From the NCBI RefSeq assembly GCF_000426645.1, contig NZ_AUFT01000007.1, forward strand, positions 62,001-126,000: DNA of 64,000 bases. The letters run 5' to 3'. This document shows positions 1-64,000 of the stretch, piece by piece. The position numbers were made by a program, and so were the translations under genes. This stretch comes from Nakamurella lactea DSM 19367. Its GTDB lineage: Bacteria > Actinomycetota > Actinomycetes > Mycobacteriales > Nakamurellaceae. Each line of letters opens with the position of its first letter. Position 1 is the stretch's first letter. The notes under the pieces are model-generated. The model searched no databases. It was not told the origin of the DNA and saw only the letters and a program-made list of their open reading frames with translations.

Positions 1-473
1 TCGCCCGCCGCGAGGGTGGTCGGGCTGCTCGCCGTGCTCGCCGCGGTGCTCGTAGCCGCCGGACTCGCGGTGTCGGAATCGCTGGCGCCCAACCGGAATG
101 CCAACAGGGCGATGACGACAATGGCCACCGCGGCAACGCCGGCCGCGGCCGCGGCCCACCGGGCTGAGTTGGCCGTGCGGGTGCGCGCCGCGGCTCGTCC
201 GGCCGGCTGATCACCGGCGGCGGACTGCTCGGGCTGCAGGGTGGCGGTCTGCTCGGTGACGGGCTGCCGGGCGTCGGTCTGCTCTCTCGGGACCGTGGGT
301 GGCTCCGCGCGGAATCCGCGGTGAGTGGCCGGCCTGCGCTGCGCTCCGCCGCCGGTGATCCGGCCCGGCGCACCCTGGCCCTCGGCGCCGGCGATCGGGC
401 TCGGCGCGCTGAACCGCGGCCGCGCACCAGCACCGCTCGTCGGTGGTGTTCGTTCGCCGGACTCATCGTCCAT
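1..473 (-). CDS. Single-pass membrane protein with proline-rich N-terminus (3' end cut by window edge)
   Basis: An open minus-strand frame begins at an ATG (complement of 471-473) and runs off the left edge without a stop, so only about 157 residues are visible. The first ~100 residues are rich in Pro, Gly, Ala, Thr and Gln and look disordered. They are followed near residue 105 by one hydrophobic segment (AAAAAGVAAVAIVVIALLAF), then a Ser/Thr/Ala-rich extracytoplasmic stretch. This is the usual plan of a type II actinobacterial membrane protein whose functional domain lies outside the cell. That domain is beyond the edge, so no function can be named. Codon use is typical of the window. Confidence 0.6.
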   Translation of the reverse strand, partial: MDDESGERTPPTSGAGARPRFSAPSPIAGAEGQGAPGRITGGGAQRRPATHRGFRAEPPTVPREQTDARQPVTEQTATLQPEQSAAGDQPAGRAAARTRTANSARWAAAAAGVAAVAIVVIALLAFRLGASDSDTASPAATSTAASTASSPTTLAAG

Positions 474-543
474 GAAAGCAACGGTAGTCACGGTTCCTGA
501 GAACGAGCCCAGAATCTTTCCGCCCCTGTGTCAGGGGGCAGAG

Positions 544-1752
544 CTATCGCCCGGACACGACCTCACCGAGGGTGGTGATGAGCCGATCGACGTCGGTGTC
601 GTCGTTGTAGGGCGCCAGGCCGATCCGCAGTCCGGCGTCGACCCCGAGGTTCAGCGCGCGAAAGGGCTCGTAGGCGTAGAAACTGCCGGCGGGGGCGAGG
701 ATATCGCGACCGGCGAGCCGGCGGCTGACGTCGGCGGCGTCAGTGTCCCTGAACGTGCAGAACAGGGTCGGGGTGCGTTCCGGCGCGACCGAGTGAACGG
801 TGATCCGGTCGCCGAGGGCGGCCAGTCCATCTTCGATGTCGCGGCGCAGCCGCTGTTCGTGTTCGTCGATGACGTGATTCGCGGCGGTCAGCTGTGCGCG
901 GCGAGAACCTTCGGCGGTGGTGAGTCCGGCGAGGAAGTCGACGGCCGCGGCGGCGCCGGCCATCATTTCGTAGGGCAGGGTGCCGAACTCGAACCGTTCC
1001 GGGACCGCGTTGGTCGACGGCAGCAGCTTGTCCGGATCGAGTTCTTCCAGCAGTGCCGGGTCGGCGGCCAGGGTGGCGCAGTGCGGTCCGAAGAACTTGT
1101 ACGGGGAGCAGACGAAGAAGTCCGCGCCCAGCGCCGTGATGTCGACCGTGCGGTGCGCCGTGTAGTGCACTCCGTCGACGTAGACCAGCGCCCCGACTTC
1201 GTGTGCCCGGGCGGCGATCCGGGCGACCGGTGGTGCGGTGCCGATCAGGTTGGACGCGGCAGTGACCGCGACCAGCCGGGTGCGCTCGTTGACGACCTCG
1301 TCGAGGTCGGTGAGATCCAGTTCGGCGGTCGCTGGATCGAGCCGGAGCCAGCGAACGGTCACCCCGGCGGCGGCGGCCGCCTGGACCCACGGCCGGACGT
1401 TGGCATCGTGGTCGAGTTGGCTGACGACCACCTCATCGCCGGGATTCCAGGTCTTGGCCAGGGTGCGGGAGAAGTCGTAGGTGATCTGGGTGGCACTGCG
1501 GCCGTAGACGATGCCGTTCGCGGTGGCACCGAGCAGGTCGGCCATGGCAGATCGGAAACCGTCGACGGCGTCGTCGGCGTTGCGCTCGCTGACCACCGAC
1601 CTGCCGCGATTGGACAAGGGTCCGGTCAAACTGTGCGCGATCGCCTGTCCGACAACCGCCGGTGTCTGGGTCCCGCCGGGTCCGTCGAAATGGGCGATGC
1701 CGGACGTCAGCGAAGGGAAGTGCGCTCGGACTGCGGCGACGTCGAAGGTCAT
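544..1752 (-). CDS. Cysteine desulfurase-like class V aminotransferase
   Basis: A 402-residue PLP enzyme of the class V aminotransferase family. The PLP lysine is K219 in the motif SPYKFFGPH, and the cofactor-binding aspartate lies in YVDGVHY near residue 193. The N-terminal GPGGTQTP and the overall layout resemble the cysteine-desulfurase-like subgroup often annotated as the VC1184 type. These are related to SufS/IscS but are not the housekeeping enzymes. No SufU, SufBCD or sulfur acceptor gene is adjacent, so the substrate is uncertain; it could be a C-S or C-N lyase. It is transcribed alone, divergently from the esterase gene that starts at 1850. Family assignment is firm and the exact reaction is not. 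Confidence 0.8.
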   Translation of the reverse strand: MTFDVAAVRAHFPSLTSGIAHFDGPGGTQTPAVVGQAIAHSLTGPLSNRGRSVVSERNADDAVDGFRSAMADLLGATANGIVYGRSATQITYDFSRTLAKTWNPGDEVVVSQLDHDANVRPWVQAAAAAGVTVRWLRLDPATAELDLTDLDEVVNERTRLVAVTAASNLIGTAPPVARIAARAHEVGALVYVDGVHYTAHRTVDITALGADFFVCSPYKFFGPHCATLAADPALLEELDPDKLLPSTNAVPERFEFGTLPYEMMAGAAAAVDFLAGLTTAEGSRRAQLTAANHVIDEHEQRLRRDIEDGLAALGDRITVHSVAPERTPTLFCTFRDTDAADVSRRLAGRDILAPAGSFYAYEPFRALNLGVDAGLRIGLAPYNDDTDVDRLITTLGEVVSGR

Positions 1753-1849
1753 GGTTCATCTTCGCTGCCGAGCAGTCGGCGGCCGCGCTGGGGTCCGGCC
1801 GAGTAACCGGCAGTACCGTTCTGGCCAGACCCTGGAGCCAAGGAGCCGC

Positions 1850-2767
1850 GTGCGATTCGCTGTGAACACCCTGCTGGTCGACGTACCCGCCTGGCAGGTC
1901 GACAACGCTCGAGCCTTCTACGACGCGAGGACGCCCGGCCGTGGCCCGAGCACGCCCGAGGAGTTGCGGGACGCACGCGCAGCCAGATCCGCGCCCGCTC
2001 CCAGCGATCCGCCGGCCATCGAGGAGATGGTCGAAGCCGCGGGACGGCGGGTTCCGGTGCGGATCTTCAGGCCGACCGCAGGTCCGGCCCTTGGCGTCTA
2101 TCTGGACATCCATGGTGGCGGCTTCTACCTGGATTCGGCGGCGCGCGGCGACGTCCGGAATCGTGAGCTCGCCGACGCTCTGCAGATGGCCGTCGTCAGC
2201 GTGGAGTACCGGCTGGCGCCCGAGCATCCCTGGCCCGCCGCGCCCGACGACTGTGAGACCGCGGCGCGGTGGCTGGTCGAAAACGCCGAGGGCCATTTCG
2301 GAACATCCCGGCTGACGATCGGCGGCAGCTCGGCCGGCGCAACGCTCGCCATGGTGACGCTGCTCCGGCTGCGGGACGGTGGCGACTCGGCCGGTTTCGG
2401 CGGCGCCGCACTGCTGTTCGGCACCTACGATCTGAGTGCGCAGACTCCAGCGGGCCGGCTGATCGCCGACGAGTACTTCATCCAAGCCTATGTCGGCGAC
2501 GTGAAAGACCGTACTGTGCCGGACATCTCGCCCGTCTACGGCGAACTCCGCGGCCTTCCGCCGACGCTGCTGGTCGTCGGCAGCGCCGATGTGTTGCTGG
2601 AGGACAACCTCGCGATTGCAGGTCGGCTCTCCGCCGCGGGCAACGACGTCGAACTCAGGATCTATCCGGAGTCGCCACACGGGTTCACCGGCCACCCGAC
2701 CGGCATTGCCGCGATGGCGCGGGCCGGCGTCGAAGCCTGGCTCCGGGAGCGGGCTGCCCACCGGTAG
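1850..2767 (+). CDS. Alpha/beta hydrolase, hormone-sensitive-lipase (HSL) type esterase
   Basis: A carboxylesterase-like hydrolase of 305 residues. The oxyanion-hole motif HGGG appears in DIHGGGFY and the nucleophile elbow is GGSSAGA. The catalytic Asp and His are probably in VGSADVLLEDN and SPHGFTG near the C-terminus. This is the HSL/alpha-beta hydrolase fold-3 plan at its usual length. The frame is open much further upstream, but the start chosen is the GTG at 1850 because AAGGAG lies at 1840-1845, just ahead of it. The upstream extension would overlap the divergent aminotransferase gene. No signal peptide is present, so it acts in the cytoplasm on small esters. The natural substrate is unknown. 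Confidence 0.8.
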   Translation: MRFAVNTLLVDVPAWQVDNARAFYDARTPGRGPSTPEELRDARAARSAPAPSDPPAIEEMVEAAGRRVPVRIFRPTAGPALGVYLDIHGGGFYLDSAARGDVRNRELADALQMAVVSVEYRLAPEHPWPAAPDDCETAARWLVENAEGHFGTSRLTIGGSSAGATLAMVTLLRLRDGGDSAGFGGAALLFGTYDLSAQTPAGRLIADEYFIQAYVGDVKDRTVPDISPVYGELRGLPPTLLVVGSADVLLEDNLAIAGRLSAAGNDVELRIYPESPHGFTGHPTGIAAMARAGVEAWLRERAAHR

Positions 2768-2825
2768 GACGGCCGGCCGATCCGGCGCGCATGCCGTGCC
2801 CCCGGCCGCTGCAGGTGGCGGGAGG

Positions 2826-3194
2826 TCAGCTCGGCCGCTGCTCCACCAGTCCGACGGTGTTGCCCTCGCTGTCGGTGATGAAGGCGTGCCACTCGTCGGT
2901 GCCCGCCGGACCCAGCGCCGCGTCCTCGTGCCGGAAGATCACCTGCGGTTCGGAAACGATCGGAACGCCCTGGGAGCGCAAACGTTCGATCGTGGCATCG
3001 ATGTCGTCCACCCCGAGGTAGACCAGTGCGGGTGGCGCGTTGTTCTCCAGCAGCAGCCGAACGTTCCCGAGATCGAAGAACAGCAGCCCCGGCGGGTCGT
3101 AGACCGCGGCCGGTGCGGTACCGAGCAGGTCGCCATAGAACAAGGCTGCGCGCTGCAGATCGGCTGCGCGTTGAGCGACCTGGATCAGCACCAT
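2826..3194 (-). CDS. VOC-family (glyoxalase/bleomycin-resistance fold) protein
   Basis: A 122-residue single-domain member of the vicinal oxygen chelate superfamily. The paired beta-alpha-beta-beta-beta modules are visible: VAQRAADLQRAALFYGDLLG at the start, LFFDLGNVRLLL in the middle, and an ending DEWHAFITDSEGNTVGLVEQ. The DSEGN...VGLVE signature with an acidic metal-site residue is typical of this fold. Members include lyases, dioxygenases and drug-binding proteins, so the activity cannot be chosen here. The ATG at 3194 has AGGAG a few bases upstream. It diverges from the reductase gene at 3344. Confidence 0.75.
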   Translation of the reverse strand: MVLIQVAQRAADLQRAALFYGDLLGTAPAAVYDPPGLLFFDLGNVRLLLENNAPPALVYLGVDDIDATIERLRSQGVPIVSEPQVIFRHEDAALGPAGTDEWHAFITDSEGNTVGLVEQRPS

Positions 3195-3343
3195 GGCACT
3201 CCTCGATTCTGCCTGCCCGCAGCGTCCCGTATCTCGGATACCCGAAGTAGGGGATCCGCGTCATCAGTATGGGCGCCGTCAGCCCGGTTCAGGAAGTACT
3301 GTGTTTCCGACCAGTTGCAGATCGCAAGCACTTGGAGGATGCA

Positions 3344-4006
3344 ATGACGCAGGTACGCGTGCACAACTTCTCGATCTCGCTCGACGGCTTCGGAACCGGC
3401 GACGGCAGGACGGCCGAGGCGCCGTTCGGCCATGCCGGAGAACGGTTGCACGAGTGGATGTTCGCCACCCGGTTCTGGCGCGCGATGGTGGGCGAGCCTG
3501 GCGGCTCGACCGGCATCGACAACGCCTTCGCCGAACGTCACGAACCCGGCATCGGCGCAGAGATCATGGGCCGCGGCAAGTTCGGCTGGCAGACCGGCCC
3601 CTGGGAAGACCTGGGCACCGAGCGGGAGTGGCGGGGCTGGTGGGGCGAGAACCCGCCGTTCCACACCCCGGTCTTCGTGCTCACCCACCACCCGCGGCCG
3701 TCGGTCGAGCTGGAGGGCGGCACCACCTTCCATTTCATCGATGCATCACCGAAGGAGGCGATCGCTGCCGCGGCGGAGGCCGCCGGTGGCCTCGACATCC
3801 GGATCGGTGGCGGCCCGACAATCGTCAGGGACTTCCTGGCCGCCGGCCTGATCGACGTGGCGCACGTGGTCCAGGTGCCGTTGCTGCTGGGGCGCGGGGT
3901 CCGCCTGTGGGACGGGCTGGAGGGACTACAGGACCGCTACCGGATCGAGGCGGTGTCCTCGCCCAGCGGGGTGACCCACCTGACGCTGGCCCGTAATGAC
4001 GGTTGA
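3344..4006 (+). CDS. Dihydrofolate reductase-family (RibD C-terminal domain) protein
   Basis: A NAD(P)H-dependent reductase-like protein of 220 residues with the RibD C-terminal/DHFR-like fold. The N-terminus (VHNFSISLDGF) carries the characteristic SLDG motif. The middle has a GRGKFG block, and the nucleotide-binding GGGPTIVRDFLAAGLIDVAHV lies near residue 165, followed by VPLLLGRG. The ATG at 3344 is preferred to an in-frame upstream start because GGAGG lies at 3334-3338. Proteins of this type are common next to ECF sigma factor genes; here an ECF41-like gene is convergent and downstream. The physiological substrate is unknown. Confidence 0.8.
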   Translation: MTQVRVHNFSISLDGFGTGDGRTAEAPFGHAGERLHEWMFATRFWRAMVGEPGGSTGIDNAFAERHEPGIGAEIMGRGKFGWQTGPWEDLGTEREWRGWWGENPPFHTPVFVLTHHPRPSVELEGGTTFHFIDASPKEAIAAAAEAAGGLDIRIGGGPTIVRDFLAAGLIDVAHVVQVPLLLGRGVRLWDGLEGLQDRYRIEAVSSPSGVTHLTLARNDG

Positions 4007-4123
4007 CCGCAGCGCAGGCAACGCCTTGACCGACATCGGCGGCCGGCCCACCAACGGCGGTTCGCCACACCAAAGCACACACCGGCAGGAAAGAATGGCG
4101 CTGACGAAAGACGGGTGGGGCTG

Positions 4124-4294
4124 GTGACGGACGGTTCAACGCGCGACGAGTTGCGACTTCGGGCCGTAACGCTGCAGACGATCGAGGCCGCGTTGGCCCA
4201 TCATGCGGAGATCTGGCGGCCGTTCAGTCCTTGCGCGGCGCCGACCGGATCGGCTCAGCCGCGAGGCCGCGGAAGGTTCATCGCCGCCAGCTGA
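4124..4294 (+). other. Possible short or decayed coding fragment in the reductase-sigma gap
   Basis: The 248-base gap between the reductase (ends 4006) and the convergent sigma gene (ends 4255) holds a GTG-started 56-codon frame that runs into the sigma gene's 3' end. Its first ~35 residues (for example DELRLRAVTLQTIEAALAHH) look like a genuine amphipathic helix, while the rest is low-complexity. There is no clear ribosome-binding site. It may be the remnant of a truncated gene or chance coding potential in GC-rich DNA. No family is recognised. Confidence 0.2.
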
Positions 4295-5136
4295 TCCGGA
4301 TCCCGCATCGAACGGATCTCGACGATCCGGCCGTCCACCACGGTGCAGGCGAGCACGCCCAGCGGTCGGCCGCCCGCGCTCCAGGCCACCACCCCCGGCT
4401 CACCGTTGACCAGGACGCGCTGGGCGGTCGCCCTGGCCCGAGCGCCGCGCTCGGCGTGTGCGGCGACCTCGGTCGCACCGAGCCGGACGGTCACGCCATG
4501 GGCCGTCCGGGTCCGCCAGGTCACGTCCGGATCGAGCAGCCGCAGCAGTTCCTCGAAATCGCCCTTCCTGGCGGCCGCGAGGAAGGCATCGACCACCGCG
4601 CGCTGCTGCCGCCGTTCGGCGGTCGAGTGATGCGGCCCCTGCACCTTCCGGCGAGCCCGGCTGGCCAGCATCTTGCTCGCATCCGTTGACCTGCCGACGA
4701 TCTGGCCGATGTCCTCGAACGGCACCGCGAACATGTCGTGCAACACAAAGGCCAAACGTTCGGCCGGGCCAAGGGTGTCGAGCACCACCAGCAGGGCCGG
4801 CCCGATCGAATCGGCGAGCAGCGCGGCGTCCTCAGGTCCCTCGGTGTCGTCCTCGGTGACCACCATCTCCGGCAGTTGTTCCTCGTACGACGTCTCGGGT
4901 TTGGCCCGACGCGAGCGCAGTTGGTCGATACATACCCGACCCACCACAGTGGTCAGCCAACCGGCCAGGTTGTCGATCCCGCCGGCGTCCAGGCGGGCCA
5001 ATCGCAGCCAGGCCTCCTGCACGGCGTCCTCGGCGTCCGACCGGGAACCGAGCATCCGGTACGCGACCGCCTGCAGGCGCCCACGTTGCTCCTCGAATGC
5101 CGCCGCCACTGACTGCTCCGGACTCGGTCCCGGCAC
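4255..5136 (-). CDS. sigJ: ECF41-type RNA polymerase sigma factor with SnoaL-like C-terminal domain
   Basis: A 293-residue extracytoplasmic-function sigma factor. Region 2 includes AYRMLGSRSDAEDAVQEAWL near residues 25-45. Region 4 includes LGPAERLAFVLHDMF and the helix-turn-helix FEDIGQIVGRSTDASKMLASR near residues 120-165. The last ~110 residues form a SnoaL/NTF2-like domain, starting VVDAFLAAARKGDFEELLRLLD and ending with an MRDPDQLAAM block. This is the SigJ/ECF41 plan, in which the C-terminal domain replaces a separate anti-sigma factor and tunes activity. The GTG start at 5136 has a near-perfect AGGAGG at 5142-5147. The signal is unknown. The symbol reflects family resemblance, not proven orthology. 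Confidence 0.85.
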   Translation of the reverse strand: MPGPSPEQSVAAAFEEQRGRLQAVAYRMLGSRSDAEDAVQEAWLRLARLDAGGIDNLAGWLTTVVGRVCIDQLRSRRAKPETSYEEQLPEMVVTEDDTEGPEDAALLADSIGPALLVVLDTLGPAERLAFVLHDMFAVPFEDIGQIVGRSTDASKMLASRARRKVQGPHHSTAERRQQRAVVDAFLAAARKGDFEELLRLLDPDVTWRTRTAHGVTVRLGATEVAAHAERGARARATAQRVLVNGEPGVVAWSAGGRPLGVLACTVVDGRIVEIRSMRDPDQLAAMNLPRPRG

Positions 5137-5382
5137 GTCGTTACCTCCTGCTGAATGGTGTTGTCATGAGGATGACGGATCGGCGACGGCCCGGGTAACC
5201 GACAACCGCACCAGTAGGCCTTCCATCCCGGCGGAGCCGTCGGCCGCCGCGCCTGGCGGCGTCCGGGTCGGCAGCCTCGACGCCGGCCGGGTCGAGGACA
5301 AGGGTGCCGTCCGATCACCGACTGTCGGTGGCCGGGTGTCGAATAGTCCGATGAACCGACGCTGCCACCTCGACCCGCCGGG

Positions 5383-5790
5383 ATGACGAACGAGACGTCC
5401 GCGGCCCACGTCGCCCGGGTCGCGGGGATCTGTCTCGGGCTGCCCGAGGCCTACGAGGAGGATGCCTGGCGTGGGGTCCGGTGGCGGGTCCGGCAGCACA
5501 CGATCGCTCACCTGGCCAGGGTCGATCCCGACGACGGCTCGCTCTTCAGCCGCGGGGCACCGGTACCGCAATCGATCGACGTGGTGACGTTCCGGTCGGC
5601 CGGAGCGGAGCTGATGGCCCTGGCGCACTCGGGCTACCCGTTCTACCAGCCGCGAGGGAGGTCCAACGTCTTGGCGCTGGCCCTTGAACCGGATGTCGAT
5701 TGGGTCGAGCTGGCCGAATTGCTCACCGAGAGTTATCTGTTACTCGCGCCCCGCAAGCTGGCCAGGTTGGTTGAGCAGGCATCCGGCTGA
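5383..5790 (+). CDS. MmcQ/YjbR-family protein
   Basis: A 135-residue small protein of the MmcQ/YjbR (DUF419) family. These share a CyaY-like DNA-binding fold but mostly lack a proven function. Typical features are GICLGLPEAYEEDAW at the N-terminus (the family's L-PE-W pattern) and the C-terminal ELLTESYLLLAPRKLA helix. The gene stands alone, divergent from the ECF41 gene. The 246 bases between them must hold the promoters of both, but I see no clear -35/-10 pair there. The assignment is by family pattern only. Confidence 0.75.
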   Translation: MTNETSAAHVARVAGICLGLPEAYEEDAWRGVRWRVRQHTIAHLARVDPDDGSLFSRGAPVPQSIDVVTFRSAGAELMALAHSGYPFYQPRGRSNVLALALEPDVDWVELAELLTESYLLLAPRKLARLVEQASG

Positions 5791-5880
5791 CGGATCGCGC
5801 AATCCGTTGACATCGCCGCGACGTCGTAGAAAACTTCCGCGCTGAGTGCGGGTCGCGTTGATGATTCACGTCATCTTGGC

Positions 5881-5910
5881 GTCGACGGGCGTCGACGGGC
5901 GTCGTCGGGC
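5881..5910. repeat. Three tandem 10-bp units (GTCGACGGGC)
   Basis: GTCGACGGGC occurs twice in a row and is followed by GTCGTCGGGC, directly upstream of the secreted serine hydrolase gene. The 10-base period places the units on one face of the helix, so this could be a regulator site. It may equally be slippage in GC-rich DNA. Confidence 0.5.
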
Positions 5911-5971
5911 GGAGGTGGTCGGGATCGTCAGCCGTGCCTGCCGTTCCGGCTATCGAAGGGACAGACCAGCA

Positions 5972-7927
5972 ATGTTTCGTCAGACGAATCCGGGTTCACT
6001 CACCGAGCGCAGGCAGCGCAGTGCCCGCCATCGATGGTTGGTCGTGCTTGCCTCGGTAGCGATCCTGGCGGCGTTGCTCCCGGCCACCGTGGTCTCCGCG
6101 GCCCCAAACCCGGCCGCCGACCCGGAATCACCGGGAACCGCAGCGTCGGCAGGAACCGCGGTCGCAGAGTCGGCGGACGCGCCGACCGGAGCGCGGGCCG
6201 GGGTATCGGCCGCAGCTCAGGGCGTCGCGCCCGCCGCCGACCCGACGACTCCGGTGTCGGCGACCACCGGCGGCGGCCCGACCCTTGACCAGGTGGTCGG
6301 TCACGGCGCGACGACGTTGCGTGACGGCACCCCGCGCCAGGCACACCTGATCGAGCAGTACGCCGACCGGATCCCGGTGGACGCCGCGCACGGGTCGGAC
6401 CCCGGCACCGGCGTCGACGGACACGCGCTGTACCCGGGCAGCGTCGTCCTCGCGGCCCGCAACGGGGTGGTCGCCGAATACGCAGCCGAGGGCTACAACC
6501 TGCGTTACGCCGACCAGCAGGGCACCGAACTGCCTCGTGCGCAGTGGATCCCGACCACCAAGGACACCATCTACGACCTCGCCTCGCTGTCGAAGCTGTT
6601 CACCACGATCGTCGCCATGCAGCTGGTGGACCACCACGAACTGAACCTCGACGCCGCCGTCGCTTCCTACCTCCCGGCTTTCGCGCAGAACGGCAAGCAG
6701 GACATCACGATCCGGCAGCTGCTCACCCATTCCTCCGGTCTGCCGCCGGATCCCAGCCCGGGCCTGTGGACCTATCCGACCCGCCAGCAGAAGGTGGACG
6801 CGGTGTACGCCACCGTTCTGCAGGCCGCTCCCGGCAGCACCTACATCTACTCGGACCTGAACATGATCACCCTGCAGTTCGTCGAGGAGTCGATCACCGG
6901 CAAGACGTTGGATGTGTTGGTGCACAACGGCATCACCGGGCCACTGCGGATGACCGACACCATGTACAACCCGCCGGCTGCGCTGAAGTACCGGGTGGCG
7001 GCGCAGGAGTACCAGCTCACTCCGAACCGCGGTTTGGTCTGGGGTCAGGTACACGACGAGAACTCCTGGGCGCTGGACGGTGTGGCCGGCCACGCCGGGG
7101 TCTTCTCCACCGCGCACGATCTGGCGATCCTGTGTCAGATGATGCTCAACGGTGGCCGGTACGGCGGCGCCCGGATCCTGTCCAGGGCCTCGGTGTTGGC
7201 GATGCTGTCCGACTCACCGGCGATCCCCGGCCCGAACGGGCTCGGGTTCGAGCTGTACCAGCAGTGGTACATGAACGGGCTGGCCACGCCGTACACCTTC
7301 GGGCACACCGGGTTCACCGGTACCTCGCTGGTCATCGACCCGACAACCAAGTCGTTCGTCATCCTGCTTACCAACCATGTGCACCCGAGCCGGAACTGGG
7401 GGTCGGTCAATCCGCCGCGACGGGATGTCGCCGACGATCTGGCCCGCGCCGTCGGCGTCCAGCCCCGGCAGGGAGGCACTGCGTGGTTCGCCGGCATGGC
7501 CGACAGGACGACGACAACGCTGACCGTTCCGCTGACCTTGCCGGCGTCGTCCCGGCTCGACTTCGGCCTGTGGTACGACACCGAACCCGAATACGACTTC
7601 GTCCGTCTCGAGGCGTCGAACGACGCGGGTACGACCTGGACTCAGGTCCCGTTCACCCTTCGCGGCCGGAACCTCGATGTGCAGACGACCGGCGCCATTT
7701 CCGGATACGAAGGGCACCAATGGCTTCGGGCGCAGGCAGACCTGTCCTCGCTGACCGGCGCGGTGCAACTTCGGTGGCGGTACACCACCGACAACCTCTA
7801 TCACGGGCGCGGCGTCTACGTCGACGCGGTCTCGATCCGGGCCGGACACACCGTGGTCTTCAACGACCGGCGGCCGGGCGATGCGGCCGCGTTCCAGCCG
7901 GACGGATGGGTGAGCAGCCGGGACTGA
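5972..7927 (+). CDS. Secreted serine hydrolase (class C beta-lactamase family) with C-terminal beta-sandwich domain
   Basis: A 651-residue exported protein. The basic N-terminus (RRQRSARHR) is followed by the hydrophobic segment WLVVLASVAILAALLPATVV and an AxA-like cleavage site. An Ala/Pro/Thr-rich linker runs to about residue 100. The hydrolase domain carries S205-L-S-K208 (the SxxK nucleophile), a YSDLN motif (YxN-like) and HTG in GHTGFTG. The last ~150 residues (DFVRLEASNDAGTTW onward) resemble the jelly-roll domain of secreted immune-inhibitor-A-type peptidases and may bind a substrate or the cell surface. The ATG at 5972 follows GAAGGG; longer in-frame starts would spoil the signal peptide. 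Likely roles are D-peptidase, esterase or penicillin-binding-like. Confidence 0.8.
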   Translation: MFRQTNPGSLTERRQRSARHRWLVVLASVAILAALLPATVVSAAPNPAADPESPGTAASAGTAVAESADAPTGARAGVSAAAQGVAPAADPTTPVSATTGGGPTLDQVVGHGATTLRDGTPRQAHLIEQYADRIPVDAAHGSDPGTGVDGHALYPGSVVLAARNGVVAEYAAEGYNLRYADQQGTELPRAQWIPTTKDTIYDLASLSKLFTTIVAMQLVDHHELNLDAAVASYLPAFAQNGKQDITIRQLLTHSSGLPPDPSPGLWTYPTRQQKVDAVYATVLQAAPGSTYIYSDLNMITLQFVEESITGKTLDVLVHNGITGPLRMTDTMYNPPAALKYRVAAQEYQLTPNRGLVWGQVHDENSWALDGVAGHAGVFSTAHDLAILCQMMLNGGRYGGARILSRASVLAMLSDSPAIPGPNGLGFELYQQWYMNGLATPYTFGHTGFTGTSLVIDPTTKSFVILLTNHVHPSRNWGSVNPPRRDVADDLARAVGVQPRQGGTAWFAGMADRTTTTLTVPLTLPASSRLDFGLWYDTEPEYDFVRLEASNDAGTTWTQVPFTLRGRNLDVQTTGAISGYEGHQWLRAQADLSSLTGAVQLRWRYTTDNLYHGRGVYVDAVSIRAGHTVVFNDRRPGDAAAFQPDGWVSSRD

Positions 7928-7935
7928 CGCGCGGT

Positions 7936-7956
7936 CGGCCGGGGAGCCGCCGGCCG
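7936..7956. terminator. Hairpin between convergent genes
   Basis: CGGCCGG at 7936-7942 pairs with CCGGCCG at 7950-7956 across a 7-base loop. It lies 9 bases after the serine hydrolase stop and before the convergent methyltransferase stop. There is no T-run, as is usual in high-GC actinobacteria. It could act in both directions. Confidence 0.45.
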
Positions 7957-7972
7957 TCCGGAACTCGCCAGG

Positions 7973-8638
7973 TCAGGACTGCCCGGCGGCGTACCCGATG
8001 GCCAGGAACATGGTGAACAGCTGTCGGCCGCGGGCCTCGAGTTCCCGCTCGACCGAGCCGGCGTCCTCGACCGTGACGTCACGGAAGCCGGCCGTCCGCA
8101 TCTGCCCGGCGAAGGTGTCCCGATCGAACCCGTGGTGGCCGGTGAACTCGGCGTGGTGGGCGTGGAAATCGCCGGCGGCGTCGGTGTCCAGTTCGACCAC
8201 CGCAAGCCATCCGCCGGGGACCAGCGCTTCCCGCGTACGGCGCAGCAGTTGCTCGGCGTCCGACACGTGATGCCAGGTCAGCTGGCTCCAGGCGCCGTCG
8301 AAGGGCGCGCCCGGCGCGGATTCGCGTGCGAGATCGAGCTGGATCGCGGTGAAACGGTCGGCTAGTCCGGCGGCCCGGATGTTGACCGCTGCCGCCTGCA
8401 CCATGCCGGGCGAGACATCGGACACCGTCACCGATCCGACGGCGTCGGCGAGGTTGAGGCTGAGCTGGCCGGTGCCGCCGCCGATCTCCAGGACGCGCTC
8501 GGACCCGGTCAGCGGCAACCGTTTCCGCAGCAGGGCGGCGGTGGTACGAGCGCGCTCGAGTTTCGCCGGATCGTCGTCCCAGGTCTTCGACGCCTCATCG
8601 AAATGATCGGTGCCGGACCCGTGGTCGTGGTGAGTCAT
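7973..8638 (-). CDS. Class I SAM-dependent methyltransferase
   Basis: A 221-residue methyltransferase. Motif I is VLEIGGGTGQLSLNL near residues 48-62, followed by the acidic VSDVSPGMV. The motif IV region is FDGAWSQLTWHHVSD, the post-motif is LVPGGWLAVVELD, and a C-terminal half follows with GFRDVTVEDA. This is the ubiquinone/menaquinone-type (UbiE-like) small-molecule methyltransferase plan. The ATG at 8638 is chosen, giving a His-rich start MTHHDHGSGTDHFDEASKTWDD that is typical of this group. A longer frame upstream would overlap the neighbouring reductase gene. The substrate is unknown. Confidence 0.8.
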   Translation of the reverse strand: MTHHDHGSGTDHFDEASKTWDDDPAKLERARTTAALLRKRLPLTGSERVLEIGGGTGQLSLNLADAVGSVTVSDVSPGMVQAAAVNIRAAGLADRFTAIQLDLARESAPGAPFDGAWSQLTWHHVSDAEQLLRRTREALVPGGWLAVVELDTDAAGDFHAHHAEFTGHHGFDRDTFAGQMRTAGFRDVTVEDAGSVERELEARGRQLFTMFLAIGYAAGQS

Positions 8639-8685
8639 GGCGTCCAGTGTGGCAGCCGTCGCGAGGGAGCGCAGGGTTGGCGGCC

Positions 8686-9282
8686 CTAGCGGTCCCGACG
8701 TCGGACCGGGTACCGAAGGTGGAGCGCGCGGTGTCCCTGCACCACGACCGGATCCTCGAGCAGTTGGTGGCCGTCGCGCAAGGTCGCGAAGTAGGGGATT
8801 CCCTCGCCGAACAGCACCGGGACCAGGCTGACGCACACCTCGTCGATCAGCCCGAGGTCCAGTGCCTGTTGGGTGATGGTCGGACTCGCGATGACCACGT
8901 CCTTGCCGTCGGCGATCTGCCGGGCGCGGGTGATCGCGGCATCAACCCCGTCGACGAAGGTCGTGGTCGGCCACCTGCTGGCGGCCTCGGTGGGCGGGCG
9001 GTGGGTGACCACGACGACCGGCGCGCCCACCGGGTGCTGATCGCCCCAGCCATCGGCGATGTCGAACAGATGCCGGCCGGCGACGAGCGCGCCGCAGCGG
9101 CCGGTCAGCTCACCCAGTACCTGGGCGCCGGCGTCGTCGACCCGGAACGTGACCGTTTCGTTCGGGTTCGGCACGGTGATCTCCCCCGCCTCGTACCACT
9201 CGAACAGTTCTCCGACCTGATCGCTTCGATCCGCGATGAATCCGTCCAGCGACATCGTCATGTGTGACCTCACTGCGCCCAT
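8686..9282 (-). CDS. Dihydrofolate reductase-family protein (RibD C-terminal fold)
   Basis: A 198-residue paralogue, by fold, of the protein at 3344. It has the signature MTMSLDGFIAD at the N-terminus, the GRHLFD block and the nucleotide-binding loop VVIASPTITQQALDLGLIDEV, followed by VPVLFGEG. Such proteins reduce pteridine- or riboflavin-pathway-like substrates in the few cases studied; most are uncharacterised. It lies between the methyltransferase and MarR genes in the same orientation. Gaps of 47 and 81 bases would allow co-transcription with either. Confidence 0.8.
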   Translation of the reverse strand: MGAVRSHMTMSLDGFIADRSDQVGELFEWYEAGEITVPNPNETVTFRVDDAGAQVLGELTGRCGALVAGRHLFDIADGWGDQHPVGAPVVVVTHRPPTEAASRWPTTTFVDGVDAAITRARQIADGKDVVIASPTITQQALDLGLIDEVCVSLVPVLFGEGIPYFATLRDGHQLLEDPVVVQGHRALHLRYPVRRRDR

Positions 9283-9363
9283 GGCCGGCCTCCAGGTGTT
9301 CGTTGGCTGTCCCGGTATCGACCTGCCGCGAGCGCCGAATTCATCGGCCGCCTCGGCGATCGA

Positions 9364-9897
9364 TCAGCGCGTGGCCCGAGCTGAACCGCGTTCCGGCGGC
9401 CCCGCGCCGATCCAGTCCTCGGCCACCTCGCACACGTCCGTCCCGACGCCGACCCCCCGGACATCCCAGGCAACCTGCTGCAGCATCGAACAGAGCGCGG
9501 CTCGGCGGGTGGCATCCAGTGAGCCGAGCACCTCGTCCTCGGCGGCCCGGACCCGCCGTTCCAGCCGGCGCAGGACGCGGCGGCCGGTGGCCGTCGCGAC
9601 GACCCGGCGCTGTCGGCGATCGGTGGGATTCGATTGGCGCTGCACCAGATCTGCCGCCACCAGGTCGTCGATGACGTAGGTCATCACGGTGCGATCGATG
9701 CCCAGGTGGGCCGCCAAGGCCAGCTGACTCGGCTGTGCGCCATGCACCACCTCGGACAGCACTCGGTAGCCACGGTGTCCATGTGGCAGCTCGTCGACGA
9801 TGTCGCGGACCGACGCCTCGTAGGCGCGCAGCAGCACGCCGAGTGACCAGCCCAGACCGCGCTCGGCGGTTCGCTGGTCGTCGCGGGCGGTGCTCAT
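9364..9897 (-). CDS. MarR-family transcriptional repressor of the adjacent LLM genes
   Basis: A 177-residue winged-helix regulator. The helix-turn-helix is SQLALAAHLGIDRTVMTYVIDDLVAADLV, followed by the wing RQSNPTDRRQRRVVATATGR and dimerisation helices at both ends. The wing's DRRQRR motif is standard for MarR. It is divergent from two flavin-monooxygenase genes, and an inverted pair of sites fills the shared intergenic region (9913-9973). By family precedent it represses both directions until a small phenolic or lipophilic ligand binds. The last ~25 residues are variable and specific to this protein. Confidence 0.85.
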   Translation of the reverse strand: MSTARDDQRTAERGLGWSLGVLLRAYEASVRDIVDELPHGHRGYRVLSEVVHGAQPSQLALAAHLGIDRTVMTYVIDDLVAADLVQRQSNPTDRRQRRVVATATGRRVLRRLERRVRAAEDEVLGSLDATRRAALCSMLQQVAWDVRGVGVGTDVCEVAEDWIGAGPPERGSARATR

Positions 9898-9912
9898 CCG
9901 GGAATCCTATCC

Positions 9913-9973
9913 ACCAACCTGTTGTTGGGCAAACCAGTGGTGTGGCATATCATCTGTAAAACAACAGATTGGT
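9913..9973. promoter_or_regulatory. Inverted pair of MarR operator sites in the divergent promoter region
   Basis: ACCAACCTGTTGTT at 9913-9926 reappears on the opposite strand as ACCAATCTGTTGTT (9973-9960), with 13 of 14 bases identical. The first copy also contains its own palindrome, CCAAC-N5-GTTGG. TTGTTG (9922-9927) and CATATC (9946-9951), 18 bases apart, could be the -35 and -10 of the rightward promoter. Bound repressor would then cover both the -35 and the start region. The second site abuts the ribosome-binding site of the gene at 9981. Confidence 0.65.
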
Positions 9974-9980
9974 GAGGAAA

Positions 9981-10874
9981 ATGACGGACTACGGCCACGA
10001 CCTGCTCTTCGGATCGTTCATCACCCCGACCAATCAGGACATCGAGGGTGTCCTGGAGCTCACCCGGGTGTCCGAGGCGGCGGGTCTGGACCTGGCGACC
10101 TTTCAGGATCACCCGTACCAGGCGGCGTTCCTGGACACCTGGACGCTGCTGAGCTACCTGGCCTCCCGCACCGACCGGATCCGGCTGGCCGGCAACGTCA
10201 TCAACCTGCCGTTGCGGCAGCCCGCGGTGCTGGCACGGGCGGTCGCCAGCCTGGATCTGCTCAGCGGTGGCCGGATAGAACTCGGCCTCGGCGCCGGCGG
10301 CTTCTGGGACCCGATCGTCGCGATGGGCGGAGAGCGGCTCTCCGCCGGCGAATCGGTCCGGGCGCTGGCCGAGGGGATCGAGATCATCCGTGGCATCTGG
10401 GATGCGGACAACCACACCCGGCTGGTCGTCGACGGCAGCTTCCACCGGGTCGACGGTGCCAAGCGCGGGCCGGCGCCGGCGCACGACGTCGGCATCTGGC
10501 TCGGTGCCCTGAAGCCCCGGATGCTGCGGTTGATCGGCCGCAGCGCGGACGGTTGGCTGCCATCGCTCGGATACCTGAAGGGGCTGCAGCAGATCGCCGA
10601 ATCCAACATGATCATCGACGACGCGGCGCTGGCCGCGGGCCGCGAGCCGGCCGCGATCCGCCGACTGTTGAACATCAACGGGCAACTGTCGGCCCAGCCG
10701 AGCGACCGGTTGCTGGTCGGACCGCCGCGACAGTGGGCCGAGCAGTTGGCCGCCCTCGCTCTCGAGTACGGCGTCAGTGCCTTCATCCTGGCCGGGGACG
10801 ATCGGGACACGCTGGCACTGTTCGGTCAGGAGATCGCCCCGGCGACCCGCGAGCTCGTCGCAGCCGAGCGCTGA
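9981..10874 (+). CDS. LLM-class (luciferase-like) flavin/F420-dependent oxidoreductase
   Basis: A 297-residue TIM-barrel enzyme of the bacterial luciferase-like family. It shows GLDLATFQDHPYQ near residue 40, the phosphate-binding block ASLDLLSGGRIELGLGAGG near 90-108, and a C-terminal KPRMLRLIGRSADGWLP block. These features match the group that uses F420 or reduced FMN to oxidise alcohols or insert oxygen. The ATG at 9981 follows GAGG at 9974-9977; an in-frame GTG at 9972 is less likely. It lies 8 bases upstream of a paralogue fused to an FAD oxidase, so the two are co-transcribed from the MarR-controlled promoter. Confidence 0.85.
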   Translation: MTDYGHDLLFGSFITPTNQDIEGVLELTRVSEAAGLDLATFQDHPYQAAFLDTWTLLSYLASRTDRIRLAGNVINLPLRQPAVLARAVASLDLLSGGRIELGLGAGGFWDPIVAMGGERLSAGESVRALAEGIEIIRGIWDADNHTRLVVDGSFHRVDGAKRGPAPAHDVGIWLGALKPRMLRLIGRSADGWLPSLGYLKGLQQIAESNMIIDDAALAAGREPAAIRRLLNINGQLSAQPSDRLLVGPPRQWAEQLAALALEYGVSAFILAGDDRDTLALFGQEIAPATRELVAAER

Positions 10875-10882
10875 GAACGCCG

Positions 10883-13246
10883 ATGGACTACGGACAGCCG
10901 TTGAGTTTCGGCGCCACCATCAGCCCGCGGAACGGCGCGCGGGCCGCCGGCGATCCGCTGGCCCCTGTCGTGCTCGCCCAACGGGCCGAGCGTGCGGGGC
11001 TGGATCTGGTCACGGTCGCCGATCACCCGTACCAGCCGGACTTTCACGAGACCTGGACCCTGCTCAGCTGGATCGCCGGGAGCACCGACCGGATCCGCAT
11101 CGCCCCGAACGTGCTGAACGTGCCGATGCGGCTGCCCACCGTGGTGGCCAGGGCCGCGGCCAGTCTCGACCTGCTCTCCGACGGCCGTTTGGAGCTGGGA
11201 CTTGGCGCCGGTCACTACTGGGAAGCCATGTCCGCCATGGGGATCAAGCGACTCGAGTCCGCCGAATCGGTGGCTGCCCTCGCCGAGGCGATCGAGATCC
11301 TCCGCGATCTGTGGGACACCAGCAAGCCGGGTCCGCTGCACTTCGCCGGGACTTACCACCGCGCCTCCGGAGCGGAACGCGGACCGGCGCCCGCGCACCG
11401 GATCCAGATCTGGATCGGCGCGGCCGGACCACGGATGCTGGACCTGATCGGCCGGGTCGGCGATGGCTGGGTGCTGCCCGGTGGCACCGCGGGGTTGGCC
11501 AGGCTGGCCGACGGCAACCGCCGGATCGACCGGGCCGCGGTCGCGGCGGGTCGCGACCCGCGGGAGATTCGCCGGGTGCTGAACCTGACCGGCAGCTTCG
11601 CGCCGTCATCCGCTGTGTCGTCGGCAGTTTCGTCCGAGATGTTGTCCGGCCCGTTCGCACTCGAGAGGTTCGACGGCCCACCCACACAGTGGGTCGAGCA
11701 ACTCGTGCCGTTGATCGTCGACGGCGGCATCTCGACGGTGCTGCTGTCCGGTGACGACCCGGCCGCCATCGACGTCTTCGCCGCCGAGGTAGTGCCGGCC
11801 GTGCGGGAAGCGGTCGCCGTCGAACGGGCAGCCCGCGGCACCACCGTCCGGGTCGTCCCGCCGCTGCGGGTCCGGGCGGCGCGCCGGGACGGCATCGACT
11901 ATGACGGCGTGCCGGCCACTCTCGCCGACGACGCGGTCGAACCCGGGGACGTGCGCTACGGCGCCGTCCGGTCGAACTACCTGCGCGGTGGTTCACCCGG
12001 ATTGGTGCTGCGGCCGCGCACCGCCGAAGAGATCGCCGACGCGGTCACCTGGGCGCGCACGCAGCCGGTGCCGCTGTCGGTGCGCAGTGCTGGACACGGG
12101 ATCTCGGGCCGTTCGACGAACGACGGTGGGATCGTCATCGACGTCGGACATCTGCGCCGGATCGAGGTGCTGGACCAGGCGAGCCGTCGGGTCAGGATCG
12201 AACCCGGGGCGCGCTGGGGCGAGGTCGCCGCGGCGCTCCGGCCGCACGGCTGGGCGCTGAGCTCGGGTGACTCCGGCGGGGTCGGTGTCGGCGGACTGGC
12301 CACCGCGGGTGGGGTCGGCTTCCTCGGCCGCGCCCACGGTTTGACCATCGATCACGTCCGCGCCGTTGAGCTGGTGTTGGCCGACGGCACCGCGGTCCGG
12401 GCCACCGAAGACGAGAATGCCGACCTGTTCTGGGGAATGCGCGGCGCCGGGTTCGCCCTGGGAATCGTCACCGCGTTCGAGTTCGAGGTCGACCAGGTCG
12501 GCGACGTCGGCTTCGGCCAGCTGACCTTCGATGTGTCCGAAGACCTCCCCGGCTTCCTGGTCCGCTGGGGGGCCGCGGTCGAGGCGTCGCCTCGGGACAC
12601 CACGAGCTTTCTGACCATGGGACCGCCGCGCGCCGGCAAGACGGTCGCGCACACCATGAATGTGGTTGATTCCGACGACCCCGACACGGTGATCGAGCGG
12701 CTGCAGCGGCTCGCCGACATCGCCCCGCTGGCCGGCCAGCAGGCGCTGATCCTGCCCTACGACACGCTGGTCAGCGCGCCACCGCGGGGCGGACATCAGG
12801 CCGCAGGTGAACCGGTGTCCCGGTCCGGGCTGCTGGAACACGTGACGCCGGAGTTCGCCGCCGCCGCCGATCGGCTGCTGCGCAGCGGGACCACCTACTT
12901 CTTCCAGATCCGCGCGCTCGGCGGAGCCACCACCGACGTCGAACCGGAGGCGACCGCGTTCGCCCACCGGTCGGCGCAGTTCTCGGTGGTCGCGATGGGG
13001 GCATCGCACGACCGGATCGACCCGGTCTGGGATGCGATGCGACACCATTTCTCGGGGTTGTACCTGAGTTTCGAGACGGACCAGCGTCCCGAGCGGCTGC
13101 TTGAGGCGTTCCCGCCGGCCACCCTGGCCCGGCTGCGGGAGCTCAAACGCCGCTATGACCCGGACAACGTGTTCCGCGACAATTTCCCGCTCGCCTCTGG
13201 AGTTCCCGACGGCGCGATCGGCAAGGCCACCGGAAGGGTGTCATAG
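10883..13246 (+). CDS. Fusion of LLM-class oxidoreductase and BBE-like FAD-linked oxidase
   Basis: A 787-residue two-domain flavoprotein. Residues 1-310 are a luciferase-like TIM barrel close to its upstream neighbour (ADHPYQPDFHETWTLLSWIAG; ASLDLLSDGRLELGLGAGH). A short linker leads to a PCMH-type FAD-binding and berberine-bridge-enzyme oxidase domain from about 350 to the end. H405 in SVRSAGHGISGRS matches the histidine that covalently binds FAD. The usual second anchor (Cys in the CPTVGVGG-like loop) is absent, since the loop reads SSGDSGGVGVGG, so single-point attachment is expected. The end, RRYDPDNVFRDNFPL, is the typical BBE C-terminus. The ATG at 10883 lies 8 bases past the previous stop. 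Sequential oxidation of one substrate is a reasonable inference. Confidence 0.85.
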   Translation: MDYGQPLSFGATISPRNGARAAGDPLAPVVLAQRAERAGLDLVTVADHPYQPDFHETWTLLSWIAGSTDRIRIAPNVLNVPMRLPTVVARAAASLDLLSDGRLELGLGAGHYWEAMSAMGIKRLESAESVAALAEAIEILRDLWDTSKPGPLHFAGTYHRASGAERGPAPAHRIQIWIGAAGPRMLDLIGRVGDGWVLPGGTAGLARLADGNRRIDRAAVAAGRDPREIRRVLNLTGSFAPSSAVSSAVSSEMLSGPFALERFDGPPTQWVEQLVPLIVDGGISTVLLSGDDPAAIDVFAAEVVPAVREAVAVERAARGTTVRVVPPLRVRAARRDGIDYDGVPATLADDAVEPGDVRYGAVRSNYLRGGSPGLVLRPRTAEEIADAVTWARTQPVPLSVRSAGHGISGRSTNDGGIVIDVGHLRRIEVLDQASRRVRIEPGARWGEVAAALRPHGWALSSGDSGGVGVGGLATAGGVGFLGRAHGLTIDHVRAVELVLADGTAVRATEDENADLFWGMRGAGFALGIVTAFEFEVDQVGDVGFGQLTFDVSEDLPGFLVRWGAAVEASPRDTTSFLTMGPPRAGKTVAHTMNVVDSDDPDTVIERLQRLADIAPLAGQQALILPYDTLVSAPPRGGHQAAGEPVSRSGLLEHVTPEFAAAADRLLRSGTTYFFQIRALGGATTDVEPEATAFAHRSAQFSVVAMGASHDRIDPVWDAMRHHFSGLYLSFETDQRPERLLEAFPPATLARLRELKRRYDPDNVFRDNFPLASGVPDGAIGKATGRVS

Positions 13247-13275
13247 GCAGGCCGCGCGTGGCTCGCCACGGCTCG

Positions 13276-13650
13276 TCAGCGGCCCCGGACCAGCCCGCCG
13301 AACCGGCGGTGCGGCTGGGTCAATCGCTCGAGAGCAATCTTGGGCGGGTGGCGCTCGAAGTACGAGCGCACCGCCCGCACATGCGTGCCGGGGGGCACCG
13401 CCGGCGACCCGAAGTCGGCCAGCTTGGCGTTCATCACCACCCGCTCACCGATCGAGTAGTCGAGTTCCCGATGCCGGGCCCAGTCCTGGTGCGACCGGCG
13501 CACCTCGTCGAGGGCGCGTTGGGCGTTCTCGAGCTGATGTTTGCAGTCGTCGACCGCCGTTTGCCGCTCGTCGACGAGCTCGGTGATGACGTCGTTGATC
13601 AGCGCCTCGGCCAACCGGTCGGACTGTTCCGGTGTGAGTTCCGGCTCCAT
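13276..13650 (-). CDS. Hypothetical protein with coiled-coil segment
   Basis: A 124-residue soluble protein that I do not recognise. Residues 1-60 form a long charged helix (ALINDVITELVDERQTAVDD, then HQLENAQRALDEVRRS) likely to be a coiled coil. The second half has a basic stretch ending RFGGLVRGR. The start at 13650 is preferred because the message carries GAAGGAAGAAGG just upstream. A longer in-frame start would run across the divergent cupin gene. It converges on the LLM-BBE gene with a 29-base gap in which no clear terminator is seen. Confidence 0.55.
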   Translation of the reverse strand: MEPELTPEQSDRLAEALINDVITELVDERQTAVDDCKHQLENAQRALDEVRRSHQDWARHRELDYSIGERVVMNAKLADFGSPAVPPGTHVRAVRSYFERHPPKIALERLTQPHRRFGGLVRGR

Positions 13651-13833
13651 CGTTGCCTTCTTCCTTCGGGCACCATTGCCCGAACCCGACTGTCCCGACA
13701 ACGGACGACCCGGGTCACCGGTTCCCGGCACGCCGGCTGCAGCCCGATGAGTTCGCGTCGGTTGTCCGGTCGACACGGAGGACGTCGTCGCAGCTCCGCG
13801 GGCGGCGGAAGGATTCAACGGAGAGGGCCAGCG

Positions 13834-14178
13834 ATGAAGGCATTCGTGATCGAACGGCAGGACGGGCGTGACGACGGAGAGGACTGGGCCGAGAACTACG
13901 AGGAACTGCCCGGTGCGGCCGGCGTCTCGCTGATCTTCGAATCCACTACCCAGGAGGGCGTCGGGCCACGCCTGCACCAGCATCCCTACGCCGAGACGTT
14001 CGTCATCCGCCGTGGTGGCGCGGTGTTCACCGTCGACGGTGAACAGCAGACCGTTCGTGCCGGCCGGGTCCTGGTGGTGCCGGCCGAGACGCCGCACAAG
14101 TTCCGGACGCTGCCGGGCGGCTACGAGGCCGTGCACATCCACGCGAACGAGCGGTTCGTCACCACCTGGCTGGAGTGA
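13834..14178 (+). CDS. Small cupin-domain protein
   Basis: A 114-residue single cupin barrel. Motif 1 is PRLHQHPYAETFVIRRGGAVF and motif 2 is VPAETPHKFRTLPGG. The metal-binding set (two His, one Glu and the later His) is complete, so it should bind Fe, Mn or Zn. Small cupins include isomerases, dioxygenases and ligand sensors, and nothing nearby decides between them. The ATG at 13834 has GGAGAGGG six bases upstream. It is transcribed alone and converges on the orphan gene that ends at 14203. Confidence 0.8.
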   Translation: MKAFVIERQDGRDDGEDWAENYEELPGAAGVSLIFESTTQEGVGPRLHQHPYAETFVIRRGGAVFTVDGEQQTVRAGRVLVVPAETPHKFRTLPGGYEAVHIHANERFVTTWLE

Positions 14179-14202
14179 GGTTCGGGCAGCGCGGCATCGG
14201 CG

Positions 14203-15897
14203 TCAGGTGTGGTCCTTCTTCTGACGTTTGCTCGGGTGCCCCTTCAGCTGAGCTTGCGAGGCGGTCGTCTTGGTCCCTTGCGGATGGGCTGACTGCGGTG
14301 TCGCCGTCTTCGCAGCTTTGAGCGCCTTGGCCTTCTCCCGCTTCTCCTTCCGATCCTTCAACTTCTGATTGTCCTTCATCAAGATCCCCGGTGGGAACTC
14401 GGTCACCACACCGTGTTTCGGCTGAACCATGGCGTCGATCTCGATCGCTCCGGTGCCGTAGCCGCCGAATTCCTCCGGCGCGCCGACGCTCATGTGGGCT
14501 CGGAAGAAGTGGCTGGGACGGACGATGATTCCTTCCTTGAGCAGCGCGTCGCGGCGCCCGGCGATCGCGGCGTCGAAGCGATCCGTGATGATGTCGAGCA
14601 GTTTCGCGAGCGCTGGTTTGCAGGCGTTGCCGCACACGGTATTCGGGTTGGAGGCGCCGAAGACCTGCAGGGAGTTGAACACCAGCGCGGCAGGCCGTTG
14701 AGTCTTGTCCGCCCGCGCCAGCAACTTCTCCACCAGCTCGGTGATGATCGGCGGCAGTTCCCGGGTGGTGGCACCCAGCGCCTGCGGCTCGGAGTGAAAG
14801 CACAGCGACGACAGCGAGCCGGAGGCGATGGTGTATCCACCCTTGACCGAGGGATCCTTCTGGTTGGCCAGACTCAGATCCAGCTTTCCGCCGCGTTCCT
14901 GGTGTGTCCATGGCAGCGTGGGCTTGAACTGGTCGAACTGCTTGGCGTACACGGCGGCCTGCTGTACCCCGCCGCGCACCTCGTCACCGATCTCCACCGG
15001 GGTCAGCGCGGCCCGGCTGCTGGTCTGTTTCGACGTGTCGCCCTTGGGCATCGCCTTTCCGCTGCTCTGGTACATCGGCGACCGGGCGAGGACCTCCAGG
15101 CCGTTGGTCTCCTGGTCGATCAGTTCGCGCCAGCCCCATTCCGTGTGTTCCATCGGGGTGATTCTGAACGTCAGTTGCAGTTCGTACTGGAAGACATTGG
15201 TGGTGGGGCGGGGGTCGACGTTCATGCCGGATTCCTTCCGGCGGTTCTTGGCCACATCCGCGGACAGGGTGTCGAGCCGCTCCTTCCCGACCACCTGTGC
15301 CGGCGGCCGGACACTACCGCCGTGGTAGGGAGTCTGCTCGATCTCCATGTAAATAGGCAGGTTCGCGCGGCTGGACTCGTACTTGTTCCCGGAGCCGTAC
15401 TTGGGTGCCGGCAGGCGATTGTTCGGCTCCGTGGTCGGCTGACGTTGGTACATCGAGTACAGCGCCGTGTCGCCGGTGAGGCAGTATTCGGCGAGGGTTT
15501 CGACGCTGTGAAAGACGAACAGTAGATCCTTGTCGTCCAGCAGCCGCCGGTACCGCTGCTGCGCCTTCGGGTCGAGCTTGGCAACCACCTCCTCGGCAGT
15601 CGGCTCGCCCGGTTTCTTCATCCGGAAGTCGACGAGGCGACGGATCACAGGTGCCGGGGCGGGCGCGCTGGGCTTGCGTCGCAGGGCCGTGAGCTTGCTC
15701 GGCAGGTCGGGTACCGGGGCTGACGCTCGAGTCGCGGGCGACCCACCGGCCGTCGTCCGCCGAGGGGCTGTCAGATGTGGGACCACCGCCGGGAAGGCGG
15801 GCACCTGACTATCCGTCGGCGCCGGTGATGAGGACGTCACCGATCGACGAATCGGCTCGGCCGGCATCCGCAGCGGAACGCTCAGTGGTTCGGACAA
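14203..15897 (-). CDS. Orphan protein with possible deaminase-like zinc signature
   Basis: A 564-residue protein of no family I can name. Residues 1-95 are Pro/Ala/Ser/Arg-rich and disordered (PIRR, VIRR repeats). Residues 100-360 are a mixed domain. H368-S-E370 in SLCFHSEPQAL is followed, after a helix and the strand PAALVFNSLQVFGAS, by C422-G-N-A-C426 and another helix. That order (HxE, helix, strand, Cys pair, helix) matches the zinc site of cytidine-deaminase-fold enzymes, although the pair is CxxxC rather than CxxC. The tail from 510 is Lys-rich. TTG at 15897 is chosen because GAGGAGG lies seven bases upstream. There is no signal peptide. Predicted only; a toxin or effector role is speculative. 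Confidence 0.6.
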   Translation of the reverse strand: MSEPLSVPLRMPAEPIRRSVTSSSPAPTDSQVPAFPAVVPHLTAPRRTTAGGSPATRASAPVPDLPSKLTALRRKPSAPAPAPVIRRLVDFRMKKPGEPTAEEVVAKLDPKAQQRYRRLLDDKDLLFVFHSVETLAEYCLTGDTALYSMYQRQPTTEPNNRLPAPKYGSGNKYESSRANLPIYMEIEQTPYHGGSVRPPAQVVGKERLDTLSADVAKNRRKESGMNVDPRPTTNVFQYELQLTFRITPMEHTEWGWRELIDQETNGLEVLARSPMYQSSGKAMPKGDTSKQTSSRAALTPVEIGDEVRGGVQQAAVYAKQFDQFKPTLPWTHQERGGKLDLSLANQKDPSVKGGYTIASGSLSSLCFHSEPQALGATTRELPPIITELVEKLLARADKTQRPAALVFNSLQVFGASNPNTVCGNACKPALAKLLDIITDRFDAAIAGRRDALLKEGIIVRPSHFFRAHMSVGAPEEFGGYGTGAIEIDAMVQPKHGVVTEFPPGILMKDNQKLKDRKEKREKAKALKAAKTATPQSAHPQGTKTTASQAQLKGHPSKRQKKDHT

Positions 15898-16046
15898 CAG
15901 GCCACCTCCTCGCGTTCCACCAGGATGATCGCCGGTCTCGCCGGCGTCAACGGTCCGAATGCGCCGAAAGTCGATGGCGGCCGGCCGTTGCCCCGTGCGC
16001 GGGACCCACTCGGCAGGTCGAGGCCTCGTCAGCCCCGTCGGTGCCG

Positions 16047-16913
16047 TCAGCCTCCGTCCAGCACCTCGCGGAGCCGGGCGCCGAACTCCTCGGGCTTGCC
16101 GGCGTGGCCGTACTCGCCGCCGATGAATCCGACGTGATGGCTGGGGAACACCGCCGGCTGCTGGCCGAGCAGTTCGGCGGTGGCGACCGACGTGCGGCCG
16201 GTGAACACTCCGGCCGATTCCTCGCCGACGGCGATCACCACCCGGGTCGGCGCCGCCGCCAGCGCGGCCGGGTCGATCCGGTAGCTGCTCACCGGCCAGG
16301 AGGCGTCGGACAGCAAGGGGTCGCCCCGGGTGCCGTCGTCCTCGGACGGCATGCCGAAGGCGGCCGGGTCCGGGACAGGCTGGTCGAAGTAGGCATCGGT
16401 GTACTCGCCCTGCCACGAGGTCTGGGCGATGAACGCGGCCATCCCCGCGTTGGATCCCTTGGCCTGATAGACATCTCGCACTCTGGCCCGGGCGCGCTCG
16501 GCGGCCTCGGCGTCGGGCACCACGGCGATCAGCGGCGGCTCGTGCGCCACCAGGGTGTGCACGTCGTCGGGATGCGCGGCCACCAGCGCGAGTGCCGTCA
16601 CCGCGCCGCCGCTGCTGCCGAACAGGTCGACCGGACCGGCATCGAGCTCGGCGATCAGCGCGTGCACGTCAGCAGCCTGGCTGTCCGGATCGTGATCGGT
16701 CCGGCCGTCCTTGCGGACGCTGCGCCCGAGGCCGCGCGGGTCGTAGGTCACCACCGTTCGGTCCGGGAACTGCGCCACCAGGGCGGTGAATCCGCTGGCG
16801 TCCATCGGCTGGCCGATCAAGACCAGTGGCCGTCGGCCGTCCGTGGGCGGTAACGGCCCGTGCACGTCGTACACCAGGTCCACTGCGTCATTCGAGAGCG
16901 TATGTGTCTTCAT
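16047..16913 (-). CDS. Alpha/beta-fold hydrolase
   Basis: A 288-residue alpha/beta hydrolase. The oxyanion-strand region reads PLVLIGQPMDASGF, the YDPRGLGRS block follows, and the nucleophile elbow is LFGSSGGAVTAL near residue 105. The catalytic His is probably in PSHHVGFIGG near the C-terminus, with an acid in VVIAVGEESAG. This matches the esterase, haloperoxidase or epoxide hydrolase-like group; the substrate is unknown. It is divergent from the peptide-transport operon and separated from it by 189 bases. Confidence 0.8.
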   Translation of the reverse strand: MKTHTLSNDAVDLVYDVHGPLPPTDGRRPLVLIGQPMDASGFTALVAQFPDRTVVTYDPRGLGRSVRKDGRTDHDPDSQAADVHALIAELDAGPVDLFGSSGGAVTALALVAAHPDDVHTLVAHEPPLIAVVPDAEAAERARARVRDVYQAKGSNAGMAAFIAQTSWQGEYTDAYFDQPVPDPAAFGMPSEDDGTRGDPLLSDASWPVSSYRIDPAALAAAPTRVVIAVGEESAGVFTGRTSVATAELLGQQPAVFPSHHVGFIGGEYGHAGKPEEFGARLREVLDGG

Positions 16914-17022
16914 GGGCAGTGAGACCGTCGTAGCCGCCGGGAATCATCGGGGCTGCGACCGATCTCATCCCCGTCGTGATCAGGCGTGTCGCTCGGCCGC
17001 TTGCACCAGGATCGGGCGCCAC

Positions 17023-17042
17023 CATCGTGCAATCGGACGATG
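17023..17042. promoter_or_regulatory. Inverted-repeat element upstream of the first solute-binding protein gene
   Basis: CATCGT at 17023-17028 and ACGATG at 17037-17042 form a perfect inverted repeat around GCAATCGG. Its 3' end is 60 bases before the ATG at 17103. A near-copy stands at the same distance from the second binding-protein gene. An operator for the operon's PucR regulator, or a promoter element duplicated with the gene, are the two obvious explanations. Additionally, TTGCAC at 17001-17006 pairs with GTGCAA at 17027-17032. Confidence 0.5.
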
Positions 17043-17102
17043 CCTTCGGTGTCCGCCACGTGGATCATGAGCGCCACCATCGGACCCGTCCTGGAGGCAC
17101 TC

Positions 17103-18830
17103 ATGCGGTCGTTGCGTCAAGTACTCCCGTTCGTCGTGGCCGGCGGTCTCGTCCTGACTGGATGTGGTGGCGGATCGGACGCCGGCACATCGGCCTCGTC
17201 GCCGAGCGCCGCGGCCGAGGCGTCCGCCACGGGTTCCACCACCGCGGACAGCGCCACCGCGAACACCACCGGAGCATCAACGGCCGCATCGTCCGCGGGA
17301 TCCGCGGACGGGGGGTCAACCGACGCCGGATCCGTCGGGTCCGGTGGCACCGTCACCATCGGTATGCCCAACGACCCGGGCAACCTCGACCCCTCGATGA
17401 CGGTGCTGTCCGCCACCAGGTCCGTCTCACACTTCACCTACGACACCTTGGTCAATCAGATGCCGGACGGTTCCTTCGTGTCGGGGATCGCCGCCAGCTG
17501 GAAGGTGCAGCCCAGCTCCATCGAATTCACCCTGAATCCGGACGTGACCTGTTCGGACGGCAGCAAGTTCACCGCGACCGATGCCAAGAACAACATCGAG
17601 TTCGTCTCCGACCCCAAGAACAAGTCGCCGTTGCTCGGGGTGATGCTGCTGCCCGGACTGACCGCCAGTGCCGACGATGCCAAGCACACCGTCACGGTGA
17701 CGTCGCCATCGCCGAACGCCTTCCTGCTCAACGGGTTCGCCGGAGTCTTCATGGTCTGCAGGGCCGGCCTCGCCGACCACAAGAAGCTGGCCCAGCAGGC
17801 CATCGGTACCGGGCCGTTCGTGCTGTCCGAGGCGGTCGCCGACGATCACTACACCTTTACCCGCAACACCAAATACACCTGGGGGCCAGGTGGGAGACCC
17901 ATGGAGGGCGCAGGGGTTCCGGACACGGTGAACGCCAGAGTCATCACCAACACCACCACCCTGGCGAACCTGCTGATCTCCGGTGAGGTCAACATCGGCA
18001 CCGTGGTCGGCGCCGACGCGACCCGGCTGAACGAGGCCGGCCTGAAACACGCGGATGTGAAGGCGCCGCTCGGTGAGTTCTTCTTCAACCAGGACAAGGG
18101 TCATCCGGGCGCCGACCCGGCGGTCCGTGAGGCGCTGATCACCGCACTGAACCGGGACGCGCTGATGAAGGTCAGCGCCGGCGGCACCGGCAGCCCGTCC
18201 GCCGGCCTGGTCACCATCGAGCCGCGGCCGTGCGGTACCGACACGGTGACGGGCCATCTGCCGGACTACGACGTTGCGAAGGCCAAGCAGATCCTGGACG
18301 CCGCCGGCTGGGTGCCGGGTGCGGACGGGATCCGCGCCAAGGACGGCGCCAAACTCGCTCTCACCTTCATCTACCCGCAGCAGGGCGGCGACGCGCTGGC
18401 CGCGGGCGCCGAACTCCTGGCGCAGATGTGGAAGGAGTTGGGGGTCGACACCAAACTGCAGGTCATCTCGCCCACCCAGCTCAACGAGGTCGCGTTCGGG
18501 ACCGGTGCCTGGGATGCCGGCTGGATCCAGATCGGCATCAGTCTGCCCTCGCAGCTGCCGCCGTTCCTGTCCGGGCCGGTCCCGCCGAACGGCACCAACT
18601 TCGCCCATCTGGCCAACGCCACCTACGACCAGGACAGCAAGAAGGCACTGGCCACCGGTGACGTGAAAGCGGCCTGCGCGCTCTGGGACTCGGCCGAGAC
18701 GGCGCTGTTCACCGCCTTCGACGTGACGCCGATGTTCGATGCGAACACCTCTGCGTACATGAACGGGGCGACCATGAACGTCGTCGGCGGCGAGTTCGAC
18801 GCCACGTCGATCCGGCGGACCACGGGCTGA
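17103..18830 (+). CDS. Peptide/opine-type ABC transporter solute-binding lipoprotein (family 5), copy 1
   Basis: A 575-residue extracytoplasmic binding protein. The signal sequence ends in the lipobox LTGC with acylated Cys21. A Ser/Thr/Ala linker runs to about residue 78. The SBP_bac_5 domain starts with TVTIGMPNDPGNLDPS and contains DTLVNQ, GTGPFVLSE and the typical ADPAVREALITALNRDAL. By family it binds di- or oligopeptides and hands them to the OppBC-type permeases encoded downstream. The ATG at 17103 has GGAGG at 17093-17097. It is the first gene of a plus-strand operon reaching 35038, and it is a close tandem duplicate of the next gene, implying two related but distinct ligands. Confidence 0.9.
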   Translation: MRSLRQVLPFVVAGGLVLTGCGGGSDAGTSASSPSAAAEASATGSTTADSATANTTGASTAASSAGSADGGSTDAGSVGSGGTVTIGMPNDPGNLDPSMTVLSATRSVSHFTYDTLVNQMPDGSFVSGIAASWKVQPSSIEFTLNPDVTCSDGSKFTATDAKNNIEFVSDPKNKSPLLGVMLLPGLTASADDAKHTVTVTSPSPNAFLLNGFAGVFMVCRAGLADHKKLAQQAIGTGPFVLSEAVADDHYTFTRNTKYTWGPGGRPMEGAGVPDTVNARVITNTTTLANLLISGEVNIGTVVGADATRLNEAGLKHADVKAPLGEFFFNQDKGHPGADPAVREALITALNRDALMKVSAGGTGSPSAGLVTIEPRPCGTDTVTGHLPDYDVAKAKQILDAAGWVPGADGIRAKDGAKLALTFIYPQQGGDALAAGAELLAQMWKELGVDTKLQVISPTQLNEVAFGTGAWDAGWIQIGISLPSQLPPFLSGPVPPNGTNFAHLANATYDQDSKKALATGDVKAACALWDSAETALFTAFDVTPMFDANTSAYMNGATMNVVGGEFDATSIRRTTG

Positions 18831-18897
18831 GCTGACGGCCGACTTCGGCGATCCGGCGGCCGCGCCTTCGGCGCTTCCGACCAAACTGCAGGTGCAT

Positions 18898-18917
18898 CAT
18901 TGTGCAATCGAACGATG
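18898..18917. promoter_or_regulatory. Second copy of the binding-protein upstream element
   Basis: CATTGTGCAATCGAACGATG matches the element at 17023-17042 in 18 of 20 positions and continues with the same CCTT. It again ends about 60 bases before the start codon, here 18977. The flanking 146-base gap between the two binding-protein genes otherwise holds only short GC hairpins. The gene may therefore have its own regulated promoter as well as operon read-through. Confidence 0.5.
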
Positions 18918-18976
18918 CCTTTCGCGGGCCGGCCCGAGGACGATTGGCCGATCGAACATCGCCTAGGAGGCAACCC

Positions 18977-20701
18977 ATGCGGTCGTCGCATCGACTCCTT
19001 CCCGTTCTGCTGACCGCCGGCATCATCGTCACGGCCTGCGGCGGGTCGGATTCCGGCAGTTCCCCGACTGGCACTGCCAGCCAGGCGGGTGATTCCGGCG
19101 CCGGCACCACGGCGCCGGCATCCCCCGACGCCTCGGGCCCGTCCGGCTCGGACGCCGCCGAGACTTCCGGGACGGCCGAGGCCTCGGGATCGGGCGCGCC
19201 AGGTGCGGGATCCGGTGGCACGCTGACCCTCGGTCTGGCCAACGACCCGGGCAACCTCGATCCGTCGATGACGGTGCTGTCGGTGACCCGCAGCATCTCG
19301 CACCTTGCCTACGACACCCTGATCAATCAGTCCACCGACGGATCGTTCGTCTCCGGCCTGGCCACCAGCTGGAAGGTGAAGCCGGACAGCATCGAGTTCA
19401 CCCTGAACCCGGACGTCACCTGCTCCGATGGCAGCAAGCTCACCACCGAGGATGTCAAGGCCAACATCGACTTCCTCTCCGACCCGAAGAACAAGTCGCC
19501 GCTGCTCGGCGTGATGCTGCCACCGGGGCTGACGACCGAGGCCGACACCGCCAAGCACACCGTGACCGTCACCTCGCCCGCACCGAATGCGTTCCTGCTC
19601 AACGGCTTCGCCGGCGTCTTCATGGTCTGCAATGCCGGCCTCGCCGATCACAAGAAGCTGGCCCAGAAGACCATCGGGACCGGTCCGTTCGTGCTGTCCG
19701 AGGCGGTCGCCGACGATCACTACACCTACACCCGCAACGAGAAGTACGCCTGGGGGCCCGGCGGCAAGCCGATGGAGGGTCCAGGGGTCCCGGACACCGT
19801 GAACGCCAGGATCATCACCAACCCGACGACCCTGGCCAACCTGCTGATCTCCGGTGAGGTCAACGGCGGGACGGTGATCGGAGCGGACACCGCCCGGCTG
19901 GACGCAGCGGGTCTGAAGAAGGTCGACGTGAAGGCCCCGCTCGGTGAGTTCTTCTTCAACCAGGACAAGGGCCGGCCGGGCGCCGACCCGGCCGTTCGGG
20001 AGGCCTTGATCACCGCCCTGAACCGGGAGGCCCTCACCAAGGTCGGCACCGCCGGCAAGGGCGCCGCCTCCACCGGCCTGGTCACCATCGACCCCCGGCC
20101 GTGCGGCACCGACACGGTGACCGGCCACCTGCCGGACTACGACCTGGCCAAGGCCAAGCAGATCCTGGACAACGCAGGCTGGGCACCGGGTGCTGACGGC
20201 ATCCGGGCGAAGAACGGCACCCCGCTGCAGTTCACCTTCATCTACCCGCAGGCCGGTGGCGACTCGATGGCCGCGGCCGCCGAGTTGGTCGGTCAGATGT
20301 GGAAGGAGCTCGGTGTCGGCACCAAGCTGCAGAGCGTCACCTCCACCCAGCTCAATGAGGTTGCGTTCGGTACCGGCGCCTGGGATGCCGGGTGGGTCCC
20401 GGTCACCGTCAACCTGCCATCGCAGCTGGCGCCGTTCCTGTCCGGCGCGGTTCCGCCGGACGGCACCAACTTCTCGCACCTGGCCAACGCCACTTACGAC
20501 CAGGACAGCAAGAAGGCGCTGGCGACCGGCGACGTGAAGGCTGCTTGCGCGCTGTGGGATTCGGCCGAGACGGCCCTGTTCACCGCGTTCGACGTGATCC
20601 CGATGTTCGACACCAGCAACGCGATGTACCTGAACAAGGCCACGGTGAACCTGGTCGGCGGCGAGTTGGATGCGCCGTCGCTGCGGCTGACAGCGGGCTG
20701 A
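18977..20701 (+). CDS. Peptide/opine-type ABC transporter solute-binding lipoprotein (family 5), copy 2
   Basis: A 574-residue duplicate of the preceding protein with the same layout. The lipobox is VTAC with Cys21, a Gly/Ser/Ala linker follows, and the mature domain begins LTLGLANDPGNLDPS. Long blocks are identical between copies (GEFFFNQDKG, NATYDQDSKKALATGDVKAA). Differences concentrate in the linker and scattered surface positions. AGGAGG at 18965-18970 precedes the ATG. Duplication of the binding protein in front of one permease set suggests a widened substrate range. The permease gene follows after 7 bases. Confidence 0.9.
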   Translation: MRSSHRLLPVLLTAGIIVTACGGSDSGSSPTGTASQAGDSGAGTTAPASPDASGPSGSDAAETSGTAEASGSGAPGAGSGGTLTLGLANDPGNLDPSMTVLSVTRSISHLAYDTLINQSTDGSFVSGLATSWKVKPDSIEFTLNPDVTCSDGSKLTTEDVKANIDFLSDPKNKSPLLGVMLPPGLTTEADTAKHTVTVTSPAPNAFLLNGFAGVFMVCNAGLADHKKLAQKTIGTGPFVLSEAVADDHYTYTRNEKYAWGPGGKPMEGPGVPDTVNARIITNPTTLANLLISGEVNGGTVIGADTARLDAAGLKKVDVKAPLGEFFFNQDKGRPGADPAVREALITALNREALTKVGTAGKGAASTGLVTIDPRPCGTDTVTGHLPDYDLAKAKQILDNAGWAPGADGIRAKNGTPLQFTFIYPQAGGDSMAAAAELVGQMWKELGVGTKLQSVTSTQLNEVAFGTGAWDAGWVPVTVNLPSQLAPFLSGAVPPDGTNFSHLANATYDQDSKKALATGDVKAACALWDSAETALFTAFDVIPMFDTSNAMYLNKATVNLVGGELDAPSLRLTAG

Positions 20702-20708
20702 TCCGTCG

Positions 20709-21710
20709 ATGGCAACGGTCGAGACCACCATCGCTGGAGCGAGCCGACGACAATCTTTGCTGGCCAACGAATGGGTGCGGTTCGCCGTGCGTCGGTTGGG
20801 CATCCTGGTGTTGTCGATGTGGTTGCTGGTGACCTTTGCCTTCGGCATGATCCACCTGATCCCCGGCGACCCGGTGCGGGCGGCGCTCGGCTTCAACGCC
20901 GACCCGGCACTGGTCGCCGCCCGCCGCGCCGAACTCGGCCTCGACCAGGGCCTGCTCACCCAGTACTGGACCTACCTCGGCCAACTGCTGCACGGCGACC
21001 TCGGCACTTCCTTGCAGAGCAGACTGCCGGTGTCCCAGGTGATCTCGGATCGACTGCCGAACACCCTGGCGCTGGCCGGCATCACCTTCGTCGTCACCCT
21101 GCTGATCGCGGTTCCGCTCGGGGTCGGGATGGCGATCCTCACCCAGCACGGCCGCCGGCGAGGCACCGAGCTCGGCTACACCAGCGGAGCCATGGTGCTC
21201 TCGGCCATTCCCGAGTTCCTGCTGGCGGTGGTGCTGGTGTATCTGTTCGCGGTCAAGTTCCAGCTGCTGCCGATCGCCGGCCGGGCCGGGTTCAGCTCCT
21301 TCATCCTGCCGGTCGCTGCCATGACGTTGGGTTCGGCGGCGGCCATCTCCCGGATCGTCCGGGTGGAGATGCTGTCGGTGCTCGGCCAGGACTTCGTCCG
21401 GACGGCGGCGGCCAAACGGCTGCGCCCGCACCGCATCTACCTGCGGCATGCACTACCCAACGCGATGACGGCGACCCTCACCCTTTCCGGGCTGCTGCTG
21501 TCCAGTTTGGTCGCGGCCACCGTGCTGGTGGAGAACATCTTCGCCTGGCCAGGCCTCGGGCCGACCATGGTCAGCTCGATCCTGTCCAAGGACTTCCCGA
21601 TGGTCAGGGCCATCGTGCTGGTCTACGGCGGCCTGGTGTTGCTGATCAACCTGGTGGTGGACATCGTGCTGGCGATCGTCGACCCGCGCTCCGCGATCCG
21701 GAAGGCCTGA
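20709..21710 (+). CDS. Oligopeptide-type ABC transporter permease (OppB/DppB family)
   Basis: A 333-residue inner-membrane permease. The first membrane segment includes LGILVLSMWLLVTFAFGMIHLIPGDPV, where the IPGDP motif is diagnostic of OppB/DppB. The ATPase-coupling EAA loop appears as DFVRTAAAKRLRPHRIYLRHALPNAM. About six membrane segments are predicted. It pairs with the permease half of the next gene to form the translocation channel. The start at 20709 lies 7 bases after the binding-protein stop, and the stop is 4 bases before the next start, so all are translated from one message. Confidence 0.9.
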   Translation: MATVETTIAGASRRQSLLANEWVRFAVRRLGILVLSMWLLVTFAFGMIHLIPGDPVRAALGFNADPALVAARRAELGLDQGLLTQYWTYLGQLLHGDLGTSLQSRLPVSQVISDRLPNTLALAGITFVVTLLIAVPLGVGMAILTQHGRRRGTELGYTSGAMVLSAIPEFLLAVVLVYLFAVKFQLLPIAGRAGFSSFILPVAAMTLGSAAAISRIVRVEMLSVLGQDFVRTAAAKRLRPHRIYLRHALPNAMTATLTLSGLLLSSLVAATVLVENIFAWPGLGPTMVSSILSKDFPMVRAIVLVYGGLVLLINLVVDIVLAIVDPRSAIRKA

Positions 21711-21714
21711 CGCC

Positions 21715-23769
21715 GTGTCCGCAGCCAACGACCACGTCGACGCGAGTGTCGACTCCACTGCCAAGGACGCAGCGCCGTCGTCCGGAAAGCCGGTGTCCGG
21801 ACGGCGGTCCCGGCTGGCCATGCTGTTCGCCACCCCGGTAGGAATCGCGGCGATCACTGCCGACCTGCTGGTCATCCTGCTGGCCGTCTTCGGGCCGATC
21901 ATCTGGGGCACTCGGGCCGAGACCAACGACTTCGACAACCTGGATTCGGGACCGATCTCCGGCCACCCGTTCGGCACCGACAAGCTGGGCCGGGACATCT
22001 TGGCCAGAGTGCTGGTGGCCGCCCGGCTGTCGATCGGGCTGGCGTTGTCGGCGACCCTGATCGGCATCGTGGTCGGTGTGCTGATCGGCACCATGGCGAA
22101 CCTGGCCGGGCGCAGGCTGTCCCGGGTGTTCTCGACCTTCATCGGTATCGCCGTCGCCTTCCCCGGTCTGCTGCTCGCACTGTTCTTCGCGGTGATCTTC
22201 GGGGCCGGACCGACCGGCGCGGTGCTGGCCCTCGGCGCCGCCATGGCGCCAGGTTTCGCCCGGCTCACGCAGACCCTGTCTGCCTCGGTGGTCGGCCGGG
22301 ACTTCGTGTCCGCGGCAAAGGTTCTCGGCGTCAGCCGGCTCCGCGTGCTCACCCGGCACGTGGTGCCGAACATTGCTGAGCCGCTCATCGTCAACGCCAC
22401 CCTGGCCGCCGGCTCCTGCCTGCTCGCCTTCGCCGGCCTGTCGTTCCTCGGCCTCGGCGTGCAGTTGCCGTCCTACGACTGGGGCCGGATGCTGGCGGAG
22501 GGGCTGAATGCGATCTACACCAACCCGATGGCCGCGTTGGGCCCGGCGCTGGCGATCGTGTTGAGCGGCCTGGCCTTCAACCTCACCGGCGAACTCGGCG
22601 CGCAGCTCGCGGGTCGGCGGACCACTCGTGGCCGGCGCCGGCAGCGCGGTGCCGCCGACGGGTCGGACGACCAGCGCGCCCCGGGTGCCGGCGGGCTGCC
22701 GGCCGCGGCCGACACGCCGTCATCGGATGCGGTGCTGGTGGTCCGCAACCTGCGGGTGAGTGTGCGGACCGACGGCGGGACGATCGAACCCGTCCGCGGA
22801 GTCGATCTGACCGTACGAGCCGGTGAAGCGGTCGGCATCGTCGGCGAATCGGGATCGGGCAAGAGCCTCACCGCATTGTCGATCGCCGGCCTCACCCACG
22901 AGCCGTTGGAGGTGACGGCCGACGAATTGTGGTTCGACGAACTGGATCTGCGGTCGGCGATCGGCCGGCGTGGCCGGGCCCAGCTGGGCACGTCGCTGAG
23001 CCTGGTCTTCCAGGATCCGATGAGCTCGCTCAACCCGACCATGCGGGTCGGCGACCAGCTGGCCGAGGTGGCCACCGAGCATCAGCATCTCAGCTGGAAG
23101 AACGCGCGGGAGCGTGCCGTCAGCCGGCTGCGGGACGTCCGGATCGCCGCGCCGGGTCGCCGGGCCAGGCAACTGCCGCACGAGTGGTCCGGCGGGATGC
23201 GGCAACGGGCGATGATCGGCATGGGCCTGATGGGTGAGCCGAAGCTGCTGATCGCCGACGAGCCGACCACCGCCCTGGATGTCACCGTCCAGCAACAGGT
23301 TCTGGAACTCCTCGAGTCGACCAAGCAGCAATCGGGAGCGGCGTTGCTGCTGATCTCGCACGACCTGTCGGTGGTCAGCTCGGTGTGCGACCGGGTGGTG
23401 GTGATGTATGCCGGGCGGATCGTCGAGGAGCTGCCGACCGCCGACCTGGAGCACGCGCGGCATCCCTACACCAAGGCGCTGTTGCGTGCCGTCCCCTCGA
23501 TGGACACGCCTCGGGAGGAACCGTTGGCCACCATTGCCGGCCGGCCGCCGGATCCGGCGAGCCTGCCGGTCGGCTGCCCGTTCGCCCCGCGGTGCCCCCG
23601 GGCCGACGACCGCTGCCGGGTCGAGCCGGCGCTGCTGCCGGTCGCCGGTCGCCGGGCGCTCGGGCTGGCCGCCTGCCATCACCCGCACCTCGACCCGGTG
23701 TCCGAAAGCGGCGTCAGCATCGTGGACATCAGCAAGGTCGGCGCCCCCGGGATCGGGGAGACGCGATGA
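21715..23769 (+). CDS. ABC transporter fusion: DppC-type permease plus DppD-type ATPase
   Basis: A 684-residue fusion. Residues 1-300 are an OppC/DppC permease (HPFGTDKLGRDILARVLVAA; coupling loop VVGRDFVSAAKVLGVSR). A linker at about 300-340 is rich in Arg, Gly, Asp and Ala. From 340 onward is an OppD/DppD ATPase. It has Walker A GESGSGKS from residue 377, a Q-loop in SLVFQDPMSSLNP, signature LSGG replaced by WSGGMRQR, Walker B LLIADEPTTALDVT, and the oligopeptide ATPase tail CPFAPRCPRADDRC, whose cysteines may bind an Fe-S cluster. It starts with GTG. Fusion fixes one ATPase to one permease half and leaves the other ATPase to a separate gene. Confidence 0.9.
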   Translation: MSAANDHVDASVDSTAKDAAPSSGKPVSGRRSRLAMLFATPVGIAAITADLLVILLAVFGPIIWGTRAETNDFDNLDSGPISGHPFGTDKLGRDILARVLVAARLSIGLALSATLIGIVVGVLIGTMANLAGRRLSRVFSTFIGIAVAFPGLLLALFFAVIFGAGPTGAVLALGAAMAPGFARLTQTLSASVVGRDFVSAAKVLGVSRLRVLTRHVVPNIAEPLIVNATLAAGSCLLAFAGLSFLGLGVQLPSYDWGRMLAEGLNAIYTNPMAALGPALAIVLSGLAFNLTGELGAQLAGRRTTRGRRRQRGAADGSDDQRAPGAGGLPAAADTPSSDAVLVVRNLRVSVRTDGGTIEPVRGVDLTVRAGEAVGIVGESGSGKSLTALSIAGLTHEPLEVTADELWFDELDLRSAIGRRGRAQLGTSLSLVFQDPMSSLNPTMRVGDQLAEVATEHQHLSWKNARERAVSRLRDVRIAAPGRRARQLPHEWSGGMRQRAMIGMGLMGEPKLLIADEPTTALDVTVQQQVLELLESTKQQSGAALLLISHDLSVVSSVCDRVVVMYAGRIVEELPTADLEHARHPYTKALLRAVPSMDTPREEPLATIAGRPPDPASLPVGCPFAPRCPRADDRCRVEPALLPVAGRRALGLAACHHPHLDPVSESGVSIVDISKVGAPGIGETR

Positions 23770-23843
23770 GCGAGCGACAGCGAGCGAATGATGGCGCCGG
23801 TCGGGGCGTCCGCGCGAGGGACGAGCGGCAGGCACCCCGATGA
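23766..23843 (+). repeat. MIRU-like intra-operon element with a 25-codon coupling frame
   Basis: Between the permease-ATPase fusion and the next ATPase gene lies a ~74-base insert bounded by ATGA at both ends (23766-23769 and 23840-23843). Its ATG overlaps the upstream stop, it encodes 25 residues beginning MSERQRANDG, and its TGA overlaps the downstream ATG. It opens with the repetitive string GAGCGAGCGACAGCGAGCGA. These features match mycobacterial interspersed repetitive units, which insert at DTGA sites and keep neighbouring genes translationally coupled. A real peptide product is possible but not needed for that role. Confidence 0.6.
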
Positions 23844-24814
23844 GCAGCTTGGAGTTCCGTGACGTCGGTGTCACCTTCGGGTTCGGGCCGGGGGCGCTGC
23901 GCGCAGTGGACGGAGTGAACCTGCAGGTACCGGACGGCACCGTGGTCGGGCTGGTCGGCGAGTCGGGATCCGGAAAGTCGACCCTGGCCAGGGCTGCCGT
24001 CGGGCTGGCGCCGTTGACCACCGGCAGCATCACGGTGGACGGGACGCCGATCCCGCGGCGCGGCACCCGGCCGGTGCAGATGATCTTCCAGGATCCGGTG
24101 GCGGCCCTCGACCCGCGGATGACGATCGGCGCCAGCCTCGGCGAGGCGCTCGCCGTTGCCGGCGTGCGCGGACGGCGGGACCGCGGCCGGCAGATCGGCC
24201 GACTGCTGGAGCAGGTGCACCTCGACCCGGAGCTCGCGGTGCGGCCACCGGCCGCGTTGTCCGGCGGGCAGCGGCAACGGGTCGCGCTGGCCAGGGCGCT
24301 GGCCGCCGAACCCAAGGTGATGATCGCCGACGAGATCACTTCGGCGCTCGACGTTTCCGTGCAGGGAGCGGTCCTCAACCTGATCCGCGAGTTGCGCAGG
24401 GACCTCGGCCTCTCCATGCTGTTCATCTCGCACAACCTGGCCGTGGTGCGGTACGTCAGCGACCTCATTGCGGTGATGTACCTGGGCCGGATCGTCGAGA
24501 TCGCCCCCACCGAACAGCTGATCAACGATCCACAGCACCCGTACACCCGGCTGCTGCTGTCCACCGCACCACGCCTGGGCGCCACCCTTTCGGCCGGACG
24601 GCTGCCGGACGGTGTGCGGGATGTCGAGCCGGCCGACCCGCACGACCCGCCGACGGGCTGCTCGTTCCATCCCCGGTGCCCGGTCGGCCCCGCCGTCGAC
24701 CCCGGCCGTACCGACTGCGTCACCGACGATCCGTTCCTGTCGATCGACGAACGACCACACCGCGCGGCCTGTCTGTACGCCGGCCGCCACTCCCTTCGAA
24801 AGGATCCCGCGTGA
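23840..24814 (+). CDS. Oligopeptide-type ABC transporter ATP-binding protein (OppF/DppF family)
   Basis: A 324-residue ATPase. Walker A is GESGSGKSTLA near residue 40, the Q-loop lies in MIFQDPVAALDPRM, the signature is LSGGQRQRVALARALA, Walker B is VMIADEITSALDVSVQ, and the H-loop is FISHNLAVV. The C-terminal oligopeptide module contains CSFHPRCPVG. It should pair with the fused ATPase domain of the previous gene to energise uptake. Walker B carries ADEITS rather than the commoner ADEPTS. Translation is coupled to the 25-codon MIRU-like frame upstream. Its stop overlaps the GTG of the peptidase gene. Confidence 0.9.
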   Translation: MSSLEFRDVGVTFGFGPGALRAVDGVNLQVPDGTVVGLVGESGSGKSTLARAAVGLAPLTTGSITVDGTPIPRRGTRPVQMIFQDPVAALDPRMTIGASLGEALAVAGVRGRRDRGRQIGRLLEQVHLDPELAVRPPAALSGGQRQRVALARALAAEPKVMIADEITSALDVSVQGAVLNLIRELRRDLGLSMLFISHNLAVVRYVSDLIAVMYLGRIVEIAPTEQLINDPQHPYTRLLLSTAPRLGATLSAGRLPDGVRDVEPADPHDPPTGCSFHPRCPVGPAVDPGRTDCVTDDPFLSIDERPHRAACLYAGRHSLRKDPA

Positions 24815-26862
24815 CCCGCCTGCCGAACCTGGACGACCTGGAAGTGCTGCAGCGACCGAGCGACCCGACGATCTCGCCGGACGGCGGCACCGTCGTCTAC
24901 GTCGTCACCACGGTCGACACCACCGCCGATGCCGACCGCAGCCGGCTCTGGTGCGTCAGCACTGGCGGCTCGGCGCGGGAGCTGACCAGCGGCGATCACG
25001 ATGCGGCGCCGCGGTTCTCGCCGGACGGCAGCCGGATCGCCTTCCTCCGGGTGGTCGATGGTGCACCGCAGCTGCACCTGCTGGACATGACCGGGCCGGG
25101 GGAGCCGACGAAGCTCGGCGCCGCCCCGCTGGGCGCCGGCGCACCGGTCTGGAGCCCGGACGGACGCCGGATCGCCTTCACCGCACCGGTCGACCGGGCG
25201 GCGCCGGAGGCTGAGGATGCGGCGGCCGGTGCCGCCCGCCGGTCGACGGCGCCGGTCGCCATCGACCGGCTGGGGTACAAGGCTGACGGCTCGGGACGGC
25301 TCGGCGAGCTGCGCAGCCAGCTGTTCGTCGCAGCTGCCGACACGGACGCCGCTGCCGGCACGGCCGGCGGCGCCCGGCAGCTGACCGACGTCGACGGGCA
25401 TCTGGGGGCGCCGTCCTGGCACCCCGACGGCGATCGGATCGTGGTGACCGGATCGCTCGGCGATGATGCCGATCTCGGTTATGTGAGCACCGCGTTCCAG
25501 GTCGCCGTTCCGGGCTCCGCCGAGCTGGAGAACCACTCGCCGGCAACGGATCTGGACCCGATCGGCGTCGAAGACGGCATGATCGCGCTGGCCGGCTGGC
25601 TGCCGGACGGCACCGATCTGCTCGCCGTCGGGCGCGCCGAGCCGAGCGTCGGACACCTGCACCTGCTGCGGATGGCCCCGGACGGCAAGCTGAAATCGCT
25701 GACCGACGGCCTTGACCGGAACGTGATGCCCGGCGGTCCCGGCTATCCCGGCGGACTGCCACAGCCGATCCCGGGTGGAGACGAGGTGCTGTTCTGTGCC
25801 CGCGATCGCGGCTGCACCGGCGTTTATCGGGTCGGGATGGACGGCGCCACACCGACTCCGGTGCTGGCGACCGCCACCTCGGTGGTCTCCGGGCTGAGCG
25901 TCGCGGCGGCCGCGCCGGTCGCTGCGGCGGTGGTCGCCGACGGCGACAGCTACGGCGAGATCGTGCTGGTCGACCTCACCGACGGATCCAGGGCAACGCT
26001 GACGGCGCACACTCACAGCTGGCCGGCGGACGTCCGGCCGGCCCGCGTCGTCGAACGGACCTTCACCCTGGACGACGGTGGCACCGTGCACGGATTTCTG
26101 CTGCGCCCGGAGAACGCCGACGGCGCAACACCTCTGCTGCTGGACGCGCACGGTGGGCCGCACAACGCCTGGAGTCCGGTGCCGGACGCCGGTCACGGCT
26201 ACCACCAACTGCTGGTGGACAAGGGCTGGTCGGTGCTGCTGCTGAACCCGCGGGCCAGCGATGGCTACGGCGAGGACTTCTACCTGTCCAACGTCGGTGC
26301 CTGGGGTCACGGCGATCAGGCCGACTTCCTCGAACCGCTGCAGCAGTTGGTGAACGAGGGACTCGCCGATCCGGGCCGGCTGGCCGTCACCGGGTACAGC
26401 TACGGCGGCTTCACCACCTGCTGGCTCACCGGGCACACCGACGTCTTCGCCGCTGCGGTCGCCGGTGGCGTCGTCTCCGACACCGTCGGCCTGCTCACCT
26501 CCGACGAGGGCTACCCCGGGCTGAGCTGGGAGTTGGGCGGCACCGCGTGGGCGGACCGGGAGAAGCTGGCCGGACAGTCGCCGTTCGAATCGGTGGCGGC
26601 GGTGAACACCCCGACGCTGATCCTGCACGGCGGATCGGACGACCGCTGCCCGGTCGGTCAGGCCGAACTCTGGTTCACCGCACTGCGTTCCCGAGGGGTG
26701 CCGACCCGGCTGGTGCTCTATCCGGGCGGCTCCCACCTGTTCATCCTCAACGGCCGACCCTCCCATCGTCGCGACTACAGCGAACGACTGACGGCCTGGG
26801 TCACCGACCACGCCGGAGGGGCCGCAGCATCCACCACGACCACCGAGAAGGAGTCAGCATGA
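24811..26862 (+). CDS. S9-family prolyl-oligopeptidase-like peptidase
   Basis: A 683-residue cytoplasmic serine peptidase. The N-terminal ~400 residues form a beta-propeller with repeated SPDG...IAF blades (ISPDGGTVVYV, FSPDGSRIAFL, WSPDGRRIAFT). The C-terminal alpha/beta hydrolase domain carries S530 in TGYSYGGFT, the catalytic Asp in GGSDDRCPV and His in PGGSHLF. This is the acylaminoacyl-peptidase/dipeptidyl-peptidase plan, in which the propeller admits only short or N-blocked peptides. The GTG start overlaps the ATPase stop (GTGA), with GAAAGGA upstream. Next to an oligopeptide transporter it most likely trims imported peptides. Confidence 0.88.
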   Translation: MTRLPNLDDLEVLQRPSDPTISPDGGTVVYVVTTVDTTADADRSRLWCVSTGGSARELTSGDHDAAPRFSPDGSRIAFLRVVDGAPQLHLLDMTGPGEPTKLGAAPLGAGAPVWSPDGRRIAFTAPVDRAAPEAEDAAAGAARRSTAPVAIDRLGYKADGSGRLGELRSQLFVAAADTDAAAGTAGGARQLTDVDGHLGAPSWHPDGDRIVVTGSLGDDADLGYVSTAFQVAVPGSAELENHSPATDLDPIGVEDGMIALAGWLPDGTDLLAVGRAEPSVGHLHLLRMAPDGKLKSLTDGLDRNVMPGGPGYPGGLPQPIPGGDEVLFCARDRGCTGVYRVGMDGATPTPVLATATSVVSGLSVAAAAPVAAAVVADGDSYGEIVLVDLTDGSRATLTAHTHSWPADVRPARVVERTFTLDDGGTVHGFLLRPENADGATPLLLDAHGGPHNAWSPVPDAGHGYHQLLVDKGWSVLLLNPRASDGYGEDFYLSNVGAWGHGDQADFLEPLQQLVNEGLADPGRLAVTGYSYGGFTTCWLTGHTDVFAAAVAGGVVSDTVGLLTSDEGYPGLSWELGGTAWADREKLAGQSPFESVAAVNTPTLILHGGSDDRCPVGQAELWFTALRSRGVPTRLVLYPGGSHLFILNGRPSHRRDYSERLTAWVTDHAGGAAASTTTTEKESA

Positions 26863-28322
26863 GCACGGCCACCGACCAGGAAACCCGCGCGTCAGCCCCG
26901 TCAGCCGAAGAACCGCAACGGTTCTCGATTCCCGGCACCGCGACGACCAAACTGGACGCCGCCCATTGGCGAGCCAGGCTCGCCGAGCTCATCGACACCT
27001 ACCGGGTGCCGGGAGCCAGCCTCGGCATTCTGCGTGACGGCGCCATCACCGACGTGTCGGCGGGAGTCCTGTCCAAGGCCACCGGTGTCCCGGCAACCCC
27101 GGATTCGGTGTGGCAGATCGGTTCCATCAGCAAGGTGTGGACCGCGACCCTGATCATGCAACTGGTCGACCAGGGCAAGATCGGGCTCGACCAACCGGTG
27201 GTGGAGATCCTGCCGGACTTCAAGGTCGCCGACCCGGAGGTGACCGCCGAGGTCACCGTCCGGCATTTGCTGACCCACACCAGCGGTATCGACGGCGACG
27301 TGTTCACCGACACCGGCCGCGGTGACGACTGCGTCGGCGAGTACGTCGCGCAACTCACCGGGGTGGAACAGAACCACCCGCTCGGTGCCACCTGGTCGTA
27401 CTGCAACTCGGGCTACATCCTGCTCGGCGGCATCATCGAGAAGGTGACCGGAAAGATCTGGGACGCCGCGCTCACCGAGCAGTTGATCACCCCGCTGGGG
27501 CTGCAGGCGACGGTCACGCTGCCCGAGCAGGCCCTGCTGCACCGAGCGGCGGTCGGCCATGTCGGCGAGCCGGGTGCCGATCCGAGGCCGACCCCGCAGA
27601 TGCTGCTACCCCGTTCGGCGGGGCCGGCCGGCCTGATCACCGCCCGGACGCACGATCTGCTGTGTTTCGCCCGGATGCACCTGGCCGGCGGCGTCACCGC
27701 CGACGGCCGGCGGCTGCTGTCGGTCGACAGCGCCCGGCAGATGACCGAGCACCAGGCGGACGTGCCCGACCCGTACACCCTCGGCGGCGGATCATGGGGG
27801 CTGGGCTGGATCCGGTTCGACTGGAACGGAACGGAACTGATCGGCCACGACGGGTCCACCATCGGGCAGAACGCGTTCCTGCGGATCCTGCCAGGGCAGG
27901 ACTTCGCCGTGGCGCTGTTCACCAACGGTGGTGACAGCAAGGGGCTGTTCCAGCAGCTGTATGCCGAGATCTTCGCCGAGCTGGCCGACACCGCCATTCC
28001 GCCGAAGTTCGAGCCGCCGGCGGAACCGCCGACGGTGGACATCACGCCATGGCTCGGCCGCTACGAGCGGGCCTCGCTGCACACCGAGATCTTCCTCGAG
28101 GACGGCAAGCCGGTCCTCAAGGAGACCGCGGTCGGCCCGCTCGCCGAGCTGGATCCGGACGCGGGCAGTCACGAGCTGCCGCTGGTGGCGGTGAGCGACA
28201 ACCTGTTCGCCGCCCACGTCGCCGAGATCGACAGCTGGATGCCGGTGACCTTCTACCAGCTCGACAACGGCGCCAGATACGTGCACTACGGCGTCCGGGC
28301 CAACCCCAAGGTCGACAACTGA
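26859..28322 (+). CDS. S12-type serine hydrolase (class C beta-lactamase / D-aminopeptidase family), first copy
   Basis: A 487-residue protein with no signal peptide. The SxxK nucleophile motif is S89-I-S-K92, the YxN motif is YCN in ATWSYCNSGY, and the third-box motif is GHDGST in place of KTG. HLLTHTSGI is also present, as in most S12 hydrolases. The last ~110 residues form an extra C-terminal domain (WLGRYERASLHTE onward) of the kind found in D-aminopeptidase and related peptidases. S12 members in the cytoplasm often cleave D-amino-acid peptides, amides or esters. ATGA overlap with the S9 peptidase gene and TGATG overlap with the racemase gene tie it to the operon. Confidence 0.85.
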   Translation: MSTATDQETRASAPSAEEPQRFSIPGTATTKLDAAHWRARLAELIDTYRVPGASLGILRDGAITDVSAGVLSKATGVPATPDSVWQIGSISKVWTATLIMQLVDQGKIGLDQPVVEILPDFKVADPEVTAEVTVRHLLTHTSGIDGDVFTDTGRGDDCVGEYVAQLTGVEQNHPLGATWSYCNSGYILLGGIIEKVTGKIWDAALTEQLITPLGLQATVTLPEQALLHRAAVGHVGEPGADPRPTPQMLLPRSAGPAGLITARTHDLLCFARMHLAGGVTADGRRLLSVDSARQMTEHQADVPDPYTLGGGSWGLGWIRFDWNGTELIGHDGSTIGQNAFLRILPGQDFAVALFTNGGDSKGLFQQLYAEIFAELADTAIPPKFEPPAEPPTVDITPWLGRYERASLHTEIFLEDGKPVLKETAVGPLAELDPDAGSHELPLVAVSDNLFAAHVAEIDSWMPVTFYQLDNGARYVHYGVRANPKVDN

Positions 28323-29431
28323 TGCGCATCGACGCGGTGGAACTGCGGCAGGTCCGGATGCCGCTGAAGTCGCCCTTCCGCACCTCGTTCGGCAGTGAGT
28401 ACGACCGCAGCATCCTGCTGCTCGCCGTACACAGCGGCGGCGCCGTCGGCTGGGGCGAGTGCGTGGCGATGTCGGATCCCTTGTATTCCTCCGAATATCG
28501 CGACGCCGCGACCGACGTGCTGCTGCGCTTCCTGCTGCCGGCCCTGGCCGACCGGGAGCTGCGGGCCACCGACGTCGGGCCGCTGCTGGAGCGATTCCGC
28601 GGCCATCGGATGGCGAAGGCTGCCATCGAGGCAGCGGTACTCGACGCCGAGCTGCAGCTGCGCGGCGAATCACTGGCCGGATACCTGGGCGCGACCACCG
28701 ACCGGGTGGCGGCCGGCGTGTCGGTGGGCATCGCCGACTCGATACCGGCTCTGCTGCAGGAGGTCGGCGGATACCTGGACTCCGGCTACCGCCGGATCAA
28801 GCTGAAGATCCAGCCGGGCTGGGACGTCGAGCCGGTGGCCGCGGTGCGTCGGGAGTTCGGCGCCGAGCTGCCACTGCAGGTCGACGCGAACACCGCTTAC
28901 CGGCTCTCCGATGCCCGACAGCTGGCCCGGCTGGACGAGTTCGACCTCTTGTTGATCGAACAGCCGCTGCCCGAGGAAGACTTGTTGGGGCACGCCAGGC
29001 TGGCCGAGCAGATCAGCACCCCGGTGTGTTTGGACGAGAGCATCACCTCGGCGGAAAGTGTGGCCCAGGCGATCACCCTCGGCGCCTGCGAGGTGGTGAA
29101 CATCAAGCCGGGCCGGGTCGGCGGCTATCTGGAGGCCAGGCGGATTCACGACGTGGCCAGCGCGCACGGGTTGCCGGTGTGGTGCGGCGGGATGCTGGAG
29201 ACCGGTATCGGCCGGGCCGCCAACCTGGCGTTGGCCGCGCTGCCGGGATTCGTGTTGCCCGGCGACACCTCGGCCTCGGACCGTTACTACGCAGAGGATC
29301 TCACCGAGCCGTTCGTCCTCGAGGACGGGTACGTCCGGGTGCCGACCGGCCCGGGGATCGGAGTGGCGCCCGACCCGGACAGGTTGAGCGCGCGCACCGA
29401 GAGCGTGCAGACCTTCACCCCCGGTAGCTGA
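28322..29431 (+). CDS. Enolase-superfamily N-acyl/N-succinylamino acid racemase (MenC/NAAAR-like)
   Basis: A 369-residue enzyme of the muconate-lactonising subgroup. The active-site set is complete: K160 and K162 (KLKIQPGWD), D187 (VDANTAY), E213 (LIEQPL), D238 (CLDES) and K262 (NIKPGRVGG). KLKIxPGxD and NIKxGRVGG are signatures of the o-succinylbenzoate synthase/NAAAR branch, and residue numbers run almost in step with Amycolatopsis NAAAR. No menaquinone gene is near, whereas peptidases, an acyltransferase and a deacylase are. Racemising N-acylated (probably N-succinylated) amino acids is therefore more likely than menaquinone synthesis. Confidence 0.85.
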   Translation: MRIDAVELRQVRMPLKSPFRTSFGSEYDRSILLLAVHSGGAVGWGECVAMSDPLYSSEYRDAATDVLLRFLLPALADRELRATDVGPLLERFRGHRMAKAAIEAAVLDAELQLRGESLAGYLGATTDRVAAGVSVGIADSIPALLQEVGGYLDSGYRRIKLKIQPGWDVEPVAAVRREFGAELPLQVDANTAYRLSDARQLARLDEFDLLLIEQPLPEEDLLGHARLAEQISTPVCLDESITSAESVAQAITLGACEVVNIKPGRVGGYLEARRIHDVASAHGLPVWCGGMLETGIGRAANLALAALPGFVLPGDTSASDRYYAEDLTEPFVLEDGYVRVPTGPGIGVAPDPDRLSARTESVQTFTPGS

Positions 29432-29442
29432 CGGGCGACGGG

Positions 29443-31245
29443 ATGGCCAGCGGAGCGCACGTGCGGACCACCGCCACGACAGGTGACAGGGCCACGCTGG
29501 CCGGCTTGCTGGCGCATCTCGGTGGCACCCTGCTGTCGCTGGCCGCCGGTGTCGCGGACGACCGTCCGGTCGAGGCGGTGGTGATCCACGACCCGCTGGA
29601 CGAGGAGATCGTGCCGCCGCACGCCGTCGTGCTCGCGGTGGGCGTCAGCGGGTCGGACGGAATCGTCGGCCTGCTGGAATCGCTGTCCGGGCTGCAGGTT
29701 TCGGCTGTCGTGGTGCGGGCACCGGCGGAGGCCGGGCCGGTGGTGCAGCGGGCCGTCGGTGAAGCCGGGGCGGTCCTGCTGGAGCTGACCCACGGGGCCA
29801 CCTGGACGCAGATCACCAGCCTGGTGCGGACCGTCATCGGGGAGGGCCAGGTCAGCTGGGTCGGGGCCGACGCCGGCCTCCCGGACGGAGCTCCCAACGG
29901 CGACCTGTTCGCGGTCGCCAACGCGGTGAGCGCGTTGATCGATGCACCGGTGACGATCGAGGACCGGGCGTCGCGGGTACTGGCCTTCTCCGGCGGGCAG
30001 GACGCCGCGGACGCGTCCCGGATCGAAACGGTGCTCGGCCGTCAGGTGCCGGCAGCCTACCGGGACAAACTCGAGCGGATCGGGGTGTTCCGCCGGATGT
30101 TCCGGGAGGGCGGGCCGGTGTTCGTCGATCACCGGGACCTGGGTGAGCCGTCGATCGCCAAGTCCCGCACCGCCATTGCGATCCGGGCCGGCGACGAAAT
30201 CCTCGGATCGATGTGGGCAGCGGTCGACGCGGAGCTGACGTCGCAGCGACGGGATGCCTTCATCGACGCCGCGCACGTGGTGGCTCTGCAGTTGTTGCGA
30301 CAGCGGGCCGGGGCGGACGTCGAGCGCCGGGTGCGCTCGGATCTGGTGGCCACGGTGCTCCGCGGCGGCTCCGAGGCGGTGTCCGCCGCCGCCCGACTGG
30401 GGCTCGGCGCCGGCGCGACCGTGGTGTTGGCCGCCACCCCCCTGGACGAGGCCGAACTGGGCCCACAGGCAGACCTGGAGGTCGGCAGGCAGCAGATCGC
30501 CGATGCGCTGAGCCTGCACCTGTCGGCGGTGCATCCACGTTCGGCGAGCGCGCTGATCGGCGGGATCGCCTACGGCGTCCTGCCCAGTGACAGCGGTGAC
30601 CGGGCCACCTCGACCGCCCGGCGGATCGCCGAGAACTTCGTGGCGCGCACCGGGTCCCGGCTCCGGGTCGCGGTCGGCATCGGCCGGGTCGCGCACGATC
30701 TTCGGGACCTGGAACGCTCCCGGGCCGACGCCGACCGGGCGCTGCGGGTGCTCCGTCGGCCGGGTGCGACGATCTCGGTCGCCGGCATCGACGAGGTATT
30801 CGCCGAGGCCTTGCTGATCGAGCTCAGCGATCGGGCCGAGGCCGAGGGCTACCGGGGTTGGGGCTCATTGGCCGCGCTGGCCGACTACGACGGCAACCAC
30901 AACGCCGAACTGGTGCCGACGCTGTGGTCCTATCTCGAAGAGCTCGGCGACGTCACGGCAGCATCGGAACGGGTACGGGTGCATCCCAACACCTTTCGCT
31001 ACCGACTGCGTCGGATCGTGCAGATCGGCGGCCTGGACCTGGCCGACCCGCGGGTCCGGTTCGCCGCGATGCTGCAACTGCGGCTGGTCGGTTTCGACGG
31101 ACGGGCGCCGTCGTCGGCCCCCACGTTGTCGGCCGGAGGGTCGGCGGCGGGAAGGTCGGCGGCGGGAACCTCGCCGCCGATAGGCCAACCGCACCAAGTA
31201 GCGGGTGTCGATTCTGCTGCGCCGACGAAGGACCGACCGAGGTGA
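29443..31245 (+). CDS. PucR-family transcriptional regulator
   Basis: A 600-residue regulator encoded inside the operon. The N-terminal ~130 residues are the PucR ligand/sensing domain (VVIHDPLDEE, VLAVGVSGSDGIVGLLESL). The middle has a GAF-like segment and a degenerate GGDEF-like (CdaR) region. The C-terminus has the PucR helix-turn-helix (LEELGDVTAASERVRVHPNT, then FRYRLRRI). A low-complexity Ser/Ala/Gly tail follows, encoded by an imperfect 15-base tandem (GGTCGGCGGCGGGAA) near 31138-31170. PucR proteins activate catabolic operons in response to the substrate, and it probably controls the 17-35 kb operon. A GTG at 29461 with GGAG at 29452-29455 is a good alternative start. Confidence 0.85.
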   Translation: MASGAHVRTTATTGDRATLAGLLAHLGGTLLSLAAGVADDRPVEAVVIHDPLDEEIVPPHAVVLAVGVSGSDGIVGLLESLSGLQVSAVVVRAPAEAGPVVQRAVGEAGAVLLELTHGATWTQITSLVRTVIGEGQVSWVGADAGLPDGAPNGDLFAVANAVSALIDAPVTIEDRASRVLAFSGGQDAADASRIETVLGRQVPAAYRDKLERIGVFRRMFREGGPVFVDHRDLGEPSIAKSRTAIAIRAGDEILGSMWAAVDAELTSQRRDAFIDAAHVVALQLLRQRAGADVERRVRSDLVATVLRGGSEAVSAAARLGLGAGATVVLAATPLDEAELGPQADLEVGRQQIADALSLHLSAVHPRSASALIGGIAYGVLPSDSGDRATSTARRIAENFVARTGSRLRVAVGIGRVAHDLRDLERSRADADRALRVLRRPGATISVAGIDEVFAEALLIELSDRAEAEGYRGWGSLAALADYDGNHNAELVPTLWSYLEELGDVTAASERVRVHPNTFRYRLRRIVQIGGLDLADPRVRFAAMLQLRLVGFDGRAPSSAPTLSAGGSAAGRSAAGTSPPIGQPHQVAGVDSAAPTKDRPR

Positions 31246-32135
31246 GGCACCATTCTGACAAGGTGACTCAGGTATCTCGAACCCTGCCGACGCCGCAGCG
31301 GCACGCCGACCAGGTGGCACAGGCCGCCGCGCAGCGTGCCGGGGTGACCGTCGACGAGGTGGTGAGCCCTGGTCGGCTCAAGGACGTCGAGCAGTTGTTC
31401 CGGACCGTCTGGGAGACCGACCGGGACCGGCCGCCGATCAGCGCCGATGTGCTGCGGGCGCTGGTCCACTCCGGTTCGTATGTCGCCGCGGCCTACACCG
31501 CTGACGGTCGGCTCGCCGCGGCCGGCGTCGGGTTCCTGGCCACCGACGTGCGGTCGGCGGAGGTGGGCGGGACCGAGTCACCAGTGGCCTCGATGCACTC
31601 GCATATCGCCGCCGTGGCACCGGGAACGGAGCGACACGGGATCGGCAGCGCGCTCAAGCTGCACCAACGCGGGTGGGCGATCCGGCGCGGACTCCGCTCG
31701 ATCACCTGGACCTTCGACCCGCTGGTCCGGCGCAACGCCGGGTTCAACGCCCATCTGGGCGCCGAGTTCGTGCGGTACTACCCGGATTTCTACGGCGAGA
31801 TGGCGGACGGCCGGAACGCCGGGCAGGGCAGCGACCGGCTGCTCGCCCGGTGGGACCTGCAGCTGCCGGCGGTTCCCAGGGTCGCCGTAGAGCCGGTGGG
31901 TGATCGCCAGCGGCTGCTGGAACCCGACGGCGACGGCCGCCCGGTGGCCGGGACGATCGAGGGCGACCGGGCGTGGGTGGCGACACCGGCGAACATCGAG
32001 CAGCTCCGCCGGGTCGACCCCGACCTGGCCGGCCGGTGGCGCATCGCCGTCCGTGATGCGATGGAACCACTGCAGTCCGGCTGGCGGATCGACGGATTCA
32101 CCGCCGGCGGCAGCTATCTGCTGGTGCGCGAATAA
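31242..32135 (+). CDS. GNAT-superfamily acyltransferase (COG3375 type)
   Basis: A 297-residue protein of the predicted GNAT group COG3375. Recognisable blocks are ADGRLAAAGVGFLAT, SHIAAVAPGTERHGIGSALK (the acyl-CoA pyrophosphate loop), the R-RNAGFNAHLGAEFVRYYPDFYG core and ARWDLQLP. The GTG at 31242 overlaps the PucR stop (GTGA) and has AAGGA nine bases upstream. GNAT succinyltransferases are known partners of N-succinylamino acid racemase in a D- to L-amino acid route. This gene lies one regulator away from the racemase, so N-succinylation of D-amino acids is a sensible prediction. Confidence 0.75.
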   Translation: MRHHSDKVTQVSRTLPTPQRHADQVAQAAAQRAGVTVDEVVSPGRLKDVEQLFRTVWETDRDRPPISADVLRALVHSGSYVAAAYTADGRLAAAGVGFLATDVRSAEVGGTESPVASMHSHIAAVAPGTERHGIGSALKLHQRGWAIRRGLRSITWTFDPLVRRNAGFNAHLGAEFVRYYPDFYGEMADGRNAGQGSDRLLARWDLQLPAVPRVAVEPVGDRQRLLEPDGDGRPVAGTIEGDRAWVATPANIEQLRRVDPDLAGRWRIAVRDAMEPLQSGWRIDGFTAGGSYLLVRE

Positions 32136-32162
32136 GCCCAACCACGAACAACGAGGAGAGAC

Positions 32163-33563
32163 ATGAACGTCACCGAGCGACTGCAGGCGATCGTCACCGA
32201 ACAGGCCGAACTGGCCGGGGTCCCCGGCGTGTCCGTCGGAGTGTGGCTCGACGGCGACGCCTCCTACGCCTATCACGGGGTGACCAGCATCGAGAACCCG
32301 CTGCCGGTCGACGAGAACACGTTGTTCCAGTTCGGCTCCACCGGCAAGACGTTCACCGGCACGGCAATCATGCGCCTGGTGCAGGACGGCCGGATCGATC
32401 TCGACGCGCCGGTCCGGCAGTATCTGCCGGACTTCCGGGTGTCCGACGAGGCGGCCTCGGCGGCGGTCACGGTGCTACAACTGCTCAACCACACCGCCGG
32501 CTGGTCGGGGGACCGGATGGGCGATGCGTCGGACAACGGCCCGGAATCCATCGAGAGGTTCGTCGCCGCGATGGCCGGCCTCGAGCAGGAGTTCGCGCCC
32601 GGGACGGCGATGTCCTACAACAACGCCTCGCTGTCGGTGGCCGGCCGGATCATCGAAGTGGTGACCGGACAACGGTTCGAGCAGGCGATCCAGGAGCTGG
32701 TGCTGACGCCGCTCGGCCTCGAGCACACCTTCACCTCGGGCGACGATGCGATGACCCGCCGGTTCGCGGTCGGGCACGTGCCGGCGGGCGAGGACGCGCT
32801 CGCCGTTGCCCGGCCCTGGGGCCTACCGCGGTCCGGCGCTCCGGCCGGCGGGCTCACGGCCAACGCCGGTGACCTGGTGTCCTGGATCAGGTTCCATCTC
32901 GGTGACGGCACCGCCGCCGACGGCAGCCGGGTGCTCGAGGAAGCGACCCTGAAGCGGATGCAGCAGCCGACCGTCGACATCGAAGGATCCGCCCTCGGTG
33001 ATCACATCGGCATCTCCTGGATGTTGGCCGACGTCGACGGGGTGCGCCTGGTGAGCCACGGCGGCAACACCATCGGGCAGGAGTCGGCGTTCGTGATGGT
33101 GCCCGAGCGCAGCTTCGGCATCGCGACGCTGACCAACGCGTCCGGGCCCGGTGGGAGCTTCAACACCGCGGTGGTGAAGGCCGCGCTGGCCGAATTTGCC
33201 GGCGTGCAAGAGGTCGAGCCGGAGCCCACCGACCGCACGGACGCGGAACTGAGCGGCTACGCCGGGCAGTACGAGACAGTGGCGATGGCGATCGACATCT
33301 CCGTTGACGGACATCGCCTGTCGGCGGATATGAAGGCGAAACCGGCCTTCCTCGAGGCCCTCGGCGCCAGCGAAGAGGACTTCGCGCAACCGCCGGTGGC
33401 GCTCGGCATGGTCGGCGCGGACGGCGACCGGTTCATCGCCGTCGACGGTTCCAGCAAGGGCATGAAGGGCGTGTTCTTCCGCTCGCCGGACGGCGCCGTC
33501 ACCGGCGCGCACATCGGTGGACGGTTCGCGGCCAGGATCAACGTGCCGGCCGGCCGCGGGTGA
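32163..33563 (+). CDS. S12-type serine hydrolase, second copy
   Basis: A 466-residue relative of the hydrolase at 26859, also without a signal peptide. Motifs are S59-T-G-K62 in FGSTGKTF, SYNNASLSV (the YxN box), HTAGWSGD and HGGNT as the third box. A C-terminal lipocalin-like segment (LSGYAGQYETVAMAIDISVD onward) follows the hydrolase domain. GAGGAGAG lies just upstream of the ATG. Its SxxK box and C-terminal segment differ from those of the first copy, so the two probably differ in substrate. D-aminopeptidase, amidase or esterase activity are the plausible roles. GTGA overlap couples it to the amidohydrolase. Confidence 0.83.
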   Translation: MNVTERLQAIVTEQAELAGVPGVSVGVWLDGDASYAYHGVTSIENPLPVDENTLFQFGSTGKTFTGTAIMRLVQDGRIDLDAPVRQYLPDFRVSDEAASAAVTVLQLLNHTAGWSGDRMGDASDNGPESIERFVAAMAGLEQEFAPGTAMSYNNASLSVAGRIIEVVTGQRFEQAIQELVLTPLGLEHTFTSGDDAMTRRFAVGHVPAGEDALAVARPWGLPRSGAPAGGLTANAGDLVSWIRFHLGDGTAADGSRVLEEATLKRMQQPTVDIEGSALGDHIGISWMLADVDGVRLVSHGGNTIGQESAFVMVPERSFGIATLTNASGPGGSFNTAVVKAALAEFAGVQEVEPEPTDRTDAELSGYAGQYETVAMAIDISVDGHRLSADMKAKPAFLEALGASEEDFAQPPVALGMVGADGDRFIAVDGSSKGMKGVFFRSPDGAVTGAHIGGRFAARINVPAGRG

Positions 33564-35038
33564 GCTCGTCATTGCTGATCCGCGGTGGTCGGGTGATCGA
33601 CCCCGGTGACGGCACCGATGCGGTGCGCGACGTGCTGGTCCGGGACGGGTCGATTGCCGAGGTGTCCGCGGCGATCGATGCCGCGGATGCGGAGGTTCTT
33701 GATGCCGCCGGTCTAGTCGTCGGGCCGGGCTTCGTTGACCTGCACAGCCACGTGCATTCGATCGCCGGGCAACGCCTGCAGGCTTTCGACGGGGTGACGA
33801 CGGCGCTCGATCTGGAGGCCGGGCTGATGCCGATCGGGCTGGCCTACTCCGCCGCGGCCGCCGAGGGCAGGCCGCTCAACTACGGGTTCTCGGCCTCCTG
33901 GGCGGCGGCCAGGGCGCAGGTGCTGATCGGCGTGCAGCCGGACGCCACCATCGACGGCACCCTCGGGTTGCTCGGCGACGTCGGCTGGCAGCGGTCGTCG
34001 ACGGCGGCCGAGCTGACCGGCTGGCTGGCCCTGCTCGAACGCGAGATCGCCGACGGCGCACTGGGTGTCGGGGTGCTGTTGGGCTACGCACCGCAGACCG
34101 ATCCGGCGGAGTACCTCGCGGTCGCGCGGCTGGCGGCCGCTGCCGGTGCGCCCACCTTCACCCATGTCCGCGAGCTGGTCGAGGCCGACCCCGGCACTCC
34201 CGTTGACGGATCCGACGAGGTGCTGCGGGCGGCCGCGGAGACCGGCGCGGCAATGCATCACTGTCATGTCAACTCCACCTCACGCCGACACATCGACCGG
34301 GTGCTGTCGGCCATCGAACGCTCGCGGCTGGCCGGCGCCAGGGTCACCGTCGAGACCTATCCGTACGGAGCCGGATCGACCGCCGTCGGCGCCGCGTTCC
34401 TGGCGCCGGAACGGTTGACGCACTGGGGAATCGAGCCGTCCAGCATGGTGGTCGTGGAGTCCGGTGAGCGGATCGGGTCGGTGGATCGGCTGCGGCAGTT
34501 GCGATCCGACCGACCGGCCACCGAGGTGCTGGTGGAGTTCCTCGACGAGAACAACCCGGTCGACGCCGCGCTGCTGCAGTCGTCGCTGGCCTTCCCCGAC
34601 GCCGTGGTGGCCAGCGACGCAATGCCGGTGCTGTCGCCCGGTCTGGTGGCCGACCCGCGGCGTTGGCCGCTGCCGGCCGATGGTGCCACCCACCCGCGGA
34701 CGGCCGGCACCTTCTGCCGGTCGTTGCGGACGATGGTGCGGGACAGCAATCAATGGAGCTGGCTGGAAGCGTTCCGGCGCTGCTCGTACCTGCCGTCCAG
34801 GGTGCTGGACGAGATCGCACCGACGGCGAAGGCCAAGGGGCACCTGGGGATCGGCGCCGACGCCGACCTGGTGCTGCTCGACCCGGATGTCGTCGGCGAC
34901 CGCGCCACCTACACCGCACCAACCCGGCCGTCGGACGGCATCCGGCACTTGCTGGTCAATGGCACCTCGGTCATCGCCGACGGGCAGTTGCTGGTCGATG
35001 CCTACCCGGGCCGTCCGCTGCGCGGCGAGCCGCGCTGA
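33560..35038 (+). CDS. N-acyl-D-amino acid deacylase-like amidohydrolase
   Basis: A 492-residue metal-dependent amidohydrolase. The N-terminal beta-sandwich leads to H62-S-H64 in FVDLHSHVHS. Later His residues (MHHCHVNS) and the catalytic Asp in VVASDAMPV complete the metal centre. ATHPRTAGTF is a hallmark of D-aminoacylases. Where the classic enzymes place a metal-bridging Cys (GNCG), this protein has E86 in LDLEAG, as in other branches of the family. It is the last gene of the operon and would release free amino acids from N-acyl-D-amino acids or related compounds. Lys carboxylation was not evident. Confidence 0.82.
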   Translation: MSSSLLIRGGRVIDPGDGTDAVRDVLVRDGSIAEVSAAIDAADAEVLDAAGLVVGPGFVDLHSHVHSIAGQRLQAFDGVTTALDLEAGLMPIGLAYSAAAAEGRPLNYGFSASWAAARAQVLIGVQPDATIDGTLGLLGDVGWQRSSTAAELTGWLALLEREIADGALGVGVLLGYAPQTDPAEYLAVARLAAAAGAPTFTHVRELVEADPGTPVDGSDEVLRAAAETGAAMHHCHVNSTSRRHIDRVLSAIERSRLAGARVTVETYPYGAGSTAVGAAFLAPERLTHWGIEPSSMVVVESGERIGSVDRLRQLRSDRPATEVLVEFLDENNPVDAALLQSSLAFPDAVVASDAMPVLSPGLVADPRRWPLPADGATHPRTAGTFCRSLRTMVRDSNQWSWLEAFRRCSYLPSRVLDEIAPTAKAKGHLGIGADADLVLLDPDVVGDRATYTAPTRPSDGIRHLLVNGTSVIADGQLLVDAYPGRPLRGEPR

Positions 35039-35043
35039 ACCTG

Positions 35044-35089
35044 TCGGGTGCACCAGCAGTGGCGTACAGCGCATTCCTGGTGCACCCGA
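35044..35089. terminator. Bidirectional hairpin terminator
   Basis: TCGGGTGCACCAG at 35044-35056 is matched exactly by its reverse complement at 35077-35089 across a 20-base loop. It sits between the convergent amidohydrolase (ends 35038) and MFS (ends 35103) genes, so it can end both transcripts. It marks the end of the peptide operon. Confidence 0.75.
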
Positions 35090-35102
35090 GGTGTTGTTCT
35101 CG

Positions 35103-36545
35103 TCAGACCCCGGCGCCGGCCCTTTGCGGGGCGGTGACGGACGCCTGTTGCCGTGCCGGAATCAGCGACGTCACCGCGGCCGCTAGCAGAGCCACACCCG
35201 CGCCGATCAGCAGGACGGTTCGGAAGCCGGCCTCCGAAGGCAGCGAGGTGCCACCGAAGTCCGTCGTCATCTGTGCCAGCAAAACCCCGATTACGGCGGC
35301 GGCGAACGAGGTCCCGATCGAGCGCATCAGGGTGTTGAAGCTGTTGGCGGAGGCGGTCTCCGACAGCGGCACGGCGCCCATGATGAGCGCCGGCATCGAA
35401 CCGTAGGCGAAGCCGGTGCCGGTACCGCAGATCAGCGTCACGACCAGCAGGCCGAGGGTGCTGCCGAGCAGCGGCATGGAGATCGCATAGCCGACCGCAA
35501 TCACCAGACCGCCGACGATCAGGGTCACCTTCGGGCCCTTGGCGGCCGAGAGCTTCGCACCGACCGGCGCCACCAGCATCATCATCAGGCCGGCCGGCGC
35601 CATCCACAGGCCCATCTGGATCATCGACTGGCCCAGGCCGTATCCGGTGGCGGCCGGCAGCTGCAGCAGTTGCGGGATCACCAGCGACTGGGCGTACATC
35701 GAGAAGCCGATCAGGATCGACGCGACGTTCGTCAGCAGAACCTGTGGACGTGCCGTCACCCGCAGGTCGACCAGCGGGTCCTTGGTCCGAAGCTCCCACC
35801 AGCCCCAGGCCAGCAGCACCGCCACCGATCCGATCAGCATGACGAGCGTGGTCGCGCTGCCCCAGCCCCAGTCCGAGCCCTTGGAGATGCCGAGCAACAG
35901 GGCGACAAGGGCAATGCCGATGCCGATCGCGCCGACCAGGTCGAACCGACTGCTGGTCTCCGCTTTCCGGCCGGCCGGAACCAGCGAGCTGACCAGGATT
36001 GCCACCACAACGCTGAGGCCGGCGGCGACCCAGAACAGCACCCGCCAGCTCGTGTTCTGCGCCACGATCGCGGCGAACGGCAGCCCGAGCGCGCCGCCGA
36101 CACCGAGCGAGGCACTCATCACGGCGACGGAGGAGCCGAGTTTCTCGGCCGGCACCACGTCGCGCATCAGGCTGATCCCGAGCGGGACCACGCCCATGCC
36201 GAGGCCCTGCAGGCCACGGCCGACGATCATCGGCAGCAACCCCGACGACAGCGCGCACACCACCGATCCGATGATCAACGGGACTGTGCACAGCAGCAGG
36301 ATTCGTCGCTTGCCGAACATGTCGCCCAGCCGGCCGGCGGTCGGCGTCGCGACGGCCGCGGTCAGCAGGGTCGCGGTCACCACCCAGGTGGCATTGGAGG
36401 CGGTGGTGTTCAGCATCTCCGGCAGGTTGCCGAGCAACGGCACCACCAGGGTCTGCATGATCGCGGCGACGATGCCGGCGAAGGCCAGCACCCCGACGAT
36501 CCGACCGGTCGCCGGCGCGGATGCGGACGGCGTGAGTTCACTCAT
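35103..36545 (-). CDS. MFS drug-efflux transporter (DHA2/EmrB-like, 14 TM)
   Basis: A 480-residue membrane transporter. The motif A loop is GRLGDMFGKRRIL between TM2 and TM3, and motif C-like GVGGALGLPFAAIVA lies in TM5. About 14 hydrophobic segments are visible, which fits the DHA2 proton-antiporter group that exports lipophilic drugs. The C-terminal tail is short and Ala/Gln-rich. It is divergent from a MarR gene across an AT-rich regulatory region. That arrangement is typical of a repressor-controlled efflux pump. Confidence 0.87.
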   Translation of the reverse strand: MSELTPSASAPATGRIVGVLAFAGIVAAIMQTLVVPLLGNLPEMLNTTASNATWVVTATLLTAAVATPTAGRLGDMFGKRRILLLCTVPLIIGSVVCALSSGLLPMIVGRGLQGLGMGVVPLGISLMRDVVPAEKLGSSVAVMSASLGVGGALGLPFAAIVAQNTSWRVLFWVAAGLSVVVAILVSSLVPAGRKAETSSRFDLVGAIGIGIALVALLLGISKGSDWGWGSATTLVMLIGSVAVLLAWGWWELRTKDPLVDLRVTARPQVLLTNVASILIGFSMYAQSLVIPQLLQLPAATGYGLGQSMIQMGLWMAPAGLMMMLVAPVGAKLSAAKGPKVTLIVGGLVIAVGYAISMPLLGSTLGLLVVTLICGTGTGFAYGSMPALIMGAVPLSETASANSFNTLMRSIGTSFAAAVIGVLLAQMTTDFGGTSLPSEAGFRTVLLIGAGVALLAAAVTSLIPARQQASVTAPQRAGAGV

Positions 36546-36623
36546 CTGGTACTCCCAAGGGATCAGCCGGGCAGAAAGTGACTGCCTGCGGATCGGCGAC
36601 CGGCCGACCCGGGAACCCTACAC

Positions 36624-36664
36624 GTGATGTGCATGATGCATATAATGTGTGTGTTACACATCAC
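36624..36664. promoter_or_regulatory. AT-rich divergent promoter/operator between MFS and MarR genes
   Basis: GTGATGTG at 36624-36631 is repeated inverted as CACATCAC at 36657-36664. Inside lies the palindrome TGCATGATGCA (36630-36640) and a consensus -10 box TATAAT at 36641-36646 reading toward the MarR gene. The AT-rich stretch stands out against its GC-rich surroundings. A MarR dimer pair bound here would block both directions, giving autoregulation plus control of the pump. No good -35 box was found. Confidence 0.65.
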
Positions 36665-36712
36665 CGTGATATACCTGGGGACAGCCACATCTATACCCAC
36701 GGAGGCACGGTG

Positions 36713-37210
36713 ATGGACGAGCCGATCTCGGCGCTGGAGTTCGAGACGATGCTGCTGGCCAGGCACGGGTACCTCTCCACCTCACGGACCCGCATCCCCG
36801 AGGGCAGGCTGGACCGCAGTGCCTACGTGGTGCTCAGTCGGATCGAACTCGACGGTCCGATGTCGATCGGGCAGCTCAGTGATGCCTTCCGGCTGGATGC
36901 GTCGACGGTCAACCGCCAGACCACCGCGATGATGAGAGCCGGTCTGCTGCAAAGGATCCCGGACCCGGACGGAGGCATCGCCCGGAAATTCCGGATCACT
37001 GAGCAGGGTCGGCGCCGGCTGCACAGCGACCGCGAGACGAACGTCAACGGCCTGAGCCAGATCCTGCGGGACTGGACGGCGGCGGAAATTTCGGACTTCG
37101 TCGAGGTCCTGGCCAGGTTCAATCGTGACATCGAGCGCGCAGAGGGAGCGGCCTGGCCGCGCCCACTACCTGCGACCCCGGCAGGCAAGAGGGCGGGCGA
37201 CGAGTCGTGA
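36713..37210 (+). CDS. MarR-family transcriptional regulator of the divergent MFS pump
   Basis: A 165-residue winged-helix protein. The helix-turn-helix is SIGQLSDAFRLDASTVNRQT followed by AMMRAGLLQR, and the wing is PDPDGGIARKFRITEQGRRRL. The N-terminal helix begins near LEFETMLLARHG. GGAGG at 36701-36705 supports the ATG at 36713. Its position opposite an efflux gene, with an inverted-repeat operator between, makes it the likely repressor of that pump, relieved by the exported compound. The ligand is unknown. Confidence 0.85.
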   Translation: MDEPISALEFETMLLARHGYLSTSRTRIPEGRLDRSAYVVLSRIELDGPMSIGQLSDAFRLDASTVNRQTTAMMRAGLLQRIPDPDGGIARKFRITEQGRRRLHSDRETNVNGLSQILRDWTAAEISDFVEVLARFNRDIERAEGAAWPRPLPATPAGKRAGDES

Positions 37211-37300
37211 GGTTGCCCGGCCTCGGTGTCGATGGCGGGGCGGGCCGATCGTCGTAGAGGTGATCGGGCCGACCGGGCCCTGACGAAAGGACGGAAGAAC

Positions 37301-37657
37301 ATGGCGAAGTACCTGATCGGGATCTACGGCGACGAGCAGCAGTGGGACAGCATGACCGAGCAGGAGCGGCAACGGATCGACGCCGGGCACCGCGCCTTCC
37401 ACGCGACGGCGGGTGCGGCCGTGCTGGCCGGCGGGGAGCTGATGTCGACCGTCACCGCAACGAGTCTGCGCGGCAGCGGCGACGGCGCACCGACCGTCAC
37501 CGACGGGCCGTTCCTGGAGACGAAGGAGGTGCTCGGTGGCTTCTACCTGATCGAGGCCGCCGACCTGGATGCCGCGGTCGCGCTGGCCCGGTTGCTCCCG
37601 GAGAACGGCGCCGGTCACAGCGGGGTGGAGATCCGGCCGATGACGGCCGCCAGTTGA
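37301..37657 (+). CDS. YCII-related (DGPF) domain protein
   Basis: A 118-residue YCII-type protein. The motif VTDGPFLETKEVLGGFYLIEA contains the DGPF..E-KE-L-GFY signature of the family, and the N-terminus MAKYLIGIYGDEQQW is typical. YCII proteins are usually encoded directly before ECF42 sigma factors, as here, and the pair is thought to act together. The stop overlaps the TTG start of the sigma gene. AAGGA lies upstream of the ATG at 37301. Molecular function is unproven; a ferredoxin-like fold with an active-site His-Asp dyad is known for the family. Confidence 0.85.
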   Translation: MAKYLIGIYGDEQQWDSMTEQERQRIDAGHRAFHATAGAAVLAGGELMSTVTATSLRGSGDGAPTVTDGPFLETKEVLGGFYLIEAADLDAAVALARLLPENGAGHSGVEIRPMTAAS

Positions 37658-38958
37658 CCCCGGACCCGCCGGACCCGACCGATCCGCCCGACCTACCGGC
37701 CCCGCTCGATCGGGTCCGGCAGGTGCTGGCCGCCGCTCACCGCACCGAGTGGGCCAGGGTGCTGGCGGCGACGGTCCGGGTCACCAGGGATCTCGACCTG
37801 GCGCAGGAGTGCTGTCAGGACGCGTATGCCAGGGCGTTGCAGACCTGGCCGGCCTCCGGCATCCCCGCATCTCCCGGCGGGTGGCTCACCACGGTCGCGC
37901 GGAACCGGGCAAAAGACGTGCTGCAGCGCGAGTCCCGGTTCCGGCGGGTGATGCCCCAACTGGTCGTCGACGATCCGGTCGAGGATCCGGCGGCCGATCC
38001 GAATGGCTCCCCGGCAGAGGTCCCGGTTGACGACCGGCTGGCCCTGATCTTCATCTGCTGCCACCCGACGCTGTCCGGGGATGCCCAGGTCGCACTGTCG
38101 CTGAGGCTGCTGTGCGGACTGTCCACCGCGGAGGTGGCCAGCGCCTTTCTGGTCACCGAATCCACCATGGCGGCCAGGATCACCCGGGCGAAGAAGAAGA
38201 TCAGTGGAGCGCGGATTCCCTTCCGGGTGCCCTCCGATCGCGACCTGCCGGAGCGGGTGGCGGTCGTCCTCGACGTTCTGCACCTGGTGTTCAGCACCGG
38301 ACACACCGCGCCGATCGGAGACCAACTGGTCCGCAACGACCTGCTGGACAACGCGATCGGCCTGACCCGTCAGCTCCGCGAGCTGCTCCCGGACCAGCCA
38401 GAGGTCGCGGCCCTGCTGGCGCTGATGCTGCTGATCGACGCCCGCCGGGACAGCCGGCTGACGCCGGCCGGTGAGTTGGTGCTGTTGCCCGACCAGGACC
38501 GCAGTCGGTGGGATCGGGGCAAGATCGACGAGGGTGCCCGGCTGTTGGCCGCCGCGCTCGCCGGATCGTCGCCGGGGACTTTCGCGGTGCAGGCGGCGAT
38601 CGCCGCCGTTCACGCCGAGGCGGCGTGCTGGGACGACACCGACTGGGCCGAGATCGTCGGGCTGTACGACCTGCTGCGCGCCCGGTGGCCATCGCCGGTG
38701 GTGGAACTGAACCGGGCCGTTGCGATCGGCATGCGGGACGGCCCGCAGGCCGGATTGGATGCCCTGCAACCACTGCTGGACGAATCGACGATCGCGACCT
38801 ACAGCTACCTGAGTGCTGCCCGGGCCGACTTCCTGCGCCGGCTGCACCGGTGGACGGAGGCGGCAGACGCCTACCAAGAGGCATTGGCGCTCACCGACAA
38901 CGCCGTCGAGCGTTCGTTCCTGAGTGGGCGGCTCGGCCAGGTTCGCGCACACCGCTGA
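37654..38958 (+). CDS. ECF42-family RNA polymerase sigma factor
   Basis: A ~434-residue sigma factor. Region 2 contains VTRDLDLAQECCQDAYARAL and GWLTTVARNRAKD near residues 45-90. Region 4 contains CHPTLSGDAQVALSLRLLCG and STAEVASAFLVTESTMAARI. Beyond region 4, about 200 residues form the TPR-like C-terminal extension diagnostic of ECF42 (LLALMLLIDARRDSR, YDLLRARWPSPVVELNRAVA). No anti-sigma factor is known for the group. The TTG start at 37654 overlaps the YCII stop (TTGA), so translation is probably coupled. A later in-frame GTG is a possible start because the first ~20 residues are Pro-rich. Confidence 0.85.
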   Translation: MTPDPPDPTDPPDLPAPLDRVRQVLAAAHRTEWARVLAATVRVTRDLDLAQECCQDAYARALQTWPASGIPASPGGWLTTVARNRAKDVLQRESRFRRVMPQLVVDDPVEDPAADPNGSPAEVPVDDRLALIFICCHPTLSGDAQVALSLRLLCGLSTAEVASAFLVTESTMAARITRAKKKISGARIPFRVPSDRDLPERVAVVLDVLHLVFSTGHTAPIGDQLVRNDLLDNAIGLTRQLRELLPDQPEVAALLALMLLIDARRDSRLTPAGELVLLPDQDRSRWDRGKIDEGARLLAAALAGSSPGTFAVQAAIAAVHAEAACWDDTDWAEIVGLYDLLRARWPSPVVELNRAVAIGMRDGPQAGLDALQPLLDESTIATYSYLSAARADFLRRLHRWTEAADAYQEALALTDNAVERSFLSGRLGQVRAHR

Positions 38959-39027
38959 CCGCCACCGACCAATTCGGGTCCGATGCAACCGAGTGGGTTC
39001 AGGCGGCACCCCGCACGCACTTCGCCG

Positions 39028-40422
39028 TCAGGCCGTTCCGTTGATCACCCGCAGCACCGCGGCCACCGAGGCGTCCACGTCAGCCTCGGTGGTGGCGTAG
39101 TTGGACACCGACACCCGGATCAGCCGCCGCCCGCGCCAGGTGGTGCCGCCGAGCCAGCAGGTGCCCTCCCGCTGCACGGCGTCGATGATCCTGTCCACCC
39201 GCGCCGGGTCCGCTGCACCGGGGTGCTCGACATCCACCAGCACCTGGTTCAGCACGACCTCGTTGACCACGGTGGCGCCGCCTTCGGTCAGACTGTCGGC
39301 GAACCGGCGGGCCAGTGCGCAACACCGCTCGACCAGATCGGCCACCCCGTCGCGACCGAGTTCGCGAAGGGCCGCCCAGACCGCAAAACCCCGTGCCCGG
39401 CGCGACGATTCGGGAACCAGATCGCCCGGCCCGTAGGAGATCGCCTCCGAGCCGGACAGGTACGAGGCTGAGTACGACATCGCGGTGGCCTGGGCGGCCG
39501 GGCGGGAGCAGAAGGCGAACCCGCTGTCGTACGGCACATTGAGCCACTTGTGCCCGTCGGCGCACCAGGAGTCGGCCAACTCCACACCGTCCACCAGCTG
39601 CCGCAGCCGTGGACTGGCGCCGGCCCACAACCCGAACGCCCCGTCGACGTGGACCCAGCCGCCGCGGGCGTGCGCCAGCTCGGCGCCGGCCCGCAGGTCG
39701 TCGAACGCCCCGGTGTTCACGTTGCCCGCCTGCAGACAGACGATGAGGGGTGTGTCGGCGGGGTCCGCCGCGAGAATCGTTGCCAGCGCGGCCATGTCCA
39801 TCGCACCGTGCCGGTCCGCCGGCACCGCCTCGATGCCGTCCGTGCCGAACCCGAGCAGCCGCAACGAGGCGTCGATGGTGGCATGCCGCTCCTGACCGGC
39901 CAGTACCCGTACCCGCGGCGCGCCGGTCAGCCCGCGGGCACCGACGTCCCAACCGGCCGCCGCCAGCACGTGCTGACGGGCCGCGGCCAGGCCGACGGTG
40001 TTCCCGCCCTGGGCGCCGGTGACGAAGCCCACCGAGGCGCCGGCCGGGATGCCGAGCAGGTCCTTGAGCCAGCCGCCGGCCACCCGCTCGGCCGCGGCCG
40101 CCGCCGGCGAGAGCACCGCGTTGAACGCGGCCTGGTCCCAGCCGGTGGCCAGCATGTCCGCCGCGGTGGCGGCCGGCAGCGCGCCGCCCACCACGAAGCC
40201 GAAGAACCGCGGACCGGCGCTGCCCATCAGTCCAGGGCCGGCACCGATCAGGTCGGCGATCACCTGCCCGGCCGGTACTCCGTGGTCGGGCAACGGACCC
40301 TCGAACGCCGGCAGTACCCCGGCCAGATCGGCTCGCGGCGCCACCGGACGTTCGGGCAGTCCCGCGCGGAACCGCCCGGCCTCGTCAGCAACGGTGTGCA
40401 GCAGTTCGGTGAGGTCATCCAT
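39028..40422 (-). CDS. PLP-dependent group II amino acid decarboxylase
   Basis: A ~464-residue enzyme of the aromatic-L-amino-acid/glutamate decarboxylase family. The PLP lysine is about K293 in CADGHKWLNVPYD. The cofactor-binding aspartate lies in WVHVDGAFGLWA, and FVTGAQGGNTVGLAAAR matches the phosphate-binding region. RRARGFAVWAALRELGRDG follows, as in this family. The substrate (Tyr, Trp, Dopa, Glu or other) is not evident. ATG at 40422 is taken; a GTG one codon upstream is also possible. It converges on the ECF42 gene with a 69-base gap and stands 19 bases after the hexosaminidase stop site on the other side. Confidence 0.83.
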   Translation of the reverse strand: MDDLTELLHTVADEAGRFRAGLPERPVAPRADLAGVLPAFEGPLPDHGVPAGQVIADLIGAGPGLMGSAGPRFFGFVVGGALPAATAADMLATGWDQAAFNAVLSPAAAAAERVAGGWLKDLLGIPAGASVGFVTGAQGGNTVGLAAARQHVLAAAGWDVGARGLTGAPRVRVLAGQERHATIDASLRLLGFGTDGIEAVPADRHGAMDMAALATILAADPADTPLIVCLQAGNVNTGAFDDLRAGAELAHARGGWVHVDGAFGLWAGASPRLRQLVDGVELADSWCADGHKWLNVPYDSGFAFCSRPAAQATAMSYSASYLSGSEAISYGPGDLVPESSRRARGFAVWAALRELGRDGVADLVERCCALARRFADSLTEGGATVVNEVVLNQVLVDVEHPGAADPARVDRIIDAVQREGTCWLGGTTWRGRRLIRVSVSNYATTEADVDASVAAVLRVINGTA

Positions 40423-40441
40423 CACCGAAGCCTAGGCCGGG

Positions 40442-43400
40442 TCAGGCGATCGGGTAGGCCTGCAGCTCGTACAGCGAATAGCCGTAGGCGGTGCCACGGG
40501 CTACCCCCTGCATGCGCAGGTACGACACGTCGCCGGCCTCGATCCACAGCGTCTGCACACCACCAAGGCCGCCGCTGACGGTAGCCGCCGTTGTCCACTG
40601 CACACCGTCGGCGGACGTCTGCAGGGTGAAGTCCTTACCGAAGGCCGACTCCCAGCGCAGCACCACCTTGCCGAGTCGGGCCGGCGCCGCGAACTTCACC
40701 TGCAGCCACTCGCCGTCGGCGTGGTTCGAGCTCCACCGGGTGCCGTTGTTGCCGTCGATCGCGTGGTCAGGAGTGAACTGCGGCAGATCGTCCTCCGTGC
40801 TGGAAGCCGTTGCGACGCCGCCGTTCGCAGCGAGCGCGATATTGGTGTCACTCACCTTCGGGTGCACCCGGAGCACCGCGGCCGCCGACACCGGAGCCCC
40901 CGAGTGCGGGGTGAATCCGGCGGTGACCGGATACTCGCCGACAGTCGACGACGAGACGGTGGCCGGCAGCGTCAGCTGGTCGCCGCGGTGCACGGTGATG
41001 CTCCTGGTGGCCGGCTTGACCTTCACCCCCTTCGGGGCGATGAGTTGCCAACGCCCGCGCTGGTCGGTGATCCGGGTCGCGGTGATGGTGGTGGTCAGCT
41101 CGGTCGGTGTCGCCACCGTCGTCTCGGCCACCGCCGGGCTGACGCCGATCTCCGCGGCCGCGACATCGGCGTACCAGGGCACGATCTCGGCGATCTTCGG
41201 GGCCGCCGAACCCGGCGTCCAGAGCAACCGGATCGCGGTAGCGCTGTCGCTGCCCGCCGATCGGGCGGTCAGTTCGGTGTAGCCGGATGCGGCCAGTGCA
41301 CCGATGGTGTGCCACTGCCCGTCGAGCTGCACCTGCACGTCGGCCTGCCCGGTGCCGGCTACCACCACCGCATCCAGCGGCCGTGCGTTCGACAACGTCA
41401 GCAACAAGGCGTCGCCGTCGGCCGGTGCCGAGGCGGCGGAGTAAGCGGTGTCCGGATCGCCGTCGGCCGCCGCGTGCAGGGAGGAACCGGTTGCCGCGGA
41501 CGGGGTTCCGCTCACCGTGCCGACGCTGGTGTCCGGGCCGACCACCTGGAATTCCCGGACGACCACCCAGTTCGTCTGGGCCGCGGTCGCCCGCATCCGC
41601 ACGTACCGGGCGGCGGTCCCGGCCGGCAGGTCGGCGCTGATCTCCGCCTGGTCCGAGTAGCTGCCGATCGGCGTCCAGGTCGTCCCGTCGGCGGAATACT
41701 CCAGGACTCCGTCGTGGATGTAGTCGTCGACGCTGCCGGACTTGCTCATCAGCAGCTTCACCGCCGAGATGTCCTTCACCGCCCCGAGATCGACCTGCAC
41801 GGTGTCGCCGGGATTGGGTGCGGCAGAGCTCCAGAAGAAGGTGGCATCGTTGCCGTCGACCATGTTCGAGGGCAGGTAGCTCTGGTAGGTGGCCATCGAA
41901 CTGCCGGCGGTGACCCGCTCGCCGGCGGTACCCAGCCAGCGATCGTTCGCCGTCAGCGCATCGTTGATGAAGCGATCCAGTACGCCGTCGCCGACCTGCA
42001 CCGCCGCGTCGCCGCCGAGACCGTGATAGGTCACCGTCTTTGCCTGCGCCATCGCCGCGGTCGCCGCCGCGCGGTCGGTCAGGGCCGCGGCGCCGTCCCC
42101 GGCGCGCTGGTCGGCCAACATCCGCAGTGCTGCCCTGGCCGAGCTGCCCCACAGCTCCGTCGCGGCCAGCCACGGCGCCGCGTCGGTGACGAACGACGGG
42201 TTGTCCATCCGGTCGGTCAGCGTCTGCCTGGCACCCTGGATCACCGCGAGATAGCGGTCGAGGGAGGCCAGGGCCCGGGCGTCGCCGGCGTTCCACGCCG
42301 TCCAGAACTGTGCGGTCCGATCGGCCAGCACCGGCGCCTGCCTGGTGTCCAGGATGGAGTAGTACTCGAGGTCGGCGAACGCGGCCAGCGCCTCCCTGGT
42401 CGCCGGATCGCCGCCGGCCAGCTCGGTGATGCCGGCCTGCCAGGCGGCATCGGCGTCGTAGCCCGTGTCGTTCCAGGTGTAGTCGGCAACCCCGAACAGG
42501 GCCAGCTTGGATGCCTCTGCCTGGATCATCGGGTTGGCGGTGATGCCGAACACCGGCAGCCCGGGGTCGCGGCCGACATACGGCCCCAGCAGCAATCGGC
42601 TGGTGGTGTAGTCGTTGACCGGGTAGTTGTCCCAGATCAGGATGTCGTGCCCGAAGACCGTGTTCGCGGCCTGGGCCTGGGACTTGGTGATCGCGGCCGG
42701 CACCACACCGACGCCGGTCCATTCGACGATGATCGACGGGTCGAGGTCGGCCTTGATCGCGCTGATGTACGGGCTGTTGCTCACCGTGTAGTACTCGGTC
42801 GGCACCATTTCCAGCCGCTGTGCCCCGTCATGGGTGGCGATGAAGCTCTGCTGGACCTGGTTGAGTAGATACGCCTGGGCGTGGCCGGCGGCGGCACCAC
42901 CGGTACCCCACTTCGCCCGGTCGGCGTCGCAGTTCCAGTTCGTGTAGCTGATGTCGTCCAGCGGTACCGCGAAGGTCCGAACGCCGATGTCCCACAGGGT
43001 TTGGAACTTCGCCACCAGGGCCTGCTCGTCGGCGGCCGACGAGTAGCAGACGGACAGCCCGGGGGACAGCGCGTAGGTGAACTCGACATGGTTGGCCCGG
43101 GCCCGATCGACCAGGGTCTTGAGGGCCGCGAGTTGGTCGGCGGGGTACGGATCGCGCCACTGCGCCCGCAGATACGGGTCGTCCTTCGGCGAGTAGACGT
43201 AGGTGTTCATCTTGTGCGTGCCGTAGAAATCCAGCTGGCGCAACCGTTGTGCGTCCGACCAGGGGTAGCCGTAGAAGCCTTCGATGGTGCCGCGCAGGGC
43301 CAGTGAGGGCCAGTCCCGGACCTGCACACCGGGGATGCCGGCGTTGCCGTGGTCCTTCGTCACCAGCTGGCGCAGGGTTTGCGCGGCGTAGAAGGTGCCG

Positions 43401-43897
43401 GTGGCGTCCTTGCCGGCCAGCACCACCAGTTGCTGGTTGCGTGCCTGTCCGGCCACCAGCACGTATCCGTCGGCCGCCAGGGTCTGCGGGCCGCCGACCT
43501 GAAGATCACGCAGAGCCGGTGCAGTGGCGCGGTTCTCGTCAGGCCCGCCGACGACGAAGACCGGCACCCCGTGCGGGACCGGCCTGCTGTCGTCGACGCT
43601 GCTGACGTTCGTCACGCCGGCTTCGGCCAGGATCGCCCGGACGGCGGTCACCGCGGCCGGGTCGCTGCCGGCTCCGGTGATCAGCACCGCCCGGTCGCCG
43701 AGCGTGATCCGGCCGTTGCGGGCCGTCATCGACTGTGGCTTCGGATAGACCGCCGGGAGTTCCCGCCCGTGCGCGGCCGGCGACGGCGCGGACTCGGGCG
43801 CTTGTGCGGCGGCGCTGCCGGCCGCGGCCGACTGTGTGGTCGTCACCCCGGCGACGAGTGCCAAACAGCTGACGAAGGCCACCAATGAACGGCGCAT
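40442..43897 (-). CDS. Secreted GH84 beta-N-acetylglucosaminidase (hyaluronidase family) with carbohydrate-binding domains
   Basis: A 1151-residue exported glycosidase. A Sec signal (SLVAFVSCLALVAGVTTTQSAA) is followed by a GH20-type N-domain at about 45-195. The GH84 barrel begins RGTIEGFYGYPWSDAQRL, and the catalytic pair is D314-D315 in VPLDDISYTNW. A helical region follows, then two F5/8-type discoidin domains (around MVDGNDATFFWSS and AIDGNNGTRWSSN) and an alpha-galactosidase-associated NEW3-like region. GH84 enzymes remove beta-linked GlcNAc by substrate-assisted catalysis from hyaluronan, glycoproteins or chitin fragments. It probably works outside the cell and binds glycans through the C-terminal domains. 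Confidence 0.9.
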   Translation of the reverse strand: MRRSLVAFVSCLALVAGVTTTQSAAAGSAAAQAPESAPSPAAHGRELPAVYPKPQSMTARNGRITLGDRAVLITGAGSDPAAVTAVRAILAEAGVTNVSSVDDSRPVPHGVPVFVVGGPDENRATAPALRDLQVGGPQTLAADGYVLVAGQARNQQLVVLAGKDATGTFYAAQTLRQLVTKDHGNAGIPGVQVRDWPSLALRGTIEGFYGYPWSDAQRLRQLDFYGTHKMNTYVYSPKDDPYLRAQWRDPYPADQLAALKTLVDRARANHVEFTYALSPGLSVCYSSAADEQALVAKFQTLWDIGVRTFAVPLDDISYTNWNCDADRAKWGTGGAAAGHAQAYLLNQVQQSFIATHDGAQRLEMVPTEYYTVSNSPYISAIKADLDPSIIVEWTGVGVVPAAITKSQAQAANTVFGHDILIWDNYPVNDYTTSRLLLGPYVGRDPGLPVFGITANPMIQAEASKLALFGVADYTWNDTGYDADAAWQAGITELAGGDPATREALAAFADLEYYSILDTRQAPVLADRTAQFWTAWNAGDARALASLDRYLAVIQGARQTLTDRMDNPSFVTDAAPWLAATELWGSSARAALRMLADQRAGDGAAALTDRAAATAAMAQAKTVTYHGLGGDAAVQVGDGVLDRFINDALTANDRWLGTAGERVTAGSSMATYQSYLPSNMVDGNDATFFWSSAAPNPGDTVQVDLGAVKDISAVKLLMSKSGSVDDYIHDGVLEYSADGTTWTPIGSYSDQAEISADLPAGTAARYVRMRATAAQTNWVVVREFQVVGPDTSVGTVSGTPSAATGSSLHAAADGDPDTAYSAASAPADGDALLLTLSNARPLDAVVVAGTGQADVQVQLDGQWHTIGALAASGYTELTARSAGSDSATAIRLLWTPGSAAPKIAEIVPWYADVAAAEIGVSPAVAETTVATPTELTTTITATRITDQRGRWQLIAPKGVKVKPATRSITVHRGDQLTLPATVSSSTVGEYPVTAGFTPHSGAPVSAAAVLRVHPKVSDTNIALAANGGVATASSTEDDLPQFTPDHAIDGNNGTRWSSNHADGEWLQVKFAAPARLGKVVLRWESAFGKDFTLQTSADGVQWTTAATVSGGLGGVQTLWIEAGDVSYLRMQGVARGTAYGYSLYELQAYPIA

Positions 43898-44033
43898 GCG
43901 GTTCTCCCGAGGGTTCGGACAACGGTGTCAGCTCATGCCACCACCACCGGGACCCGGCGTCAATAGCTCAAGATTGTCCGGATATCGGCAAAAGTGAACA
44001 GGAAGAAGCAGGTCAAGGGCAATGCTTGTGAAA

Positions 44034-44061
44034 TGGCGCCAGTGGCGCCACAATGGCGCCA
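44034..44061. promoter_or_regulatory. Triple TGGCGCCA operator of the VapBC-like operon
   Basis: TGGCGCCA occurs three times, at 44034-44041, 44043-44050 and 44054-44061. The last copy overlaps the A of the antitoxin ATG. Each is a perfect 8-base palindrome, with starts 9 and 11 bases apart. Ribbon-helix-helix antitoxins bind such phased palindromes to repress their own operon. No separate ribosome-binding site is visible, so the message may be leaderless or start inside this block. Confidence 0.65.
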
Positions 44062-44291
44062 TGACGAGCGTACAGATCAAGGATGTGCCGGAACAGACCC
44101 ACGCGATCCTGCGACAGCGGGCGGCCGCCGCGCATCAATCGTTGCAGGAGTACTTACGGGCGCGGCTGATCGAAGAAGCGAGTCGACCGACACTCGAGGA
44201 GATCCTCGAGCGGGCCGGTGGCCGCCGCGGCGGGGTCGCTCCGTTCGCGGACACCGTCGCTGCTGTCCGGGACGACCGTGCTCGTCGTTGA
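44061..44291 (+). CDS. VapB/FitA-like antitoxin
   Basis: A 76-residue antitoxin. The N-terminus MTSVQIKDVPEQTHAILRQR is the ribbon-helix-helix signature of the FitA-like VapB group, and it should bind the triple palindrome upstream. The C-terminal part (RPTLEEILERAGGRR onward) would wrap the toxin and place Arg residues in its active site. The ATG at 44061 gives the family-standard N-terminus; an ATG at 44022 with AAGGG upstream would add 13 residues. The stop overlaps the toxin start by 14 bases. Confidence 0.85.
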   Translation: MTSVQIKDVPEQTHAILRQRAAAAHQSLQEYLRARLIEEASRPTLEEILERAGGRRGGVAPFADTVAAVRDDRARR

Positions 44292-44718
44292 TGCCAGTGT
44301 GCTGGTCACCGCTCTTGCTGACGACGGAGCGGACGGACTGCTCGCCCGCCGCAGGCTGAGAGGCGAGGTCCTCGCGGCGCCGCAGCTGATCGACGTGGAG
44401 GTCGCATCGGTGCTCCGCAGGCTGAACAGGTCCGGGACACTCACTGATGCCAGGAGCGCGGATGCGCTCGCCGACCTGAGTGACCTGCCGCTTCGTCGGG
44501 CCGAGCATCCGGCGCTGCTGCGCCGCTGCTGGCAGCTGCGGCACAACCTCACTGTCTACGACGCCGTCTATGTGGCGTTGGCCGAGCTGCACGATGCGAT
44601 CCTGCTGACTGCCGACCGGCGGCTCGCAACCTTGCCCGGACCGCAATGCCGGTTTGAGCTGCTCGAATCCGAGAACCCGGATTCCGGGAATCAGCAGGAG
44701 CTGGCCGGGAGCCGTTGA
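44278..44718 (+). CDS. VapC-like PIN-domain ribonuclease toxin
   Basis: A 146-residue PIN-domain toxin. The acidic site is complete: D5 in LVVDASVLV, E41 in DVEVASVL, D95 in YDAVYVAL and D113 in TADRRLA. VapC enzymes are Mg-dependent endoribonucleases that cut specific RNAs, often tRNA or rRNA loops, when the antitoxin is degraded. GTG at 44278 starts the gene inside the antitoxin frame, so expression is translationally coupled. The last ~20 residues are polar and variable. It converges on an SDR gene with a 10-base gap. Confidence 0.87.
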   Translation: MLVVDASVLVTALADDGADGLLARRRLRGEVLAAPQLIDVEVASVLRRLNRSGTLTDARSADALADLSDLPLRRAEHPALLRRCWQLRHNLTVYDAVYVALAELHDAILLTADRRLATLPGPQCRFELLESENPDSGNQQELAGSR

Positions 44719-44728
44719 CGGCCGGCGG

Positions 44729-45556
44729 TCAGTCGCTCGGCAGCGCCACCGGGACGGTGGCGATCAGGCCGCCGTCGACCGGGATCGAGGCGCCGGTGAC
44801 GAACGACGCCCGGTCCGAGGCCAGGAAGACGATCACCTCGGCCACCTCCTGCGGCCGGGCCACCCGGCCCAGCGGATGGCTGGTACCCCAGCTGTCGATC
44901 AGGGCTTGGGCACCGGCATCGGTGCCGTCGGAGAACCGGCGGGCGGAGGCGCGCAACATCGGGGTGTCGACGGACCCGGGACAGACGGCGTTGGCCCGGA
45001 TGCCGTTGGCCGCCTCGTCGACGGCGATCGAGCGAGCCAGCGCGTTCAGTGCGCCCTTGCTGGCGGTGTAGGCGGCGACGTCGGTCTGGGTGACGAAGGC
45101 CTGCACCGACGAGACCACAACGATGCTGCCGCCGCCCCGGGCGCGCAGGTGCGGCACCGCGTGTTTGACGGCGTAGAAGCAGCCCCGCAGGTTGATCGAG
45201 AGCACCTCGTCCCATTCGCCGGAGGTGGTGTCCGCCGCGCTGCCGTAGCGCTGCACGCCGGCCGCCGTCACCAGGATGTCCAGGGCGCCGAAACGCGTTG
45301 CGGTGCCATCGATCAGGGCGGCAACGGCGTCCTCGTCGGTGACGTCCGCGACCTGGGCGTCAACCCGGTCGGCGGCGTCGGCGAGCTCGGCCGACACCCG
45401 GTCCGCCTCGGCCAGATCGACGCAGCCGACCGTCGCGGAAGCGCCTCTGGCCAGCAGTAGCTCGACGGCTGCCCGGCCGATCCCGCTGCCGCCGCCGGTG
45501 ACGACGGCAACCTTGCCCGCCAGTTCCTGATCCACTCGTGCCTCGCTGCTGGTCAC
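44729..45556 (-). CDS. SDR-family oxidoreductase
   Basis: A 275-residue classical short-chain dehydrogenase. The cofactor motif is VTGGGSGIGRA, the structural AAG appears as VTAAGVQRYG, the catalytic Ser is in VVVSSVQAF, and YTASK supplies Tyr and Lys. D47-like acidic residues after strand 2 (GCVDLAEAD) favour NAD. The substrate is unknown. Its neighbour across the divergent gap is mannonate dehydratase, so hexuronate or sugar-alcohol oxidation (fructuronate/mannonate type) is a plausible guess. GTG start with GGAGAGG upstream. Confidence 0.85.
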   Translation of the reverse strand: MTSSEARVDQELAGKVAVVTGGGSGIGRAAVELLLARGASATVGCVDLAEADRVSAELADAADRVDAQVADVTDEDAVAALIDGTATRFGALDILVTAAGVQRYGSAADTTSGEWDEVLSINLRGCFYAVKHAVPHLRARGGGSIVVVSSVQAFVTQTDVAAYTASKGALNALARSIAVDEAANGIRANAVCPGSVDTPMLRASARRFSDGTDAGAQALIDSWGTSHPLGRVARPQEVAEVIVFLASDRASFVTGASIPVDGGLIATVPVALPSD

Positions 45557-45737
45557 CGTCTCGCCTCTCCAGGTTGGGTCAACTTCCGGCAGTCTTTCAC
45601 CCGGACATTCCCACCGGGACCCTCAACCCTTGACCCTCAACCCGGGACCCGGCGGAATCGCGCCGGCGGCCATACTGACACGGTCGACATCTCGGCACCC
45701 GACCTGCATCTGCACCCGATCCGATGGATGGAGAACC

Positions 45738-46784
45738 ATGGCGATCCGGCTGTCCCTCGGCCATGTCGACGAGTACGACGACGATGTGGCGATCTTCGCC
45801 CATCAGCTCGGTCTGGCCAGCGTGCAGTTGCACAATCCGAGCAACCTGCCGCTCACCGATGGGGTCTGGTCGGTGCCCGACCTGCAGGCCATCGTCGACC
45901 GCTGCACGGCCGACGGGCTGCGCATCGAAGGGTTGGAAAACGTTCCGGCGTCGGCATTCTGGAAGATCCAGCGCGGCGTTCCCGGTCGCGACGAGCAGAT
46001 CGAGAACTATCAGGCGACGATCCGGAACATGGCCGCCGTCGGGCTCGACCTGCTCGGCTACAACTTCCTGGTGACCTACGTCTGGCGTACCCGGATGCGG
46101 GCCGCCGGCCGCGGCGGCGCCGTGGCCACCGCGTTCGACCTGGCCGAGGTGCCCGTGCGCGGCAACGAACTGGCCACCTACAAACTCACTCCGGACCAGC
46201 CGCTCACCGAGCCGATCAGCGCCGATCAGCTCTGGGACAACTACCAGTACTTCCTGGACGCGGTGCTGCCGGTCGCCGAGCAGGTCGGCGTCCGGCTGGC
46301 GCTGCATCCGGACGACCCGCCGGTCGACGAACCGCTCGGCGGCGCGGCCCGCATCTTCACCTCACCGGCGGCCATCGCGGAGGGCTACCGGCGGGCCGGC
46401 GACAGTCCGGCCTGGGGGCTGAACTTCTGCATCGGCACCGTTTCCGAGATGGGCGGCCAGGCCGCGGTCGAAGAGGTCATCGACCTGCTCGCGCCGGCCG
46501 GTCGGATCTTCTACTGTCACTTCCGCGATGTGCTCGGCACCGTGCCGGCCTTCACCGAGACCTTCCTGGGCGGCGGCAACCTGGATCCGGCCGCCGTGGT
46601 CCGCCGGCTGCACGAACGCGGTTTCGACGGCTTCCTGATCGACGACCACGTACCGGCGATGATCGGCGACGTCGACACCTGGGGGGACACGTCGTCCCGG
46701 GCCTACATCAGCCGCGGCCGCGCCCATGCCATCGGCTACCTGCAGGGCGTGCTGAACGGTCTCGGACTCGACGGCAAGGCCTGA
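45738..46784 (+). CDS. uxuA: Mannonate dehydratase (UxuA-like)
   Basis: A 348-residue TIM-barrel enzyme of the UxuA family. It dehydrates D-mannonate to 2-keto-3-deoxygluconate in hexuronate breakdown. Recognisable blocks are GLRIEGLENVPAS, IRNMAAVGLDLLGYNF, VRLALHPDDPPV (metal-binding His), LNFCIGTVSEMG and the metal-site YCHFRDVLGT. The C-terminal DDHVPAMIGD and RGRAHAIGYLQGVL also match. It is shorter than the E. coli enzyme, as usual in Actinobacteria and Bacteroidetes. The divergent SDR could be the companion oxidoreductase. A strong hairpin follows the stop. Confidence 0.85.
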   Translation: MAIRLSLGHVDEYDDDVAIFAHQLGLASVQLHNPSNLPLTDGVWSVPDLQAIVDRCTADGLRIEGLENVPASAFWKIQRGVPGRDEQIENYQATIRNMAAVGLDLLGYNFLVTYVWRTRMRAAGRGGAVATAFDLAEVPVRGNELATYKLTPDQPLTEPISADQLWDNYQYFLDAVLPVAEQVGVRLALHPDDPPVDEPLGGAARIFTSPAAIAEGYRRAGDSPAWGLNFCIGTVSEMGGQAAVEEVIDLLAPAGRIFYCHFRDVLGTVPAFTETFLGGGNLDPAAVVRRLHERGFDGFLIDDHVPAMIGDVDTWGDTSSRAYISRGRAHAIGYLQGVLNGLGLDGKA

Positions 46785-46785
46785 A

Positions 46786-46852
46786 AACCCGTCGCCAGTA
46801 GGCCGTTTCCCGGGCCGATCGGCCGCCGGATCAGGCCGACTGGCGACGGGTT
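46786..46852 (+). terminator. Long-stem hairpin terminator after mannonate dehydratase
   Basis: The 19-base arm at 46786-46804 pairs with 46834-46852 at 18 of 19 positions, around a 29-base loop that itself contains GGGCCGATCGGCC. It begins immediately after the uxuA-like stop. The stem is unusually long for a terminator, and there is no T-run. It occupies the start of the 345-base gap before the fucosidase gene. Confidence 0.7.
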
Positions 46853-46969
46853 CTTCGGAACCTACGGGTTCGCCCCACCGTCCGGTAACCCGCTGTGGTG
46901 GATTCCGCGCGACCGGAGGCGTCGTTCGTAACATCGGATGAATTTGCCGTCAGATTGGCGGCTCGGTGT

Positions 46970-46997
46970 TGACATTGTCGCTGGTGCTGGCTACACC
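46970..46997 (+). promoter_or_regulatory. Predicted promoter of the fucosidase gene
   Basis: A consensus -35 box TTGACA (46970-46975) is followed, 16 bases later, by TACACC (46992-46997) as a weak -10 box. It reads toward the fucosidase gene and would leave a leader of about 125 bases. The -35 match is perfect and the -10 match is fair. The surrounding bases are less GC-rich than average. Confidence 0.5.
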
Positions 46998-47067
46998 TCA
47001 CTACGGACATCCGATCAATTCTGCCGGCCCGCCTGACTCTCGCACCGTGACCAACCCGCCCGACAGA

Positions 47068-47100
47068 GTCCGACCGGAGAGTCCGACCGGACAGTCCGAT
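47068..47100. repeat. 13-base tandem repeat in the fucosidase leader
   Basis: GTCCGACCGGA occurs at 47068-47078 and 47081-47091, and a third partial copy GTCCGAT starts at 47094, giving a 13-base period. It lies between the predicted promoter and the start codon. It could be a regulator site or form a leader structure. No known motif is recognised. Confidence 0.45.
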
Positions 47101-47129
47101 GTCCACCGATCTCAACGAGGAGTGTTGGT

Positions 47130-49490
47130 ATGGCAGAGATTTCACGCCGACGGGTGTTGGGGCTGGCCGGCGGTGCTGCCCTGGTGGCCACCGTGGCTCC
47201 GGCCGGGATTGCGCGTGCCGCAGGCATCGCCGGTCCCGGGTCGCAGCCGGCGGCACCCGCCCTGACTTCCGACGTCTATCTGCCCCCGCCGGATCCGACG
47301 CCGGTGGACCTGGCAGCGCTGTTCAACAACGACGCGGTGTCCGGTGCCAATGCACCCGACGGCAACTTCGACGGATCCGGCTACACCTACCCGGCCGAAG
47401 AATTGGCCACCGGCACCGTGCTGGTCGGCGACCTGCCGTTCCGGTTGCCGGGCTCTTGGCCGGCCGGGACTCCGAACAACCTGATTCCCACCGGGCAGCA
47501 GATTCCGTTGCCGGCCGGCCGGTACCTCTCCGTTGAGCTGCTGGTCTCCGCCGGATACGGACCGGCGTCGGCCGAGGTAACGGTCCACTACCAGGACGGC
47601 AGTACCGCCACCGTCGGGCTGACGGCACCCAACTGGTACTCGGCCGCCGGGCCGATCGTCTGCAGTTTCCGCTACGGCCCCGACGGCGCGGTCGACCACA
47701 GTCCGGTGTCGATCGGGGTGGCTTCGCTGGCGTTGGACCCTGGCAAGGATGCGGTGGCGCTGTCGTTGCCCGATCAGGGCCAGCCGGCGGCAGGGACAGC
47801 AAGTCTGCACATCTGGGCGCTGACCGTGCAACCGGCCGCGGTCGGCAGATCGCTGCTGCTGCGCGATGTCCGATCGACGACCAACAGCCTGGTGGACGGC
47901 GGTCCGCAGTCGGTCGAGGCGACGGTGGTGAACGCCGGCACGGTGTGGCTGCTGCCCGCGGACAATCTTCAGGTGAGCGTGCGGGCGCCGGGCGCCCGTA
48001 CCGTCAGCCCCGCCCGGGTGCGCCGACTCGGTCCCGGCGAGCAACTGCGGGTGCGGATCGGCATCGAAGACGGTGATGCCGACGGCACACCGTCGGCCGG
48101 TTCGGCGCTGGTGACGTCCGGAAACCGGTCGGTGGCCGACGCGCCGGCGACCTTCGACCTGGGGGTCCCCGGCTATCACCCGACGGCGGAATCCATCGGC
48201 ACACATCAAGCGCCGTACTGGTTCTGCGACGCGAAGTTCGGCATCTTCATCCACTGGGGCGTGTATTCCGTACCGGGCTGGGCGCCGGTCGGTCAGCAAT
48301 ACGCCGAATGGTACTGGGCGCAACTGGACGATCCGAACAATCCGACCTACGCCCATCACCGGGACACCTATGGCGCGGACTTCAACTACGACGACTTCAT
48401 TCCGATGTTCACCGCAGAGAAGTGGAACCCGCGTTCCTGGGTCGAGCTGATCGCGGCCTCCGGTGCCGAGTACTACGTGCTCACCTCCAAACACCATGAG
48501 GGCTTTGCCCTGTGGGACTCCAAGGTGTCCGATCGCAACGCCGTGAAGATGGGCCCGAAGCGCGACATCATCGGCGACCTGTTCGCCGCGTCCCGTCGCT
48601 ACACCCCGAAGCTGCGTAACGGGCTGTACTTCTCACTGCCGGAGTGGTTCAACCCGGACAACCCGTGGCTCGGCCATGCGCCGCGCAACCCCTACACCCA
48701 GAAGTCTGTGCCGTACACCGGATATCAGGCCGGGAAGGACTTCGTCAAGGACTACCAGACGCCGCAGCTGATCGAACTGATCGACGGGTACGACCCGGAC
48801 GTCATTTGGTACGACATCGGCGGAGTCAACGACAGCCTCGCGGTCTTGGCGGAGTACTTCAACCGGGCGATGAACCGTCCGCGACCCAAGAGCGTCACCT
48901 TCAACGACCGCGGCGGGATCGGTCAGCACGACTTCACCACCCCGGAGTACGCGACCTATCCGAACACCGTCGTTGCGAAGTGGGAAGCCAGCCGCGGCCT
49001 CGATCCGCGTTCCTACGGCATCAACCGGGAAACCCCGGACGATGCGTACATGACCGCCGAGGAGGTGGTGCACACCCTGGTCGACACCACCAGCAAGAAC
49101 GGCAACTTCCTGCTGGACATCGGACCGAACTTCGACGGCACCATCCCGGCGATCATGCAGCAACGGCTCCGGGAGACCGGCGCCTGGATGGGGGTGAACT
49201 CCGAATCCATCTACGGCACCACCTACTGGTCACGGATGGCCGAACTCGGCAGCCTGCGGTTCACCGTCAAGCAGAACGAGGCGTTCTACATCACCTCGCT
49301 GGAGGATCCGGGCGAGACGCTCACCGTCAGCGCGCCGGTGCCGATCCGGCCGAACGACCGGGTCACCATGCTCGGCCATGGCCGGCCGCTGGACTGGACG
49401 GTGCAGGGCGGCAGCCTGCGGATCACGGTGCCGGCGGCCGCCCGTCGGGCCGGCAAGTACGCCTGGGTGTTCCGGATCAGCACCCGGTGA
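47130..49490 (+). CDS. Tat-exported GH29 alpha-L-fucosidase
   Basis: A 786-residue secreted glycosidase. The Tat signal has the twin-arginine SRRRVLGLAGGAALVATVAP and an ARA-A cleavage site. Residues 45-330 are beta-rich accessory domains (SVELLVSAGYGPASAEVTV onward). The GH29 catalytic barrel begins near 350 with PYWFCDAKFGIFIHWGVYS, then KHHEGFALWDS, and the nucleophile is D562 in DVIWYDIGGV. GH29 enzymes release alpha-L-fucose by a retaining mechanism from plant, fungal or animal glycans. The acid/base residue was not assigned. GAGGAG precedes the ATG. Tat export implies folding before secretion. Confidence 0.9.
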   Translation: MAEISRRRVLGLAGGAALVATVAPAGIARAAGIAGPGSQPAAPALTSDVYLPPPDPTPVDLAALFNNDAVSGANAPDGNFDGSGYTYPAEELATGTVLVGDLPFRLPGSWPAGTPNNLIPTGQQIPLPAGRYLSVELLVSAGYGPASAEVTVHYQDGSTATVGLTAPNWYSAAGPIVCSFRYGPDGAVDHSPVSIGVASLALDPGKDAVALSLPDQGQPAAGTASLHIWALTVQPAAVGRSLLLRDVRSTTNSLVDGGPQSVEATVVNAGTVWLLPADNLQVSVRAPGARTVSPARVRRLGPGEQLRVRIGIEDGDADGTPSAGSALVTSGNRSVADAPATFDLGVPGYHPTAESIGTHQAPYWFCDAKFGIFIHWGVYSVPGWAPVGQQYAEWYWAQLDDPNNPTYAHHRDTYGADFNYDDFIPMFTAEKWNPRSWVELIAASGAEYYVLTSKHHEGFALWDSKVSDRNAVKMGPKRDIIGDLFAASRRYTPKLRNGLYFSLPEWFNPDNPWLGHAPRNPYTQKSVPYTGYQAGKDFVKDYQTPQLIELIDGYDPDVIWYDIGGVNDSLAVLAEYFNRAMNRPRPKSVTFNDRGGIGQHDFTTPEYATYPNTVVAKWEASRGLDPRSYGINRETPDDAYMTAEEVVHTLVDTTSKNGNFLLDIGPNFDGTIPAIMQQRLRETGAWMGVNSESIYGTTYWSRMAELGSLRFTVKQNEAFYITSLEDPGETLTVSAPVPIRPNDRVTMLGHGRPLDWTVQGGSLRITVPAAARRAGKYAWVFRISTR

Positions 49491-49560
49491 ACCGCCGGCC
49501 GGGCGAGCCATAGACTGCACAGCAGCGGCCGTCGACGGCTACTCCGGCGAAGGGAGCTCC

Positions 49561-51192
49561 ATGGTGGCTCCTTCCGGACCCGGCGAGGTGTACCTGGTTC
49601 CGCCGGAGCCGGACGACGACACCTTCGTCACCCCGTCGGCGCGGGTGCGTTCCCGCCTGCAGGACCGGCCGGGGATCGTTCGTCACAAGGGCCGCCACGC
49701 GCTGGCGATCACCACCACCACGCCGCACGAAGCGATGGTCGCCGACCTGATCTTCATCGGCGCCGCGCTGGATGCCGCCGGGATCGACTACCTGCTGGTG
49801 CGGGGCAACGACGAGCGCCCGGTGATCGCCGTCGGTTGGGCCGATCGTCGGCGGCTGCGGGACAGTCTGGTCGCCGCCTGTGCCGACCAGCCGTTCTACG
49901 CCAAGACCGTCGACATCAAGGGCGGGCCGGCCATCCTGGTGGCCGATGGCCGGCTGTCCAACGCGTCACAGGCGAGGATCTTCCGGCTGTTCCGGCCGCG
50001 GATCGAGCTGACCAGCGGTCTCGCCTACGGGGCGTCGACCGCGGTGCAGATCGAGTTGTGGGAGTTCGATGCCGACCGGATCACCCTGCCGATGGAGAAT
50101 TCGCTCACCCGGCGGGTGCTCTCGACGAACGAGGCCGTCCGCGGCAGCGTCGAACGATTCGGCCGGACCTGGCCGACCATCGAGAACATGTTCGCCGAAC
50201 ACTCCGCCGACATCCCGTTCGAGATCGATCTGATCTTCTCCTGGGTGGACGGCTCGTCGATCGAATGGCAGGCGCAACGGGCCAAACGTATGCAGGCATA
50301 CGTGGTCGGCGACGGCGACGACTCCGAAGCACGCTTCCGACAGATCGACGAGTTGAAGTACGCGCTGCGCTCGGTGCACCTGTACGCGCCGTGGGTCCGC
50401 CGGATCTTTGTGGCCACCGATTCCGACCGGCCGGCCTGGCTGGCCGACGACCCCAGGGTCACCTTCGTCCGTAGCGTCGAGTTCTTCGAGGATTCGTCCG
50501 TTCTGCCGACCCACAACTCCCAGGCGGTGGAGTCCCAGCTGCACCACATTCCCGGCCTGGCCGAACACTTTCTGTACTCGAACGACGACATGTTCTTCGG
50601 CCGTTCGGTCGGCCCGCAGATGTTCTTCTCGCCGGGTGGCATCAGCAAGTTCATCGAGTCCGACGTCCGGATCGGCATGGGGCGCAGCAACGAGGAGCGC
50701 AGCGGCTACGAGAATGCCGCCAGGGTGAACCGTCGGTTGCTGCATGAGAAGTTCGGTGTGGTGACGACCCGGCACCTCGCGCATGCGCCGACACCGTTGC
50801 GGCGCAGCGTGATGCAGCAACTGCAGCAGGAGTTCCCGGACGAGTTCGCGGCGACCGCGGCCAGCGCCTTCCGCGCCAGTGGGAACATCTCGGTGACGAA
50901 TTCGCTCTACCACTACTACGCGCTGATCACTGGCCGCGCGGTGGTTCAGCAATCGGCCAGGGTGGATTACCTCGACACGACTGTCGCCGCCGGGCTCAAC
51001 CGGATGGACGCGTTGCTGGCCAAGCGATCGATGGACTTCTTCTGTTTGAACGATGGCAGCAGGCCGGAGGTCGATCCGGTCGTCAGGGCGCAACGCGTCA
51101 CCGAATTCCTGCAGACCTACTTCCCGATCCCGGCTCCCTGGGAGATCGACTACCCGGGATCCGAGCCGCCGGCCGGCCTACCTGGCAGCTGA
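49561..51192 (+). CDS. Stealth-family sugar-phosphate transferase (capsule/exopolysaccharide type)
   Basis: A 543-residue protein of the Stealth group, which includes bacterial capsular polysaccharide phosphotransferases and the human GlcNAc-1-phosphotransferase. Conserved region 1 is [12 protein letters not shown] (221-233). Region 2 is [20 protein letters not shown] followed by TDSDRPAWL. Region 3 is [11 protein letters not shown] with D342-D343. Region 4 is near the C-terminus. The N-terminal 210 residues are an extra domain of unknown role. Stealth enzymes link sugars through phosphodiester bonds in surface polymers. ATG at 49561 follows GGGAG. It overlaps the convergent phosphodiesterase by 15 bases. 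Confidence 0.88.
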
Positions 51193-52113
51193 GGCAGCCG
51201 GGCTCAGCTGCCGATACGGCGTCCGATCGGGGTCGTCGATCCGGACGCCGGCGGCGGCCAGTCGCCGGGTGGTCTGCTCCCGGTCGACGGGCTCCCCGAC
51301 GGTGTCTCCACTGCCGATCGGCACCACCGAGAAGGTCACCGTGTCCGGGAAGACATGCACCAGGCCGAAGCTCTGCGCGCCGTCCTGCCCGCGCATCTCT
51401 CCGGCCGGCAGCTGCAGGTCCTGGGTGTAGCAGGTGGCTGCCGCCACCGATACCGGAATACCGGCGAACAGTGCGGTGGTCGAGTAGTGCAGGTGACCGG
51501 CCAGGACCCCGCGGACGTCACTGCCGCTGAGTACCGCCGCCAACCGCTGTTGGTCCCGCAACTCCACCAGCACCGCCAGATCCAGCACGCACGGCACCGG
51601 CGGGTGGTGCAGGGCCAGCAGGGTTCCGAAGGGCGCCGGGGTGGCCAGCTCGTGCTCCAGCCAATCGAGTTGCCGCACCGTCAGCTCGCCGTGATGGTGG
51701 CCGGGAACGGTGGTGTCCATGGTGATGACGCGCAGCCCATCGATCTGGTAGCTGATGTCGACCGGTGCGGCAGAAGGCTCGCGGTCGAGCAGTCCGGTCC
51801 GGAACGCGGCCCGATCGTCGTGATTTCCGATCGCCCAGATCACCCTCGCGCCGGTCCGCTCGGCGATCGGGTCCACCATGCTGCGCAGTCGCCGATAGGC
51901 GGCCGGGTCGCCGGTGTCGGCGAGATCTCCGGTGAAGATCAGCGCGTCCGGTCGGTTGCCGGACTGCTCGACCCGATCGAGGACCTGTCGGAGCCGCTGC
52001 GCGCTGTCCACCGCTCCGTAGAGCAACTCGGAGCCGCCCAGCAGGTGGGTATCGGACAGGTGCAGCAGCACGTGCGATGGTCGGGGGTACTCGGCCGTTC
52101 GGACGTTCGTCAT
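51178..52113 (-). CDS. CpdA-like metallophosphoesterase
   Basis: A 311-residue calcineurin-like phosphodiesterase. All metal motifs are present: LSDTHL near residue 19, [26 protein letters not shown] and GVLAGHLHY. This is the class III cyclic-nucleotide phosphodiesterase plan (CpdA or Rv0805-like), which hydrolyses 3',5'-cAMP or 2',3'-cyclic nucleotides. The C-terminal 60 residues vary. ATG at 52113 with GGAGCGAAC upstream. It is divergent from the first operon of the CAAGCGCTTG regulon but has no evident functional link to it. Confidence 0.85.
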
Positions 52114-52282
52114 CGCTGTTCGCTCCGCTCGGCCCGCCTGCCGGTGGTGGTGCGGTCTGGGGCAACGGCCAACGGTAACCAGACCAGGGAGTGCACGGAG
52201 ATGGGAAACGCCGGGGATGACGTGATGAACTTCGCCGGCGACCAGCGCGCGCGGACCGGAACCGCCCGGGTAAGCTCAAACA

Positions 52283-52296
52283 ACCAAGCGCTTGCT
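52283..52296. promoter_or_regulatory. KstR2-like operator A (CAAGCGCTTG palindrome)
   Basis: ACCAAGCGCTTGCT matches the published KstR2 consensus AnCAAGnnCTTGnT at every fixed position. The dyad extends outward: AAC at 52279-52281 pairs with GTT at 52298-52300. It lies 30 bases before the start codon at 52326. It is the first of three such sites in the window and the only one upstream of the plus-strand SnoaL/LLM/SDR operon. A TetR-type repressor is the natural binder; none is encoded here. Confidence 0.65.
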
Positions 52297-52325
52297 CGTT
52301 CGCATTCGACAGACGGCGGAGGCCC

Positions 52326-52940
52326 ATGACGGACCTGGTGGAACGGATCGACCGACTCGAGTCGGCGGAGCAGATCCGGCAGTTGGCCGCTCGCTACCCG
52401 GTTGCCCTCGACAGCCGCAACGTCGCCGACCTGGCGGCCTTGTTCGTCAGCGACGTGAAGGTCGGTGACGGTCGGGTCGGACGGTCGGCCCTGGCCCAGT
52501 GGTACGACCCGATCCTGCGTCCGTACGGCATCACCATTCACTTCGTCGGCAACCACGTCATCGACTTCACCGGACCGGACACCGCTACCGGGTTGGTGTA
52601 CTGCCGGCCCGAGCACCAGGTCGGCGATCAATGGATCGTGATGCCCGTGGTGTACCACGACCGCTACCAGCGTGAGGCGGACGGAAACTGGTACTTCCGC
52701 AGCCGCAAGCCGAAACCGTTCTACGCGGCGGACGTCCAGCAGAATCCGTTGCAGGTGCCGGGGCGGTTCAACTTCCCGGACAACCCGTACATCACCGCGG
52801 CCAGCCTGCCGGAGAGCTGGCCGAGCTGGCAGGAGTTCTGGTCAAGGGAAGCGGTGGGCGAGCAGCCCGGGCAGGTCGAGCAGAGCGCGCAGCCAGGGCA
52901 GATCGACAACGACAACAGCAGCGACGAGGAGACATCGTGA
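52326..52940 (+). CDS. SnoaL/NTF2-like protein, operon A
   Basis: A 204-residue NTF2-fold protein. The N-terminal IRQLAARYPVALDSRNVADLAALF is the first helix pair with the family's hydrophobic cone entrance. The fold continues to WYFRSRKPKPFY near residue 140. The last 60 residues are an acidic, Gln/Asp/Ser-rich tail (GQIDNDNSSDEETS). Members include ketosteroid isomerase, epoxide hydrolase and dehydratase types, so the reaction is open. It starts the operon behind operator A, and its GTGA end overlaps the LLM gene. Confidence 0.75.
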   Translation: MTDLVERIDRLESAEQIRQLAARYPVALDSRNVADLAALFVSDVKVGDGRVGRSALAQWYDPILRPYGITIHFVGNHVIDFTGPDTATGLVYCRPEHQVGDQWIVMPVVYHDRYQREADGNWYFRSRKPKPFYAADVQQNPLQVPGRFNFPDNPYITAASLPESWPSWQEFWSREAVGEQPGQVEQSAQPGQIDNDNSSDEETS

Positions 52941-53833
52941 AGTACGCCGTACTCGCACCGGCCGTGGCGAACACCACCGCCGACCCGCAATGGATGCTGG
53001 CCTTCGCCCGGCACGCAGAGGCCTGCGGCTTCGAATCGATCACCGTGATCGAACATGCCGTGGTGATGAGCAGTTACGCCAGCGTGTATCCGTATGCGGC
53101 CGACGGGAAGATGGAGCTGGACGACAGTTGCCCGATCCCGGACCCGTTGGAGCTGTTGAGCTTCCTGGCCGGTGGAACAACCACGATCGGACTGGCTACC
53201 GGCGTGCTGGTGCTGCCGAACCACCATCCGGTGGTGCTGGCCAAGCGGGTGGCAAGCCTCGATGCGTTGTCCGGTGGTCGGTTGCGACTGGCGATCGGCG
53301 TCGGCTGGATGGCCGAGGAGATCGAGGCATGCGGCGCGGAATTCCGCACCCGGGGTCTGCGGACCGACGAATCGATCGACGTGCTGCGCGCCTTGTGGGC
53401 GGAGACCGGGCCGACCGGCGCCTCGCACCACGGCCGGTTCTTCGACTTCGACAACGCCATGAGCTACCCGAAACCCGTTTCTCCGCAAGGCGTTCCGATT
53501 CACATCGGCGGTCACAGCGAGGCGGCGGCCAGGCGTGCCGGGCGTCGGGGTGACGGTCTGCAGCCACTCGGCGTGGTCGGCGACCAGTTGGCCGGGCTGC
53601 TCGCTCTGATGCGGCAGGAGGCGGTGAGCGCCGACCGCGATCCGGATGCCCTTGAGGTCACGCTCGGCCATTCGGTGGCCAAGGTGACGCCGGAGAAGGC
53701 GGCCAAGCTGGCAGCCATGGGCGCCGACCGGCTGTTGTTGGCGCTCACCCCGACCGCGGACCTGGAGGCGGTCAAGGACGAGCTGTCCGCCTGCGCGGAG
53801 CGACTCGAGCTCTCCGCTGCGGTGAGCGCCTGA
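52937..53833 (+). CDS. LLM-class flavin/F420-dependent oxidoreductase, operon A
   Basis: A 298-residue luciferase-like barrel. Blocks include HAEACGFESITVIEHAVV, the VLVLPNHHPVVLAKRVASLD strand and LSGGRLRLAIGVGWMAEEIE near residue 115. VPIHIGGHSEAAARRAGRRG and a C-terminal helical end follow. This is the TIGR03619-type group, many of which use F420H2. GTG at 52937 overlaps the SnoaL stop, with GAGGAGAC upstream. In this regulon it probably reduces or oxygenates a cyclic intermediate. Confidence 0.85.
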   Translation: MKYAVLAPAVANTTADPQWMLAFARHAEACGFESITVIEHAVVMSSYASVYPYAADGKMELDDSCPIPDPLELLSFLAGGTTTIGLATGVLVLPNHHPVVLAKRVASLDALSGGRLRLAIGVGWMAEEIEACGAEFRTRGLRTDESIDVLRALWAETGPTGASHHGRFFDFDNAMSYPKPVSPQGVPIHIGGHSEAAARRAGRRGDGLQPLGVVGDQLAGLLALMRQEAVSADRDPDALEVTLGHSVAKVTPEKAAKLAAMGADRLLLALTPTADLEAVKDELSACAERLELSAAVSA

Positions 53834-54306
53834 TGCTGACCGTCGCCGACCGCCTTGACCTTGCGGAACTGTCGGCGCGGTATGCGATGCTGGTCGACCG
53901 CCGGGACTTCGGGACGCTGGTCGAACTGTTCACGCCGGACGCCGAACTGGTGCTTCCGGACCCACCGGCGTCTCTGGCGCCGATCCGGCCGGTCACCGGT
54001 CGAGCCGCGATCGGCGACAGCATGGTCCACCTGTCCGACATCCCGGTCACCTTGCATGCCGTGCTGGGTACGGTGATCGACCAGGCGGACGATCCGACAC
54101 GAGCTGTCGGACGGGTCACCGCCGAGGCTCACCACCTCACCACCCGCGACGATCAGCACCGGAATCTGGTCTGGTACCTGCACTACGACGACGAATACCG
54201 CCGGATCGGCGGCGCCTGGCAGATCTCGCGCCGGTCGGTGCAGATCGACTGGATCGAGACCCGGCCGGTGCGCAGTCGCCGGACCGGTGATCTGGAGGAT
54301 CAATGA
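53833..54306 (+). CDS. Second SnoaL/NTF2-like protein, operon A
   Basis: A 157-residue NTF2-fold protein. LDLAELSARYAMLVDRRDFGTLVELF is the opening helix pair, and the fold ends WQISRRSVQIDWIETRP. Acidic and aromatic cone residues are present but the active site is not assigned. It starts by TGATG overlap with the LLM gene and ends by ATGA overlap with the SDR gene, so all four genes are tightly coupled. With three SnoaL-like genes in the regulon, they may be subunits or act on successive intermediates. Confidence 0.75.
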   Translation: MLTVADRLDLAELSARYAMLVDRRDFGTLVELFTPDAELVLPDPPASLAPIRPVTGRAAIGDSMVHLSDIPVTLHAVLGTVIDQADDPTRAVGRVTAEAHHLTTRDDQHRNLVWYLHYDDEYRRIGGAWQISRRSVQIDWIETRPVRSRRTGDLEDQ

Positions 54307-55130
54307 CCACCGGACGACTCGCCGGCCAGGTGGCAGTGGTCACCGGCGGTGCCCTCGGTATCGGCGGCGGGATCTCCCGCCGGCTGGCCCACGCCGGCGC
54401 CCGAGTGGTGCTGGTCGACCTCGACGCCGCCGCAGCGGACGCCACCGCCGCCGAGATCGCCGCGGCCGGCGGTGACGTCACGGTGCTGGTCGGCGACATC
54501 CGGCAGCCGGCGACGGTGGCCGCGCTCGCGGATGCCGCGTCGGCGGTGGCTGACGGCCGGATCGACGTGCTGGTCAACAACGTCGGCGACTTCCGGCCGG
54601 CGTCCCGGGACTTCCTGCACAGCACGGAGGACCAGTGGCAGGCGCTGTACGAGGTCAACCTGCTGCACGTGTTCCGGGTGACCCATGCGCTGCTGCCGGC
54701 CATGGTGCGGCAGGGCTCGGGGGCGATCATCAACAACTCGACGGTCGAGGCGTTTCGCGGCATCCCGGCCAGCGCACCGTATTCGGCGTTCAACGCCGGG
54801 GTGTCCGCCTTCACCAAGAGCCTGGCGGTGGAGGTCGGCCAGCACGGCGTCCGGGTCAACGCAATCGCCCCGGATCTCGCCGACACGCCGCAGACGCCGG
54901 CCGAACTGATGTTGCGTGGCCGTGACCCCGAGCTGCTCCGCACCTGGCTGCCGCTCGGCCGGTTCGGCCGGCCGGACGACTATGCGGCGGTGGTGGAGTT
55001 CCTCGCCTCCGACGACGCGCGGTTCGTCACCGGGCACACCATCCCGGTGGACGGTGGCACCCTGGCCGCCTCCGGCTGGTACGCCCGCGCCGACCGTAAG
55101 GGCTGGAGCAACATGCCGAACGAGGCCTGA
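54303..55130 (+). CDS. SDR-family protein lacking the catalytic lysine, operon A
   Basis: A 275-residue short-chain dehydrogenase-like protein. The nucleotide motif is VTGGALGIGGG, DLDAAAAD follows strand 2, NNVG is present, and the catalytic Ser region is INNSTVEAF. The YxxxK box reads Y160-S-A-F-N164, so Lys is replaced by Asn (codon AAC in clean sequence). The end, VTGHTIPVDGGTLAASGWY, is normal for the family. Loss of Lys suggests a changed reaction or a non-reductase role such as a lyase or hydratase-like function. It is last in operon A. Confidence 0.8.
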   Translation: MTTGRLAGQVAVVTGGALGIGGGISRRLAHAGARVVLVDLDAAAADATAAEIAAAGGDVTVLVGDIRQPATVAALADAASAVADGRIDVLVNNVGDFRPASRDFLHSTEDQWQALYEVNLLHVFRVTHALLPAMVRQGSGAIINNSTVEAFRGIPASAPYSAFNAGVSAFTKSLAVEVGQHGVRVNAIAPDLADTPQTPAELMLRGRDPELLRTWLPLGRFGRPDDYAAVVEFLASDDARFVTGHTIPVDGGTLAASGWYARADRKGWSNMPNEA

Positions 55131-55145
55131 CGCCGGATCGAACCG

Positions 55146-56012
55146 TTACGCCACCGGCAGTTCGGCGATCCGGGCGTAGGCGTCCAGCTGCTCGAGATAG
55201 TGGGCGAGTGACGAGTGCCGGACCGCCAGGTTGATCACCGTGGCGCCGGCCCACCCGGCCCGTTCGAGCATCTGCCGCACTTCGGCCGGATCACCCACCG
55301 GATCGAGTGCGCGCTCCGGTGCCATCACCACGTCGAAGCCGTCCGGCCGCTCGACCCTTGTCAGCATGTCCTTCATCGTCGCCGCATCCGGTCCCCGGAA
55401 CCGCGGCGGTGCCGGTGTCCAGCCGTCGGCCAGCTCCACCGCGCGCCGCAGCGCGCGCATCGAGTGGCCGCCGATCCACATCGGCAGCCGTTGCTGCGCG
55501 GCATGCGGTGACACCACGAGATTCTCGTAGCCGTAGTACGGACCGCGATAAGAGACCAGTCGCCTGCCCAGGCTCGCCCGCAGGGCCCGCAACGCGTCGT
55601 CCGCCCTTGCCCCGCGGTCGTCGAAGGGTGCGCCCAGCAGGTCGAACTCCTCCTGCAGGTTGCCGACCCCCAGGCCGAGGTTGAGCCGGCCGCCGCTGAG
55701 GTGATCCAACGTCCCGTACCTCTTGGCCAGCTCAAGTGGGTGGTAGAACGGAAGCACCAGAACGTAAGGCAGGAAACGGATCCGCTCGGTCAGCGCGGCG
55801 AGATAGGAGAAGGTGGCCAGCGGGTCGTAGAACCGCTCGCCACGTGGCAGGTCCGGCGGCACCGCGACGTGGTCCGGGCAGGTCAGGAACTCGTAGCCGA
55901 GCCGGTCGGCCGCCTGGGCGAACGCCTTGATCTCCTCGACCCCGGCGGCTGCCTCCCAGTCCGGACGCGGTCCGGAGTCGGCCAGGACGGGCGAGCTGAT
56001 TCCGGTGCGCAC
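55146..56012 (-). CDS. LLM-class oxidoreductase, operon B (last gene)
   Basis: A 288-residue luciferase-like enzyme close to its upstream neighbour at 56511-57434. Blocks include LGYEFLTCPDHVAVP, YVLVLPFYHPLELAKRYGTLD, LSGGRLNLGLGVGNLQEEFD and MWIGGHSMRALRRAVELADG. The end, HSSLAHYLEQLDAYARIAEL, is the usual helical cap. It starts with GTG and has GGGAGGA upstream. It is the sixth and last gene of the minus-strand operon and converges on operon A with a 15-base gap. Confidence 0.84.
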   Translation of the reverse strand: MRTGISSPVLADSGPRPDWEAAAGVEEIKAFAQAADRLGYEFLTCPDHVAVPPDLPRGERFYDPLATFSYLAALTERIRFLPYVLVLPFYHPLELAKRYGTLDHLSGGRLNLGLGVGNLQEEFDLLGAPFDDRGARADDALRALRASLGRRLVSYRGPYYGYENLVVSPHAAQQRLPMWIGGHSMRALRRAVELADGWTPAPPRFRGPDAATMKDMLTRVERPDGFDVVMAPERALDPVGDPAEVRQMLERAGWAGATVINLAVRHSSLAHYLEQLDAYARIAELPVA

Positions 56013-56014
56013 GC

Positions 56015-56518
56015 TCAGTCCTCCCGCAGCGCCGGGTCGATGGTCGAGGCGAGCAGCTCACGGCCGGGGTCGGTGCCGTCCAGCTGTCGGTTGACCCGGT
56101 GGGTCGCCTTCCAGCCTTCCGGCGTGCGGACGAACTTCCATTGGTTGACGCCGGTGCGCCAGATCCGGAAGCTGTCGGTGCCGGCGTCGCGCTGGACGAG
56201 CTGGGAATAGTGGGTCACCGTCGCCGTGTCCCCGTCGAGATCGATGTGCGGGATGCCCTGCAGATGTGCTGCCCCGCCCCGGATCAGGCCCTGGTGACGC
56301 TCGCCCAACACCATGGCCCGTAGCTCGTCCCGCCCGCGCATCTCGATGATCGAGGTGTCGTAGCTGCCGTCTTCGGTCCACAGCTGGGCGGTGGCCTCCG
56401 GAGTGCCGCTGTCGACCGCGGGCCCGTACGCGGCAATGATCTGCAGCAGGGCCAGCCGGTCCTCGGCGTCCTGAAGCCGGCGTTCCAGCGCATCGATTCT
56501 CGCGTTCACATCAGTCAT
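56015..56518 (-). CDS. SnoaL/NTF2-like protein, operon B
   Basis: A 167-residue NTF2-fold protein. A short coiled helix (NARIDALERRLQDAEDRLAL) leads into the fold, with IIAAYGPAVDSGTPEATAQLW and later VTHYSQLVQRDAGTDSFRIW. It resembles polyketide-cyclase/aromatic-dehydratase-type members but the active site is not assigned. ATG at 56518 has AGGAGA in the preceding gene. The start overlaps the LLM stop by 8 bases, and it sits between two LLM genes, as does its counterpart in operon A. Confidence 0.75.
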   Translation of the reverse strand: MTDVNARIDALERRLQDAEDRLALLQIIAAYGPAVDSGTPEATAQLWTEDGSYDTSIIEMRGRDELRAMVLGERHQGLIRGGAAHLQGIPHIDLDGDTATVTHYSQLVQRDAGTDSFRIWRTGVNQWKFVRTPEGWKATHRVNRQLDGTDPGRELLASTIDPALRED

Positions 56519-57434
56519 GTCGTCTCCTGGTGGGTGCTGCTGGCATGGTGGATGGCTCGGTAGGGTCATCGGCAGTGGTGAAGGCCTGCGGGAACAGCTC
56601 GGCCAGCGCGTGCATCTGATCGAGAAGATGTGCGAGATCGCGGTGGACGAATCGGGCATTGACGATCGTCGCGCCGGCGGCGCCCGCGTTGTCGACGGCC
56701 GACCTGGTGCGGTCCGGATCTCCGAGTGGGTCAAGGGCCCCGGGTTGCAGCACCACCTCGAGCGGATCCTGCCGGGCCGGGAGCGCGCCGACCATCGCGG
56801 AGATCTGCTCGAGGGTGAGACCGAAGGGCATCCAGCCGTCGGCCAGGGTCGCGGCCCGGCGCAACGAACGCCCGGTCCGTCCGCCGATCCAGATCGGCAC
56901 CCGTGGCTGCACAGCCACTGGATCGACCGCGAAATCATCGAAGTCGTAGTGCGTTCCGTGGTAGCTGGGCACTCCGGTTGCCCAGCCGGCCCGGATCGCC
57001 CTGATGGCGTCGTCGGCGCGTGGCCCGCGGTCGTCGAAGGGTGCGCTGAGCAGGTCGAACTCCTGCTGCAGGGTGCCGACGCCGACGCCGAGGACCACCC
57101 GGCCACCGCTGAGTCGATCGAGGGTGCCGTAGGACTTCACGATGCTCAACGGATGGTGATAGGCCAACACCAGCACGTTGGTCGCCAGGGCGATCCGCTC
57201 GGTCTGGCCGGCCAGGAAACTCAAGGTGGCCAAAGGATCCCAGTAGGTCCCGCCGCGCACGGCGGCGACCTCACGTGGCACACCGGTGTGTTCACTGCAG
57301 GTCAGATGGTGGTAGCCGAGCCGGTCGGCGGCGCGAGCGACCTGCGTCAGTTCGGTGACGCCGGCGGCGCTCTCCCACTGGGCGTGAGCGCCGGGAAGCC
57401 GGATGACGATCGGGCTGAGCAGGCCGAACTTCAT
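56511..57434 (-). CDS. LLM-class oxidoreductase, operon B
   Basis: A 307-residue luciferase-like enzyme. Blocks include LGYHHLTCSEHTGVP, NVLVLAYHHPLSIVKSYGTLD, LSGGRVVLGVGVGTLQQEFD and WIGGRTGRSLRRAATLADGW. The C-terminal tail is disordered (EPSTMPAAPTRRRHD). It is most similar in this window to the last gene of the operon, implying a recent duplication. ATG at 57434 overlaps the previous stop by ATGA. Confidence 0.84.
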   Translation of the reverse strand: MKFGLLSPIVIRLPGAHAQWESAAGVTELTQVARAADRLGYHHLTCSEHTGVPREVAAVRGGTYWDPLATLSFLAGQTERIALATNVLVLAYHHPLSIVKSYGTLDRLSGGRVVLGVGVGTLQQEFDLLSAPFDDRGPRADDAIRAIRAGWATGVPSYHGTHYDFDDFAVDPVAVQPRVPIWIGGRTGRSLRRAATLADGWMPFGLTLEQISAMVGALPARQDPLEVVLQPGALDPLGDPDRTRSAVDNAGAAGATIVNARFVHRDLAHLLDQMHALAELFPQAFTTADDPTEPSTMPAAPTRRRHD

Positions 57435-58498
57435 GCTGCCTGCTGCCTGTCCGGAATTTCCCGGATCTGCTCGAGCGTCCGGCGGAACGCTGCGTCGGTG
57501 TCGGGGCCGGCACCGACGTCGGCCGGATCGATGGTCGGAACGGCAACGTTCAGGCCGTCGCAGAGCCCGCCGTACCACTGCGCGAGGACTGCGGGCAGCT
57601 CCGCGTACTCGCCCTGGGGCAGCAGTTCCGCGAGCAGCTCGTCGGGCAGCACACCGGGCAGTTCCGCCCACCGGCCGTCCCGGACCAGGGTGGTCAGCCG
57701 CTCGCCGATCTCCTGGTGACCGAGCAATGTCAGCGTCGGGCGATAGGCGGGGGTGGAGTACAGGAATGCCAACTCACGCCGGATCGCGTCCCTGGCGGAC
57801 ACCATGCTGTCGGCATCCGGTGCGGTGACGCACCGGGGCACCACCACCACCCGGGGACCACCGTCGCGGCGGCCGGCCGCCGCTGCGCCCTCGGTCAGCG
57901 CCGGTAGTAGTCGTTCGCGCAGGTACCTGGGATGCGAGTTGGTGGCATGGGTGACGAAACCGTCTGCCAGTCGGCCGGCGACCAGGCACACCTGCCGGTT
58001 CACCCCGCCGGTCCACAGCTGCGGCGCCGGGCTGTCGATCGGACCCGGATTGAAGTACGGCTGCAGGCGATCGAAGCGATAGTGCTTGCCATCGTGGTGC
58101 AGTGGCGAGCCGTCGGCGAAGGCGGCGAAGATCGCCCGCAACGACCGCAGATAGTCGGCCAGCCGGCCGGCCGGATCTGTCCACGGCACCGAGAACCGCC
58201 CGACGATGTTGCCGCGTACCTGGGTGGCGATGCCGAGCTGGAACCGGCCGCCGGAGAATCGGGCCAGATCCCATGCGGCGTAGGCGATCACCATCGGGCT
58301 GCGCGGAAACGCCAATGTCATGCTGGTGCGCACGGCCAGCCGCGAGGTGTGTTCCAGCGCGAGCAGCGCGACCGCCAGCGAGTCGTGCACCGTCTCGGGG
58401 ACGTGAACGGTGTCGAATCCGAGCCGCTCGATCCGCCGTACCCGATCGGCGACGTCGCGCAGCGAGGTGTCCGCAGGAAGGGTCGTCACCAACTCCAT
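57431..58498 (-). CDS. LLM-class oxidoreductase, operon B (divergent subtype)
   Basis: A 355-residue luciferase-like enzyme of a different subgroup (TIGR03617-like). Blocks include LGFDTVHVPETVHDSLAVAL, RTSMTLAFPRSPMVIAYAAW, FSGGRFQLGIATQVRGNIVG and TGGVNRQVCLVAGRLADGF. This group is frequent in mycobacterial and rhodococcal catabolic clusters and is thought to use F420. The ATG at 58498 lies 4 bases past the SDR stop region. It supplies a third LLM activity to the same operon. Confidence 0.84.
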   Translation of the reverse strand: MELVTTLPADTSLRDVADRVRRIERLGFDTVHVPETVHDSLAVALLALEHTSRLAVRTSMTLAFPRSPMVIAYAAWDLARFSGGRFQLGIATQVRGNIVGRFSVPWTDPAGRLADYLRSLRAIFAAFADGSPLHHDGKHYRFDRLQPYFNPGPIDSPAPQLWTGGVNRQVCLVAGRLADGFVTHATNSHPRYLRERLLPALTEGAAAAGRRDGGPRVVVVPRCVTAPDADSMVSARDAIRRELAFLYSTPAYRPTLTLLGHQEIGERLTTLVRDGRWAELPGVLPDELLAELLPQGEYAELPAVLAQWYGGLCDGLNVAVPTIDPADVGAGPDTDAAFRRTLEQIREIPDRQQAA

Positions 58499-58502
58499 TC
58501 GA

Positions 58503-59402
58503 CTACCGGTCCGCGTCCGGCAGTCGACCGGCCAGCGCAGCGTCGATCACGTCGTCGCCGCACAGCGTCCTGGCCAGCTTCTCCAGGTACGGCGCCCGGC
58601 GTAGATGACTGCCACCCTCGACCGGTAGCGCCACACCGGTGGTCCAGGCCGACCCGGGCCCGGCCAGGAAGCGGACCGCCTCGGCGACATCGGCGGCAGT
58701 GCCGGTGTGCGCCAATGGTTTCTCCGCCAACACCGTCGCGTGCTGCTCCGGATCGGTGACCAGCATTCCCGGCTTCTCGGCATCGGTGGCGACCAGGCCG
58801 GGCCGGACGGCGTTGACCCGGATGCCGAGATGACCGAGCTCGTCCGCCGCCCCCCGGACCAGGGCCTCCAACGCCGCCTTGCTGATCGCATAGGCCGGCA
58901 TGAAGGGAAATGAGGAGCCGCCGGCGCTGGAGGAGATGCAGACGATGGAGCCGCCGCCATGGACGGCCATCGCCGAAGCGCTGTGTCGGATGGCCAGTAA
59001 CGCGGTGGTGACGTTGCGGCGGAAGTCGGCCTCCAGGGTCTGCTGGCCGAGAGCCAGCAGCGGCGCGACGGTGCTGCCGCCGACCACCGCGACGGTGACC
59101 CCGAGCGGCGCCACCTGCTCGCAGGCCGCGACCGCGGTTGCCACGTCGTGGCTGCTCGCGGCGTCACCGACGGACCAACCGATGGTGCCGGCGGTCGGGT
59201 CGCCGGCGAGTTCGGCCGCGATCTGCTCGGCGGCCGCCTGCAGGGTGCTCGCGGTACGTCCCATCAGGGTGACGGCGGCGCCGTCGGCGGCCAGCCGGGA
59301 GGCGATCGCCCGCCCGAAACCGCCTGCGCCACCGGTGATCAGCGCGCTGCGCCCGGACAGCGCACCGGATCCGACCGGCCCAGCCGAACCGGCGACGGTC
59401 AT
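58503..59402 (-). CDS. SDR-family oxidoreductase, operon B
   Basis: A ~299-residue classical short-chain dehydrogenase. The cofactor loop is ITGGAGGFGRAI, AVVGG replaces the usual NNAG, SISSSAGG-like SIVCISSSAGGSS holds the catalytic Ser, and YAISK provides Tyr and Lys. TGVALPVEGGSHLR is near the end. NADP preference is suggested by R-containing LMGRTAS. ATG at 59402 overlaps the thioesterase stop (TGATG) with GAGG upstream; a GTG one codon earlier is also in frame. Unlike its operon A relative it keeps the full catalytic set. Confidence 0.85.
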   Translation of the reverse strand: MTVAGSAGPVGSGALSGRSALITGGAGGFGRAIASRLAADGAAVTLMGRTASTLQAAAEQIAAELAGDPTAGTIGWSVGDAASSHDVATAVAACEQVAPLGVTVAVVGGSTVAPLLALGQQTLEADFRRNVTTALLAIRHSASAMAVHGGGSIVCISSSAGGSSFPFMPAYAISKAALEALVRGAADELGHLGIRVNAVRPGLVATDAEKPGMLVTDPEQHATVLAEKPLAHTGTAADVAEAVRFLAGPGSAWTTGVALPVEGGSHLRRAPYLEKLARTLCGDDVIDAALAGRLPDADR

Positions 59403-60040
59403 CACGTCACCTCGTCATGGGCGCGGCCGTAGTCGACCGACGGCGTGGTGATCCACAGTCCGGAGGCAGCCACGCAGGGCTCCCCGCCGACACTCACCGC
59501 GCCCTCGGCGCGGATCTTCCGGCCGTCCACCGACGTCCGGCGCGCGGTGACGGTGACCTCGGTGTACAGCGGCACCGGCCGCAGATAGCGCATGGTCAGC
59601 TCGGCCGTCACCGCGGGCGTGCCGGCCCTGGCGTTGGCCAGCCCGAGCGCATGGTCGAGCAGCAGCGCAGAGATGCCGCCGTGGACCAGTCCCGGGGGTC
59701 CTTGGTACGGCAGCCCGAGAGTCAGGGTGCCGCGCAGCGAGCCGTCCGGTTCCCGGTGCAGTGTCAGCGGTGGTGCGATCGGGTTCTCCGTGCCCGAGCA
59801 AGGATCGTGGCGTCGATACCCGTTGCTGGTCCAGATGTCGTCCATTCGCTGCTGCGGGGTTGGCGCGCTCGCCTCGATCGCGGCGGTGACGGCGTTCAAC
59901 TGATCGGTCAGCACCCCGACTCCCTCGTCCATCCGGGACCCGGTGCGGACAACGGCGTCGATCAACCGGCGGGTGGCGGCCGCGACGAGATCGGCTCCGC
60001 CGTCCCGGATCGGGGCGGTTACCGCGGTGGAGGAGGTCAT
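59402..60040 (-). CDS. PaaI-type hotdog thioesterase, first gene of operon B
   Basis: A 212-residue acyl-CoA thioesterase-like protein. The hotdog signature is GLVHGGISALLLDHALG, followed by LTMRYLRPVPLYTEVTVTA. The catalytic acid in these enzymes lies on the helix after HGG (here D in LLLDHA). It would release CoA from stalled or unwanted thioesters, protecting the CoA pool during catabolism. The ATG at 60040 has AGGAGG just ahead of it, and operator B lies 18 bases upstream of the start codon. Confidence 0.85.
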   Translation of the reverse strand: MTSSTAVTAPIRDGGADLVAAATRRLIDAVVRTGSRMDEGVGVLTDQLNAVTAAIEASAPTPQQRMDDIWTSNGYRRHDPCSGTENPIAPPLTLHREPDGSLRGTLTLGLPYQGPPGLVHGGISALLLDHALGLANARAGTPAVTAELTMRYLRPVPLYTEVTVTARRTSVDGRKIRAEGAVSVGGEPCVAASGLWITTPSVDYGRAHDEVT

Positions 60041-60057
60041 GCACAGCCCTTCAATCG

Positions 60058-60071
60058 GTCAAGCGCTTGGT
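60058..60071. promoter_or_regulatory. KstR2-like operator B
   Basis: GTCAAGCGCTTGGT keeps the CAAGCGCTTG core but has G in place of the first A of AnCAAGnnCTTGnT. It sits 18 bases upstream of the thioesterase start and so can block the minus-strand operon. It shares the 310-base divergent region 60041-60350 with operator C. Confidence 0.6.
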
Positions 60072-60181
60072 CGACAGATACCAGGAAAGGCCCGATGTGG
60101 CAAGGGGAGGTCGCTGCCTGCCGCCGTGATCTGCGACCCGACGCCGGCGGCTCGGCAGCAGCCGGGAGTGGAACCGAATGG

Positions 60182-60210
60182 TTGACCACCGACCGCTGCC
60201 CGCCTATCCT
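60182..60210 (+). promoter_or_regulatory. Predicted sigma-A-type promoter of operon C
   Basis: TTGACC (60182-60187) and TATCCT (60205-60210) are separated by 17 bases, an ideal spacing. The predicted start falls at about 60217, immediately before operator C at 60218-60231. Repressor bound there would sit on the start site. The leader to the ATG at 60351 is about 135 bases and shows no obvious riboswitch. Confidence 0.65.
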
Positions 60211-60217
60211 GACCCTG

Positions 60218-60231
60218 AGCAAGCGCTTGCT
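60218..60231. promoter_or_regulatory. KstR2-like operator C
   Basis: AGCAAGCGCTTGCT is a perfect 14-base palindrome and fits AnCAAGnnCTTGnT exactly. It directly follows the predicted -10 box of operon C. Of the three sites it is the most symmetric and probably the strongest. Confidence 0.65.
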
Positions 60232-60350
60232 TGTTTGTTCTGCCGCGCCGCAGTGAGCGGATCCCGACGCCATGAGCGACGGATCTCGGCGCGCAACCCC
60301 CAGTAGTTGACCTTGAGTCTTGTCGGTGTTGTCGTCAGAGAGGACGATCG

Positions 60351-61955
60351 ATGCGCGAGTTGGCCCGTACCCTCCATCGCCGGGTAGCCATGATTGCCGT
60401 AGCCGCAGTAATTCTCGCCGGATGCGGAGCGGCCGACAGTGGGAGCGAGCCCTCCGCCGGCGGGGCACAGCCGTCCGCAACCGGCGCGCCCGTCGGCGAC
60501 GGCGATCTGGATACCACCAGCGTTCTGCACATGACGTCGTCGGCGCCGGTGCTCAATCTCGATCCGGCAGTGCAGGCACCGGGTGGATATCCGTATCCCG
60601 CACTGATCTTCGATCGTTTGATGTTCCTGGATGTCAACGATGCGGTGATCCCTGGGCTGGCCACGAAGTGGAACTTCGCGGCCGACGGCTCGTATCTCGA
60701 GCTCACTCTCAGGGACGACGTCACCTTTCACGACGGCACCCCGTTCGACGCCGACGCGGTCAAGGTGAACATCGAGCGCGGTCAGACGATCGAGGGCAGC
60801 ACGGTCAAGGTGGATCTGGCGCCCATTCAGTCGGTCAAGGTGGTCGACAAGACCACCGTCCGCCTGATGCTCAAGAAGGGCGAGGGAGTCGCCCTGCCGT
60901 CGTCGCTGGCGACCGCCGCGGGAATGATGGTCTCCCCCACGGCGATTGCCGACGGTGTCGACCTGAAGAACAACCCTGGCACTGCGGGATCCGGGCCGTA
61001 CGTCGCCACCGAGTTCGTGCCGAACGAGAAGCTGGTGGTCAAGCGGGCGGACAGCTACTGGGATCCGGCCGTCGGCCGTGTTGCCGGCATCGAGCTGCTG
61101 CGGGTGCCCGACGCGGCCACCAGGTTGAAGGGCGTGCAGACCGGCGATACCGACCTGACGTTCGTCAGCTCCGCGAACGAGCTGACCCAGGCCAAGCAGT
61201 TGGCCGACAGCGGCGCGCTGCAGGTCCAGGGCTATCAGTTCCGCAATGTGCTCGGCGTGATGCTCCGCGGTGATCAGGGCGATCTGGCCAAACCCGAAGT
61301 GCGACAAGCCATCGCGCACTCCATCGATCCACAGGCCATCAGCGCGCTGTTCTCCGGGATGTGTACGCCGACCCGATCGCCGTACCCGACGGACAGCCCG
61401 TGGGCGGCCAGTGGGGCGTATCCGTACGAATACGATCTAGAGAAGGCCAAGCAGCTCATCCAGAGTGTCGGTGGAGCCACCGTGCCGATCGCGTTCGGCT
61501 CGGGAACCAACACCGAGCAACCCGCCAACGTGATCCAGTCGGCGCTGTCCGGAGCCGGCATCAAGGCCAACCTCACGCCGCTGCCCAATTCGGAGGTCGA
61601 ACCGCGGTTCATCGCCGGCGACTTCCCGCTCGAGGTCACCAACACCTTCAATCCGCGGATCGACCCGGCGAGCACGGTGGACAACTACCTGCTCGGTACC
61701 TACCGGCTCGCCGTCGATCCGTCGTTGGTCGACAAGGCCGCCGCGGCTGCCGCCGACCCGACCAGGACGACGGACCAGCGGGCCGCGGACTACCAGGGCA
61801 TCTGGACGACCATGCTCGAGCAGGCCTGGTTCATCCCGCTGTGCAATCTCTCGGTGGATGCGGTGGCCGGAAAGAACGTGGTCGGCATCGACAACGTGCC
61901 CTGGGCGAACGTGGGCCTGTGGGATCTGCGGAACGTCGCCCTGAAGAAGAACTGA
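60351..61955 (+). CDS. Orphan family-5 solute-binding lipoprotein, operon C
   Basis: A 534-residue binding lipoprotein. The lipobox is LAGC after the hydrophobic segment VAMIAVAAVILAGC. A Ser/Gly-rich linker precedes the SBP_bac_5 domain (VLNLDPAVQAPGGYPYPALI, LTLRDDVTFHDGTPF, SGPYVATEF, EVRQAIAHSIDPQAI). No permease or ATPase gene lies beside it. Its neighbours are a CoA ligase and a CaiB-type gene, so its ligand may be an acid handled by those enzymes rather than a peptide. AGAGAGGA precedes the ATG. Confidence 0.87.
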   Translation: MRELARTLHRRVAMIAVAAVILAGCGAADSGSEPSAGGAQPSATGAPVGDGDLDTTSVLHMTSSAPVLNLDPAVQAPGGYPYPALIFDRLMFLDVNDAVIPGLATKWNFAADGSYLELTLRDDVTFHDGTPFDADAVKVNIERGQTIEGSTVKVDLAPIQSVKVVDKTTVRLMLKKGEGVALPSSLATAAGMMVSPTAIADGVDLKNNPGTAGSGPYVATEFVPNEKLVVKRADSYWDPAVGRVAGIELLRVPDAATRLKGVQTGDTDLTFVSSANELTQAKQLADSGALQVQGYQFRNVLGVMLRGDQGDLAKPEVRQAIAHSIDPQAISALFSGMCTPTRSPYPTDSPWAASGAYPYEYDLEKAKQLIQSVGGATVPIAFGSGTNTEQPANVIQSALSGAGIKANLTPLPNSEVEPRFIAGDFPLEVTNTFNPRIDPASTVDNYLLGTYRLAVDPSLVDKAAAAAADPTRTTDQRAADYQGIWTTMLEQAWFIPLCNLSVDAVAGKNVVGIDNVPWANVGLWDLRNVALKKN

Positions 61956-62000
61956 CTCCGCACGCGGCGGAACCGTGCCTCACCGACGGAAGGATCCAGC

Positions 62001-63650
62001 ATGACACCCGAGCAACCCCGACCCGCCTCCGCACCGCTGATCGTCGCTATTGCCGAGCAGCTCGAGCGTGACCCGGCGCTGTCGGTGACCGTGGACGGAC
62101 GCCGCTGGCGGCTCGACGAGCTCGACAGCCAAGCGCGGGCGTTGGCCGGGTCGTTCGCCCAGCGGGTCGTCCCCGGCGAGCGGATCGCGGTCATGGCCCG
62201 CAACGGACGGCTCGCCCTGCTCACCTGGTGGGCCGCGACCTACTGCGGGGCATATCTGGTGCCGCTCAACGTGAACAACCGTGGTGCCATCGTCACTCAC
62301 CAGCTCACGGACAGCGAGCCCGTCCTGCTGGTTGCGGAGTCCGAGTTCACCGAGGTGCTCGTCGAAGCGGTCGCCGACCTGCAGCCGGTACTGCCGTTCG
62401 TGATCGGTGGCTCCGACAGCGTCGACGCGGTCCCGGGATACGCCGGCGAGGTTCTCGACTTCGACGCCCTTGTCGAGGCGGGGGATCCGGTGGTCCCGGA
62501 CCTCGAGCTGGATCTCAGCGGCACCAGTCACCTGGTGTACACGGCGGGCACCACCGGCCCCTCGAAGGCGTGCCAGGTCAGTCACGGCTACGTCGCCAAC
62601 ATGGCTCGGCAGATGCGGGAGAACCTGGAACGTACTGCGGCGGACCGGCTCTGGACAGCCATGCCGCTGTTCCACCTGTCGGCGATCGGCCATGTCGTCG
62701 GTTCGCTCCAGTTGGGTTCCGAGATCACCATCGCCCGGCGGTTCTCGGTCTCCCGCTTCTGGGATGACGTATTGGCCGCAGACGCCACGATGGTCGCGCT
62801 GATGGGCTCGATGTTGCCGATGATCGCCAGGGCGCCGGAGACGGAAAGCTCCCGGGCTGCGTACGGAAAGCTGCGGGCCGCGTCAGGCTCGCCGGTCACC
62901 GAGGACCTCGCCCGGCAGTGGCAGGAGCGGTTCGGGGTGCAGCGCGTCGGGTCCGGTGCCTACGGGATGACCGAGGCGTGCCTGCTCACGATGACCCCGG
63001 CAGGTGAATACCGGGCGGGTTCGGCCGGCATGCTCAACGACTCGTTCGAGGTCCAGATCGTCGACGAGCGGGACAATCCGCTCCCGGTCGGGCAGATCGG
63101 CGAGATCGTCTGCCGGCCCAAGCTCCCGAACATCATGTTCACCGGATACTGGCGGCAGCCGGAGAAGTCACTGGAAGTGTTCCGCGGCCTGTGGTTCCAC
63201 TGCGGCGATTTCGGGCGGATGGATGCGGACGGCTACCTGTACTTCGTCGATCGGGGCAAGGACTACCTGCGGCGCGGCGGCGAGAACATCTCCAGCTACG
63301 AGATCGAGAGCATCGTCGCCCAGCACCCACAGGTGCGTGAGGCCGCAGTGCATGCAGTCTTCTCGCCACTGAACGAGGACGAGGTGAAGGTCACCGTGGT
63401 GGCAAACGACGACTCGACCCTCGACCCGGCTGAGCTGTTCGAGTGGATTCGTCCCCGGGTCCCGCGCTACGCGGTGCCGTCCCACATCGAGATCCGCGGC
63501 GAGCTGCCGAAGAACGCGGTCGGCCGGGTCCTCAAGCGCGAGCTGCGTGAACAGGGCGTCACCGCTGCCACCTGGTCAACGGATCCGCGGGCGCAGGAAG
63601 ACCGTGGCGCGGCGGTGCACAACGCGGTGGCGACGTCGGCGGGCGGGTGA
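62001..63650 (+). CDS. AMP-dependent acyl-CoA ligase (CaiC/FadD-like), operon C
   Basis: A 549-residue adenylate-forming enzyme. The P-loop is YTAGTTGPSKACQVSH, the A5 motif is YGMTEACLL, A7-A8 are WFHCGDFGRMD and DRGKDYLRRGGENIS, and the catalytic Lys is in NAVGRVLKREL. It converts a carboxylic acid, ATP and CoA to the acyl-CoA via an acyl-adenylate. Best resemblance is to the crotonobetaine/carnitine-CoA ligase-like group, but the substrate is unknown. It overlaps the CaiB-type gene by TGATG. GAAGGA precedes the ATG at 62001. Confidence 0.87.
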   Translation: MTPEQPRPASAPLIVAIAEQLERDPALSVTVDGRRWRLDELDSQARALAGSFAQRVVPGERIAVMARNGRLALLTWWAATYCGAYLVPLNVNNRGAIVTHQLTDSEPVLLVAESEFTEVLVEAVADLQPVLPFVIGGSDSVDAVPGYAGEVLDFDALVEAGDPVVPDLELDLSGTSHLVYTAGTTGPSKACQVSHGYVANMARQMRENLERTAADRLWTAMPLFHLSAIGHVVGSLQLGSEITIARRFSVSRFWDDVLAADATMVALMGSMLPMIARAPETESSRAAYGKLRAASGSPVTEDLARQWQERFGVQRVGSGAYGMTEACLLTMTPAGEYRAGSAGMLNDSFEVQIVDERDNPLPVGQIGEIVCRPKLPNIMFTGYWRQPEKSLEVFRGLWFHCGDFGRMDADGYLYFVDRGKDYLRRGGENISSYEIESIVAQHPQVREAAVHAVFSPLNEDEVKVTVVANDDSTLDPAELFEWIRPRVPRYAVPSHIEIRGELPKNAVGRVLKRELREQGVTAATWSTDPRAQEDRGAAVHNAVATSAGG

Positions 63651-64000
63651 TGTCCGTCGGCGCGCTGGCCGGGGTGAACGTCGTCGAGCTGGCCGGGCAG
63701 GGGCCGGGATCCTTCGCCGCGATGATGCTGGCCGATCACGGCGCCGAGGTGATCAGGGTCGACCCACCGCCGGGCCGGCAGCCCCCGGGCGCGGCCAATC
63801 CGATCAATCGCGGGCGCCAGTCGGTCCAGCTGGATCTGAAGTCAGACCAGGGTCGCCGGGAGTTGCTGTCGCTGCTGGACACCGCCGATGTGCTGATCGA
63901 CCCGTTCCGACCGGGGGTCCTTGAGCGGCTCGGCCTGGTCCCCGACGAGTTGCAGGCGAGGTGCCCGCGGCTGGTGATCGGCCGGATGAGCGGCTGGGGC
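63650..64000 (+). CDS. CaiB/BaiF-type CoA-transferase or alpha-methylacyl-CoA racemase (3' end cut by window edge)
   Basis: The first 117 codons of a class III CoA-transferase-fold protein are visible. VVELAGQGPGSFAAMMLADH and GAEVIRVDPPPG form the CoA-binding start, then NRGRQSVQLDLKSDQGRREL and ADVLIDPFRPGVLERLGL. The LAG-GPG--AAMMLADHGAEVIRVD pattern is closest to alpha-methylacyl-CoA racemase (AMACR/Mcr). Its catalytic His/Asp pair would lie past the edge, so a CaiB-type transferase is not ruled out. TGATG overlap joins it to the ligase. Racemisation of a 2-methyl-branched acyl-CoA would prepare an isoprenoid side chain for beta-oxidation. Confidence 0.75.
   Translation, partial: MSVGALAGVNVVELAGQGPGSFAAMMLADHGAEVIRVDPPPGRQPPGAANPINRGRQSVQLDLKSDQGRRELLSLLDTADVLIDPFRPGVLERLGLVPDELQARCPRLVIGRMSGWG

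Follow-up and report, generated by a model that had tools for sequence, protein, structure and literature searches.

A Nakamurella lactea gene cluster with a peptide importer, N-acylamino acid racemase, and acyltransferase, and a probable role in the catabolism of D-amino-acid-containing peptides

We analyzed a 64,000-nucleotide stretch of the genome of Nakamurella lactea DSM 19367 (hereafter, the window), in which 12 co-directional plus-strand genes span positions 17103–35038 by their open reading frame coordinates. Gaps of 146, 7, 4, 70, 11, and 27 bases separate the genes at six junctions; at the other five, neighboring genes overlap by 1–4 bases. This matches the spacing described in an initial annotation that was made from the sequence alone. 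The gene families assigned there also agreed with the Pfam domains found over all 12 proteins. The genes are as follows:

17103..18830, +, peptide-type substrate-binding lipoprotein 1 (SBP_bac_5; PF00496, 182.8 bits; lipobox-like LTGC in the translation)
18977..20701, +, peptide-type substrate-binding lipoprotein 2 (SBP_bac_5; PF00496, 192.5 bits)
20709..21710, +, DppB-like permease (PF00528 and PF19300)
21715..23769, +, fused DppC-like permease/DppD-like ATPase, 684 aa (PF00528, PF00005, and PF08352 (oligo_HPY) in one frame)
23840..24814, +, DppF-like ATPase (PF00005 and PF08352)
24811..26862, +, S9 peptidase, acyl-peptide-hydrolase-like (PF00326, 140.8 bits; GYSYGG motif)
26859..28322, +, S12 serine hydrolase a (PF00144, 221.2 bits; SxxK 89, YxN 181, HxG 330)
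28322..29431, +, N-acyl/N-succinylamino acid racemase (NSAR/NAAAR; 515 bits to 1sja; MR_MLE enolase superfamily)
29443..31245, +, PucR-type regulator (PF13556 (HTH_30) and PF17853)
31242..32135, +, GNAT N-acyltransferase with an additional C-terminal segment (family alignment and fold match)
32163..33563, +, S12 serine hydrolase b (PF00144, 239.4 bits; SxxK 59, YxN 152, HGG 299)
33560..35038, +, D-aminoacylase-like amidohydrolase (AHS; Amidohydro_3; NF006560, 634.7 bits, cut-off 340)

The oligopeptide ABC transporter is indeed complete, as first described, but its DppC- and DppD-like parts form a single fusion. A permease/ATP-binding protein is annotated at the equivalent position of a Streptomyces plasmid operon. 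A consensus scan of positions 16800–35200 detected no promoter-like sites and seven terminator-like sites, compared with a shuffle mean of 4.3. Two of the latter are on the plus strand, inside the DppB and NSAR genes, and none lies between genes. The scan fits a single transcript, without proving one; co-transcription is inferred.

The racemase matched five solved N-acylamino acid racemase/OSBS sequences with 510–515 bits, compared with at most 119 bits for L-Ala-D/L-Glu epimerases. Seven residues are invariant among the 12 aligned sequences (K160, K162, D188, E213, D238, K262, and R265). We take K160, K162, and K262 to be the catalytic lysines and D188, E213, and D238 to be the metal ligands; R265 is presumably the second-shell Arg near the last lysine, which favors racemization. 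These matches and conserved residues bear out the NAAAR-like racemase proposed at the outset and support, at the level of sequence, the assignment of this gene as NSAR/NAAAR. NSAR enzymes can have OSBS activity too, and counting against the D-peptide reading set out below, the protein scored 313.5 against TIGR01928, above the OSBS cut-off of 200.65. In addition, an NSAR–GNAT group adjoins menaquinone-type genes in several same-genus relatives. However, a separate MenC is encoded on contig C4 (407 bits versus a curated cut-off of 288), so the operon racemase is not needed for menaquinone synthesis; MenC was likewise present in 16/16 same-genus relatives searched. We thus set aside OSBS (menC) as the main role of the racemase. 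The initial annotation had recognized that an enzyme acting only as an OSBS would undermine its reading, and the separate MenC speaks against this, even though the cut-off of the OSBS model was passed.

The GNAT protein, whose start codon is most likely the GTG at 31242, gave on its own a sub-threshold Pfam match (16.2 bits, cut-off 20.7). Its identity is supported by its relatives and its fold: 24/30 members of the GNAT alignment, the window's own included, had an Acetyltransf_1 match at E ≤ 0.1, and solved GNAT acetyltransferases were matched by its predicted structure, which has a mean pLDDT of 90.7.

We compared 80 named loci chosen by NSAR similarity, which carry 35 genus labels (some of them unclassified MAGs). 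Families were counted within 11 kb of NSAR on either strand, using an identity threshold per family; related genomes among these loci are not independent. GNAT was found near NSAR in 72 loci, M20 hydrolases in 48, PucR in 39, S12 in 33, DppF in 31, DppCD in 29, DppB in 27, SBP and S9 in 23 each, and AHS in 7, while M19 dipeptidase matches occurred in 13. The proposed pairing of GNAT and racemase extends beyond their shared operon, and the four NSAR genes of this genome each have a same-family GNAT nearby (4/4; the one on contig C2 is a partial match). DppB, DppCD, DppF, S12, GNAT, NSAR, and PucR shared one strand in 18 loci from 11 genus labels. On the other side of the balance, 62 loci lacked this full one-strand core, eight had no GNAT above threshold within 11 kb, and 32 had no M20. 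Among the 58 loci with at least 9.5 kb upstream and at least 4 kb downstream, same-strand GNAT was present in 51, M20 in 33, and PucR in 29. Conserved co-occurrence had been suggested initially as a check, and the linkage of importer, S9, S12, GNAT, NSAR, and PucR does recur across actinobacterial genera. In another phylum, a plasmid of Deinococcus ficus carries a related set in a different order (NSAR, GNAT, two permeases, SBP, S12, Amidohydro_3, M19 dipeptidase, S12, and a regulator), with no ATPase genes among this row. A search of open-licence literature for this operon or its route listed no description of such an operon. The initial annotation knew of no described system with the full set; close relatives of the set are common in genomes.

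Geobacillus kaustophilus reportedly converts D- to L-amino acids by a route composed of an NSAR, a GNAT succinyltransferase, and an L-deacylase. An M20 hydrolase suits the hydrolysis of N-acyl-L-amino acids, but Pfam detected none among the 12 proteins, so a D-to-L route is incomplete in cis, and the earlier claim that all steps come from one transcript is incomplete for this route. The only close M20 copy in the genome is an unlinked gene on contig C3, 59% identical to the M20 of a Microbacterium operon; its product most resembles carboxypeptidase G2, with further matches to succinyl-diaminopimelate desuccinylases.

The final deacylation had initially been assigned to AHS. D-aminoacylases act on N-acyl-D-amino acids, whereas the route requires N-acyl-L hydrolysis, so AHS should not carry out this step, and we abandoned that assignment. 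Like the D-aminoacylases AfDam (1M7J) and BbDam (3GIP) described in PMC12017989, AHS is a member of the amidohydrolase superfamily, and by alignment only, its H62, H64, H202, and H236 (an HxH and two further histidines) and D353 correspond to the histidines and catalytic Asp of subtype V enzymes, and its Y176 (YPY motif) and R380 (HPR) to their substrate-binding Tyr and Arg. Unlike them, it has Glu86-Ala87, invariant in 7/7 sequences of alignment A1, at the place of the Asn-Cys metal-ligand motif, and Asn238 at that of the carboxylate-binding Lys. The D-aminoacylase likeness first noted does not extend to the metal site of true D-aminoacylases, whose Cys ligand is absent. GNCG is retained in the three paralogues that lie close to the other NSAR genes of this genome. 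An AlphaFold model of AHS built from seven sequences (mean pLDDT 55.3) was left unused.

We examined the linkage of AHS in a sample of 26 places in related genomes, leaving out a 27th row (G046) that was under the family cut-off. AHS lies within 15 kb of the racemase in 17 of the 26, consistent with the D-acylase-like gene belonging to the NSAR set, as first suggested; two others had no NSAR at threshold (G003 and G138), and in seven AHS was farther from NSAR, on a separate contig in five of them and at distances of 29.5 kb and 2.6 Mb in the other two. Fisher tests of this linkage ignored relatedness. A phylum-wide sample did not extend it: AHS (E ≤ 1e-100) occurred in 8 and NSAR (E ≤ 1e-80) in 68 of 396 genomes, and of the four with both (N. 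lactea itself, G185, G306, and G425), only N. lactea had them on one contig. In every other related genome that has AHS less than 15 kb from NSAR (16/16), the retrieved stretch also contains an M20 match, indicating that AHS normally adds to the L-hydrolase; AHS as a simple M20 replacement was thus set aside. In L177, the M20 match is on the opposite strand.

The D-amino-acid reading of the operon is largely supported by these results, and we consider it probable that the genes together serve the catabolism of D-amino-acid-containing peptides. The substrates, acyl donor, and direction of flow that we infer are those of the following scheme. Import of oligopeptides would fall to the Dpp-type ABC transporter together with the two lipoproteins, and cleavage in the cytosol to the S9 and S12 hydrolases. 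The freed D-amino acids would be N-acylated by the GNAT, and the resulting N-acyl-D-amino acid racemized by NSAR. An M20 hydrolase, here acting in trans from contig C3, would take the acyl group off the L-form, pulling the reaction toward the L-amino acid. The PucR regulator is probably a sensor of a substrate or product, and AHS is probably a side entrance, hydrolyzing N-acylated D-amino acids that come from outside or from N-acylated peptides.

Some properties of the binding proteins and S12 hydrolases count against this scheme. Nickel-type and other binding proteins make up most of the solved relatives of the first binding protein, and the peptide specificity of both is not readable from sequence. 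S12 hydrolase a scored 48.1 bits against the D-aminopeptidase model NF009622 (cut-off 443), and esterases and beta-lactamases, as well as D-peptidases, are among its nearest solved relatives, S12 being a mixed family. For S12 hydrolase b, this model does not appear among the 25 of 48 families listed. The S9 peptidase is closest to a solved S9 family peptidase, followed by acyl-peptide hydrolases, and is probably cytosolic since no signal peptide was seen by eye; none was seen by eye in S12 hydrolase a either. S9, S12, and Dpp-type transporters are all broad families, and only NSAR and the D-acylase-like protein indicate D-configuration, as would be expected if the operon served general scavenging of peptides and N-acyl amides, with L-peptides as the main food and the racemase as a minor clean-up enzyme. 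We find this unlikely, as the combination of NSAR, GNAT, and S12, joined in subsets by M19 and D-acylase-like genes, is a repeated one and occurs in Deinococcus ficus as well.

The B. subtilis dpp-ykf operon is reportedly laid out for murein peptides, and its peptidases differ from those found here. The two operons share a peptide ABC importer, peptidases, and a racemase or epimerase of the enolase superfamily, but dpp-ykf has a dipeptide epimerase in place of NSAR and no GNAT. Peptidoglycan stem peptides could be the specific substrate here too: the first binding protein is weakly similar to murein peptide-binding proteins, among others, and L-Ala-D/L-Glu epimerases are enolase-superfamily enzymes of the murein peptide pathway, according to PMC5808125, which describes YkfB of Bacillus subtilis. 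We regard this as quite improbable, since the racemase resembles NSAR enzymes rather than epimerases, and none of the 12 proteins gave a Pfam hit to an LD-carboxypeptidase, NlpC/P60, or M55 D-aminopeptidase domain; the dipeptide epimerase and peptidoglycan-specific peptidases of a Bacillus-type murein operon are thus both missing from this one.

A flow from L to D, in which NSAR racemizes N-acyl-L-amino acids and AHS releases D-amino acids, would parallel the man-made NSAR and D-acylase route to D-amino acids described in PMC7431475 and would suit a window that has a D-acylase-like gene but lacks an M20 in cis, but is very unlikely given an importer and peptidases that indicate uptake and breakdown, the M20 match accompanying AHS in all 16 other linked relatives, and the M20 relative elsewhere in this genome.

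Catabolism of D-containing peptides, our preferred reading, can be set beside two known arrangements. The racemase family and nearby GNAT are those of the G. kaustophilus route, as is an M20 within 11 kb at most of the named loci (48/80); the peptide importer, S9/S12 hydrolases, PucR, and D-acylase-like gene are additional here, and the M20 is unlinked. Industrial NSAR/D- or L-acylase cascades similarly couple the racemase to stereospecific N-acyl-amino acid hydrolases, but, as described in PMC7431475, are man-made mixtures without importer, GNAT, or regulator. If our reading is correct, the operon represents a natural counterpart to these cascades, and many actinobacteria possess a dedicated route for D-containing peptides, a nutrient class derived from cell walls and natural products. 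It also provides a concrete gene set for testing bacterial D-amino acid recycling. More tentatively, and with considerable doubt, we propose a widespread D-peptide utilization system in which importer, S9/S12 peptidases, and an acylate-racemize-deacylate module would form one unit, with a related set in Deinococcus, and in which AHS would represent a new type whose metal ligand is a glutamate, letting the cell also use N-acylated D-peptides such as lipopeptides. Such a nutrient route would be partly hidden by annotation, the racemase often being named menC: among the 30 racemase plasmid records listed, 21 carried this label (13 of them Deinococcus radiodurans) and nine had no name or annotation. 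In a Streptomyces relative, the S9 and S12 domains are fused into one protein.

The initial annotation had proposed an operon of twelve plus-strand genes at 17103-35038, and we found all twelve present, on the same strand and within those bounds. The window corresponds to positions 62001-126000 of contig C5. Their order and flanking genes are as follows:

upstream of the operon, opposite direction: alpha/beta hydrolase
first two genes, plus strand: two peptide-type binding lipoproteins (SBP)
next, plus strand: permease DppB
next, plus strand: fused DppC-DppD, 684 aa, with the Pfam domains BPD_transp_1, ABC_tran and oligo_HPY
next, plus strand: DppF
24811-26862, plus strand: S9 peptidase
26859-28322, plus strand: S12 hydrolase (S12a)
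28322-29431, plus strand: N-acyl/N-succinylamino acid racemase (NSAR)
next, plus strand: PucR regulator
31242-32135, plus strand: N-acyltransferase (GNAT)
32163-33563, plus strand: second S12 hydrolase (S12b)
33560-35038, plus strand: D-aminoacylase-like amidohydrolase (AHS)
downstream, converging on the operon: MFS gene

These parts are compatible with a route in which peptides would be imported and then cleaved in the cytosol, the products would be N-acylated and then racemized, and L-specific deacylation would come last, in trans. Rival readings hold that the flow runs from L to D, that the role is confined to peptidoglycan, or that the operon serves general scavenging. Background for comparison came from the Geobacillus pathway and from the way the Bacillus dpp-ykf operon is laid out. 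A search of open-licence papers for the operon or its route, judged by titles and abstract openings, found no description; an industrial process coupling NSAR to D- or L-acylases appears in a passage of PMC7431475.

The top solved matches of NSAR were five N-acylamino acid racemase/o-succinylbenzoate synthase (OSBS) sequences (510-515 bits; 1sja, 4a6g and others), followed by a second group (317-321 bits; 2fkp, 1r0m and others), and L-Ala-D/L-Glu epimerases scored at most 119 bits. Passages of PMC8142540 describe 4a6g as an Amycolatopsis N-acyl amino acid racemase and tabulate kinetic data for the NSARs of Amycolatopsis and Deinococcus. The protein passes TIGR01928 in a profile search, and seven positions, assigned as catalytic lysines, metal ligands and a second-shell Arg, are unchanged in 12/12 aligned proteins. 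A separate MenC, the OSBS of menaquinone synthesis, scored above the cut-off on contig C4 of the same genome (5.82 Mb in 27 contigs), as did MenC in 16/16 same-genus relatives searched. Among the plasmid matches listed, 21/30 records of the racemase are named menC (o-succinylbenzoate synthase), a label that contrasts with the separate MenC in the window’s genome.

Three more NSAR-like genes (66, 56 and 47% identity) occur in the genome. Each of these (contigs C6, C9 and C2; fetched loci L123, L124, L125 and L156) has a GNAT nearby, and a D-aminoacylase-like gene and a Beta-lactamase2 protein within about 11 kb; peptide transporter genes also occur at C6 and C9, the latter with an M20 gene as well. 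In five same-genus genomes (L136 and L139-L142, from G014, G002, G004, G008 and G013), NSAR and GNAT lie near ResB- and UbiA-cluster genes, accompanied by M20 in 3/5, with the true MenC about 4-21 kb from NSAR on the same contig; L139 additionally has menaquinone-type AMP-binding and enoyl-CoA hydratase genes nearby.

As a single protein, GNAT matched no Pfam family above its cut-off. An alignment of 30 sequences yielded a confident model (mean pLDDT 90.7, pTM 0.86), and Foldseek matches it to GNAT acetyltransferases, phosphinothricin N-acetyltransferases included; the greater length of the model keeps the query-normalized TM-score under 0.5. The family has five members in the genome, one near each of the four NSAR genes (that by the C2 NSAR being a partial match) and the fifth at C6:371411. 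In the window PucR precedes GNAT, that is, GNAT lies 3' of both NSAR and PucR; among the 88 other loci checked for this arrangement, none showed a GNAT on the NSAR strand and over 500 bases 3' of NSAR. GNAT is downstream of NSAR in both Deinococcus records.

S12a and S12b retain the SxxK, YxN and HxG motifs, and S9 retains GxSxGG. Among solved structures, S9 comes nearest to an S9 family peptidase, followed by acyl-peptide hydrolases. Since the solved relatives of S12a are mixed, spanning alkaline D-peptidase, DD-carboxypeptidases and D-amino acid amidase as well as esterases and beta-lactamases, D-specificity is no more than a possibility.

AHS falls in NF006560 (634.7 bits). It aligns with D-aminoacylases at the HxH motif, two further His, an Asp, a Tyr and an Arg, whereas it has Ala, next to a Glu, in place of their Cys, and Asn in place of their Lys. 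In passages of PMC12017989, Cys/His/His plus Asp is the signature of subtype V and Glu/His/His that of another subtype; because a D-aminoacylase relative can use a sugar acid there, the substrate of AHS should not be assumed from likeness. The D-aminoacylase-like paralogues beside the genome’s three other NSAR genes retain the Cys, and the proteins compared from Deinococcus ficus and locus L122 have neither the Cys nor the first His of HxH. AHS had initially been cast as the final step, which clashes with the stereochemistry of its family; we infer that it may be a side entrance for N-acyl-D-amino acids.

AHS members above the cut-off occurred in 26/150 genomes, this one included, and 24 of these 26 carried NSAR at E<=1e-60, compared with 40/150 genomes overall (Fisher P 4e-15, relatedness ignored). 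AHS lay within 15 kb of an NSAR in 17/26 carriers, again including this genome, and the fetched stretches of all 16 others had M20 and GNAT matches. Against this linkage, a phylum sample of 396 genomes yielded no linked AHS-NSAR case beyond the window’s own genome, and a strong AHS match occurred in only 7 of the best 80 of 579 loci.

M20, a hydrolase family fitting L-deacylation, usually adjoins GNAT on its upstream side in relatives’ gene strings (an impression, not a tally) and is absent from the window operon. A search of the genome with the M20 of a Microbacterium operon gave a single close relative, an open frame of 382 aa at C3:481259 (59% identity), the two remaining matches having 30-31%. 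Carboxypeptidase G2 and succinyl-diaminopimelate desuccinylases are among the solved relatives of this C3 protein, and it shares up to 63% identity with operon-borne M20s of other genera versus 52-58% with the five same-genus ones compared.

The wider gene set was assessed in the best 80 of 579 stretches encoding an NSAR relative, gathered by NSAR similarity. Strong matches within 11 kb of NSAR comprised GNAT (72), M20 (48), PucR (39), S12 (33), DppF (31), DppCD (29), DppB (27), SBP (23), S9 (23) and AHS (7), and M19 dipeptidase matches occurred in 13/80. Transporter, S12, GNAT, NSAR and PucR were all on one strand in 18/80; 62/80 lacked this one-strand core, in some through a contig end. A Streptomyces plasmid is annotated in the order S12, SBP, permease, permease/ATPase, ATPase, S9-S12 fusion, M20, GNAT, racemase (“menC”), regulator. 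The Deinococcus ficus set differs from the window in gene order, and includes two S12, an Amidohydro_3 protein and an M19 dipeptidase, with no ATPase genes among its members. In Deinococcus radiodurans MP1 (L162, 13183-14060), the annotation splits the SBP gene between NSAR and GNAT into two short pieces that overlap; the gene is perhaps decayed.

Elsewhere in the window, a beta-N-acetylglucosaminidase (NAGidase domain) with F5/8 type C domains (40445-43897) and an alpha-L-fucosidase (47130-49487) lie 3' of the operon; an S12 domain joined to an InhA-like MAM domain is encoded at 5846-7924, and a Stealth-type protein at 49378-51189.
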